A stretch of DNA of 42,727 nt from an uncultured Clostridia bacterium (lineage in GTDB: Bacteria > Bacillota > Clostridia > Christensenellales > Borkfalkiaceae), in the NCBI GenBank assembly GCA_947626005.1, contig CANQQM010000008.1, positions 1 to 42,727 of the forward strand, given 5' to 3'. Positions 1 through 42,727 of this stretch are shown piece after piece (position 1 is the first letter of the stretch; every line of letters begins with the position of its first letter). The notes under the pieces are model-generated. The model worked only from the letters and a program-made list of their open reading frames with translations, was not told where the DNA came from and did no database searches. The position numbers were made by a program, and so were the translations under genes.

Positions 1-1
1 T

Positions 2-1144
2 GCCGCACAGGTCTTTAAGACGGCGGTCGACCCCTTCGTCGGGAAGATGAACTATATCCGCGTCGGCCGCGGCGTTCTCAGAACGGGCACCGACGCCTAC
101 AACCCCAATACGGAGACGACCGAGCGCATCAATTCGCTCTATCTTGCCCGCGGGAAGAAGCTCGAGCCCGTCACCGAGCTCTCCGCAGGCGATATCGGCG
201 TCGTCGCAAAACTTACGAATACGGGCACGGGCGACACCCTCTGCGATCCCGCGGCTCCCGTCAAATTCGCCCCCATCCCCTTCCCCGAACCCACCCTCTC
301 CCTTGCCGTCAACGTTGCCGTGCGCGGCACCGAGGATAAGGTATTCGGCGGGCTCAACCGTCTTGCCGAAGAGGACAAGGGCTTCCGCGTCCGCAAGAAC
401 ACGGAGACGGGCGAGACCCTCGTCTGCGGACAGGGCGAAGTGCAGCTCGAGATCATCAAGCGCAAGCTCAAGGCGAAGTTCGGCGCGGAGGCCGAATTCT
501 CCACCCCCACCGTCGCCTACCGCGAATCCATCCTCTCCAAGGCGGAAGCCGAGGGCAAACACAAGAAGCAGACGGGCGGCGCGGGGCAGTTCGGCGTCGT
601 CGAGATCCGCTTCGAACCGGGTGCGGCGGACGGCGTGTTCGAATTCGTCGACGCGGTCGTCGGCGGCACGGTGCCCAAGCAGTTCATCCCCGCCGTCGAA
701 AAAGGATTGCGCGAAGCCATCCAGAAGGGCGTACTCGCGGGGTATCCCATGGTCAACCTGAAGGCGACCCTCTTCGACGGCAAGTATCACCCCGTCGACA
801 GTAAGGAGATCGCGTTCGTCTCGGCGGCGAAACTCGCCTACGACGACGGCATCCGCCGTGCGAAGCCCATCCTCCTCGAGCCCATCTGCTCGATGGAGAT
901 CACCGTCCCCGAACAGTACGTCGGCGACATCATGGGCGACCTCAACAAGCGCCGCGGCCGCATCATCGGCATGACGACGGCGGAGGGGCTGCAGGTCATC
1001 ACCGCCGAAGCGCCCGAGGGCGAGATCCTCACCTATGCGACCTCCCTCCGTTCGATGACGCAGGGAAGAGGCCGCTTCACCTCGACCTTCGCCCGCTATG
1101 AGCAGGCGCCCGAGACCGTCCTCCAGAATCTGCAAAAGGCGTAA
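2..1144 (+). CDS. fusA: Elongation factor G (C-terminal part; 5' end outside window)
   Basis: Open frame continues upstream of the window. Motifs typical of EF-G domains II-V (NYIRVGRGVLRTG, GQGEVQLEII, TPTVAYRESI, KKQTGGAGQFG, EPICSMEITVPEQYVGDIMGDLNKRRGRIIGM). Could be a FusA2-type paralog. Confidence 0.93.
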   Translation, partial: AAQVFKTAVDPFVGKMNYIRVGRGVLRTGTDAYNPNTETTERINSLYLARGKKLEPVTELSAGDIGVVAKLTNTGTGDTLCDPAAPVKFAPIPFPEPTLSLAVNVAVRGTEDKVFGGLNRLAEEDKGFRVRKNTETGETLVCGQGEVQLEIIKRKLKAKFGAEAEFSTPTVAYRESILSKAEAEGKHKKQTGGAGQFGVVEIRFEPGAADGVFEFVDAVVGGTVPKQFIPAVEKGLREAIQKGVLAGYPMVNLKATLFDGKYHPVDSKEIAFVSAAKLAYDDGIRRAKPILLEPICSMEITVPEQYVGDIMGDLNKRRGRIIGMTTAEGLQVITAEAPEGEILTYATSLRSMTQGRGRFTSTFARYEQAPETVLQNLQKA

Positions 1145-1150
1145 AAACAC

Positions 1151-1180
1151 AAAACGGGCGGGGAAACCCGCCCGTTTTTC
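1151..1180 (+). terminator. Rho-independent terminator after EF-G
   Basis: acgggcggg (1154-1162) / cccgcccgt (1167-1175) stem followed by a T-run, just after the stop codon. Confidence 0.85.
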
Positions 1181-1208
1181 GTACCCATTTGTGCATTTTA
1201 CAAAATTT

Positions 1209-1234
1209 TCGCCTCCCGCCGATGCGGGAGGCGA
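1209..1234 (-). terminator. Hairpin terminator at 3' end of mreB-like gene
   Basis: tcgcctcccgc cgat gcgggaggcga perfect stem, T-rich on both flanks; adjacent to minus-strand stop at 1240. Confidence 0.6.
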
Positions 1235-1239
1235 CCTTT

Positions 1240-2223
1240 TTAATCGGTGCAGATCTTGCGCTGGATGGCGGGGTTTCCGATCACCCGTCCCCCGCCGAGG
1301 ACGACCGCCGTCTGCGGGTCGGAGGCAAGATGCGCTTCCATCTGAAGTTTGTCGGCGATGTAGTCGGAAAGGCCCGCAAGGTTGCAGACGCCGCCCGAGA
1401 GGAACACGCCGTTCTTGCACATCGCCGCCGAGACCTCCGCGGGAAGTTTCCTTAAAACGAGCTCGGCGTATTCGATGATCTTATCCACATAGATGCGGAT
1501 GGGGAAGAGGATGTCCTGCGAGGAGACGGACACCGAGCGGGGCCGCCCCGTCGTGACGTCCCGTCCGTTGACGATCGTGCTCTGATTGTCGTTTTCGATG
1601 AGGCTCCCCACCGTGTTTTTCAGCTTTTCGCTCGTGAGCGACCCGATCTTGAGGTTGAAAAGATCGGCAACGTGGTCGATGATATGGATATCCATGTTGT
1701 TCCCGCCCACGCACATCGTGATCCCCGCGATGATGCCGTCGAGGGAAAAGACGGCAAGCGACGTCTTGCCCGCGCCGATATCCATCGCGAACACGGGGTT
1801 GGACTCGGAGAGGGGCACGTCCTGCCCGAGCGCCGTCAAAAACGGCGCCGCCGCGAAGCTGATGCGGGAGATGCCCGCCGCCTTCGCGACACGGTAGTAG
1901 CGTTCCTTGGATTCGGCGGTGATGCCGCACGGGACGCAGAAGAGGGCCTCCACCGAGAACCGCCGCACCACCTTGGAGAGGAAGTACTCGAGCAGCGCCC
2001 CCGCGTAGCGCTCGTTGACGATCTCCCCCTCGTACACGGGGAACACGACGTCGGTGAGCTCCGCCGTCTTGCCGACGAGCCGCTTCGCCTCGTTCCCGAA
2101 GGCGCGGATCTCCCCCGTCTCCTTGGAGACGGTGAGACAGGTCGCCTCGGCGAGCACGATGCCGCTCCCGATGCGGTAGATCTTCGTGACAGCCGTCCCG
2201 AAATCGATTGCAAGTTTTAACAT
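1240..2223 (-). CDS. MreB/Mbl-like actin-fold ATPase (rod-shape determining protein family)
   Basis: N-terminal LAIDFGTAVTKIY phosphate-1 motif, FAMDIGAGKTSLAVFS phosphate-2, FLSGGVCNLAGLSDYIADKL adenosine motif; MreB-like length. Confidence 0.8.
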   Translation of the reverse strand: MLKLAIDFGTAVTKIYRIGSGIVLAEATCLTVSKETGEIRAFGNEAKRLVGKTAELTDVVFPVYEGEIVNERYAGALLEYFLSKVVRRFSVEALFCVPCGITAESKERYYRVAKAAGISRISFAAAPFLTALGQDVPLSESNPVFAMDIGAGKTSLAVFSLDGIIAGITMCVGGNNMDIHIIDHVADLFNLKIGSLTSEKLKNTVGSLIENDNQSTIVNGRDVTTGRPRSVSVSSQDILFPIRIYVDKIIEYAELVLRKLPAEVSAAMCKNGVFLSGGVCNLAGLSDYIADKLQMEAHLASDPQTAVVLGGGRVIGNPAIQRKICTD

Positions 2224-2224
2224 C

Positions 2225-2779
2225 TTATCCTCCGACCGCCATAAGCATGGCGCGGACTTCCTCGACGGGAAGCCCCACTACGTTTGAATAACTCCCTTCG
2301 ATGCGCTCGACGAGCGGATAGCCGTCCTGTATGCCGTACGCCCCCGCCTTGTCGAGCGGGAGGCCGCTTTTTACATACCGTGTGACGGTTTCTTCGTCGA
2401 GGGGCAGAAATTTTACCCGCGTTTCCACGACGCAAGAGAGGCGTTTTTCGGGCGAACAGACAAAGACGCCCGTAAAGACTTCGTGTTCTTTTCCGCTCAA
2501 AAGGCGGAGCATGCGGAAAGCGTCCTTTTCATCTTTCGGCTTTCCGAAGATCTCCCCTTCCAAGGAGACGACGGTATCGGCGCCGAGGACGACGGCCGAG
2601 GGGAAGCGCGAAAAGACTTCCTCCGCCTTGCCGCGGGCAAACGCTTCCGCCGTTTCCCGTGCGGAAAGCCCTCCCGCACGTTCCTCGAAACGGGAGGGTT
2701 CGACGGTGAACGAAAACCCCGCTTCCCTAAGAAGTTCCCGCCGCCGCGGCGAATTGCTTGCAAGGATGAGCCGACTCAC
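2225..2779 (-). CDS. maf: Maf family nucleoside triphosphate pyrophosphatase
   Basis: LILASNSPRRRELLREAGFSF, VVLGADTVVSLEGEIFGKPKDEKDAFRMLRLLSGKEHEVFTGV, GAYGIQDGYPLVERIEGSYSNVVGLPVE. Confidence 0.95.
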   Translation of the reverse strand: MSRLILASNSPRRRELLREAGFSFTVEPSRFEERAGGLSARETAEAFARGKAEEVFSRFPSAVVLGADTVVSLEGEIFGKPKDEKDAFRMLRLLSGKEHEVFTGVFVCSPEKRLSCVVETRVKFLPLDEETVTRYVKSGLPLDKAGAYGIQDGYPLVERIEGSYSNVVGLPVEEVRAMLMAVGG

Positions 2780-4290
2780 AGGATCTCGAGGTTCTTCTTG
2801 AAGGCACGCTTGAATTCGGCGTTCGCCGCCATGGCCTGACGGATCTCGAGCGCCGCGTCGCCCGCAAGCTCCGTCTTCATGATGACGGAATCGCCGAGCA
2901 CGTCGCAGTTGATCCCCGTCACCACGCCGAGGCCGCTGCGGTCGAGGCTCTCCGCGATGCGGAGGAGCACGCCGAGTTTGCGCACGACGTCGAGGTCGTC
3001 GTCGGTGACGATATCCTTATACCTTGCCCAGTCGGCGGGAGAGAGGTCCTCCTTCCTGTGGCACCCCGCGACGAACGCCGCGAGCACGATCTCGCGGTGG
3101 GTCGCCCCGTAGATGCCGCTGCTTAAGATCATATAGCGGCTGTGCTTCTGATGGTTATAGTAGCGGACGCGGAGACCGCAGTCGTGAAGGCTTGCCGCGA
3201 TCTTGAGCACTTTGAGATAGATCCGCGGGAATTTATGCAGCACGCGGAGCTGTTTGAAGAGCTGGATGGAGAGGTGGACGACGTGCTCGACGTGTGCGGC
3301 GTTGCAGCCGTAGTAGCCGACAAGGGTGTTGAGCGAATAGCTGAGAACATCGGCGATCGGGCGTTCCACCGTCATGGGGATGGCCTGATTGAACATGATC
3401 CCCTCCCTGAGGCCGCATCCGCCGATGATGAAGTTTTCGATGGACAGGTAGTCGGTAAACGCCTTGATGATCGCGAGCGCCGCCGGCATGATGTCGGCAC
3501 GGGCGGGAGAGAGCCCGCGGATGCGCTTGCGCTTTTCGACGTCGAGAACGCGCACCATCTCGTAGACGGAGCGGAAATCGTCCACCGTGAACTGATAGTT
3601 GTGCACGGTGTCGAGGGGATACTTGCGGATGATGCGGTTGATCTTATAGAGGTTGCGGAAGGAACCGCCGACGCCGATCATCTGCGTGTCGGGCTCCACT
3701 TCGGAGAGCCATTCGATCTTCTTGAACTGTTCGGTGAAGAACTCCTCGATCTTCGCCGTCTGCTCCTCGGGGGAGACGCCGTCGTCCGCGAAGAGGTCGG
3801 TGAGGGTGACCGCCCCGAAGCCGAGGGTCACGAAATTGAGGATGGTGCGGCGGTTGTAGTAGATGATCTTGGTGCTTCCCCCGCCGATCTCGAGGATGAT
3901 GCCCTTGGGGACGTCCATCGAATTGATGACGCCGCGGTAGACGAGGGTCGCCTCCTCCTCTTCGGAGAGCACTTCGACGCGGATCCCGCAGGTCGCCTGA
4001 ATTTCGTCGAGGAAGGAACGCTGATTTTTGGCGCGGCGGACCGCCGCCGTCGCCACGGCGATGATGCGCTCCACGCCCGATGCGTCGCACAGCCTCTTGA
4101 ACATCTTGAGCGTACGGATGGTCTCCGCCACGCGCTGCGGTTTGAGGAAGCCGTCGCGGTCCATATCCTGACCGAGACGCACGCTCTCCTTGAGCTCGTC
4201 CTCCACCATAAAGTGACCGTCCCCGAACATCTCAACGATCACGAGCCGAGCGGAATTGGAACCAAGATCGATGATACCGATTTTTTCCAT
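2776..4290 (-). CDS. Ppx/GppA family phosphatase (exopolyphosphatase-like)
   Basis: IGIIDLGSNSARLVIVEM, LEIGGGSTKIIYY, IGVGGSFRNLYKI, GLSPARADIMPAALAII; C-terminal HD-like helical region. Overlaps maf by 4 bp. Confidence 0.92.
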   Translation of the reverse strand: MEKIGIIDLGSNSARLVIVEMFGDGHFMVEDELKESVRLGQDMDRDGFLKPQRVAETIRTLKMFKRLCDASGVERIIAVATAAVRRAKNQRSFLDEIQATCGIRVEVLSEEEEATLVYRGVINSMDVPKGIILEIGGGSTKIIYYNRRTILNFVTLGFGAVTLTDLFADDGVSPEEQTAKIEEFFTEQFKKIEWLSEVEPDTQMIGVGGSFRNLYKINRIIRKYPLDTVHNYQFTVDDFRSVYEMVRVLDVEKRKRIRGLSPARADIMPAALAIIKAFTDYLSIENFIIGGCGLREGIMFNQAIPMTVERPIADVLSYSLNTLVGYYGCNAAHVEHVVHLSIQLFKQLRVLHKFPRIYLKVLKIAASLHDCGLRVRYYNHQKHSRYMILSSGIYGATHREIVLAAFVAGCHRKEDLSPADWARYKDIVTDDDLDVVRKLGVLLRIAESLDRSGLGVVTGINCDVLGDSVIMKTELAGDAALEIRQAMAANAEFKRAFKKNLEIL

Positions 4291-4436
4291 GTGTAATATG
4301 CCTCGCCTTTCCGATAGAATGCGGACGACCCGTCCGCGGGGTAGAACTCCGAAAATTACCCGATTCTAACTTTGCAATTCATTTTAGCACATAAACGGCC
4401 GTTTGTCTATACCCTTTTTGAAAATAATTTGCTTTT

Positions 4437-4835
4437 TTACAAAACTTTTTTGTGCGCTTCGCTTCCCCCTCCCTCCTTGGAGAGCGCACCTTTGAGGGGA
4501 AGGAAGGAGAGGAGGATGAGAAAGGCCCCGAACCCCTTTTTGAGAGCGGACGAGGGGAGCATGCCCGCGAAAAGGGCGAAGAGGGCGGAAAAGAGGAGGG
4601 CGGGAAGGATGAGAAGCAAAAGTCCCCTTTTCTTCACGAGGCCGCTTTTTGCATGCACGGAGAGGGCGAGGAAGGACATCGGGAGGAAGGAGAGAAGGTT
4701 GATCCCCTGCGCCGCCGCCTGCGGAAGGCCGCAAAGGAGGGTGAGAAGGGGGATGAGCGCCGTTCCGCCACCCATGCCCATCCCGCCGAGCACTCCCCCG
4801 AAGAGGCCCGAAAGAAAGAGGAGAAGGAAGGCCAT
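4437..4835 (-). CDS. TauE/SafE (DUF81) family half-size membrane protein, second half
   Basis: MAFLLLFLSGLFGGVLGGMGMGGGTALIPLLTLLCGLPQAAAQGINLLSFLPMS, the TauE/SafE glycine-rich repeat motif. ATG at 4835 overlaps the stop of the upstream gene (TAATG). Confidence 0.8.
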   Translation of the reverse strand: MAFLLLFLSGLFGGVLGGMGMGGGTALIPLLTLLCGLPQAAAQGINLLSFLPMSFLALSVHAKSGLVKKRGLLLLILPALLFSALFALFAGMLPSSALKKGFGAFLILLSFLPLKGALSKEGGGSEAHKKVL

Positions 4836-5179
4836 TAAAAGAGCATCCTCCCTCCCGCCGCGAGCATGAAGAGGGCGAAGAGAAAATTCAAGACTCGCTG
4901 CGGGATGCGGGGAAGCAGCTTCGCCCCGAAAAACCCGCCGAAACATACGCCGAGGGCGACGGGAAGAAGGTGGGAAAGGGGCACGAGGCCGCGGAAAAGA
5001 TAGACCGCCCCGCTCACGAGGCAGGCGGGAAGGACGGCGGCGATCGCCGTCGCATGCGCGGACCGCGCGGGAAGGCCGCTCTTTTCCAGGGCGGGGACGG
5101 CGATCATCCCCCCTCCTCCGCCGAAGAGCCCGTTGGCGGCGCCGACGAGGGCGCCGCACACAAGCATTTTCCCCTTCAT
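4835..5179 (-). CDS. TauE/SafE (DUF81) family half-size membrane protein, first half
   Basis: MKGKMLVCGALVGAANGLFGGGGGMIAVPALEKSGLPARSAHATAIAAVLPACLVSGAVYLFRG. Start placed at 5179, not at the longer ORF start. Confidence 0.8.
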   Translation of the reverse strand: MKGKMLVCGALVGAANGLFGGGGGMIAVPALEKSGLPARSAHATAIAAVLPACLVSGAVYLFRGLVPLSHLLPVALGVCFGGFFGAKLLPRIPQRVLNFLFALFMLAAGGRMLF

Positions 5180-5299
5180 TCGCCCTTCCTCCCCTCCCCG
5201 CACTCCCTTTATGGGCGCTTTCCGCGGGGAACATTCACGAAAAGTATGCGCGTCGCACAAAAAAATTTGCCTTTTTTTCGCTATCCCACGCGAAAGTGC

Positions 5300-5328
5300 T
5301 TGCTTCCCGCGACGTTTTATATTAAAAT
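5300..5328 (+). promoter_or_regulatory. Possible sigma-A promoter for the 1215-aa surface protein
   Basis: TTGCTT (5300-5305), 17-bp spacer, TAAAAT (5323-5328). Confidence 0.4.
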
Positions 5329-5404
5329 AGAATAGTATTTTTCGAGAAAAACTTCGGGACCGCGGCGGACAAGCTCCCGCGCGGCTCCGCACCAAAGGTG
5401 TTTT

Positions 5405-8400
5405 ATGGCAAAATTATTTGATCACAAAAGACGGAAGACTGCGGCGGCGCTCGGCGTCCTGCTCTCCGCAACCCTATCGCTCGGCGTCTTTGCGGCGTGC
5501 ACGCCCGAGGAGACCCCCGTCGAGGAGGATCCCAAGCCGTCTGTAAACGACAGCCAGCTCCTCAAGAACGGCAACTTCGAATTCTACGGCGAAATGGACG
5601 AGGAGGATGTCTCCAAGAAGCTCAACCTCATCAGTTCGCCCAACGACTGGACGTTCTCTTCTGGTTCGCCCTCTTCGGACACCGCCTCGGGCATCGTCGA
5701 CATCACCGAGTGGGACTACCTCTCCCGTCGCGGCACCGAACTCACCACCGTCGAGGACGCACTCGCAAAGTGGGAGACCAATTCGGTGACGGCGTACGAC
5801 CGTCTCCAATTCTACAAGGATCAGTCGATCACCTCGGCCGACTCCTTCGAACTCTACGACGACTACAAGTATTCCATCGACTTCGAGGACGTCGAATATC
5901 TGCATGAGGTCACGGATAGCGGCGCCTTCCGTCTCCACGATCACGACGCACAGGTCGAAGCGGGAGAGACGGGGATCCTCATGATCCACAACCGCCGCAC
6001 CTCCGACGGCGTCCGCGGGACGGCGCAGTACTACACCTCCTCGACGACCATCACCTTAAACGCGGGGACCGCGGCGAAGGTGGGCGTCTGGGTCAAGACC
6101 TCCAACCTCTACCACTATGCCGAGGCGGACAACGTCGAGCTCACCAAGCGCGGCGGGGCGTATATCGGCGTGACGCACACGGTCGGCGGCACCACCCTCG
6201 ACCAGATGCAGATCAAGAACATCAACACGAAGGACGTCACCGAGAACAACGGCTGGAAGCAGTACTTCGTGTATATCCGCGCCAACACCTTCGCGTCGAC
6301 GACCTTCCGCATCGTGCTCGGCCTCGGGCAGGGCAGCTCGGACAACCGCTACGAGGCGGTCGACGGCTACGCCTTCTTCGACGACGTGACCTGCGACATT
6401 ATTTCGGACGCCGACTACGAGAAGGCGGTCGCCGACAATACGCTGAACGTCCCCGGGGAAGAGGGCAACTTCTGCGAACTCAACAGCAAAGCCGACGCGA
6501 AGAAGTTCCTCGCGACCGACCGCACGACGGGAGCGATCCTCCCCAATAACACCTTTGCGCTCGACCTTGCGGCGGGCTTCGATGACTTTGATTTCCAATC
6601 GGGCGGCCATGAATTCTTCACCGTTGCGGACGATCCCCTCTCCTTCGGGCTCACCGAAGAGGTCTCGGGGAGCCGCTCCTACACCTCCGCCAAGATCGAC
6701 CCGTCCCTTGCGGACAACACCTCCTCGACGGCCGTGGAGGACGCCCGCAAGAGCATCACGGGGAAATTCTCCTACGACGAACTCTCCGCCAAGGCGGCGA
6801 CAAACGGGTATCTTCGGACGGCGTTTGAAAACGACTTCGAGAACGCCTTCCCTTCGACCTTCTCCAAGGACAACATCCTCCTTCTCCTCTCGACGAACGG
6901 CGCGGCGTACACCGCCAAGCTCCCCGCCTTCACCCTTCCCGAGAACACGCGGATGCTCATCTCCTTCTTTGTAAAGACGAGCTCCATCCGCACGGGCAGA
7001 AGCGGCGCGGGCGCGACCCTCATCGACGGCGAGAACAAGACCTCCATCACCCCCTTCGATTCGACGACCGTCTCCAAGGTGGATATCGACAGCGAAGATC
7101 CCGAGAAGTCGGATATCTATAAGGGGTGGGTGCACTGCTTCTTCTTCGTCTCCAACGAGACGGACAGCGCAAAGACCTTCCGCATCGAGCTCACCTACGG
7201 GCCCACGGCGATCGCAAGCAGCACGAAGAGCAACTACTGCGACGGGTATGCCGCCTTTGCCAACTTCGAGACGAGCGTCCTCACCAAGACGCAGGTAAGC
7301 TACGCGACTTCGGGCACCTATGCGCAGAAAGTCTCCCTCACCCAGTCGGTGAAGGACGAAAGCAAGTTCGACGACGCGTCGGCAAGCGGACCGCAGCTTG
7401 AGGAGGGGCTCTCCCTTCCCGCCAACTATACGGGCGTCCTTGCGGGGAGCAACGTCCTCGTCGACGGCGGCGGCAAGAACCCCAACAAGGATTCCCTTGC
7501 CGATATGGGTATCTTTACGGGGCTTCTCTCCTCCGAAAATGCCGATAAGTATCTCCCCTCCGCAGAAGAAGGCGAGACCGTCCCCGCATGGAAGACGGCG
7601 CTCTCCGCCCATGCGGGAAACGCGACGGACGGCAAGACGTGGTGGACAAACCTCTTCGGCAACGACGGAAACGGCTACAACACCGCCTACCAGCCCCTTG
7701 TCATCCTCAACACCAACAAGGATAAAGCCGTGCCCTCCTACGGGTTCTTCGCGGGAAAGACTTCCTTCTCCGCCGACACGGCAAACCGCATCACCGTGCG
7801 CGTCAAGCTCTCCACGGGCGCGACCGCATATATCTACCTCACCGACGTGTCCGACCCCGACAAGGGCTTCGACACCCGTCTCTCCCCCGCGATGCCCGCC
7901 GTCACCTACTGGTACGACGATGACGGGAACATCGTGACGAAGGATCCTTCGGGCAAGGACTTCGACAAGAAGACGGATATCGCCTTCACCCGCGAGGAGA
8001 ACGGCCTCTATTCGAAGGCGGGCGACGAGAGCGGCACCCTCTATGCAAACCTCTCCAACTTCGACACGGACGACGAAAAGAACCTCGTCACGACGGACGG
8101 GACGGTCGCCTACTACTTCAACGCGGCCGATTCCAAGTACTACGCTTACTTCGACGAAGAGACGGGAACGTACTCGCAAGTCGTCGAGGCGCTTCCGACG
8201 ACGGGCAGCTTTGTCCGCTATTCGAAGCCCGCGACCCTTCCCGAGGCCGTCATCAAGGTCGAAGGGACGGAAGCAAACAAGGATAAGTGGGTGACCGTCT
8301 CCTTCTATGTGCAGACGGGCAACGCCGACAAGTCCTACCGCGTCGAACTCTGGGCGGGCGACCGCACCGATACCTCCGCGGGCATCCCCGCAGACGGCTA

Positions 8401-9052
8401 TGTGTTCTTCGACCGCTTCGTCTCCGAATCCATCTCCAACTTCGATTCGCTGCGCGACGAGGCGATCGATAAACTCAAGCGCGCAAACGACCTCGGGGCA
8501 GACGATCTTCTTCCCGAAAACCTTGCGCTCTACTACACCTTCACCTTCTTCGATTCCGCCGACTACCTCCGCTACGACGCGTCGCAGGATACCGAAAAGC
8601 TCGGCAACCACTGGGCGAATTACGTTCAGTCCGAGCACGACGAAGAGGTCATCTGGCTGCACTGCACCGACCCCGTCGGAAACCTCCTCGGCACCACCTC
8701 CCCCTCCGACGCCGTCTTTATCGACTACAGCGCCGTAGAGCAGACGGTGACGCCGCTCGACCTCAGCGTCGATGACGAGCCCGCCGACGATCACGACCAC
8801 TCCGCGACCGATGAGAATGCGCAAAAGCCCAACATCTGGCTTCTCATCTCCTCCGGGGCCCTTGCCTTCGTGCTCGTCTTTGTCATCATCCTTCTCATTG
8901 TCCGCCGCGTGCTTGCACGGGTGAAGAAGAACTCCTCCGCGAAACCCAAGAAGGAGAAGAAGGAAAAGACGAAGGCGCCGAAAGCGCCCAAGGCACAGCC
9001 CGAAGAGAAACCCGCCGCGCCCAAGGACGAGAACGACCCTTACAACGAATAA
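5405..9052 (+). CDS. Large surface lipoprotein with three CBM-like repeats and a C-terminal TM anchor plus Lys/Pro-rich tail
   Basis: N-terminal signal with lipobox LGVFAAC; LLKNGNFEF start like galactose-binding/CBM modules; three internal repeats; C-terminal IWLLISSGALAFVLVFVIILLIVRRVLARVKK TM then KPKKEKKEKTKAPKAPKAQPEEKPAAPK. Confidence 0.85.
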   Translation: MAKLFDHKRRKTAAALGVLLSATLSLGVFAACTPEETPVEEDPKPSVNDSQLLKNGNFEFYGEMDEEDVSKKLNLISSPNDWTFSSGSPSSDTASGIVDITEWDYLSRRGTELTTVEDALAKWETNSVTAYDRLQFYKDQSITSADSFELYDDYKYSIDFEDVEYLHEVTDSGAFRLHDHDAQVEAGETGILMIHNRRTSDGVRGTAQYYTSSTTITLNAGTAAKVGVWVKTSNLYHYAEADNVELTKRGGAYIGVTHTVGGTTLDQMQIKNINTKDVTENNGWKQYFVYIRANTFASTTFRIVLGLGQGSSDNRYEAVDGYAFFDDVTCDIISDADYEKAVADNTLNVPGEEGNFCELNSKADAKKFLATDRTTGAILPNNTFALDLAAGFDDFDFQSGGHEFFTVADDPLSFGLTEEVSGSRSYTSAKIDPSLADNTSSTAVEDARKSITGKFSYDELSAKAATNGYLRTAFENDFENAFPSTFSKDNILLLLSTNGAAYTAKLPAFTLPENTRMLISFFVKTSSIRTGRSGAGATLIDGENKTSITPFDSTTVSKVDIDSEDPEKSDIYKGWVHCFFFVSNETDSAKTFRIELTYGPTAIASSTKSNYCDGYAAFANFETSVLTKTQVSYATSGTYAQKVSLTQSVKDESKFDDASASGPQLEEGLSLPANYTGVLAGSNVLVDGGGKNPNKDSLADMGIFTGLLSSENADKYLPSAEEGETVPAWKTALSAHAGNATDGKTWWTNLFGNDGNGYNTAYQPLVILNTNKDKAVPSYGFFAGKTSFSADTANRITVRVKLSTGATAYIYLTDVSDPDKGFDTRLSPAMPAVTYWYDDDGNIVTKDPSGKDFDKKTDIAFTREENGLYSKAGDESGTLYANLSNFDTDDEKNLVTTDGTVAYYFNAADSKYYAYFDEETGTYSQVVEALPTTGSFVRYSKPATLPEAVIKVEGTEANKDKWVTVSFYVQTGNADKSYRVELWAGDRTDTSAGIPADGYVFFDRFVSESISNFDSLRDEAIDKLKRANDLGADDLLPENLALYYTFTFFDSADYLRYDASQDTEKLGNHWANYVQSEHDEEVIWLHCTDPVGNLLGTTSPSDAVFIDYSAVEQTVTPLDLSVDDEPADDHDHSATDENAQKPNIWLLISSGALAFVLVFVIILLIVRRVLARVKKNSSAKPKKEKKEKTKAPKAPKAQPEEKPAAPKDENDPYNE
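6050..6433 (+). repeat. Internal protein repeat 1 of the 1215-aa protein
   Basis: ITLNAGTAAKVGVWVKT ... GWKQYFVYIRANTFASTTFRIVLGLGQG ... AVDGYAFFDDVTCDIIS. Boundaries approximate. Confidence 0.65.
6925..7293 (+). repeat. Internal protein repeat 2 of the 1215-aa protein
   Basis: FTLPENTRMLISFFVKT ... GWVHCFFFVSNETDSAKTFRIELTYGP ... YCDGYAAFANFETSVL. Boundaries approximate. Confidence 0.65.
7759..8463 (+). repeat. Internal protein repeat 3 of the 1215-aa protein, with a large insertion
   Basis: FSADTANRITVRVKLST ... KWVTVSFYVQTGNADKSYRVELWAGD ... PADGYVFFDRFVSESIS. Boundaries approximate. Confidence 0.6.
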
Positions 9053-9068
9053 CGCCTAAAAACGTTCT

Positions 9069-9097
9069 CCGGCGGGCTTTTGCCCGCCGGAATTTTA
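9069..9097 (+). terminator. Rho-independent terminator after the 1215-aa gene
   Basis: ccggcgggc tttt gcccgccgg followed by aattttattt. Confidence 0.85.
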
Positions 9098-9100
9098 TTT

Positions 9101-9799
9101 ATGAAACACATCCTCGGCTTTTTCCGTTCCTTTACGGTGTTCGAAGGAATTCTCTTTTCGGGCTCGGTCGCGGCCGTCGTCCTCTCCTTCGTGCTCCTTC
9201 ATAATACCGACTATCTGAACCTCGTCGGCGCCCTTCTCGGCGTGTGCGGGCTCATTCTCGTTGCCAAGGGAAATGTCGCCGGGCAGGCGGTCTGCGTGCT
9301 CTTTTCGCTGTACTACGGATACGTCTCCTTCCTCTTCCGCTACTACGGGGAGATGATCACCTACCTCGGTATGACCGCCCCCATCGCCGTCGCGGCGGTC
9401 GTCGCATGGTTCCGCCACCCGTCCGATCGGGGCAGGATCGAAGTGGAGGTGAGAAGCCCTCCTCTAAAGGAGTACTTCTCCATTCTCCTTCTCGACCTCG
9501 GCGTCACCGTCGCCTTCTACTTCCTTCTCGGCGCCTTCGAAACGCGCAACCTCGCATGGAGCACCGTCTCGGTGACGACGAGCTTCGCCGCCGTCCTCCT
9601 CACCGCGCGGAGGAGCCCCTTCTACGCCCTTGCGTACGCGCTCAACGACGTCGTCCTCATTGTTTTATGGGCGCTTGCGGCGCGGGAGGACCCCGAAAAT
9701 TACGCCCTCGTGACCTGTTTTTGCGCCTTTCTTCTCAACGATCTGTACGGGTTTTTCAACTGGCTCAGAATGCAGCGGCGGCAGCGGAACACAAAATAA
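9101..9799 (+). CDS. pnuC: PnuC-like nicotinamide riboside/mononucleotide transporter
   Basis: Multi-TM protein ending LNDLYGFFNWLRMQRRQRN, typical of PnuC; start taken at MKHILGFF, inside the longer ORF from 9080. Confidence 0.8.
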   Translation: MKHILGFFRSFTVFEGILFSGSVAAVVLSFVLLHNTDYLNLVGALLGVCGLILVAKGNVAGQAVCVLFSLYYGYVSFLFRYYGEMITYLGMTAPIAVAAVVAWFRHPSDRGRIEVEVRSPPLKEYFSILLLDLGVTVAFYFLLGAFETRNLAWSTVSVTTSFAAVLLTARRSPFYALAYALNDVVLIVLWALAAREDPENYALVTCFCAFLLNDLYGFFNWLRMQRRQRNTK

Positions 9800-9803
9800 T
9801 TTA

Positions 9804-9832
9804 CGGGGAGGCAGCTGCCTCCCCGCTTCTTT
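9804..9832. terminator. Bidirectional terminator between pnuC and the convergent methyltransferase gene
   Basis: Perfect 22-bp palindrome cggggaggcagctgcctccccg followed by cttcttttc. Confidence 0.75.
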
Positions 9833-11131
9833 TCAATTGTCCCTCGAAAAGAGGCGAAGCCCCTTCGGAAGGTGGTTTTTTACCACCCCGTCCACGCATT
9901 TTCCGAGGCCGAGGGGGAAATCCCCCGCCCCGACGGCGCACCATCCGTCCGCAAGGGGGGAAGGAACGGTCTCCCCGCGGAGGTACCTCTTCGCCTCTTC
10001 CCGCGAGAGGGACAAAAATCGCCGAAAGTCCCCCTTCTTTCCCGCCATGACGAGGGCGTGGGCGGGCTTAAAGCGCTTGCCGTCCCACTCACCCGCCTCC
10101 ACGCCGAGGCGCAGACAGCGCAGCCCCGAAAGGTCGGGGGCGTCCTCGGGGAGAAGGTACATCCTCCCGTCGGGAAGGACGGCCAAGGGGCGGTTTTTCG
10201 GGGAGGAAAAGAAGTCGGCGGCAAAGGCGGCAAAGGCGCCCTCCGCCGCCCTGTTTTCACGAAAACGGGATTTTGGAAATTTCCGCCTCTCCCCCTCCCG
10301 CTTTTCGAGCAGAGCGGCGAAATGCCCCTCCCCGCGCACGCGGTGCGGATAGAGTTTTTCGGAAGAAATAAGGGAAAATTCGGGATGACGGGCAAGGAAG
10401 GCCTCGATCTGCCACTCGTCCTCCTCCTCCGCAAAGGTGCATGTGGAGTAGACGAGCTTGCCGCCCGCCGAGAGAAGTTCCGCCGCGCAGTCGAGGATCT
10501 CCCTCTGGCGGAGGGCACAGCGGGTGACGTTCCCTTCGCTCCATTCGGGAAGCGCGTTCGGCTCCTTCCTGAACATCCCCTCCCCCGAACAGGGGGCGTC
10601 GACGAGGACTTTGTCGAAGCAGGAGGGAAACTTCTTTTTAAGCGCCTCGGGGGAGGCGCTTACGACGGCGCAGTTTACGATCCCCATCCGCTCGACGTTG
10701 GAAGAGAGGATCTTCGCCCGCGCGGGGTCGATCTCATTGGCAACGAGAATACCCTCTCCCCCCATTTCGGCGGCGAGACGGGTCGTCTTGCCCCCGGGGG
10801 CGGCGCAGAGGTCGAGCACCCTCTCCTTCGGCCGTACCCCGAGAAGGGGGGCGGCGCACATCGCCGAGGGCTCCTGTAAATAGTAAAGCCCCGCGAAGTG
10901 CCAAACATCCGCGCCGGGCTTTTCCTCCGAAAGATAGAAGCCGTCTTTCTCCCACGGGACCCTCCCTTCGAGGGGAAAGGGCGCAAGGGAAGCAAATTCC
11001 TCCGCCGAACATTTCAGGGAATTGACGCGGAGGCCCTTTACGGCCTCCCCTCGATAGGAGCGGAGAAATTCCTCGAATTCACCCCCGAGGCGGGAGCGCA
11101 TCCTTGTTAAAAAAGCTTCGGGGAGGTCCAT
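9833..11131 (-). CDS. RsmF/NOL1/NOP2/Sun family rRNA (cytosine-C5) methyltransferase
   Basis: VLDLCAAPGGKTTRLAAEM, VLVDAPCSGEGMFRKEP, LVYSTCTFAEEEDE; start at MDLPEAFLTRM. The N-terminal part of the listed ORF is spurious. Confidence 0.93.
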   Translation of the reverse strand: MDLPEAFLTRMRSRLGGEFEEFLRSYRGEAVKGLRVNSLKCSAEEFASLAPFPLEGRVPWEKDGFYLSEEKPGADVWHFAGLYYLQEPSAMCAAPLLGVRPKERVLDLCAAPGGKTTRLAAEMGGEGILVANEIDPARAKILSSNVERMGIVNCAVVSASPEALKKKFPSCFDKVLVDAPCSGEGMFRKEPNALPEWSEGNVTRCALRQREILDCAAELLSAGGKLVYSTCTFAEEEDEWQIEAFLARHPEFSLISSEKLYPHRVRGEGHFAALLEKREGERRKFPKSRFRENRAAEGAFAAFAADFFSSPKNRPLAVLPDGRMYLLPEDAPDLSGLRCLRLGVEAGEWDGKRFKPAHALVMAGKKGDFRRFLSLSREEAKRYLRGETVPSPLADGWCAVGAGDFPLGLGKCVDGVVKNHLPKGLRLFSRDN

Positions 11132-11132
11132 A

Positions 11133-12089
11133 CTACACTTCCCGAAGCACGCTTTCGATATTCTCGAGCGGAATGAACGCCGCGCCGCTTTGAATGGCGC
11201 TCTGGAAGCGCGTTCCGCCCTGCCCCCGTGCGATGTAGACGTTGCACTCGGCGGGGTGGGAGGTGTACTTCCCGCCCGATTTGAAGATGGCCGCCACCAG
11301 CCGTACGGAGAGCGGAACGTCCGTCTCGACGTCCTTCGCAAAGCAGAACACCTTGCCCTCGAGCGATCCGCCGCGGGCCCTTCTGTGCATATATTTATTG
11401 ACGTAGCGGTAGAATTCGTCGTGCGCCTTTGCCCGCGCCTCCCGCTGTTCGTCGCGTTCGGCGATATAGCTTTTGTACCCCGCCGAGACGGGGGGCTTCA
11501 TCTCGTAGGCGGCGATCCTTCCGCCGCGGATGTTGTAGCGGGCGACGAGCTCCTGAACGGTCACCCCTTCCCGCTTGCAGAGCGCCTCGCAGACGCGCAT
11601 GGTCGCATAGGCGTCGTCGACGGCACGGTGCGGGGTGAATTCGACGCCGAGCGCCTCCGCCATCGCCCCGAGCCCGTATTGGCGGGTGTAGTCGCGCTCC
11701 GTGTTCATATAGAAGAACTGCGTGTCGTGGAATTCGAAGCGGAAGGAGGGCAATTTGTAGCGCTTTGTCTCGAGGTTGAGATAGTTGACGTCGTTCATCG
11801 TCGCATGGCCGAGGACGATGGCGTTCTTATCCTCGAGGAGGGACTTTATCTTCCTGTACGCCGCGGGGAAGGCGGGGTACTTCTTGAAATCCTCGTAGCT
11901 GTAGGGCAAGACCAAGCCCTCGCCGCCCTTCCGGTCGGTGAGGTGGAACTTCCCCTTCGGATCCATGAGGATATCTTCGCGCTTTAATACTTCGAACCGT
12001 TCATCCGTGACGACATAGCCGAAGGCGCAGATCTTGGCGACACTCTTGAACACGCATGCGCATTCGATATCGAAAAAGACGTAATTCAC
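11133..12089 (-). CDS. DnaQ-like 3'-5' exonuclease with C-terminal BRCT-like region
   Basis: YVFFDIEC (DxE motif), GHATMNDVNYL, HRAVDDAYAT (Exo III-type HxxxD); C-terminal LEGKVFCFAKDVE...LVAAIFKSGGKYTSHPAECNVYIA resembles BRCT. GTG start overlaps the serS stop. Confidence 0.82.
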   Translation of the reverse strand: MNYVFFDIECACVFKSVAKICAFGYVVTDERFEVLKREDILMDPKGKFHLTDRKGGEGLVLPYSYEDFKKYPAFPAAYRKIKSLLEDKNAIVLGHATMNDVNYLNLETKRYKLPSFRFEFHDTQFFYMNTERDYTRQYGLGAMAEALGVEFTPHRAVDDAYATMRVCEALCKREGVTVQELVARYNIRGGRIAAYEMKPPVSAGYKSYIAERDEQREARAKAHDEFYRYVNKYMHRRARGGSLEGKVFCFAKDVETDVPLSVRLVAAIFKSGGKYTSHPAECNVYIARGQGGTRFQSAIQSGAAFIPLENIESVLREV

Positions 12090-13372
12090 TTCTTAGGGAC
12101 GATCTCCTTCTGTCCGCCCATGTAGGGGCGCAGCACCTCGGGGATGTTGACGCTCCCGTCGGCGCGGAGGTGGTTCTCGACGAATGCGATGAGCATGCGC
12201 GGCGGCGCCACCACGGTGTTGTTGAGCGTATGGGCAAATTTGTTCCCCGTTGCGCTCTTATAGTGGATCCCGAGGCGGCGCGCCTGTGCGTCGGTCAGGT
12301 TGGAGCAGGAGCCGACCTCGAAGTACTTCTTCTGGCGGGGCGACCACGCCTCGACGTCGACGCTGCGGTATTTGAGGTCGGCAAGGTCGCCCGAGCAGCA
12401 CTCGAGGGTGCGGACGGGAATGCACATCGAGACGAAGAGCTCGACGGTATAATTCCACATTTTCTCGTACCATGCCTCACTTTCTTCGGGTTTGCAGATG
12501 ACGATCATCTCCTGCTTTTCGAACTGGTGGATGCGGTAGATGCCGCGCTCCTCGAGCCCGTGCGAGCCCTTCTCCTTGCGGAAGCAGGGCGAATAGCTCG
12601 TAAGAAGGAGCGGAAGCTGCGATTCGTCGAGGGTGGTATTCATAAAACGGCCGATCATGGAGTGTTCGCTCGTCCCGATGAGGTAGAGGTCCTCCCCCTC
12701 GATCTTGTACATCATGCCGTCCATTTCCTCGAAGCTCATGACGCCCGAGACGACGTCGGAGCGGATCATGAAGGGCGGGATGCAATAGGTGAAGCCCTTG
12801 CCGATCATGAAGTCGCGGGCGTAGGCGAGGATGGCGGAATGCAGCCGCGCAATGTCCCCCGTCAGGTAGTAGAAGCCCTGTCCGCTCGTCTTTCTTGCGC
12901 TGGTAAGATCGATCCCCGAGAGCTTTTCGAGGATATCGACGTGATACGGGATCTCGAAATCGGGCACGCGCGGCTCGAGGAAGCGCTGCCGCTCGACGTT
13001 CTCCGAATCGTCCTTCCCGATGGGCGTATCGGGGGAGATGATGTTGGGAATGCGCATCATGACGTTTTTGAGCGCATTCGAAACCTCCGCCGTCTCCGCC
13101 TCGATCGCGGCAAGGCGGGCGGCGTCGGCGTTCACTTCCGCCTTGACCTTCTCCGCCTCCTCCGTTTTCTTTTCGCGCATGAGGACGCCGATCTGCTTGG
13201 AGAGGGCGTTGCGGGCGGCGCGGAGGGTGTCGCCCTCCGTCTGAAGGGCGCGGCGGCGGTCGTCGAGGGCGATGGCTTCGTCGACGAGCCCCACCTTCCC
13301 GTCCTGAAATTTCTTGCGGATATTTTCGCGGACGAGCTCGGGCTCGGCGCGAAGAAGTGCGATATCGATCAT
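12086..13372 (-). CDS. serS: Seryl-tRNA synthetase
   Basis: MIDIALLRAEPELVRENIRKKF coiled-coil arm; class II motifs FYYLTGDIARLHSAIL, TSYSPCFRKEKGSHGLEERGIYRIHQFEKQEM, NNTVVAPPRMLIAFVENH. Confidence 0.97.
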   Translation of the reverse strand: MIDIALLRAEPELVRENIRKKFQDGKVGLVDEAIALDDRRRALQTEGDTLRAARNALSKQIGVLMREKKTEEAEKVKAEVNADAARLAAIEAETAEVSNALKNVMMRIPNIISPDTPIGKDDSENVERQRFLEPRVPDFEIPYHVDILEKLSGIDLTSARKTSGQGFYYLTGDIARLHSAILAYARDFMIGKGFTYCIPPFMIRSDVVSGVMSFEEMDGMMYKIEGEDLYLIGTSEHSMIGRFMNTTLDESQLPLLLTSYSPCFRKEKGSHGLEERGIYRIHQFEKQEMIVICKPEESEAWYEKMWNYTVELFVSMCIPVRTLECCSGDLADLKYRSVDVEAWSPRQKKYFEVGSCSNLTDAQARRLGIHYKSATGNKFAHTLNNTVVAPPRMLIAFVENHLRADGSVNIPEVLRPYMGGQKEIVPKK

Positions 13373-13396
13373 AAGATCCTCTTTGTGTTTTTTCTC

Positions 13397-13425
13397 ATTA
13401 TACACCATTTTTTGAAGAAAGGCAA
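13397..13425 (-). promoter_or_regulatory. sigma-A-like promoter of serS
   Basis: On minus strand: TTGCCT (13425-13420), 17-bp spacer, TATAAT (13402-13397). Confidence 0.7.
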
Positions 13426-13486
13426 CGTTTTACCCCCGTCAACGCACGATCGGCGGCAAAAAAATCGCAAACCGCCGTCGCTTTTT

Positions 13487-13515
13487 TTGACATTTCCCGC
13501 CCGAGCGTGTATAAT
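13487..13515 (+). promoter_or_regulatory. Perfect sigma-A consensus promoter of the P-type ATPase
   Basis: TTGACA (13487-13492), 17-bp spacer, TATAAT (13510-13515); aaaggagg ribosome-binding site follows. Confidence 0.9.
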
Positions 13516-13534
13516 ATAGAAAAAGGAGGCACGC

Positions 13535-16114
13535 ATGTCCAACGAACAGCCGTTGCCCGAAGAGATCCCCGAAGAGCCCGAACGCCCCACGGAGAAGAAG
13601 CGCAGCTTTTCTTCGCGGGTACTTAGCCGCGCCGCCGAAAAGGCCGACGCGGGGCGGTCGCGCAAGGATGTGATGAAGCGCTTCAAACGCGCCAAGCACA
13701 TTCCCGCCGCCGAGGAGGTGGAGCGCTTCTCCCCCTCCCTCGACGAAGGGCTCACGGAGGGCGAGGTCGAGACCCGTTTCGGCCAGTTCCTCTTCAACGA
13801 CGTCAACAAAAAATACAGCAAATCCTACCGCAGCATCTTCCTCGGAAACATCTGCACGGTATTCAACCTGCTCTGCCTCGTCGTGGCGCTTGCCCTCGTC
13901 TATGCGGGCGCATCGTACACGCAGTTCCTCTTTGTCGTCATCTTCGGCCTCAATCTCGTCATCGGGATCGTGCAGGAGATCCTTGCGAAGAAGCAGATCG
14001 ACAAGCTCTCCGTGCTCGTCTCCTCCTCGGCGAAGGTCATGCGGAACGGCATCAAGACGGAGATCCCCGTGACGCAGATCGTCCTCGACGACGTCGTTCT
14101 CCTCGAAGCGGGACAGCAGATCCCCGCCGACTGCACCCTCGCAGACGGCAACGTCGAGGTCAACGAATCCCTTCTTACGGGCGAATCCGTCCCCGTCAAG
14201 AAGCAGCCCGGGGAGATCCTCTATGCAGGCTCGTACATCGCAAGCGGGTCCTGCCGCGTACGCGTCGAGAAGGTCGGCAAGGCGACCTACCTCAACTCCC
14301 TCACCTCCAAGGCGAAGAAGTATAAGCGGCCGCGGTCGGAGATCATGAACTCCATCCGTCTCTTTATCCGCGTCATCGGCGTTCTCATTCCCGTCATCGC
14401 GGGGCTCATGTTCTATGTCAACTGGCGGGAGATCGGGGCGCAGTCGCTTGCGATGAACGGCGTCATCGACCTTCATCACCGCATCTCCATGTCCATCCAG
14501 TTCACGGGGGCGGTCATCATCGGCATGATCCCCTCGGGGCTCCTCCTTCTCACCTCCCTCGCGATGGCGATCGGGGTAAGGAGGCTTGCGAAGAAGCAGA
14601 CGCTCGTGCAGGACCTCTACTCCCTCGAAATGCTTGCCCGCGTCAACGTCCTGTGCCTCGACAAGACGGGGACGATCACCGACGGAAGAATGACGGTCAA
14701 CGACTGCATGATCCTCAACAGCTACACCGACTTCTCCCTCGACGAGATCATGGGGAGCATGCTCTCCGCGCTCGACGACAACAATCAGACCTCCATCGCC
14801 CTCTACAACCGCTTCGGGCATTCGAATACCCTCTCCCCGACGGCGACCATTCCCTTCTCGTCGAAGCGCAAGCTCTCCGCCGTCACCTTCGGCGACACGG
14901 GGACGTTCGTCATGGGGGCGCCCGAGTTCGTGCTCCGTCCCATGCCGCCCAAGATCGATAAGATCGTCAAGCAATACGCGCAGGGCGGGCTCCGCGTGCT
15001 CGTCGTCGCCTATTCGCCCAACCCGATCAGCGGGGAACGGCTCCCGACCCTCCTTCGTCCCGCCGCCATCATCACCCTCGCCGACAACATCCGCTCGGAC
15101 GCCATCGAGACCATCAAATGGTTCCGCGAAAACGACGTCGAGATCAAGATCATCTCGGGCGACAACCCCGTCACCGTCTCAGAAGTCGCGCGGCGCGTCG
15201 GCGTCAAGAATGCGGGGAAGTACATCTCCCTCGACGGGCTCACCGATATCGAAGTCGAGAATGTGGCGACCCAGTACACCGTATTCGGCCGCGTCACCCC
15301 CGAACAGAAGGCCATTCTCGTCAAGGCGATCAAAAAGCAGGGCAACACCGTCGCCATGACGGGGGACGGCGTCAACGATATCTTGGCGCTCAAGGAGGCG
15401 GACTGCGCGATCTCCGTCGCCTCGGGCAGCGAAGCGGCGCGGAACGTCTCCCACCTCGTCCTCATGGACAACAACTTCCTCAACCTCCCCTCCGTCGTCT
15501 ATGAGGGGCGGCGGGTCATCAACAACATCAAGTCGAGCGCTTCCCTCTACATTATGAAGACGCTCTTCACGACCTTCCTCGCCATCTTCTGCTTCGCCGT
15601 CGGCTCGCAGTACTTCTTCAAGACCAACAACATGCTGCTCTTCGAGGTGCTCGTCGCGGCCATCCCCTCCTTTGTCATCTCCATTCAGCCCAACGCCGAC
15701 CGGGTCAAGGGGAAATTCATCCCCTATGTCATATCGAGGTCCATCCCGGGGGCCGTTACGCTCATGCTCTCGGTCGTCGCCGTCTATGTCATCTCCCGCA
15801 TTTTGCCTGCGGAATTTTCGGAGAACTTCCTGCCCCTTCTCGTGCTTGCGGTGACCTTCGGCGGGCTCGTGATGCTCTTCCGCATCCTCCAGCCCTTCAA
15901 CCTTCTCCGCTTCGGCACCTATGCCTTCTCCGTCGCGGTGACCATCGTGTTCCTCTCGATGCCCTTCCTCGGCAACCTCGTATTCGACAACTGGGCGGAG
16001 GTGCAGTTCTCCTTCACGCAGATCCTCTACATCGTGTGCATCATTCTGGCGGCGTTCCCCGTCTCGAATGCGCTCATGCGGCTGTGCGATCTCATGAATC
16101 CGACAAGCGAATAA
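13535..16114 (+). CDS. HAD-IC family P-type cation-transporting ATPase (CtpE-like)
   Basis: LLTGESVPV, LCLDKTGTITDG, MTGDGVNDILALKEADCAIS; about 10 hydrophobic segments; charged N-terminal extension. Confidence 0.93.
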   Translation: MSNEQPLPEEIPEEPERPTEKKRSFSSRVLSRAAEKADAGRSRKDVMKRFKRAKHIPAAEEVERFSPSLDEGLTEGEVETRFGQFLFNDVNKKYSKSYRSIFLGNICTVFNLLCLVVALALVYAGASYTQFLFVVIFGLNLVIGIVQEILAKKQIDKLSVLVSSSAKVMRNGIKTEIPVTQIVLDDVVLLEAGQQIPADCTLADGNVEVNESLLTGESVPVKKQPGEILYAGSYIASGSCRVRVEKVGKATYLNSLTSKAKKYKRPRSEIMNSIRLFIRVIGVLIPVIAGLMFYVNWREIGAQSLAMNGVIDLHHRISMSIQFTGAVIIGMIPSGLLLLTSLAMAIGVRRLAKKQTLVQDLYSLEMLARVNVLCLDKTGTITDGRMTVNDCMILNSYTDFSLDEIMGSMLSALDDNNQTSIALYNRFGHSNTLSPTATIPFSSKRKLSAVTFGDTGTFVMGAPEFVLRPMPPKIDKIVKQYAQGGLRVLVVAYSPNPISGERLPTLLRPAAIITLADNIRSDAIETIKWFRENDVEIKIISGDNPVTVSEVARRVGVKNAGKYISLDGLTDIEVENVATQYTVFGRVTPEQKAILVKAIKKQGNTVAMTGDGVNDILALKEADCAISVASGSEAARNVSHLVLMDNNFLNLPSVVYEGRRVINNIKSSASLYIMKTLFTTFLAIFCFAVGSQYFFKTNNMLLFEVLVAAIPSFVISIQPNADRVKGKFIPYVISRSIPGAVTLMLSVVAVYVISRILPAEFSENFLPLLVLAVTFGGLVMLFRILQPFNLLRFGTYAFSVAVTIVFLSMPFLGNLVFDNWAEVQFSFTQILYIVCIILAAFPVSNALMRLCDLMNPTSE

Positions 16115-16122
16115 AAAAATTC

Positions 16123-16153
16123 GGGGAGACGGTACGCCGTCTCCCCTTTTTTT
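16123..16153. terminator. Bidirectional terminator between convergent P-ATPase and LRR genes
   Basis: ggggagacgg tacg ccgtctcccc stem with T7 on the plus strand and a T-run on the minus strand. Confidence 0.9.
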
Positions 16154-16164
16154 ATGCTCTTTTT

Positions 16165-18258
16165 TTATTCCGCCTTCTCCCAGACGGCGTAGAGCGCCCC
16201 GCTTGCGGGAAGGGATCCGACCCATTCGGCGCCGCTTAAGAAGAGGTACGCGCCGTACCGCCCCGGCCGCATTATCGTCCCGATCGCACTGCCGCGGGGG
16301 GAGATGAGGCGGACTTCGTACCCCTCCTCGGTGAGGGGATAGGAGACCTCACCGCCCTCCTCCGAGGAAAATCCGAGAAGGGTGTAGCCGCTTCTGTAGG
16401 GAAGCTCTGCGGGAAGGGAGCCCGACTGTTCGACAGAGCAGTTTTTAAGCCCCGTCACATAGGGAACGTTCTTCTCGTAGGCAAGCGTACAGCCGTAGAC
16501 GATGTCGCTCTGCGTGTACCAAAGATAGGTCTCGTTTTCAAAATCGGGCTCCATTCCGAAGAAGGCAAGCGCCGCGATATCCGTCCCCTGCGACCAGCCC
16601 GCGGGAAGGGCGCTTCTTTCGAACGGGGCGTAGACCGTCGCATTGGTGAACGCCGCGGAGCCGATGTTCGTCACCGTGTCGGGAAGGACGACGGTAAGGC
16701 TCCCCGCGGTGTAGGTGTTGCCGTCCTCGTCCTGCCCGTTTGCGTTGGAGGAGAAGGCCTGAAAGCCGATACTCATCACCCCGCGGGAGAGCACGACCTC
16801 CTCGAGCGGGTTGGCGTAAAAGGCGTATGCGCCGATCGCGCTTGCCGTCCGCGGAATGAACACATGCCTTAAATTGCACCGGATGAATGCGCCCGCGCCG
16901 ATGGTGCCGACCCCCTCTTCGATGGTGAGCTCCTCGATGGGGTTGGCGCCGAAGGAGTAGTTCCCGACGAAGGTGATGCTCGAAGGCAGACGCACTTCCT
17001 TCAGGCGGCAGTTGGCGAAGGCGTACTCCCAGATCTCCTCGAGCCCGTCGGGGAGGGTGACCTCTTCGAGGGCGGAGCCGTAGAACGCCGAGGCGCCGAC
17101 CGTCTTGAGGGCGGGAGGGAGAGTGGCCGAGGTGAGCTTGGTGCACCCCTCAAACGCATATGCGCCGATCTCTTTGAGGCCGTCGGGGAAGGTGATGCGC
17201 TCGATCGAGGCCCCCGCAAAGGCGCCGTCGCCGATCGTCTCGAGCCCCGCAGGGAGGGCGATCTCCGCCGCGTTCTCGACGTTGCTGAACACATATGCGC
17301 CGAGCGCGACCGCGTCCTCGGGCACGGTGGGCGCAAGGGCGATGACGAGCGTCGGCCGCTCCCCCGTCGTCATGACGTTCGTCCCCCCTTCGAGGCGGAG
17401 GGCGGGGTTCCCCTCCTCGATGGAGAGGTCCTTAAGGGAGGTACAGCCGAGGAAGGCGCCGCCCTCGATCGTTCTCAGCCCCGCGGGGAGCACGACGTGG
17501 TCGAGGGAGGTGCAGCCGTAGAAGGCGCGGGTCCCGAGCGTCGTCAGCGTGGCGGGGAAGGTGACTTCGTGAAGCCGCGTGAGGTTGCCGCAGAAGGCTT
17601 CGCTCGTCTCCCGCATCATGGACGGGAGGGAGATGCGAAGCGGGGTCTCGGGCTGGCCCTCCTTGCTCTCGAAGAAGACGTTTGTCTCGGTGAGGGTGTT
17701 GGGAAGGCGGAGCACGGAGATCCCCTTCTCGAGGAGGAGTTCGTTGAAGTTCGCGATACGGTTGACGGGGATCCCGTTGATCTTTTCGGGCATGATGAGC
17801 TTCCGCGACGCGGTGAGCCCCGTCGAGGGTTCGCGGATCTCACGGAAGGTGAGTTCCCCCGCCGAAAATCCGTAGACGGCCGTGAGCGTCGTATAGGAAA
17901 ATTCCGACGGCTCGGAGTCGTATTCCTCTCCCCCGGCGCTCTTGGCGGCAACGGAGAGGGTGAAGCTGTCCCCGGGGACGACGGAAATGCCTTGCGCGGC
18001 GGTGCGGCTCGTCGAGGAGACGGTGATATCCATGAGGTCGATGGAGGGCGAAGAGGTCTCGTAGGTCGCATCCCCCACCGTCACGGCGTAGCGGTCGGCG
18101 CCCTCGACTTCGTCCCACGAGAGGACGTCGTTCCACGCCATTTCGAAATTTTGCGGCGCGGCGAGTTTTTCGTATTTCGTGCGCGAACAGCCCGCGGCGA
18201 TCGAGAGCATGCTCCCCGCAAAGAGCACGGCGATGAGAATGCACTTTCTTCTTGTCAT
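16165..18258 (-). CDS. BspA-like leucine-rich repeat lipoprotein
   Basis: Lipobox LSIAAGC; repeated LRR_5 pattern (LPAGLRTIEGGAFLGCTSLKDLSI, FPDGLKEIGAYAFEGCTKLTSATL, LPDGLEEIWEYAFANCRLKEVRL); FN3-like N-terminal region. Start at MTRRKCILIAV. Confidence 0.9.
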   Translation of the reverse strand: MTRRKCILIAVLFAGSMLSIAAGCSRTKYEKLAAPQNFEMAWNDVLSWDEVEGADRYAVTVGDATYETSSPSIDLMDITVSSTSRTAAQGISVVPGDSFTLSVAAKSAGGEEYDSEPSEFSYTTLTAVYGFSAGELTFREIREPSTGLTASRKLIMPEKINGIPVNRIANFNELLLEKGISVLRLPNTLTETNVFFESKEGQPETPLRISLPSMMRETSEAFCGNLTRLHEVTFPATLTTLGTRAFYGCTSLDHVVLPAGLRTIEGGAFLGCTSLKDLSIEEGNPALRLEGGTNVMTTGERPTLVIALAPTVPEDAVALGAYVFSNVENAAEIALPAGLETIGDGAFAGASIERITFPDGLKEIGAYAFEGCTKLTSATLPPALKTVGASAFYGSALEEVTLPDGLEEIWEYAFANCRLKEVRLPSSITFVGNYSFGANPIEELTIEEGVGTIGAGAFIRCNLRHVFIPRTASAIGAYAFYANPLEEVVLSRGVMSIGFQAFSSNANGQDEDGNTYTAGSLTVVLPDTVTNIGSAAFTNATVYAPFERSALPAGWSQGTDIAALAFFGMEPDFENETYLWYTQSDIVYGCTLAYEKNVPYVTGLKNCSVEQSGSLPAELPYRSGYTLLGFSSEEGGEVSYPLTEEGYEVRLISPRGSAIGTIMRPGRYGAYLFLSGAEWVGSLPASGALYAVWEKAE

Positions 18259-18304
18259 AGTCTTTCCCTCCGAGGCCGAACACGACCCTTCGGCCTTTTC
18301 TTTC

Positions 18305-18333
18305 ATTATATGGTTCCGCGCGGGCGATGTCAA
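18305..18333 (-). promoter_or_regulatory. Perfect sigma-A consensus promoter of the LRR lipoprotein gene
   Basis: Minus strand TTGACA (18333-18328), 17-bp spacer, TATAAT (18310-18305). Confidence 0.88.
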
Positions 18334-18424
18334 ATACTTTTCGCCCGATTTATGCTTATACGCGATTTTATGCATATTTTTTCAAAAATTTGTTAAAAAA
18401 CACAGAAAATCTCAAAGAATATCC

Positions 18425-18456
18425 AAAAGGACGGGGAATGCGCCCCGTCCTTTTTG
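18425..18456 (-). terminator. Terminator at the end of the glycan operon
   Basis: ggacgggg aatgcg ccccgtcc stem with A/T runs on both sides, directly downstream of the GH36 stop at 18471. Confidence 0.8.
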
Positions 18457-18470
18457 TATTTTTGCAAAAT

Positions 18471-20621
18471 TTATTCCTCCGCCTCGAGGAGCCATGTCCA
18501 CGTCTCAAAGTCGTGTGCGGCGCGGGGAAGGAGAAGCCCCGCGTTTTGGAGCGCCGCCCCCGTGAGCGACCTTTGAAGGGAGGGAACGAAGTAGCGTTTT
18601 TCGGGATCGAGCCCGCGGAGACGGACGCGGCGGGGATAGTCCGCGGCGGCGGCGTGCGCCGTCATGCCGACAACATAGGCGCGGGAACGGTCCCCCGACA
18701 CGACCTCCATGCAGAAGTAGTTGCCGCGGAAGGGATCGAGGAGGCGGTAGGCGTCGCCGAAGAGGAGGAGAGGTTCTATGGAGCGATAGCGGGCGATCTG
18801 TCCGCGCACGGCCTCCTTTTCCTCCTCCGTGAGCTTACCGAGGTCGAGCTCGTACCCCGTCGCGCCGAGGGAGGCGATGTCCCCCCGCGAAGAGAAGGGG
18901 GTCGTCCGCCCCGTCTGGTGATTGGGACAGGCCGAGACGTGGCAGCTCATCGCCGAAAGCGGATAGGCGAAGGAGGTCCCCCACTCGATGCGGGCGCGGT
19001 CGAAGGCGTCGGTGTTGTCGCTCGTCCAGATCTGCGGGAAATAGTAGAGCATGCCCGCGTCGAAGCGGCCGCCCCCGCCCGAACAGCCCTCGAAAAAGAC
19101 GTCCGGGAAGGCCGCCTTGAGCCTTTCCGCCAAGGCGTACACGCCGAGCATGTAGCGGTGGGAGAATTCCCCCTGCCGCGCCGCGGGAAGGGCCTCCGAC
19201 GTGAATTCGGTGAGGTGGCGGTTCATATCCCACTTGACGTACCCGACGCCGCAGCGGAGGATGTTCTCCATCGCCCCGAAGAGGTAGTCGACGACCTCGG
19301 GACGGGAGAAGTCGAGAACGTACTGATTGCGGCTCTCGGCGCGGGGGGAACGCCCCACCGTCCAGTCGGGGTGGGCGCGGTAGAGTTCGGACTTTTCCGA
19401 CACCATCTCGGGCTCAAACCAGATGCCGAAGGTCATCCCCCTCTCCCTGCAGCGGGCAATGAGGGGGGCAAGGCCGCCGCGGAGCTTTTTCTCGTTGACG
19501 AACCAGTCGCCGAGGCCCTCCGCGTCGCTGTTGCGGCTTCCGAACCAGCCGTCGTCGAGCACGAAGGTATCGATGCCGAGCTCGGCCGCCTCGTCGATGA
19601 GGGCAAGAAGGCGGGGGGGCGTGAAGTCGAAATAAGTCGCCTCCCAGTTGTTGCAGACGACGGGGCGGGACCGCATCGCCTCCATGCAGGCAACGTGGGC
19701 GCGGAGGAAGCGGGAGAGGGTGCGGGAAAGCCCCCCAAGTCCCTCTTTCGAGTACGAAATCATCGACTGGGGTGTGAAAAACATCTCGTTCGGGGCAAGT
19801 TCCCACGAGAAATTCGTGTCGTCGATGCCGCCGCGGACGCGGATAAGGTCGGTCTGCGAACGCTCCGCCTCGAGGACGAACGACCCGCTGTAAATCAGCC
19901 CGAATCCGTAACATTCCCCCCTCTCCTCGTCGGCGTTCCCGAGGAGGAGCGCAAGGAAGGGATTGGCTTGGTGGGAGGACGCCCCGCGGGAGGAACGGAC
20001 GGCGATCGACCCGTGTCCGAGCGGCGTCTCCTCGGGCATGCGCTCGTTGGCGTGCCGCCCCACAAGGCGCACGGCGCGGACGTCGCTTTCGAAGAGGTCG
20101 ACGGAAAAGGCGTCGGCGCGGAGGAGGGTCGCATGGGCCGTTCCGCGGTTTGCGACGGAGGCGGAGCGGACGATAACGTCCGAATCGTCGAACACGGTGT
20201 AAAAAAGATGCACCGTGAGGCTCGAACGGGCGTCTTTGAGGTCGATGCGAAGGGTCTGTCCTCCCCGCGCATGCGGCATGTTCGGGACGCCCCCTTCCGT
20301 GAAGGCGTGGCCCGTATAGAGGAGACGGGAAGCGCGTTCCCCGTCCTCCCGCACGGCAAGAAAGGCGGGGATGCGGAAATCCCCCTGCCCGTACGTTCCG
20401 TACTCCTGGCGGACGGTGTCGAGGGAGAAGTCCCCGCCCGCCCCGGGCGGCGTCGGGGAAAAGCTCAAAAAGCTCGGCGCGTTGAGGTAGGAGAGATCGT
20501 CCTCTGCCTTGGGGCCGAAATAAAGGTGCTCGAGGTAGCCGTATTCGTCGACACGGAAAAGATAGCTCACCTCCTTCCCGTGGAGGAAAAAGGTGCGCGT
20601 TTTTTCGTCAAACTTGATCAT
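18471..20621 (-). CDS. Alpha-galactosidase, glycoside hydrolase family 36
   Basis: NNWEATYFDF, FVLDDGWFGSRNSDAEGLGDW, WFEPEMV, YVKWDMNRHLTE (nucleophile Asp), FEGCSGGGGRFDAGMLYYFPQIWTSDNTDAFDR. Confidence 0.95.
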   Translation of the reverse strand: MIKFDEKTRTFFLHGKEVSYLFRVDEYGYLEHLYFGPKAEDDLSYLNAPSFLSFSPTPPGAGGDFSLDTVRQEYGTYGQGDFRIPAFLAVREDGERASRLLYTGHAFTEGGVPNMPHARGGQTLRIDLKDARSSLTVHLFYTVFDDSDVIVRSASVANRGTAHATLLRADAFSVDLFESDVRAVRLVGRHANERMPEETPLGHGSIAVRSSRGASSHQANPFLALLLGNADEERGECYGFGLIYSGSFVLEAERSQTDLIRVRGGIDDTNFSWELAPNEMFFTPQSMISYSKEGLGGLSRTLSRFLRAHVACMEAMRSRPVVCNNWEATYFDFTPPRLLALIDEAAELGIDTFVLDDGWFGSRNSDAEGLGDWFVNEKKLRGGLAPLIARCRERGMTFGIWFEPEMVSEKSELYRAHPDWTVGRSPRAESRNQYVLDFSRPEVVDYLFGAMENILRCGVGYVKWDMNRHLTEFTSEALPAARQGEFSHRYMLGVYALAERLKAAFPDVFFEGCSGGGGRFDAGMLYYFPQIWTSDNTDAFDRARIEWGTSFAYPLSAMSCHVSACPNHQTGRTTPFSSRGDIASLGATGYELDLGKLTEEEKEAVRGQIARYRSIEPLLLFGDAYRLLDPFRGNYFCMEVVSGDRSRAYVVGMTAHAAAADYPRRVRLRGLDPEKRYFVPSLQRSLTGAALQNAGLLLPRAAHDFETWTWLLEAEE

Positions 20622-21468
20622 GGGTGCCTCCTTTTCCGAGATAGGTCGTCTTGATGCTCCGCGTAAGGGCCTCCCCCGCGCCGAGGAGGGCGACCCCCTC
20701 CTTTTGCGAAAATTCGCATACCGTCCCCGCCCGATCGGGCAAATTCATCCACGGTTCGATGCACAAAGCGGACGCGCCCTCGGGCCGCCAGAGGAGGAGG
20801 AAGGGAAAGCCCGTAAAGGCAATTTCCGTCGCTTCGCCGTCCGCAAGCAGGGTCGCACGGTCGGAGCGGACGCGGAAGATGAGCGTATTGCCCCCCTTAA
20901 GCGCCTCCTGCGGAATTTTAAGTACCCGTCCCCCGCCGTATTCGTGCGTTTCGCCCGTGAGCCGCCCTTCCCCGTCGTGTAAAAGCGCCGTAAAGTTCTC
21001 CTCGTGCGGAAAGACGAGCGACGCGCCGCCGAAGTCGCGGACGGGATAGGAGGCGTGCCCGCCGAAGGAGAGCGGCATGGGCGTTTTGCCGAGGTTGACC
21101 GCCTCGAAACGGGTCTCAAAGCTCGTCCCCGCGGCGGTGTGCACGACGTCGAGGGAGAACTCGAAGGGATAGCGGGCAAGCGTCTCCCCGTCCGAGCGGA
21201 GCCGCAGCCGCACGAAGTCCTCCCCGCGGCTTACAAGGGTAAATTCCCTCTCCCGCGCGAATCCGTGCTTTTTTATGGGGAAGTCCTCCCCGCCGACGCG
21301 CATCGAGCAGTTCCCGCAGACGGGGAAAAGGAGGGGCGAATGCCCCGCCCATGTGTTGTTTTCGTTCTGCCAAAGCCGCTCTTTCCCGTGGGCGACGATG
21401 CTTACGGGCTCCGCCCCGCGGGAGGAAATTTCCGCCGTGAGCGCTCCGCTTTCAATGCGATAATTCAT
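20608..21468 (-). CDS. Aldose 1-epimerase family protein
   Basis: AEISSRGAEPVSIVAHGKERLWQNENNTWAGHSPLLFPVCG, IKKHGFARE, LSFGGHASYPV; galactose-mutarotase-like. Confidence 0.85.
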   Translation of the reverse strand: MNYRIESGALTAEISSRGAEPVSIVAHGKERLWQNENNTWAGHSPLLFPVCGNCSMRVGGEDFPIKKHGFAREREFTLVSRGEDFVRLRLRSDGETLARYPFEFSLDVVHTAAGTSFETRFEAVNLGKTPMPLSFGGHASYPVRDFGGASLVFPHEENFTALLHDGEGRLTGETHEYGGGRVLKIPQEALKGGNTLIFRVRSDRATLLADGEATEIAFTGFPFLLLWRPEGASALCIEPWMNLPDRAGTVCEFSQKEGVALLGAGEALTRSIKTTYLGKGGTHDQV

Positions 21469-21508
21469 CTATGAAACCGCACCCGACGGGCGGGTGCGTT
21501 CTCCTTTT

Positions 21509-22756
21509 TTATTTTCTGAGTTCGATCCGCGCCCCGCCTTGGAGGCGGGATTCTTCCGCGGCGAATGCCATGAGGTGGCTCTCGACCGATGCTTCGAGCG
21601 AAGTCTCGTTCGTCCCCTCTCCCGAGAGGACTTCGATGAGCCGTGCGACGAGCCCGCGGTCGCCGCCGCCGTGCCCGTACCCCTCTTCGATGAGGGCGGA
21701 GATCTTGAGCTCTCTTTGCGGCTCTCCGAATTTTCGGAGGGTGAGTTTATCCGTCGCCTCGTCGAGCTCCAAGTCGCCGAGGGTGCCGAAGAAGCGGTAA
21801 TTCCTGCCGCATTCGGCCGTGAAGCCCATCATCGTGAGCGTCGCCGTGACCGAATTTTCAAAGACGATCTCCGCCGTCTGATGATCGACGACGTCGTTAT
21901 CGCAGGCAAAGACGCACCGCCCGTAGGGGCCCTTTTCGATGGCCTCCCCGATGCTCTGTTCGGAGAGCGGATAGCGCGCCGCCTGAAGATAGGGCCATGC
22001 CGAAACGGGGCTGCCCTCCGCCTTCCAGCGGTCGAGGTAGATGCGCTTGGCGCTGTAGGGGCAGCTCTCGACGTACTTGCAACGAACGCAGCGTTCCGCG
22101 GCGCCTTCGGGGGCATTCTCCCTCTTGAAATAGGTGAGTTCCCCCGTCGAGGAAATGCTCTTTGCGCGCGAACAGGCGTAGTATTGGAGAAGGTCGAGGT
22201 CGTGGCAGCACTTCGCGAGGATCATGGGCGCGGTCTCGTCGCGGCGGCGCCAGTTGCCGCGGACATAGCTGTGCGCGACATGCCAATAGGCGACCCGCTC
22301 GAGCGCCTGAACGGAGACGAGTTTCCCGATCGCCCCCTCCTCCAAAAGTTCCTTTGCCTTCACGAAGGCGGGAGCGTAGCGGAGGACGTGGCAGACAAGC
22401 ACCTTGCCGCCGTATTTCTTCTGTGCGGCAAAAAGCGCCTCGCACTCCTCACGGCTGTCGGAAATGGGCTTTTCGAGGAGAAGGTCGTACCCGAGCGCCA
22501 GTGCGCGGATGCCTTGGCGGACGTGGTCGCGGTCGAGGGAGGCGATGACGAGAAGATCCGCGCGCCTCTTTTCGAAGAATTCCTCCTCCGAGGAGAATCC
22601 CTCCGCCCCGAAGAGGTCGGAATAGGTTTGAAGGCGCACCTCGTCGGGATCGCACAGGGCGACGACGGAGATGCGTCCGCTCTCCTTGAAGAGTTTTCCG
22701 TACGTTTCCGCCCCGCGGTTTCCGCAACCGAGGATGGCAGCCGTAAAGTGTTTCAT
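21509..22756 (-). CDS. Gfo/Idh/MocA family oxidoreductase
   Basis: AILGCGNRGAETYGKLF, VVALCDPDEVRLQTYSDLFGAEGFSSEEEFF, DLLVIASLDRDHVRQGIRALALGYDLLLEKPIS. Start at MKHFTAA; upstream part of the ORF is spurious. Confidence 0.93.
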   Translation of the reverse strand: MKHFTAAILGCGNRGAETYGKLFKESGRISVVALCDPDEVRLQTYSDLFGAEGFSSEEEFFEKRRADLLVIASLDRDHVRQGIRALALGYDLLLEKPISDSREECEALFAAQKKYGGKVLVCHVLRYAPAFVKAKELLEEGAIGKLVSVQALERVAYWHVAHSYVRGNWRRRDETAPMILAKCCHDLDLLQYYACSRAKSISSTGELTYFKRENAPEGAAERCVRCKYVESCPYSAKRIYLDRWKAEGSPVSAWPYLQAARYPLSEQSIGEAIEKGPYGRCVFACDNDVVDHQTAEIVFENSVTATLTMMGFTAECGRNYRFFGTLGDLELDEATDKLTLRKFGEPQRELKISALIEEGYGHGGGDRGLVARLIEVLSGEGTNETSLEASVESHLMAFAAEESRLQGGARIELRK

Positions 22757-22763
22757 TTCTTCC

Positions 22764-23471
22764 TCACTTGACGTCCGACATGAAGCCCTCATGCGAGGTG
22801 AACACGCGGACAAACATTTCGGTGATCTGTTGGGGACGGGTGATCGCCCCGCCGATGATGACGTGACGGATGCCCGTGTCGAGCACGGAGCGAAGGGTCG
22901 CGAAGGCGTTGATGCCGCCCTCGGCAACGACCGTCGCGTTCTTGATGCTCCCGAGGAGCTGTTTGCAGAATTCGGGGTCGGGAATGGAGAACCCCTTCGT
23001 CTCCTCCGTGTAGCTCCTTAAGGTCGTAGAAACGTAGTCGACGCCCAAATCGTCTGCGGCAAGCGCATCTTCGAGGGTGGCGATATCCGCCATGATGGCC
23101 TTATCCGAATAGTCGCGGATATATCGGACGAGCTCGGAAAGCGGCGTCCCGTGGGGGTGAGGGCGGACCGTCGAATCGAGGGCGATGACGTCGCACTCGG
23201 AGGCGATGAGCGCCTTGATCTCCCGCTTCGTGGGGGTGATGTAGACGGGAGAATCGGAATAGTCCCGCTTGATGAGGCCGATGATGGGGAGTTTCCCCTC
23301 GAGCTTTTTGTGGATCGCATTGATGTCGCGCACGGTGTTGGCGCGGATGCCGATCGCGCCGCCGAGGTAGGCGGCAAGCGCCATCTTGGGGATCGTGTCG
23401 CCGCCGTAGAGGGGCTCGTGCCTGAGTGCTTGACACGAAACGACAAGGCCCATCGGGATCACGTTTTTCAT
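22764..23471 (-). CDS. nanE: N-acylglucosamine/N-acetylmannosamine-6-phosphate 2-epimerase (NanE family)
   Basis: GLVVSCQALRHEPLYG, GAIGIRANTVRDINAI, GLIKRDYSDSPVYITPT, DVIALDSTVRPHP, IMADIATLEDAL, VVAEGGINAFATLRSVLDTGIRHVIIGGAITRPQQI. Confidence 0.93.
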   Translation of the reverse strand: MKNVIPMGLVVSCQALRHEPLYGGDTIPKMALAAYLGGAIGIRANTVRDINAIHKKLEGKLPIIGLIKRDYSDSPVYITPTKREIKALIASECDVIALDSTVRPHPHGTPLSELVRYIRDYSDKAIMADIATLEDALAADDLGVDYVSTTLRSYTEETKGFSIPDPEFCKQLLGSIKNATVVAEGGINAFATLRSVLDTGIRHVIIGGAITRPQQITEMFVRVFTSHEGFMSDVK

Positions 23472-23523
23472 AAAAATCCTTCCTTTCTTTATTCGGGAAG
23501 TCCTGAGCATTCGTCGGACTTCG

Positions 23524-25482
23524 TCAGTTTGCAAGTCCTTCGCGGAAGGCCTCGAGAAGAGGCAGAAGATCCGCATAGGTGTTGTTCCTCGGGTCGTAGA
23601 TCTGATAGCGGTTGGTGACCGTCGACCCGTCGGCGTAGTCGTTCGCGTTGAACCAGATCGCGCCCTTGATTTGTTTTACATAGTCGGCGGGCTCTTCCGC
23701 ATTCAGCTCTTCGAACATGTCGCGCACCCACTTTAACTGGACGTCGCGATTCCTGCCGAGTTCGCCAGAATAGTCCCCGCCCGAGCCGCAGCCGAATTCG
23801 GAGAGGATGACGATCCAATCGCCGAACGCGGGCTGATTCTTCTCGTACAGCCCCGCGTAGAGTTCGCGGAAGCTCTTGCAGCTCGTCGGCGCGGCAGAAG
23901 CCGCATAGTTGTTGAGTTCGTAGTACGTTCCGCCGAGGATCTGCACATATTCCCGCCCGGGGAAGTAGCAAAGGTCCTCTCCCCACCCCGAGTAGGGGCA
24001 GGACGTCGCGACGGGATTCCAGATCCAGATCGCGTTGTCGACGCCGACTTCCTCGAAGATGTCGTAGAGCCGCCGCCACGTGATCGTGAAGATATCGGGA
24101 TCGAGCAGGGTGATGAGCCCGCAATAGCTCGTCCAGTCGGTGTTCATCTCGTTGTTGAGGCGGAAGAGCACGGGATGGCGGTAGTTCTTGATGTCCTCGG
24201 CGAGTTCGCGGAACTGTCCGTCGTACTTGCCGCGCATGATGTCGAACATGGGCGTCGACCCCATGAGGTTGTTGTTCCCCGTGAACTGGTAGGTGAACTG
24301 CAGAACGGGCTTTCCGTTCGTGCCGTTCCCGCCCGCAAGTTCCTCTGCCATGTAGATGGGGAAACGCACCTTCTCCCCCGCATAGGAGAGCGCCGTGTAG
24401 GTCGGGTAGATGTCGTATTTCCACCCCCACGCCTCCTCGATGCCCTTCTCGTAGCGGGTGCTGAGGTCGAGCACATAGGTGTAGTTGGGGTCGGTGGGAA
24501 GATATTCGTCGCGGTAGCCCGGCATCGACATACTGAAGGCGCCCCAGAGGACTTCCTCCCGCGTAAGGAGGCTTTCAAAGTACGCCGCCGTCTCCTCGTT
24601 CCAACGGGGGTTGGGGAGGGGCTTTTCCGCCGAGAAGTAGTTGCGCGGGATCCCCTTCGACGGGATGCGCCGATAACTTTGGATGACGGTATCGAGGATG
24701 GACGAAGCGTCCTCCTTGCCCTTTAAGACAAAGATGGCGACTTCCTTCACTTCCTCCGCCTCGCGGATCGCCGCGATGTGGTAGTGGTCGCGCTCGATCT
24801 CCCCTTCCGTGTTCTCGAGGAGGAGGTCGTAGCGGTAGACGTCGTACCCGGGCTTTATTTCGAGGTTGCCGTGCGGCGACTCCTGCGTGAAGCGGAAGCC
24901 GGCCTCGCGCAGACGGGAAATGCCGTTGGCCTCGAGGAAGCCGTCGCCGAAGTACTTGAAGACCCACTCGCTGCAATACTTATACCATGCGTCCGCATCC
25001 GCCGTGTAGGGGTTGCCCGCCTCGAGGCTCGCCGTGAGGATGTTCTCCCCGAAGGTGTACTGCGTGCGGTATTTGGCGATGGAATAATCCGCCTCGTACT
25101 CTGCGGCGGGAAGGGTGAACACATACCCCGCGGAGAGATTCGCAAGGCGCACCGCGCTCTCCGTACGAAATTCGAGCTTGACGTCCCGGCGGGAGGACAT
25201 CTCCTTGAAGGAGCTCTTGTACTCTCCGTTCACGAAGATGCGGGCAGAGGAAAGCGCCGAGGCGGCGGAAAATCCGTTCGCCTCGTCTTTGAGTTCCCCG
25301 TCGGGATAGAGCTCCTCGAACGCGTACTCAAGAGAGCTCTTATCCGCCATGGCGTCCTTTCCCGAGGAGGGCGGCGGATCGTCGCCCTCCCCGCCGACAG
25401 GCTGCCGATCGCACCCCGCAAGCGGCAGGATCGCCGCCGCAAGCAGGGCGCCTCCGACAAGCAATGCTTGCCAACGTTTCAT
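23524..25482 (-). CDS. GH26-like glycoside hydrolase lipoprotein (paralog A)
   Basis: Lipobox AILPLAGC; FRLNNEMNTDWTSY (GH26-like acid/base region), AIWIWNPVATSCPYSGWGEDLCYFPGREYVQILGG, VILSEFGCGSGG (nucleophile-like). Start at MKRWQALLVGG. Confidence 0.75.
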   Translation of the reverse strand: MKRWQALLVGGALLAAAILPLAGCDRQPVGGEGDDPPPSSGKDAMADKSSLEYAFEELYPDGELKDEANGFSAASALSSARIFVNGEYKSSFKEMSSRRDVKLEFRTESAVRLANLSAGYVFTLPAAEYEADYSIAKYRTQYTFGENILTASLEAGNPYTADADAWYKYCSEWVFKYFGDGFLEANGISRLREAGFRFTQESPHGNLEIKPGYDVYRYDLLLENTEGEIERDHYHIAAIREAEEVKEVAIFVLKGKEDASSILDTVIQSYRRIPSKGIPRNYFSAEKPLPNPRWNEETAAYFESLLTREEVLWGAFSMSMPGYRDEYLPTDPNYTYVLDLSTRYEKGIEEAWGWKYDIYPTYTALSYAGEKVRFPIYMAEELAGGNGTNGKPVLQFTYQFTGNNNLMGSTPMFDIMRGKYDGQFRELAEDIKNYRHPVLFRLNNEMNTDWTSYCGLITLLDPDIFTITWRRLYDIFEEVGVDNAIWIWNPVATSCPYSGWGEDLCYFPGREYVQILGGTYYELNNYAASAAPTSCKSFRELYAGLYEKNQPAFGDWIVILSEFGCGSGGDYSGELGRNRDVQLKWVRDMFEELNAEEPADYVKQIKGAIWFNANDYADGSTVTNRYQIYDPRNNTYADLLPLLEAFREGLAN

Positions 25483-25492
25483 ACCCTTCTCC

Positions 25493-27550
25493 TTACTTCT
25501 TTGCCGCCGCAAATCCGTCACGGAAGGCCTGCCACGTCTCGGCAAGGTCGGTGTAGGTCTCGCCCGGACGGTCGCCGATCTCGGCGTCGGTGAACTTGAG
25601 ACGGTTGGTGATCGAGCTGCCGCTGTAGTCGTTGCAGTTGAACCAGATGAGGCCCTTAATTTGCTTCACATAGTCGGCGGGCTTTTCCGCGTTGAGCTCG
25701 GTGAACATGTCGCGGACCCACTTCGCCTGTGCGGCACGGTTTCTGCCGAGCGTACCCGTCGCGTTGCCGCCCGAACCGCAGGCGAACTCGCCGATGATCA
25801 TGCTGTATTCGGAGAAGTAGTCCTTATTCTTCTCGTACAGCTTGCTGTAGTGCTCTTGGAAGGAGATCATCTGCGTCGAAGCGTCGCCCGTGTAGTTGTT
25901 GAACTCGTAGCAGGTGCCGCCGAGCAGCTGGACGTACTCGACGCCCGGGAAGTAGCAGAGGTCTTCGCCCCAGCCCGAATAAGGTGCGCTCACGCCGATC
26001 GGGTTCCACACCCAGATGACGTTTTCGACGCCGTTCTCGATGAAGATGTTGTAGAGCCGCTTCCACGTCATCGTGAATATGTCGGGATCGAGCAGATTCA
26101 TGATGCCCGAATAGCTCGTCCAGTCGGTGTTCATCTCGTTGTTGAGACGGAACATGATGGGCTTGCCGTACTGCTTGATGTCGAGCGCAAGGCGCTTGAA
26201 GTAATCGTCAAACTTGCCGCGCATGATATCGAACATGGGCGAAACTTCCTGATCGACGAGGTTGTTGTTGGTCGTAAACTGGTAGGTGAATTCGAGGACG
26301 GGCTTGGTGCCGTCGCCGTTGCCGCCCGCAAGTTCCTTCGACATATCGACGGGATAGTAATGCGGGACGCGCTGGGGATTGTCCGCGGCGCCCGACCCGA
26401 GGTGGGTATAGGTCATGTAGACGTCGAACTTCTTGCCGCCCCAAACTTCCTCTTCGATGTATTTCTGCATCGTCTTGCTTCTGGAGAGGTAGGTGTCGTA
26501 GTTGCCGCTGCCTGCGTGGAGGTTATTCGCCTCGCCCGGCATCGAATAGCTGAACACGCCCCAGCTCTTCGTCTCCTGCGAGCAGAACTGGCGGAAGAAG
26601 GCGGTCGTCTCCGCATTCCAGTGCGGATCCTCGACGGGCTTCCCGGGGTCGAAGTAGTTGCGCTGGAGCCCCTTGGAGCCGAACTGGGTGTAGGATTGGA
26701 GGATGGCGTCCATCATCTCCGCCTTGTTCGACTTGGACTTCATGACGAAGAGGCCGAAGCTCTTTACGTCGTTGACTTCGTGGATGATGCCGATGTTATA
26801 GAACGGCCGCTCGATGTCCCCCGCGTCCTCGATCTCGAGGTCGAAGCGGTACACTTCGTACCCGTCGCGGAAGGTGAGGTCGCCGTGCTGCACCGTGGGA
26901 TAGGCGCGCTCGCCGTCCGACGTCCCGCTTGCGGGATCGACGGGCGTCACGTCGAATTTGAGGTCGGAAAGACGGGTGATGTGCTGATTCTCCATGTACT
27001 TGTCGTTGACAAGGTGGCGGATCGCCCACTCGTTGACGTACACATACCATGCGTCGGGGCGCGACGTATAGGGATTCTGATATTCCGCGCTGAAGGTCAA
27101 AATGGAGTCGTCGAACGTGTACTGGGTGCGGTATTTTGCGATCGTGTAATCGGTCGTGATCTCCGAGCTCGTCGGAATGGTGAATGCCATGCCCGCCGAA
27201 ACGTTGGCCATACGCGCCGCCTTGCCGTTGTAGAGCTCGAGCTTTACGTCCTGACGGCTGCCGACCGAACTGAACTTCTCAAGATATTTCCCGTTCTGGA
27301 AGAAGCGTGCGCCCGTGACGTCCGTCCCCTGCGAGAATCCGTTCGCCGCGTCCTTGAGTTCGCCCTTCGGATACAGCCCCTCGAGCGCGAAGTTGAGCGA
27401 TTCGCGGTCGGTCTGGAGCTCCGTTCCGACGGTCGAGGGCGTCTCGTCCGGATTGGGATTGGGATCGGGATCGGGTACATGGTTGCACCCCGCGAGGCAA
27501 CTCGCGCCGAGCATCGTGATCCCCATAAGAACAGCTGTGAGTTTCTTCAT
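25493..27550 (-). CDS. GH26-like glycoside hydrolase lipoprotein (paralog B)
   Basis: Lipobox ASCLAGC; clear paralog of the adjacent protein; FRLNNEMNTDWTSY, VIWVWNPIGVSAPYSGWGEDLCYFPGVEYVQLLGG, MIIGEFACGSGG. PDPDPNPNPDE linker after the lipobox. Confidence 0.75.
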   Translation of the reverse strand: MKKLTAVLMGITMLGASCLAGCNHVPDPDPNPNPDETPSTVGTELQTDRESLNFALEGLYPKGELKDAANGFSQGTDVTGARFFQNGKYLEKFSSVGSRQDVKLELYNGKAARMANVSAGMAFTIPTSSEITTDYTIAKYRTQYTFDDSILTFSAEYQNPYTSRPDAWYVYVNEWAIRHLVNDKYMENQHITRLSDLKFDVTPVDPASGTSDGERAYPTVQHGDLTFRDGYEVYRFDLEIEDAGDIERPFYNIGIIHEVNDVKSFGLFVMKSKSNKAEMMDAILQSYTQFGSKGLQRNYFDPGKPVEDPHWNAETTAFFRQFCSQETKSWGVFSYSMPGEANNLHAGSGNYDTYLSRSKTMQKYIEEEVWGGKKFDVYMTYTHLGSGAADNPQRVPHYYPVDMSKELAGGNGDGTKPVLEFTYQFTTNNNLVDQEVSPMFDIMRGKFDDYFKRLALDIKQYGKPIMFRLNNEMNTDWTSYSGIMNLLDPDIFTMTWKRLYNIFIENGVENVIWVWNPIGVSAPYSGWGEDLCYFPGVEYVQLLGGTCYEFNNYTGDASTQMISFQEHYSKLYEKNKDYFSEYSMIIGEFACGSGGNATGTLGRNRAAQAKWVRDMFTELNAEKPADYVKQIKGLIWFNCNDYSGSSITNRLKFTDAEIGDRPGETYTDLAETWQAFRDGFAAAKK

Positions 27551-27590
27551 CGTTTCATTCTCCTTATCATCATTGCCTTGCGGCGATTTT

Positions 27591-29354
27591 TCATGCGACG
27601 GGGACTTCCGCAAGCTGACTGTACAGCCCGAACGAGACCCCTTCCTCTGCTTCCTGCGTGAGGTGGAAGAGGACGTATGCGCCCGTCTCCGTCTCCTCTA
27701 CGGGAATGATCTTACAGGTCCTTGTGACCTTTCTGCCGTTGTACGTTCTGCAAACGACCTCCGCTTCGCCCGCCGCGAGCATCGCGGGGGTGAGTGCGGG
27801 AACGCCCTCGATGGTCTTAATGAGGTTGGCGCACCCCTCCGCCTTGTTCGACGTCGCGATGTTTGCCTTGTAGTCGAAGTGGGAGAGGTCCTCGAACGTC
27901 CACGTGTTCTGGACGTAGCCGCGGGCAAGGTAGTTCTGCGCGGTGGTGTTCGTCGACGTTGCCATCGTCTCGTCGAGGACGATGTTATACTTGCGGAGGA
28001 AGGCGATCTTCGCGGCGATGTTGGTCATTGCCGTGTGGCCGCCGCCCCACGCCTTTTCGCCCGCAGCGGCTTCCTTTCCCGACTGGGCGCCGCCGAGGTA
28101 TCCGACGGGGATCTCGGGAAGCACTTCGCGCATCTTCTCCGCATACGGACTATAGAAGGTGATCGTGAACCAATGCCCCTTCATCTTGGGGTATTTGTCC
28201 ATGACCTCCTTGATCGTCTCGATCGCCTGAAGGGTGTCGACCGCCTTCGCGGAACCCGCGTCGAGCTTGAGTTCCATGATGAGGATGACGTCCGACTTCT
28301 GAAGGACTTCGATCATCTCCTCGAGGGAGGGGAAGGTGTCGTTGTACTTCTTGCTGTAGTTGTTGAGTTTGAGCTTGCGCATCTGGTCGAAGGTCGCGTT
28401 GGCGAAATACTGCCCCGAGACCCCCGTGACTTGCAGCGCATCGGTGTTGTGACAGATGAGGATGCGGCGGTCGGCGGTGATCTGAACGTCGACTTCGACG
28501 TGCGTCGACCCCTCGTTGACGGAGGCCGCGATGGCCGTCAGCGACTGCTCGTTCGCGTACTTCGTGATGCCGCGGTGCGCCGCCACGTACTGTGCCCGCG
28601 CAAACCCCTCTTCCTTGAATACGGAGATCGCATCCTTCAACGTTTGAGCGCTGTCCGAGACGATCCCATAGGAGCCCGCCGCGATCGCTCCGACCGCCTC
28701 GAGCTTACTTTCGACGCGCGCCCAGGCGACCTTCGACATGGCCTCGACGTACTCGGCGACGACGGGATAGTTTTCGTCCGACCCGTCGTACATGAGGATG
28801 TTGCACCCCGCCGCGTTCGCCGCGCCGATGTGCTCCCACTCCGCATAGCGGTCGGAGGAGAGCTCCGCGGCCGTTAAGTCGTACACGGTGTTGACAAGCG
28901 CCGTCGCGGGGTCCGAATACAGCGTTTGTATGACTTTGATATCGTCGGAGACGGCCATGATATCCGAGACCGTATAGCGGTTTTGAAGCCAATTGCCGAA
29001 CGCCCCCACCGTCTCCGAAGTGAGGCGGACGACGGGGATGAACTTCCCGCGGAGGTAGGTCGTATAGGTCGACTCGAGCGTCTTTTCTACGCCGCCGAGG
29101 CTGACCTTCATGTTCTTATCGGGGGTGAGGATGACCGACGCATAGCGCACGGGCGCGGAGAGCGTGATCTCCGAAAAGTTCTGCGGCTCGAGGATGAGCG
29201 TGGGCTCAATGTCGAGCTTGCTCCCCGCCGTCGGGATATTCACGTAGGAGGTATCGGTCTCGGGAGCCGCCCCCGCATAGACGGGAACGCTTGCCCCCGC
29301 CGCGGCCGACGCCATGACGACAAGGGAAATGCCGATCGCAATGGATTTTTTCAT
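27591..29354 (-). CDS. Secreted glycerophosphodiester phosphodiesterase-family protein
   Basis: Signal peptide; AHRGITKYANEQSLTAIAASVNEGSTHVEVDVQITADRRILICHNTDAL and IMELKLD match GDPD catalytic/metal motifs (HR, E, ExD, H, ExK). Confidence 0.85.
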   Translation of the reverse strand: MKKSIAIGISLVVMASAAAGASVPVYAGAAPETDTSYVNIPTAGSKLDIEPTLILEPQNFSEITLSAPVRYASVILTPDKNMKVSLGGVEKTLESTYTTYLRGKFIPVVRLTSETVGAFGNWLQNRYTVSDIMAVSDDIKVIQTLYSDPATALVNTVYDLTAAELSSDRYAEWEHIGAANAAGCNILMYDGSDENYPVVAEYVEAMSKVAWARVESKLEAVGAIAAGSYGIVSDSAQTLKDAISVFKEEGFARAQYVAAHRGITKYANEQSLTAIAASVNEGSTHVEVDVQITADRRILICHNTDALQVTGVSGQYFANATFDQMRKLKLNNYSKKYNDTFPSLEEMIEVLQKSDVILIMELKLDAGSAKAVDTLQAIETIKEVMDKYPKMKGHWFTITFYSPYAEKMREVLPEIPVGYLGGAQSGKEAAAGEKAWGGGHTAMTNIAAKIAFLRKYNIVLDETMATSTNTTAQNYLARGYVQNTWTFEDLSHFDYKANIATSNKAEGCANLIKTIEGVPALTPAMLAAGEAEVVCRTYNGRKVTRTCKIIPVEETETGAYVLFHLTQEAEEGVSFGLYSQLAEVPVA

Positions 29355-29365
29355 ACCCTACCTCC

Positions 29366-29950
29366 TTATGAGATGCCGACGATGAGCGTGAAGCTCGCCG
29401 CGTATTTACCGCAAGTGACGGTGATGGTGCATTCCCCGCGCTTGACGGCCGTGACGGTCGCAACGAAGCCCTGTCCGTCGACGGTGCCGATCGCGCTGTC
29501 CGAAGTCGTCCAGACCGCCGTCTCCTCGTCGAGCGCGATCTCGCTGTGCGCCCTCACAGACGCCGTTCCCGCCGCCTTGAGGACGAGGATGCCCTCGGGA
29601 ATGAACACGGAGAGCGGCGACCCTTCCACCTTGACGGTGCAGCTTGCGACTTCTTTTTCGCCCTGCATCAGTTTGACTTTGGTCTCCCCGACGCCCGTCC
29701 CGCGGACGGTCACGGCGTACTCCCCGTTCTCTTCGGAGAGGGTGACGTTCGAAACGACTGCGACCGATCCGTCCTCCGCCTCCCACGTAAGGCCCTCCGT
29801 CTTGCCCTTTACGGAGGCGGTCAGCGTATAGGACGCGCCGACGGTGAGTTCGATCTCCTTAACGCTCAGCGTCGCGCCGCCGCCCGAACAGGCCGCAAGC
29901 GCCGCCGTGCACAGAAGGAGCATGGCAACGATCCACCAAGTTTTCTTCAT
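29366..29950 (-). CDS. Small lipoprotein with bacterial Ig-like (Big2-type) domains
   Basis: Lipobox AALAAC; IELTVGASYTLTASVKGKTEGLTWEAEDGSVAVVSN...VTVRGTGVGETKVKL; ALDEETAVWTTSDSAIGTVDGQGFVATVTAVKRGECTITVTC. Confidence 0.75.
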   Translation of the reverse strand: MKKTWWIVAMLLLCTAALAACSGGGATLSVKEIELTVGASYTLTASVKGKTEGLTWEAEDGSVAVVSNVTLSEENGEYAVTVRGTGVGETKVKLMQGEKEVASCTVKVEGSPLSVFIPEGILVLKAAGTASVRAHSEIALDEETAVWTTSDSAIGTVDGQGFVATVTAVKRGECTITVTCGKYAASFTLIVGIS

Positions 29951-29959
29951 AGTTCCTCC

Positions 29960-31936
29960 TCAGACCCCGAAGAGTTTGTCGCGCTCGATGTGTAGCACGC
30001 GGAAGGGGGTCTCCGCTTTGTTTCTTGTCGTATAGTGATTGGTCTCGGTCCAACGGAGCACGATGGAATTGCCCAAATCGTCCTCGAAGTGATAGCTTCC
30101 CGACCCGCTCACGAGGAAGGTGAGCTCGGTGTAGCCGTCGAGCTTGTTGCCGACGTCCGAGAAGAGCTTCCCGCCCGCAAGGTTGAGGGGAATACAAGAG
30201 TTCCCCCGCATAAAGACGGGCAGATGTTCCTCCCCGTATGTGACTTCGAGCCGCCCCGCCTTCACGGGTTCGCCCGTGAAGAGGTCGTACCACGTGTCGC
30301 GGGGAAGATAGACGCGGCGGGTCTTTGTGTAGTCGTCGAGGACGGGCGCGATGAGCAGCGCATCCCCGAGCATGAACTCATCCTCGATCGAATAGACGGA
30401 GACGTCGTCGGGGAACTCGAGCGCGAGATGCCGAAGAGGCGGCGCACCCGTCCTGCCCGATTCGAGCATGAGCGCGTATTGATAAGGGATGAGGTTGTAG
30501 TGCAAAAAGAACTGTTTGCGGAGGAGCTCGAGGAGCTTCTCGTCCTTATGGAAGGCGGCGATGTTCCAAGGGCTCCTGTCGTTTGTTTTCCATGCGCCCG
30601 AGAAGTCGCAGCGCTTGTTGGAGACGGGGTCGCTGTGCCACTGCATGACGGGCGCGAACGCCGCCGTCTGCACGGCGCGGAGGTAGAGCTCGCGCGTCGG
30701 GAGGTAGCCCGAGAAGCCCGCGATGTCGAATCCCCAGCATCCGATGCCCGAGAGCCCCGCGGAGAGCCCCGCCTTGAGCACGGAGCGGAATTCCGACCAC
30801 GTCGACTCCTGATCCCCCGCCCAGACGACGGTGAATGTGGGGCTGTGCTGTCCGCCCGCCCTCGAAAAGACGACGCCCTCGGGGCCGATGAAGTCGGCAA
30901 AGGCGCGGGTGTACTGTTCGCTGTAGGCGTTCTGTCCTTCGATCCCCGTCGTCCCGTCCGAGAACTTGACGGTGCGGTCGTGGATGAACTCCCCGCCGTC
31001 CGTCTTGAATCCGTCGACGCCGATCTCCTTCAAGTGGTTGAAGTGGGCGAACCAGTGCTTGCGGGTCGTCTCCTTCGTGAAGTCGGGGACCATGCTTCCG
31101 ATGCACCATGTGTGCGGAATTTCGTAGGGCGTGCCGTCGGCGTTTGAGACGCATTCGCCGTATGCCTTCACGTATTCGTTGTCGCGGAGGCACTGCTCGA
31201 CGTTGCACTTCGTCTCGAGGTTCTCCCCCTGCGCATAGATGGGAATGACCCATAAAAGCACATGGAGGCCGTCTGCATGGAGGGCGTCGACAAGCCCCTT
31301 CGGGTCGGGCCACGGGCTCGACTTGGGGAAGCGCATCTCCGAATAGGAGGCGGCTTCGTTCCCCTCCTTGGGCGGAACGACCGACCCGTTCCAAAGATAG
31401 TGGGTCGTGAGGTCGCTCCACGGCTCGATGACGAGGACGTTGTGCGGGAAGTTATGGCGCTTGGCAAGGAGACGCTGCTCCTCCACTTCCGCCTGCGTGT
31501 GCCAGCGGTTGGCGCTCATCCATGCGCCGAGCACCCACTTGGGGAACACGCGCGGAAATCCCGCCAGATTGCGGAATTGGCGGAGGATCTCCTTGGGCGT
31601 GCCGTCGAAATACCACACGTCCGCCTGTTCGCCGTTGCTTCCCGCCGGGAAGGAGATGGTGAGCTCCCCCTCCTTCGTGAAGTCGAAATCCACTTCGACA
31701 TAGGTGTCGACGTAGATCCCGAACCCGTCGGGCGTCAAAAAGAAGGGCATGGAGAGATAGGCGTATTCTCCCTGATAGAAGCACTTCTCGCGCACGCAGG
31801 CGCGGACGAAGCATCCCTTCTGGTTGACGTGATCGAATTTCTCGCCGAACCCGTACACCGCGCGGTATTCGCGTTCGAGAGTGAGGCGGAATCCCTCCTC
31901 TGTCCGCAAGATGTGTTTCGCGTTGATCTTTTTCAT
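29960..31936 (-). CDS. Glycoside hydrolase family 31 (alpha-glucosidase/alpha-xylosidase-like)
   Basis: VYGFGEKFDHVNQKG, FPKWVLGAWMSANRWHTQAEV, GVDGFKTDGGEFI (nucleophile Asp), WAGDQESTWSEFRSVLKAGLSAGLSGIGCWGFDIAGFSG. Confidence 0.95.
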   Translation of the reverse strand: MKKINAKHILRTEEGFRLTLEREYRAVYGFGEKFDHVNQKGCFVRACVREKCFYQGEYAYLSMPFFLTPDGFGIYVDTYVEVDFDFTKEGELTISFPAGSNGEQADVWYFDGTPKEILRQFRNLAGFPRVFPKWVLGAWMSANRWHTQAEVEEQRLLAKRHNFPHNVLVIEPWSDLTTHYLWNGSVVPPKEGNEAASYSEMRFPKSSPWPDPKGLVDALHADGLHVLLWVIPIYAQGENLETKCNVEQCLRDNEYVKAYGECVSNADGTPYEIPHTWCIGSMVPDFTKETTRKHWFAHFNHLKEIGVDGFKTDGGEFIHDRTVKFSDGTTGIEGQNAYSEQYTRAFADFIGPEGVVFSRAGGQHSPTFTVVWAGDQESTWSEFRSVLKAGLSAGLSGIGCWGFDIAGFSGYLPTRELYLRAVQTAAFAPVMQWHSDPVSNKRCDFSGAWKTNDRSPWNIAAFHKDEKLLELLRKQFFLHYNLIPYQYALMLESGRTGAPPLRHLALEFPDDVSVYSIEDEFMLGDALLIAPVLDDYTKTRRVYLPRDTWYDLFTGEPVKAGRLEVTYGEEHLPVFMRGNSCIPLNLAGGKLFSDVGNKLDGYTELTFLVSGSGSYHFEDDLGNSIVLRWTETNHYTTRNKAETPFRVLHIERDKLFGV

Positions 31937-31939
31937 AAC

Positions 31940-33448
31940 TCAGTCTTTGGTTTTCAGGACGAAGTCCATTTCGAAGGTGCGGTTCCACGGTGCGCTCACG
32001 TCGACGTCCTCGACGAGCGCCGCGAGCTCGGGATAGTTCTCCCCCATGTAGCGGAGAAGTTCCCTCTTGGCCGCTTCGACGCACTTTCCGCGCTCGCCGT
32101 CGAGCACGAATACGGTGCAATTGTTTTCGGGGACCGCATGGACGTCGATCCATGTGCGCGTGTGCGAACAGTAGCCGACGTCGTCGTAGTAGCGGTGGAG
32201 GAGGAAGTCGCGGTTGCCCCGCTCGTCCCTTCCGAGAAAATAGAGACAGGATTGGCAGAGAACGGTGCCGAGGGTGTTGCTCGACGTGTTCCAGCCCGCA
32301 TAGGCGGTGAGGGAAAGAAGCAGCCCCTCGTCCCGCAGGATGCGCATGAGTTCGAGGTCGTTGTGGGTGGGATAGGCAACGTCCGCAACGGCGACGAGTT
32401 TTCCCCGAAGAATCCCTTCGCGGATCTCGTCGATGAATTCGGGGAGACTGCGCTCCACGTCGTAGGCGGCGGTCGCCTGCTCCCAAGTGGCCTCGTAGAG
32501 CATTTCCGCGCCGATGTTGACGGCAAGAAGGATGTCGCACTCGGGGAGGCTGTACACCCGCCTTGCGCCTGCCGCGCGGATCTGGTTTTTCACGGTCGCG
32601 TCGATCGTGCGGTCCTCGAAGGAGGGAACGACAAAGGGCCCCTTCGCCGAGGCGTAATAGACATAGACGCGGGGCGTGACGCCGTTTAACTCGTTGAGGG
32701 CGCGGGCAAGGAGGGTCATCCCCGTGTCGTCCGCGGCGGGATAGACGGGCACCTTGAGCTGAAGTCCCCTCTCGATGAGGTACTTCCGCACCTTCTCTTG
32801 ATCGAGGGAGGTGAAGCCGTAGGGGGCGCTGTCGTCCTGCGGGATGATGAACCCGTCGACCGTCCCGTCCTCCACGGCCGCAAGGGTGCGGAAGAGCACT
32901 TCGAGGTTGACGGCGCGGCGGGAGGTATAGTCCTCGAGGTCCCCTTCGGGGATCTTCGCCTTGACCCGCGCAAAGTCCTTTTCTTCCTCTTCCGTCAACA
33001 GCCCGAGCCGCGCGCGGTGGGTGTATTTGCCGAAGAGATGGATCTCCGCCCCGCACTCCGCGTAGTAGTCGGGCTCCTCGTCGGAGAGGGAATAGAACGG
33101 GCAGCGCATGACCGTCTCGAAGGCGTAAATTTTCAGTTTGGGATAGCGGGCACGCAGCCGCCGAAGGATCTCCGCGCGGGAGAAGAGCTCTTCCTTCGGG
33201 GTGTGGTGCAGACGGGAGGGAATGAGACCGCCGTAGACGAGGGTATCCATCGAGAGGATGCACGCGTCCGCGTCCGCCGCCGCTTCCATCAGCCAATCGG
33301 CAAGGCGGAGCACGTCGGCGGGGCGTTTTTTCAACCCCAGTAGCGATTTCGGCGGGAGCAGAAGGGTGTGATCGGCCTTCGGCATGAGCGCGGGGAAACG
33401 GTAGTTGCAAGGGCGCTCGTCGAGGGGCACGAGGAGGATCTTCTTCAC
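31940..33448 (-). CDS. DUF4127 family protein
   Basis: KKILLVPLDERPCNYRFP, LSMDTLVYGGLIPSRLHH, FIIPQDDSAPYGFTSLDQEKVR, PVYPAADDTGMTLLARALNEL, recalled as DUF4127 hallmarks. Confidence 0.85.
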   Translation of the reverse strand: MKKILLVPLDERPCNYRFPALMPKADHTLLLPPKSLLGLKKRPADVLRLADWLMEAAADADACILSMDTLVYGGLIPSRLHHTPKEELFSRAEILRRLRARYPKLKIYAFETVMRCPFYSLSDEEPDYYAECGAEIHLFGKYTHRARLGLLTEEEEKDFARVKAKIPEGDLEDYTSRRAVNLEVLFRTLAAVEDGTVDGFIIPQDDSAPYGFTSLDQEKVRKYLIERGLQLKVPVYPAADDTGMTLLARALNELNGVTPRVYVYYASAKGPFVVPSFEDRTIDATVKNQIRAAGARRVYSLPECDILLAVNIGAEMLYEATWEQATAAYDVERSLPEFIDEIREGILRGKLVAVADVAYPTHNDLELMRILRDEGLLLSLTAYAGWNTSSNTLGTVLCQSCLYFLGRDERGNRDFLLHRYYDDVGYCSHTRTWIDVHAVPENNCTVFVLDGERGKCVEAAKRELLRYMGENYPELAALVEDVDVSAPWNRTFEMDFVLKTKD

Positions 33449-33452
33449 GAAA

Positions 33453-34358
33453 TCACCCCTTCACCGAGCCGATCTGCAGCCCGCTCTTGATGTACTTGAC
33501 GACATACGGGTAAAGGAGAAGGATGGGAATGATACTTGCGACCATCGCCGCCGCCTCGACGTTCTGCCCGTTTGCCATGAGCCAAGAGTTGTTCTTATCG
33601 AGCGTCTTGTTCTGCAGCATGAGGTAGATGTAGTAGGCGAGAGGCTGGGCAAGTTTCCCCTGTGCGGACTCGGAGATGAAGAGAAGCGCCGAGCCGTAGC
33701 TGTTCCATGTTCCGACGATGGTGAAGAAGCAGCAGCTCCCGATGATGGGCAGCGACATCGGCACGACGATCAAGAAGAAGAGCTGAAGGTCGCCTGCGCC
33801 GTCGAGCCGCGCCGCTTCCTCGATATCCGTCGGGATGCCTTCGAAGAAGGTCTTGAAGTAGAGGAGGTGCGTGACGTTGCTGATCGAAATGAGAATGACC
33901 GACCAGATGGTGTCGAGCAGTTTGAACATGTACATGACGAGGTAGATGGGCACGATCCCGGCGGAGAAGAGCATCGTGATGATGAAGTACATCAGGATCC
34001 CGCCGCGGAAGGGGCAGTCGCGCTTGGAGAGCGGATAGGCCGCCATCGCCTCGACAAGGTTGGAGACGACCGTCACGATGAGGGTGATCGCCACCGAGTT
34101 CCCGAACGCCCGCCAGAAGTCGGCCGCGCCGTCCCCTGCGAGGACGTACTTGAACGCGGCGAAGGTCGGCCGAACGGGGAAGAATACGACATTGATGTTG
34201 AAGTTCCCGTCGTTGAACGCGAGCGAGAAGTAGTTGAGAAGAGGCAAAACGACGATGAGGACCATCGCGAAGAGAAGGACGATATTGAGGACGGAAAGTC
34301 CGATATCGAGCTTGCTTTCGCGGATCTTGTTGGGGTTCTTTTGGAATGGATTCTTCAT
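33453..34358 (-). CDS. Carbohydrate ABC transporter permease (LplC/YtcP-like)
   Basis: Six-TM permease; EAMAAYPLSKRDCPFRGGILMYFIITMLFSAGIVPIYLVMYMFKLLDTIW; EAARLDGAGDLQLFFLIVVPMSLPII (EAA motif); TIVGTWNSYGSAL. Confidence 0.95.
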   Translation of the reverse strand: MKNPFQKNPNKIRESKLDIGLSVLNIVLLFAMVLIVVLPLLNYFSLAFNDGNFNINVVFFPVRPTFAAFKYVLAGDGAADFWRAFGNSVAITLIVTVVSNLVEAMAAYPLSKRDCPFRGGILMYFIITMLFSAGIVPIYLVMYMFKLLDTIWSVILISISNVTHLLYFKTFFEGIPTDIEEAARLDGAGDLQLFFLIVVPMSLPIIGSCCFFTIVGTWNSYGSALLFISESAQGKLAQPLAYYIYLMLQNKTLDKNNSWLMANGQNVEAAAMVASIIPILLLYPYVVKYIKSGLQIGSVKG

Positions 34359-34374
34359 ACCTTTATGCCCCTCC

Positions 34375-35415
34375 TTACCAAAGTCCGCGGTGCATCGTCT
34401 TGGACGTTATCTTGTTGCCGACAAGCATGAGCGTCAGGGCGATGATGCCGTTGAATACGCCGAGCGCCGTTGCGAACGGGATGTTCGTGCGGTTGACGAC
34501 GGAGATCTTGTAGAGATAGGTATCGAGGATGATCTGCGATTCTTCGAGGACGCCGGCGTTGATCTGCATCATCGTGTAGACCTGTTCGAAGCCCGCGGCC
34601 ATCATGCCCGAGATGTTGAGAACGAGCATGAGCGCGATCGTCGGCATGATCGAAGGAATGGTGAGATACCACATCTTCTGCAGACGGTTTGCGCCCTCGA
34701 GGGTGGCGGATTCGTAGTACGACTTGTCGATCGCCATGATCGCCGAGTAGAAGAGGATGCACCCCCACCCTGCGCCCTTCCACGCCGAGAAGAACACGAC
34801 GAGCGGTTTGAACCACGCATCCTTTGCCATGATGTGCCCCGTCACTCTTCCGAGGAGCCCGATATCGGGGTTGAGAAGCCCCGCCCAGATACCGATGACG
34901 ATCGCCCACGAGAGGAAGTTCGGGATACTGATGATGATGAGGATGGTCTTTGCAAGCCCCTGATTCTTGAGCTCGGAGAGCTGCACCGCGATGAAGATGG
35001 AGAGCGGGAAGCAGATGAAGAGGCGGATGACGTTGATAAGCAGCGTATTCCCCACGGCGCGGTAGAAGGACTTATCGACGAAGATGTCGAGGAAGTTCGT
35101 AAACGTCCACGTCCCGTGCGAGAGGTTCCAGAGGACGTCCCCTTTCGTCAGGTTGAACTCGGGCCCCTTGAAGGCGAAGAGAACGCCGAGCATGGGCAGA
35201 TAAGAAAAGACCAGTGTAAAGAGCGCAGCGGGAAGCAGGAACCAAAGGAGCTTCCGATACTTCTTGATGCGTTTACACTGATCTTGCCAATAGGTGGGTT
35301 CTCGGTGTTCGTTTCGCACCGTTTCCGCGGCTTGCTCTTGAGGAGCCGGGGGGGCGAGCTCCCCTGCCGATCGCTCGGCAGGGGTCTCGACTGTTAAATT
35401 CTCGAATTGATCCAT
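34375..35415 (-). CDS. Carbohydrate ABC transporter permease (LplB-like)
   Basis: LLWFLLPAALFTLVFSYLPMLGVLFAFK, GAGWGCILFYSAIMAIDKSYYESATLEGANRLQKMWYLTIPSIMPTI (EAA-type motif); N-terminal cytoplasmic extension. Confidence 0.94.
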   Translation of the reverse strand: MDQFENLTVETPAERSAGELAPPAPQEQAAETVRNEHREPTYWQDQCKRIKKYRKLLWFLLPAALFTLVFSYLPMLGVLFAFKGPEFNLTKGDVLWNLSHGTWTFTNFLDIFVDKSFYRAVGNTLLINVIRLFICFPLSIFIAVQLSELKNQGLAKTILIIISIPNFLSWAIVIGIWAGLLNPDIGLLGRVTGHIMAKDAWFKPLVVFFSAWKGAGWGCILFYSAIMAIDKSYYESATLEGANRLQKMWYLTIPSIMPTIALMLVLNISGMMAAGFEQVYTMMQINAGVLEESQIILDTYLYKISVVNRTNIPFATALGVFNGIIALTLMLVGNKITSKTMHRGLW

Positions 35416-35449
35416 ACGATCACCTCTTTTTTCGGGAAGGCCCGAAAGG

Positions 35450-37324
35450 TCAGCGGCCCAACTTGACGCTGTTGTACCACTCGGTCATTTCGTCGGAGAT
35501 CGCGTCCGACCAGTAGAAGTACTTGACGCCGTTCTTCTTGGCGAAGGTCGTCTTGGCGCCTTCGCGGGTGGTGTTGAGGGAGCTTACGCATTCCTCTGCG
35601 GAGGACTGATCGATCGCCGTGCAGATGCCGTTTTTGAGAAGGGTCCTCGAGAGGATGGAGATGGGCGCCCACAGCTTCATCGGGGGGCACATCCACATCG
35701 GGTTGGGGATGCGGCCGATGCCCTCGTTGTCGGCGACGGGCCATGCGTCGAAGCCCGTTTCTCGGAGGTGGAAGAGGGACTTCGCCGAAATGGAGTTGGT
35801 GCCGTTGCAGTACTGGGAGTTGTCGGCGATGTGGGCGATGTAGCGATCGGTGAGTTGGATCCACTGGCCGCCGCCTTTGACGGTGATCTCCTCCTGCCCC
35901 ATCGTCTCTTCGTCGAGGATGTTGCCCTTCGAAGGATCGGTGTTGTAGTAGCGGGTGTACTTATACTCGTAGGGACGGATGAAGATGATCTTCTTCGCGA
36001 GGTCCTCGTGCGCCGTGAATTCGGCGTCCGTCTCGGGGGTATAGGTCTCGGGCGCGGGTGCGCCTTCGGGGGTGGGAATGACGTTCCAGTGCGTCCCCTC
36101 TTCGCCGGCGTAGAAGCGGTCGAAGTTCACCATCTTCTTTGCGAGGAAGTCGATGATGTAGAGGGCGTCCTCCGCCATGTACTGCGGGATGACGGTGTAG
36201 TAGGAGACGCCGCCGGGGTCGCCCTCAAGACGGCCCACTTCCTGTACGACCGACTCGTCCGAGCCGTCGCCCTTGATACGGAGGGACCATGCGACCGCGT
36301 TGTCGCGCATGTACTCGTAGTTATTGAGGGTGTCGGCGCCCGTCGTATCGATCCCCATGGACTTTGCGATCATGCCGTTGGAGACGACGGCGTTGACGAG
36401 CGCGGTCATGTTCCAATAGGAGATGTAGGTGCAGGAGTTGAGTTCCTGTGCGAACTTCTGATTGGCGCCCGCCTGCGATTCCCCTTGCCATGCGTCGGAG
36501 AGGATCCCTTCGCGGCGGAGTTTGTTCATGTACTTCGCATAGCGGGTGGTGTTGTCGCTGAAAACGTACTGCTGGATCTTGCCGTTCTCGTCGACGTAGA
36601 AGTTCCACGGAACTTCGAACGCACTCTTAATCTGCGAAATTTCGACGCTGTTGCTCCCGGGGATGCCGAGCGCGTGATAGGCGGTGTCGTCGGCGCCGAA
36701 CTTCTCCTGAAGGTGCTCGAGCGCCCATGTGACCTGTCCGAGCGTTTCGGGAATGTCTACGCCGTACTGGTCCTTAAAGCCGATCTGCTCCAAGTGGTTG
36801 ACGTTCCACACGAGGGCGGAATCGGTCATGCAGACGAAGCCGAAGTCGGGGATCGCATAGATGTGCTCCTGCCCTTCGTTGTCGACGTACTTCACCGAAT
36901 CCCAGCCGTAGTCCATGAGGTCGATGAGCTGATAGAGCGTCCTGCCCGCCTCCGTCTTGGTGAGAAGATCGGTGAGGTCGAGGAAGGTGCCGTCCTCGAG
37001 GTAGGGGTGATACTGCGCCTCGGTCAGCTTCATGATGTGGAACTCTTCGGTGGTCGAAAGGAAGTTGTTTACGTCGTTGTCGGCGTTGCTTCCCATCTCC
37101 TGATAGGTCATCTTGTAGCCGGTGGCCTTTTCGATGATCTTGGACGAGTCGTCGTCGCCGAAGGAACCGAGGCCGGTCTCGGGATAGAGGCCGCGAAGCG
37201 GAATGGGATTCGAGAGGTCGACGTCCCAATCGATCTCTGCCGTATATTCTACGCAACCGGCAAACGCCGCGAGGCCCGTGAGCATCATGGCGCCCGCCAT
37301 TGCGACGGATAACAGTTTTTTCAT
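35450..37324 (-). CDS. Extracellular solute-binding lipoprotein (LipO-type sugar ABC transporter)
   Basis: Lipobox AAFAGC; periplasmic-binding-protein-like, immediately upstream of LplB/LplC permeases. Start at MKKLLSVAMAG. Confidence 0.9.
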   Translation of the reverse strand: MKKLLSVAMAGAMMLTGLAAFAGCVEYTAEIDWDVDLSNPIPLRGLYPETGLGSFGDDDSSKIIEKATGYKMTYQEMGSNADNDVNNFLSTTEEFHIMKLTEAQYHPYLEDGTFLDLTDLLTKTEAGRTLYQLIDLMDYGWDSVKYVDNEGQEHIYAIPDFGFVCMTDSALVWNVNHLEQIGFKDQYGVDIPETLGQVTWALEHLQEKFGADDTAYHALGIPGSNSVEISQIKSAFEVPWNFYVDENGKIQQYVFSDNTTRYAKYMNKLRREGILSDAWQGESQAGANQKFAQELNSCTYISYWNMTALVNAVVSNGMIAKSMGIDTTGADTLNNYEYMRDNAVAWSLRIKGDGSDESVVQEVGRLEGDPGGVSYYTVIPQYMAEDALYIIDFLAKKMVNFDRFYAGEEGTHWNVIPTPEGAPAPETYTPETDAEFTAHEDLAKKIIFIRPYEYKYTRYYNTDPSKGNILDEETMGQEEITVKGGGQWIQLTDRYIAHIADNSQYCNGTNSISAKSLFHLRETGFDAWPVADNEGIGRIPNPMWMCPPMKLWAPISILSRTLLKNGICTAIDQSSAEECVSSLNTTREGAKTTFAKKNGVKYFYWSDAISDEMTEWYNSVKLGR

Positions 37325-37399
37325 GTGATTTCCTCCCTTACGGATTTTGTTTGCGTTCGATGTGTCTTGTCTTGTTTGGAATTTGAATAATGGAAGCAA

Positions 37400-37437
37400 G
37401 GTGACCCTTCGACTTCGCTCAGGGTGACGGATCGGAA
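37400..37437. repeat. Short dispersed repeat copy 1
   Basis: ggtgacccttcgacttcgctcagggtgacggatcggaa, 38 bp; differs by one base from the copy at 37491-37528. Confidence 0.9.
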
Positions 37438-37490
37438 GCTCTGATTACGTCATACTGAGCCGTGCCGAATGTATCACCTTATTTTAATGC

Positions 37491-37528
37491 GGTGACCCTT
37501 CGACTGCGCTCAGGGTGACGGATCGGAA
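37491..37528. repeat. Short dispersed repeat copy 2
   Basis: ggtgacccttcgactgcgctcagggtgacggatcggaa, 38 bp. Confidence 0.9.
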
Positions 37529-37573
37529 TGCGTGTTATGGTGTGAATTAAGAAATTTTTGCTTCAATCCTACT

Positions 37574-37595
37574 CCGCCCCCGCGTACGGGGGCGG
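37574..37595. repeat. Perfect GC-rich hairpin in intergenic mosaic
   Basis: ccgcccccg cgta cgggggcgg. Confidence 0.85.
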
Positions 37596-37699
37596 GTGGA
37601 ATGAGGTTTCCGATCACTAAGGGGGGGATGAGTGATAGGAAAAGCAATGTTGTTCCCCCTAAGGTGGAGCGTTGCCTCCCCTTGGCGCCTTCTTTCTTG

Positions 37700-37718
37700 C
37701 CCCCTCCGGTGGAGGGGG
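37700..37718. repeat. Perfect GC-rich hairpin in intergenic mosaic
   Basis: ccccctcc ggt ggaggggg. Confidence 0.85.
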
Positions 37719-37755
37719 AAAGAGAGGGAGGACTTAGGTTTTTGTTCTCGCCCTC

Positions 37756-37773
37756 TCCCCCCGTGAGGGGGGA
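37756..37773. repeat. Perfect GC-rich hairpin in intergenic mosaic
   Basis: tcccccc gtga gggggga. Confidence 0.8.
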
Positions 37774-37821
37774 ACGGGAATTCGGGGAGGGGGGAACCCC
37801 TATGAGAACGGGATCGGTTGG

Positions 37822-40800
37822 TTATTCGGCGGCGGGAAGGCTGATCGCGGAGACGATGCCGTACCCTTCCGCATTCGCTTCGGCGCCCTGCGTTCCGAGG
37901 AAGGCAAGGACGTCGGCGATGATCGACTTCAACGTGAGCGAAGGAGCGACGCCGCAATAGTTCTTGTAATTAGTTCCACGGTAAGGAGCCAAGTCGTCAT
38001 CATCGCCAAAGCCGTAGTTGTAAGCAATGCCGGCTTCCGTGAACTGGGTCTTGCCGACCATCGTCGCGTTGATCATGTCGACGAGGTTCTGGGTGAGGGT
38101 CGCCGTGCCTTCGCCGTCAAGGAGGAGCTTCTTGATCGTGAGGACGGTCGTCAGATATTCGACGTCTGCCTTGAGATCTGCCGTGTTCTTCCCCGCCGTA
38201 GCGTCTGCCCGTTCTTTGAGCGCAACGATCGACTTGATTGCATCCGTGAGCTGCGTCGGGACGGTGAGCCCTTCGGTGTGCTCATACATGAAGAGGAAGA
38301 AGTAGATGCGATAGTATCCTTCGTATCTGCCCTGATCGTCCGACGGCGCATCTGCTGTTGCGTAAGGGAAGGAGACGGAGGCGACTGCCGTAAGGATCTC
38401 GCCGAACGTTTCCTTGACCGTGTAGGTGTGCGTTGCGCTCATATCTCTCGTCGCGGCGGCGATCTCGGTGTTCAGCCAAGCTGCGTCTTTATTCGCGTGG
38501 ATCTGCGTTGCGAGCGCTTCCCAGAGGTCGTAGTTGGTGGAACCGACGACGCTGAGGACGACTTCCTGATACTGCTCGGTGAGCGCTTCGTAAGCGGGCT
38601 TAATGGTGTTCACGAAGTACTCGGATTCGCTGAGAAGGTAGCCGGTGATGTTGTCGTCTTCCGCCTGCCAACCGTTCGAGCTGTAGGTTGCGAAGTTACC
38701 GAGCTTGTTGAAGTTGTTGATGACGTCGAGCACGTCCTGCGTCAGGCTGATGTTGAAGATCCTGTCTGCCGTGACGCCCCATTCATTTGCGTTGAGCGTA
38801 TAGTGCTGCTCTGCAAGGAAGGCGGAAAGGTACCCGATGTAGGTCATAGGCTTTCCTGTTGCGTCGAAGATGTCCTGCACGAGACGAGGAGTACGTTCGC
38901 CCCACCAACCGTCGAGCTTGCCGCCGGCGTTCCAGTGGGTGAAAAGGATCCCCTTCTGTTCGTAAGAAGCCGTCCAGACCTCGTTGAGGAAGGCGATCTG
39001 CGCTTCGGAGAAGTCTTCCATCTTCGTGATCGTGCCCTCGTGAATGATGTTGCCGAGCTTCATCGATTCGACGACGGGATAGTAGAACTCGTTGTAGTAC
39101 TTCTCGTATTCGTGAACTTCCAGCTTGTCGCGGACGAAGTCGGGAAGAGTGAGCTTCGCGTCGGTGAAGAAGGTGACGAATCTTGCGATGTAGGACGCCG
39201 TGAAGAAGGTCTCGTCGCCCTTCGTTGCGAAGGAATCGGTGCCGCTTCCGGTTTCACCGTAGTAACCCGCATTGATCGTGCCCGCCTCGAAGGCGTAGAG
39301 GGTCTTGAGGATCTCCGCAAGCGCCTGCTGCCCCGTGAAGGTGTTCTTCTGCGTCTTTTCGTGGCCGAGCTCTACGACTTCGATCGTCTGCGCCCAGACC
39401 GCATTTGCTTCGAGCGTTGCGAGCTGTTCGGAGAGCTTGAGCCATGCGTTGTAGTTTGCAACCTGTTCCTTGGTGTTGGCGTTGACGTATGCCTTGCCGG
39501 CGGCGTCGAGCGCGTTGCGGGCGGTCACGAGGGCACGGAATGCCGTCACTTCGCTGAAGAGATAGCCGGTCTTGGTCTCATCCGTCGTCGTCCAACCCTT
39601 GTAGTTGTACTCAGAGTTGAGCGCCGTGAGGGCCTTGATCGCCGTTTCGACAGCCATTGCCTCGGGCGAACCGTTGGTGGAAGGATCGGCGGCGAGCGCG
39701 GTGACCTCTGCGGTGAAGCCGAGCCCGTTTTCGGTGACGGAGACGTTGGAATCGCACGTCGTAACCACTTCGATCACGCGGGCGATGTTCGCCTTGAAGT
39801 TCTTGTCTTGATTGTCAAGTCCGAAGTAAATTTCGTAATTGGTCTCGCGGTCGCGGATGTCGCCGCTCGTGATGTTCCAATTGAAGCCGCCTTCGGTGAA
39901 CTTGAAGTTGATCATGTACTTGTTGACGATCGCCGCCATGTCGGCGTCGAGCCAAGCGTACTCTTCGGCTGCATCCATGTCGCGGATCTTCTTCTCGAGG
40001 GAGAGGACGTTGTAGATGTAGTCGAAGTCGGTCGCGAACCCTGCGGAACGCGGCGTCGCGGTGAGGGCCGCATAGGTGACGTCCCAATACGCGTCGGGAA
40101 GATCGATCTCCTCGTTTTCGAACACTTTGAGAAGGTAGAGAACGTGGAAGGAATCGAAGTAGCAGCCGTTGGCGTCGGAGTCGAAGGTGCCGCGCTCGTC
40201 TGCGGGAACTTCGTTCGCGCCTTCCGCGTTGAGGTAGTTGCACTTACGGATGCGGAAGGAGACTTCGAAGAGCTTTTCGATCGCTTCTTCTACGGTGTAT
40301 TGAACCGTGCCGCTCATCGTCTCGTTGCCGACCGTGACTTTGCCCTCTTCGCCGCTGAAGGTCTCCTGTTCGATCGTGAGGACGTCGAGGAGGGATTCCC
40401 AGCTGACCCAGTTGGTCTCGTCGACGACGTTGAAGAACACGCCCTTGTCGTCTGCGCCGAGTGCGTCGTAGGCTTCCTTGATGGTCTTGAACGCTTCGAT
40501 CTCGCTGTGGAGGTAGCCCTTGATGTCGGCCGTGCCTTCGGGAGCATCCCAGCCCTTGTAGTCGTAGGTGACGTAGGTGCTGATCGCTTCGAAGTCGCTG
40601 CGGATCTTTTGCGCCGCTTCGGAGAGCTTGAAGCTGTTCTTATAGGTCTCGCGTGCGGCAACGAAAGGCGCGAAGTCGAGAACGTTGTAGTACTGCGGGA
40701 GGCAATCCTGCGCGTTCGCGTGCGTTTCGTCTGCGCCGTACCACTTCGCGACCTCGTCGATCTGCGCCTTCATGGTCTGCGCGTTGTCCTCGGTGACGGC

Positions 40801-42246
40801 CTTCAAGGCGTCGATCTTATCCTGATACTCCTTGAGCTTGCCGCCGACCTCGTTCTCGGAGACGGGGCTGCCGTCGAAGCGGAAGTTGTAGACGTCTTTG
40901 CCGTTCTCTGCCGTATAGGTCGCGCAAAGGTAGTTGTTGAGGATGGTGTAGTCGTACGTCCCTTCGGTGTACTCGCTGTTCGCGAGGAGGGCGTCGTGAT
41001 ACTGGCCGCGGACGGCGGGATCGATCTTACCGATCGCGTACTCTTTGTCCGTCATCTCCTCTTCGGTCGGGAAGTAGATGCCCGCCTCGGTGACGGTGAG
41101 GTTCTCGAACTTCGCCCCGTTGAAGTAGTCGACGTTCTTGACGTTGTTGCCCTTCGAGATGGGGTTCTTGATGTCGAGCCCGGCCGTGAACACGAAGCCG
41201 TTGTCCGCCGTGAGCGGAACGCCCGCGAAGAGGTTGTTGAGCTTTTCATCGTCGAGCGTGATGGAGTAGGTGACGTCCTTCTTGCCGTGAAGGACGAAAT
41301 TCAACTGGTCGACCCAGTAGTTGTCGCCCTCTTCGTCGGTCATGCGCTGCGTCTTGACGTCCATGTCGAGAGAGGTGAAGTCGGGTTTGAAGCAGCCCTC
41401 CTTCTTGTCCCACGTGGAGCCCATGATCTTGTCGCCGATGTTATAAACGTAGTCGGAGAAGCTGTTGTCGCGAGAGGTGCCCTCGTAGGCGTACCAGTCG
41501 CCCGTCGTCACGTTGCACGCGATGCCGAGGCCGACGACGTAGTAGTCTTGCCATGCGTAGAATCCGATGTACGCATAGACGGGATCTTCGACGCCTTCGT
41601 AGGCGGGGGTGATCTTCACGTTGGAAAGATCGAGTTTGTACTTGAGACCGGAGTTGCCCTTCTTACGCGCGGGGAACATCATGACGCCCGCGTCCATCGG
41701 CGAAGAGAGCTCCCACGACTGCGCCATGACGGTGGTCGTCGGGATCTCCTGTCCGTTCTGGTCGAGGAGGCCGTAGCCGTTCCAGGACTGGATGGAATCG
41801 AGGCCGTTCGTCGTCGTCTCGTGGGCGATGATCTTCGCGTTCTGAAGGGTGGAGATGCCTGTGGTGTTGTCCCAGCAGTTGAACCCTGCAAGCTCCGTGC
41901 CGTTCTGATAGTACCAGAAGCAGTCGGAGTTGCCGTCTGCAAAGCCCTTGCGGTTGTCGAAGAGGTGGCGCGTTCCGCCCTTCTTCACGACATAGCCGCC
42001 CTGACTTGCGACGACGGTCGACTCGGCTTCGAAATAATCCTTGTCCGCTTCGACGGTGGCGTTGATGGCGTCTGCGATCGTCTTGTAGCCGCCGATCTTG
42101 GCGCCACTGTGATCGTATGCCTCATACGCGTCCGCCGCACGGGGATCTTCTCTTCTCGAGACCGAGCCCTTCCCGCAGGCTGCTAAGCCGGCTATCGACG
42201 TTAAAGCCATAGCCGAGCCGAGTATTAGCGCTGCAAACTTCTTCAT
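37822..42246 (-). CDS. Large (1474-aa) lipoprotein with three degenerate tandem repeats; function unknown
   Basis: Lipobox SIAGLAAC; N-terminal beta-rich region followed by three repeats of a GW....GYL.SE...F....AY.AL....TNY..W..L unit. GGAGG ribosome-binding site and consensus promoter upstream. Confidence 0.88.
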   Translation of the reverse strand: MKKFAALILGSAMALTSIAGLAACGKGSVSRREDPRAADAYEAYDHSGAKIGGYKTIADAINATVEADKDYFEAESTVVASQGGYVVKKGGTRHLFDNRKGFADGNSDCFWYYQNGTELAGFNCWDNTTGISTLQNAKIIAHETTTNGLDSIQSWNGYGLLDQNGQEIPTTTVMAQSWELSSPMDAGVMMFPARKKGNSGLKYKLDLSNVKITPAYEGVEDPVYAYIGFYAWQDYYVVGLGIACNVTTGDWYAYEGTSRDNSFSDYVYNIGDKIMGSTWDKKEGCFKPDFTSLDMDVKTQRMTDEEGDNYWVDQLNFVLHGKKDVTYSITLDDEKLNNLFAGVPLTADNGFVFTAGLDIKNPISKGNNVKNVDYFNGAKFENLTVTEAGIYFPTEEEMTDKEYAIGKIDPAVRGQYHDALLANSEYTEGTYDYTILNNYLCATYTAENGKDVYNFRFDGSPVSENEVGGKLKEYQDKIDALKAVTEDNAQTMKAQIDEVAKWYGADETHANAQDCLPQYYNVLDFAPFVAARETYKNSFKLSEAAQKIRSDFEAISTYVTYDYKGWDAPEGTADIKGYLHSEIEAFKTIKEAYDALGADDKGVFFNVVDETNWVSWESLLDVLTIEQETFSGEEGKVTVGNETMSGTVQYTVEEAIEKLFEVSFRIRKCNYLNAEGANEVPADERGTFDSDANGCYFDSFHVLYLLKVFENEEIDLPDAYWDVTYAALTATPRSAGFATDFDYIYNVLSLEKKIRDMDAAEEYAWLDADMAAIVNKYMINFKFTEGGFNWNITSGDIRDRETNYEIYFGLDNQDKNFKANIARVIEVVTTCDSNVSVTENGLGFTAEVTALAADPSTNGSPEAMAVETAIKALTALNSEYNYKGWTTTDETKTGYLFSEVTAFRALVTARNALDAAGKAYVNANTKEQVANYNAWLKLSEQLATLEANAVWAQTIEVVELGHEKTQKNTFTGQQALAEILKTLYAFEAGTINAGYYGETGSGTDSFATKGDETFFTASYIARFVTFFTDAKLTLPDFVRDKLEVHEYEKYYNEFYYPVVESMKLGNIIHEGTITKMEDFSEAQIAFLNEVWTASYEQKGILFTHWNAGGKLDGWWGERTPRLVQDIFDATGKPMTYIGYLSAFLAEQHYTLNANEWGVTADRIFNISLTQDVLDVINNFNKLGNFATYSSNGWQAEDDNITGYLLSESEYFVNTIKPAYEALTEQYQEVVLSVVGSTNYDLWEALATQIHANKDAAWLNTEIAAATRDMSATHTYTVKETFGEILTAVASVSFPYATADAPSDDQGRYEGYYRIYFFLFMYEHTEGLTVPTQLTDAIKSIVALKERADATAGKNTADLKADVEYLTTVLTIKKLLLDGEGTATLTQNLVDMINATMVGKTQFTEAGIAYNYGFGDDDDLAPYRGTNYKNYCGVAPSLTLKSIIADVLAFLGTQGAEANAEGYGIVSAISLPAAE
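38504..38695 (-). repeat. Conserved core of internal protein repeat 3 (1474-aa lipoprotein)
   Basis: FATYSSNGWQAEDDNITGYLLSESEYFVNTIKPAYEALTEQYQEVVLSVVGSTNYDLWEALATQI. Confidence 0.75.
39425..39615 (-). repeat. Conserved core of internal protein repeat 2 (1474-aa lipoprotein)
   Basis: SEYNYKGWTTTDETKTGYLFSEVTAFRALVTARNALDAAGKAYVNANTKEQVANYNAWLKLSEQL. Confidence 0.75.
40381..40575 (-). repeat. Conserved core of internal protein repeat 1 (1474-aa lipoprotein)
   Basis: TYDYKGWDAPEGTADIKGYLHSEIEAFKTIKEAYDALGADDKGVFFNVVDETNWVSWESLLDVL. Confidence 0.75.
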
Positions 42247-42300
42247 AATTTTCCTCCTATATTCCCCCTATTCGGTGACGGGAATAATTTTTGTACTACC

Positions 42301-42329
42301 ATTGTACTCCTGTTTCGCGAAATTGTCAA
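42301..42329 (-). promoter_or_regulatory. sigma-A consensus promoter of the 1474-aa lipoprotein gene
   Basis: Minus strand TTGACA (42329-42324), 17-bp spacer, TACAAT (42306-42301). Confidence 0.85.
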
Positions 42330-42548
42330 TAGATTTTGAAAAAAATTTTTATTATTTCGATTATTTTGGGAAAATGTAAACTATTTGAGGTGAAAATGAA
42401 GTGAAATTGAAAAAACTTCCCTTCTTTAATTCACATTGCGAACGATTTTCGTACGATAAATCGGCTATTTTGTGTTCTCCTCCCCTTTGAGATACTATTT
42501 TTAATGATTTGGCGTAGAATTACATCATACCGAGCCATATTTATAAAT

Positions 42549-42625
42549 GCGGCGGCCCAGTTGCGGCGGCAGGGACCGCCGCAACCCCGTCGGGCTTGCC
42601 GGCCCTCCAGTGGGCCGCCACTCAC
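42549..42625. repeat. 77-bp structured repeat, copy 1
   Basis: gcggcggcccagttgcggcggcagggaccgccgcaaccccgtcgggcttgccggccctccagtgggccgccactcac; outer 9-bp stem plus inner hairpins. Confidence 0.95.
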
Positions 42626-42650
42626 AGCCCGCAGGGCTGTTGAGTAAGAA

Positions 42651-42727
42651 GCGGCGGCCCAGTTGCGGCGGCAGGGACCGCCGCAACCCCGTCGGGCTTG
42701 CCGGCCCTCCAGTGGGCCGCCACTCAC
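42651..42727. repeat. 77-bp structured repeat, copy 2 (reaches window edge)
   Basis: Identical to copy 1 over all 77 bp; the 25-bp spacer gives a 102-bp period. Confidence 0.95.

Follow-up and report, generated by a model that had tools for sequence, protein, structure and literature searches.

The window analysed here, a stretch of 42,727 nucleotides, carries thirteen closely packed genes between positions 18471 and 37324, all on the minus strand, and the gene order given in a preliminary description of this DNA was confirmed by open reading frame and Pfam analysis. When the most plausible starts are taken from the translations, the intergenic gaps measure approximately 3-52 bp, with a single overlap of 14 bp between the aldose epimerase and GH36 genes. 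The terminator that had been proposed to end the operon corresponds to a hairpin at its 3' end (18425-18454, minus strand) with a 12-pair stem containing 7 G-C pairs. This hairpin is symmetrical and could serve both strands. Internal promoters that might split the locus were not in excess, as two promoter-like sites were found in the operon region versus 4.7 expected from shuffled sequences. A 12/12 promoter-like site at 18333-18305 lies past the terminator and was assigned to the next gene. The earlier gene assignments hold for 12 of the 13 genes by Pfam, with each score quoted below exceeding the family cut-off, whereas that of the solute-binding protein (SBP) rests on a lipoprotein-type N-terminus and on gene position.

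Read in the direction of transcription, the operon begins with this putative solute-binding lipoprotein of 624 amino acids (35450-37324), which adjoins the permease genes here and in kin loci, and gave no usable match in Pfam, NCBIfam or the PDB. It is followed by ABC permease B (UgpA-like; 34375-35415) and ABC permease C (MalG/UgpE-like; 33453-34358), which match PF00528 (BPD_transp_1) with 43 and 36 bits, respectively. Pfam recognised no ABC ATPase gene among the locus genes, and the prediction that the importer shares an MsmX-type ATPase encoded elsewhere is borne out by an MsmX/UgpC-type gene in the same genome (G000:C4:34439-35581; 466 bits, cut-off 432). The next gene encodes a DUF4127 protein of 502 amino acids without signal peptide (31940-33448; PF13552, 492 bits), followed by a cytosolic GH31 enzyme (29960-31936; Pfam 163 bits; 414 bits to 5i0d, Lmo2446), whose nearest solved relatives are cycloalternan-forming enzyme and related GH31 enzymes. 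Predicted extracytoplasmic products are a Big_2 lipoprotein (29366-29950; PF02368, 42 bits), a secreted GDPD-domain protein (27591-29354; PF03009, 64 bits) with a 250-residue N-terminal part that matches no known family, and two paralogous GH26-like lipoproteins that are approximately 50% identical, b (25493-27550; Pfam 30 bits) and a (23524-25482; PF02156, 39 bits). The best solved match of the GH26 proteins is the lichenase CtLic26A, and although this match is weak, both catalytic Glu regions of protein a (NNEMNTDW and ILSEFG) align with CtLic26A, placing it in GH26. The remaining genes encode the N-acetylmannosamine-6-phosphate 2-epimerase NanE (22764-23471; Pfam 181 bits; 200 bits to solved 1y0e), which also belongs to PRK01130 (257 bits, cut-off 189), a Gfo/Idh/MocA oxidoreductase (21509-22756; PF01408, 58 bits), an aldose 1-epimerase-like protein (20608-21468; PF01263, 55 bits), and a GH36 alpha-galactosidase-type enzyme of 716 amino acids without signal peptide (18471-20621; PF02065, 460 bits).

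Conservation of the operon

The gene order is retained in 20 of 21 loci of related gut Clostridia, and because it recurs in this way, random adjacency of the operon genes is excluded by the comparison. The order was also found in six other genomes that were examined together with flanking DNA. In nearly all kin loci, the operon is preceded by a gene for a giant lipoprotein. Its counterpart here (37822-42246, minus strand) encodes 1474 amino acids with approximately 30-43% identity to the kin proteins, gave no family match in profile searches, and is separated from the operon by 497 bp containing REP-like repeats. The preliminary description can thus be amended, in that the conserved block, judging from these loci, usually takes in the giant lipoprotein gene. 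The kin also possess a companion module encoding GH20C, ROK, a GxDLY esterase, an NAGPA phosphodiester glycosidase and a second DUF4127 protein, a set that would fit an esterified, phosphodiester-linked HexNAc polymer. A search for this module in the terminal part of the contig (42247-42727) revealed nothing but repeats. Conservation differs between the genes: GH36 is present in only part of the kin loci, few have an aldose 1-epimerase-like gene, and Gfo/Idh is accessory and missing from several. GH26 is limited to gut loci, while NanE and DUF4127 stay together most consistently when species are compared.

DUF4127 and its association with NanE

The preliminary description named DUF4127 without comment. 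Because of its phylum-wide link to NanE, this gene is, on comparative genomic grounds, the most informative gene of the locus. Roughly one-sixth of the genomes in the phylum sample encode a DUF4127 protein, and neither the family name nor its Pfam accession was mentioned in the open-access literature searched. DUF4127 and NanE occur together in 27 of 398 phylum genomes versus 7.0 expected, and in 15 families versus 4.4 expected, figures that are inflated by shared descent, for which the family count corrects only partly. In 10 of the 26 other genomes with both genes, the two lie within approximately 12 kb. The two genes are also found in a Paenibacillus operon (SBP-permease-permease-[GH84]-DUF4127-NanE-RpiR-ROK-FAD oxidoreductase), a Carnobacterium plasmid (NanE-Cof-DUF4127-PTS-MurR/RpiR), and a Priestia plasmid where the DUF4127 locus contains ROK, PTS, NanE and RpiR. 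The RpiR-type regulator NanR binds ManNAc-6-phosphate (PMC12713135). In one locus, L085, an N-acylglucosamine 2-epimerase (303 bits to 8bry, 68 bits to cellobiose epimerase) takes the position of NanE, a swap pointing to ManNAc itself as the sugar that may be handled. The analysis supports ManNAc as the informative sugar, in line with the ManNAc-containing polymer suggested earlier. On the other hand, the Priestia locus additionally has GH38 and manA, which points to mannose and counts against the ManNAc reading. Moreover, a strong NanE is missing from 36 of 63 DUF4127 genomes and exported DUF4127 members are found in other gene contexts. ManNAc may therefore be the substrate of only part of the family.

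The window protein matches PF13552 over its full length and above the cut-off, and contains the conserved motifs PLDERPCN, QDDS and GWNTSSN. AlphaFold2 applied to the lone sequence gave an unusable model (pLDDT 37.6), and therefore an alignment of 60 sequences was used, resulting in a pLDDT of 94.7 and a pTM of 0.93. In this alignment and model, the invariant polar residues are mostly located just C-terminal to beta strands, and none of the lysines that could form a Schiff base is invariant. Assignment of the fold by Foldseek against the PDB was rejected, since E-values reached 6e-5 but TM scores were only around 0.2; barrel enzymes are among these weak matches. Comparison of the DUF4127 profile with 15 families of the loci, including glycosidases, revealed no homology. 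Foldseek against viral proteins gave a single strong match (A0A346TNQ6, TM 0.79), but a phage collection yielded just two unannotated faecal fragments, and a phage role is therefore not claimed. Of the relatives, 36 out of 61 look exported, and such frequent export would be fitting for a cofactor-free hydrolase. Most likely, DUF4127 is a new hydrolase that would free ManNAc from an imported oligosaccharide.

Proposed foraging of a ManNAc-containing glycan

Based on these data, we consider it about an even chance (probability roughly 0.5) that this conserved operon serves in foraging for a ManNAc-containing complex glycan. The two GH26-like enzymes, GDPD, Big_2 protein and giant lipoprotein would hold and trim the polymer outside the cell, and the oligosaccharides would be taken up by the ABC importer, powered by the shared MsmX-type ATPase. 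Inside, GH31 and GH36 would take off alpha-linked sugars, after which DUF4127 would hydrolyse the remainder to ManNAc, or to ManNAc-6-phosphate where uptake proceeds by a PTS. ManNAc would be phosphorylated by a ROK kinase whose gene lies elsewhere, and NanE would convert the product to GlcNAc-6-phosphate, which would enter glycolysis; ROK and NagB-family genes are present in the genome. In this pathway, we infer the chemistry of DUF4127, the polymer and the sequence of steps.

The likeliest candidate for this polymer is a glycopolymer from the walls of other gut bacteria, perhaps Gram-positive ones, either a teichoic acid carrying the ManNAc-GlcNAc linkage unit or a secondary wall polymer built of ManNAc-GlcNAc repeats. 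ManNAc-beta-1,4-GlcNAc is the product of TagA (PMC6030368). The GDPD, NAGPA and esterase families would be compatible with teichoic acid degradation. However, GH26, GH31 and GH36 do not follow obviously from a wall polymer, which counts against this reading. No literature on this system emerged from searches that combined NanE and GDPD with teichoic acid, or gut degradation with the linkage unit. TagA (PF03808) was found neither in the genome itself, for which absences are provisional because the assembly is 90.75% complete, nor in the 15 genomes of the family sample that have DUF4127, and foraging therefore looks likelier than recycling of the cell's own wall. As markers of ManNAc walls in the phylum sample, TagA and CsaB were discarded, being near-universal (340 and 324 of 398 genomes) and giving no discrimination.

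The earlier remark that the gene set matches no standard utilisation locus also held up. As in the nan clusters of Streptococcus pneumoniae and Ruminococcus gnavus, there are a NanE and an importer, related loci add ROK and RpiR, and ManNAc-6-phosphate is the likely intermediate. Clusters of the R. gnavus type comprise NanE, an importer, Gfo/Idh, ROK and RpiR. Unlike nan clusters, the locus genes include no sialidase and no NanA was found in the genome (best match 118 bits, cut-off 382, a low level of similarity that the NanA model also gives in 14 of 14 control genomes), so sialic acid is an unlikely source of ManNAc. DUF4127 occupies the place where NanA would supply ManNAc. Peptidoglycan recycling clusters with MurR, of the RpiR family, contain an RpiR-type regulator, a hexosaminidase and an amino-sugar kinase, all of which occur in related loci, but the latter have a ManNAc epimerase and DUF4127, and no muramic acid enzyme was recognised here. 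Like other MsmX-energised Firmicutes importers, the system combines an SBP and two permeases with an ATPase gene elsewhere, although this SBP fits no curated family. The S. pneumoniae N-glycan locus (PMC5215778) likewise combines an ABC importer with glycosidases, and GH20C-type and ROK proteins recur in the companion module, but here NanE, DUF4127, GDPD and NAGPA replace the N-glycan enzyme set, and no endo-glycosidase family was recognised.

An unlikely alternative is a locus for plant or fungal glycans, with GH26 and GH36 acting on either galactomannan or a mixed-linkage glucan. NanE and DUF4127 would then serve a minor amino-sugar component, or would have evolved towards a different epimerisation. 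The presence of GH26 and GH36 in one operon, the lichenase match and the rabbit gut origin of kin, which encounter plant glycan there, agree with this. Nevertheless, no beta-mannosidase or mannosyl phosphorylase was found among the genes at 18471-42246, and this, together with a lichenase being the best, albeit weak, match of the GH26 proteins, weakens the galactomannan substrate suggested in the preliminary description. The steadiness of NanE and DUF4127 across species, contrasted with GH26 in gut loci only, and the epimerase swap in L085 also argue against it. Rather improbable is a redox-assisted cleavage, whereby a keto-glycoside produced from the sugar by Gfo/Idh or an FAD oxidoreductase would be the substrate of DUF4127, acting as a lyase or hydratase. 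Among the distant named loci, 25 of 35 have an FAD oxidoreductase beside DUF4127, as do 19 of 60 in the phylum sample. Locus L091 has Gfo/Idh and a xylose-isomerase-like barrel protein, and the window Gfo/Idh weakly resembles BT_2159/BT_2158-type glycoside 3-dehydrogenases, with 32 and 24 bits, far below the cut-off. Against this, no redox partner is constant: the FAD enzyme is missing from the kin loci and Gfo/Idh from several of them, and in the Carnobacterium locus neither enzyme adjoins DUF4127. Exported members, moreover, would be without cofactor supply. Least probable is the handling of a sialic acid derivative, with Gfo/Idh acting as in the 2,7-anhydro-Neu5Ac pathway of R. gnavus (PMC7535918), and DUF4127 replacing NanA as a lyase yielding ManNAc and pyruvate: NanE, the importer, the Gfo/Idh gene adjoining NanE, and ROK and RpiR in related loci resemble the R. 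gnavus type cluster, but none of the locus genes matched a sialidase family in Pfam, DUF4127 lacks an invariant Schiff-base lysine, many DUF4127 members appear exported, and several kin loci do without Gfo/Idh.

Returning to the proposed foraging of a ManNAc-containing glycan, two observations provide a concrete substrate hypothesis for the anonymous DUF4127, namely that it is steadily paired with NanE and that, in one locus, a ManNAc/GlcNAc epimerase stands in for NanE. We tentatively propose, as possible rather than probable, that DUF4127 is a new glycosidase family with dedicated N-acetylmannosaminidases, whose cytosolic members feed NanE after uptake of ManNAc-oligosaccharides and whose exported members trim ManNAc wall polymers, so that gut Clostridia lacking such polymers of their own would use the enzyme to feed on those of neighbouring bacteria. 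The word N-acetylmannosaminidase occurs in no paper of the open-access text searched, and many Gram-positive walls are built with ManNAc-beta-1,4-GlcNAc units. If true, DUF4127 would provide a tool enzyme for wall glycopolymers, and gut bacteria would be shown to feed on the wall polymers of other bacteria.

Layout and conservation of the operon

The preliminary description had placed thirteen minus-strand genes at 18471-37324, and their coordinates and strand were confirmed by ORFs, Pfam and translations. With starts picked from the translations, the intergenic gaps are about 3-52 bp, and the GH36 and epimerase genes overlap by 14 bp. The 3' end of the operon carries a hairpin with a 12-pair stem (18425-18454). 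Just past this hairpin, a perfect sigma-70-like site (TTGACA-17-TATAAT, 18333-18305) was assigned to the next gene, outside the operon and downstream of its terminator, which codes for a BspA-type leucine-rich-repeat protein (16165-18375, minus strand). Because the site falls within the listed ORF, the true start of this gene probably lies past it. The first gene of the operon is, from its position, a putative solute-binding protein (SBP) gene, and a 497-bp spacer with REP-like repeats (37325-37821) separates it from an upstream gene for a giant lipoprotein of 1474 aa (37822-42246, minus strand). The repeats in this spacer are palindromic and of the CCTTCGACTTCGCTCAGGGTGA type; a different, direct repeat occupies the contig end (42247-42727), where the assembly breaks.

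The window is the entire contig C8 (42,727 bases) of a 1.37-Mb genome in 57 contigs (90.75% complete). In the public genome collection, the bins closest to it come from uncultured Clostridia; judging from the bin name 'Lapin', many of them are of rabbit-gut origin, and there are chicken-gut relatives as well. We set the proteins of the window against the neighbourhoods of DUF4127 genes from other family genomes, and the operon withstood this check: gene order was kept in six fetched contexts and in 20 of 21 named-collection loci (the exception being L048), two sets that share some genomes, with some of the 21 loci cut by contig ends. The order is giant lipoprotein, SBP, permease B, permease C, DUF4127 (31940-33448, minus strand, 502 aa in the window), GH31, Big2, GDPD, one or two copies of GH26 and NanE (22764-23471, minus strand), followed by Gfo/Idh and/or GH36. 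Identity is lowest for the giant lipoprotein and Big2 (about 30%) and highest for the permeases (about 80%). Big2, GDPD or GH31 is missing in a few kin, and NanE is present in every locus long enough to reveal it, except L048. Since only 15 of 101 family genomes carry DUF4127, the operon is accessory. The giant lipoprotein gene, ahead of the operon in nearly all kin (L042-L061), gave no family match; it diverges fast, its own segments align with each other, and its product is perhaps a surface glycan-binding scaffold.

Many kin have a second DUF4127 cluster, adjoining the operon beyond the giant lipoprotein, with genes for an RpiR regulator, an acyltransferase, another GH31, a GH20C hexosaminidase, a ROK kinase matching solved structures of both glucokinases and ManNAc kinases, DUF4127, a GxDLY/GDSL esterase and the phosphodiester glycosidase NAGPA. 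The window contig stops in repeats where this module would start, and no further DUF4127 copy was found in the 90.75% complete assembly.

Probable association of DUF4127 with ManNAc metabolism

In the phylum sample, 63 of 398 genomes had DUF4127 above the cut-off and 44 had a strong NanE. Based on genome lists entered by hand, both occurred together in 27 genomes against 7.0 expected (Fisher one-sided, P about 1e-13), and in 15 families against 4.4 expected (P about 6e-8; 142 families, from printed labels). Of the 26 genomes with both, the window's own left out, 10 have NanE at a distance of about 12 kb or less from a DUF4127 gene. These figures are inflated by shared descent, yet operon make-up differs between organisms. 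A Paenibacillus operon reads SBP, permeases, (GH84), DUF4127, NanE, RpiR, ROK, FAD oxidoreductase; a Carnobacterium plasmid has NanE, Cof hydrolase, DUF4127, PTS IIC and MurR/RpiR; and on a Priestia plasmid DUF4127 is surrounded by ROK, manA, PTS, NanE and RpiR. In the rumen locus L085, an N-acylglucosamine 2-epimerase (303 bits to 8bry versus 68 to cellobiose 2-epimerase) takes the place of NanE; by sequence, this is another type of enzyme that catalyses the same ManNAc/GlcNAc conversion. We put the probability that DUF4127 is tied to ManNAc metabolism at roughly three in four. NanR, a regulator of the RpiR family, binds ManNAc-6-phosphate (PMC12713135).

Three loci (L152, L153, L154) share the operon NanE-RpiR-ROK-SBP-permeases-GHL10/DUF4985-FAD oxidoreductase-GNAT-DUF4127-GH84, in which DUF4985 is another uncharacterised glycosidase-like family accompanying DUF4127.

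Predicted structure and possible chemistry of DUF4127

An AlphaFold2 model built with 60 homologues reached a pLDDT of 94.7 and a pTM of 0.93. The conserved residues D9, R11, R78, R114, D204 (D/E), D205, D239, D355, N386 and N390 mostly directly follow strands, and this placement, with the alternation of strands and helices, suggests an alpha/beta barrel that has the active site at one of its ends. Foldseek gave no good PDB match to the model (TM about 0.2), and profile comparison with 15 families of the loci gave none. Judged by a simple rule based on hydrophobicity, 36 of the 61 relatives in the phylum sample appear exported, 35 of which lie away from NanE, ROK and RpiR; 13 of the 25 lacking an export signal lie near one of these genes. 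Several exported relatives (L160, L162, L167, L186, L187, L190, L191, L210) adjoin LytR-CpsA-Psr genes or are near genes for a D-Ala-D-Ala carboxypeptidase, a sigma factor and SLH-domain proteins, and might have a role in the cell's own wall or spore envelope. Use both inside and outside the cell, and the absence of an invariant lysine, fit a hydrolase better than a dehydrogenase, a kinase or a Schiff-base aldolase; we give hydrolase chemistry even odds.

DUF4127-like sequence also occurs in unannotated faecal 'bacteriophage' records (GenBank MT838954.1, 2971-3384; MT835857.1, 1-348), and a viral fold library gave one strong match (BFVD A0A346TNQ6, TM 0.79); these are either contamination or a true phage gene.

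Possible source of ManNAc and target polymer

The window's genome carries a NagB-family gene, one ROK and an MsmX-type ATPase. The sialic acid lyase NanA was not found in it (118 bits with the NCBIfam model, cut-off 382), thus ManNAc should have another source. TagA makes ManNAc-beta-1,4-GlcNAc, which forms the repeating unit of the secondary wall polymer in Paenibacillus alvei and has its equivalent in the disaccharide of wall teichoic acid synthesis (PMC6030368). GDPD, NAGPA and the esterase would be compatible with a polymer bearing phosphodiesters and esters, and GH36 and GH31 with alpha-linked decorations. GH26 is not easily reconciled with a wall polymer. A wall polymer is a tentative assignment, somewhat short of an even chance. 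TagA-family genes occur in 5 of the 101 family genomes; searches of the window's genome and of all 15 DUF4127-positive genomes in this sample gave none, therefore the system should target the polymers of other organisms.
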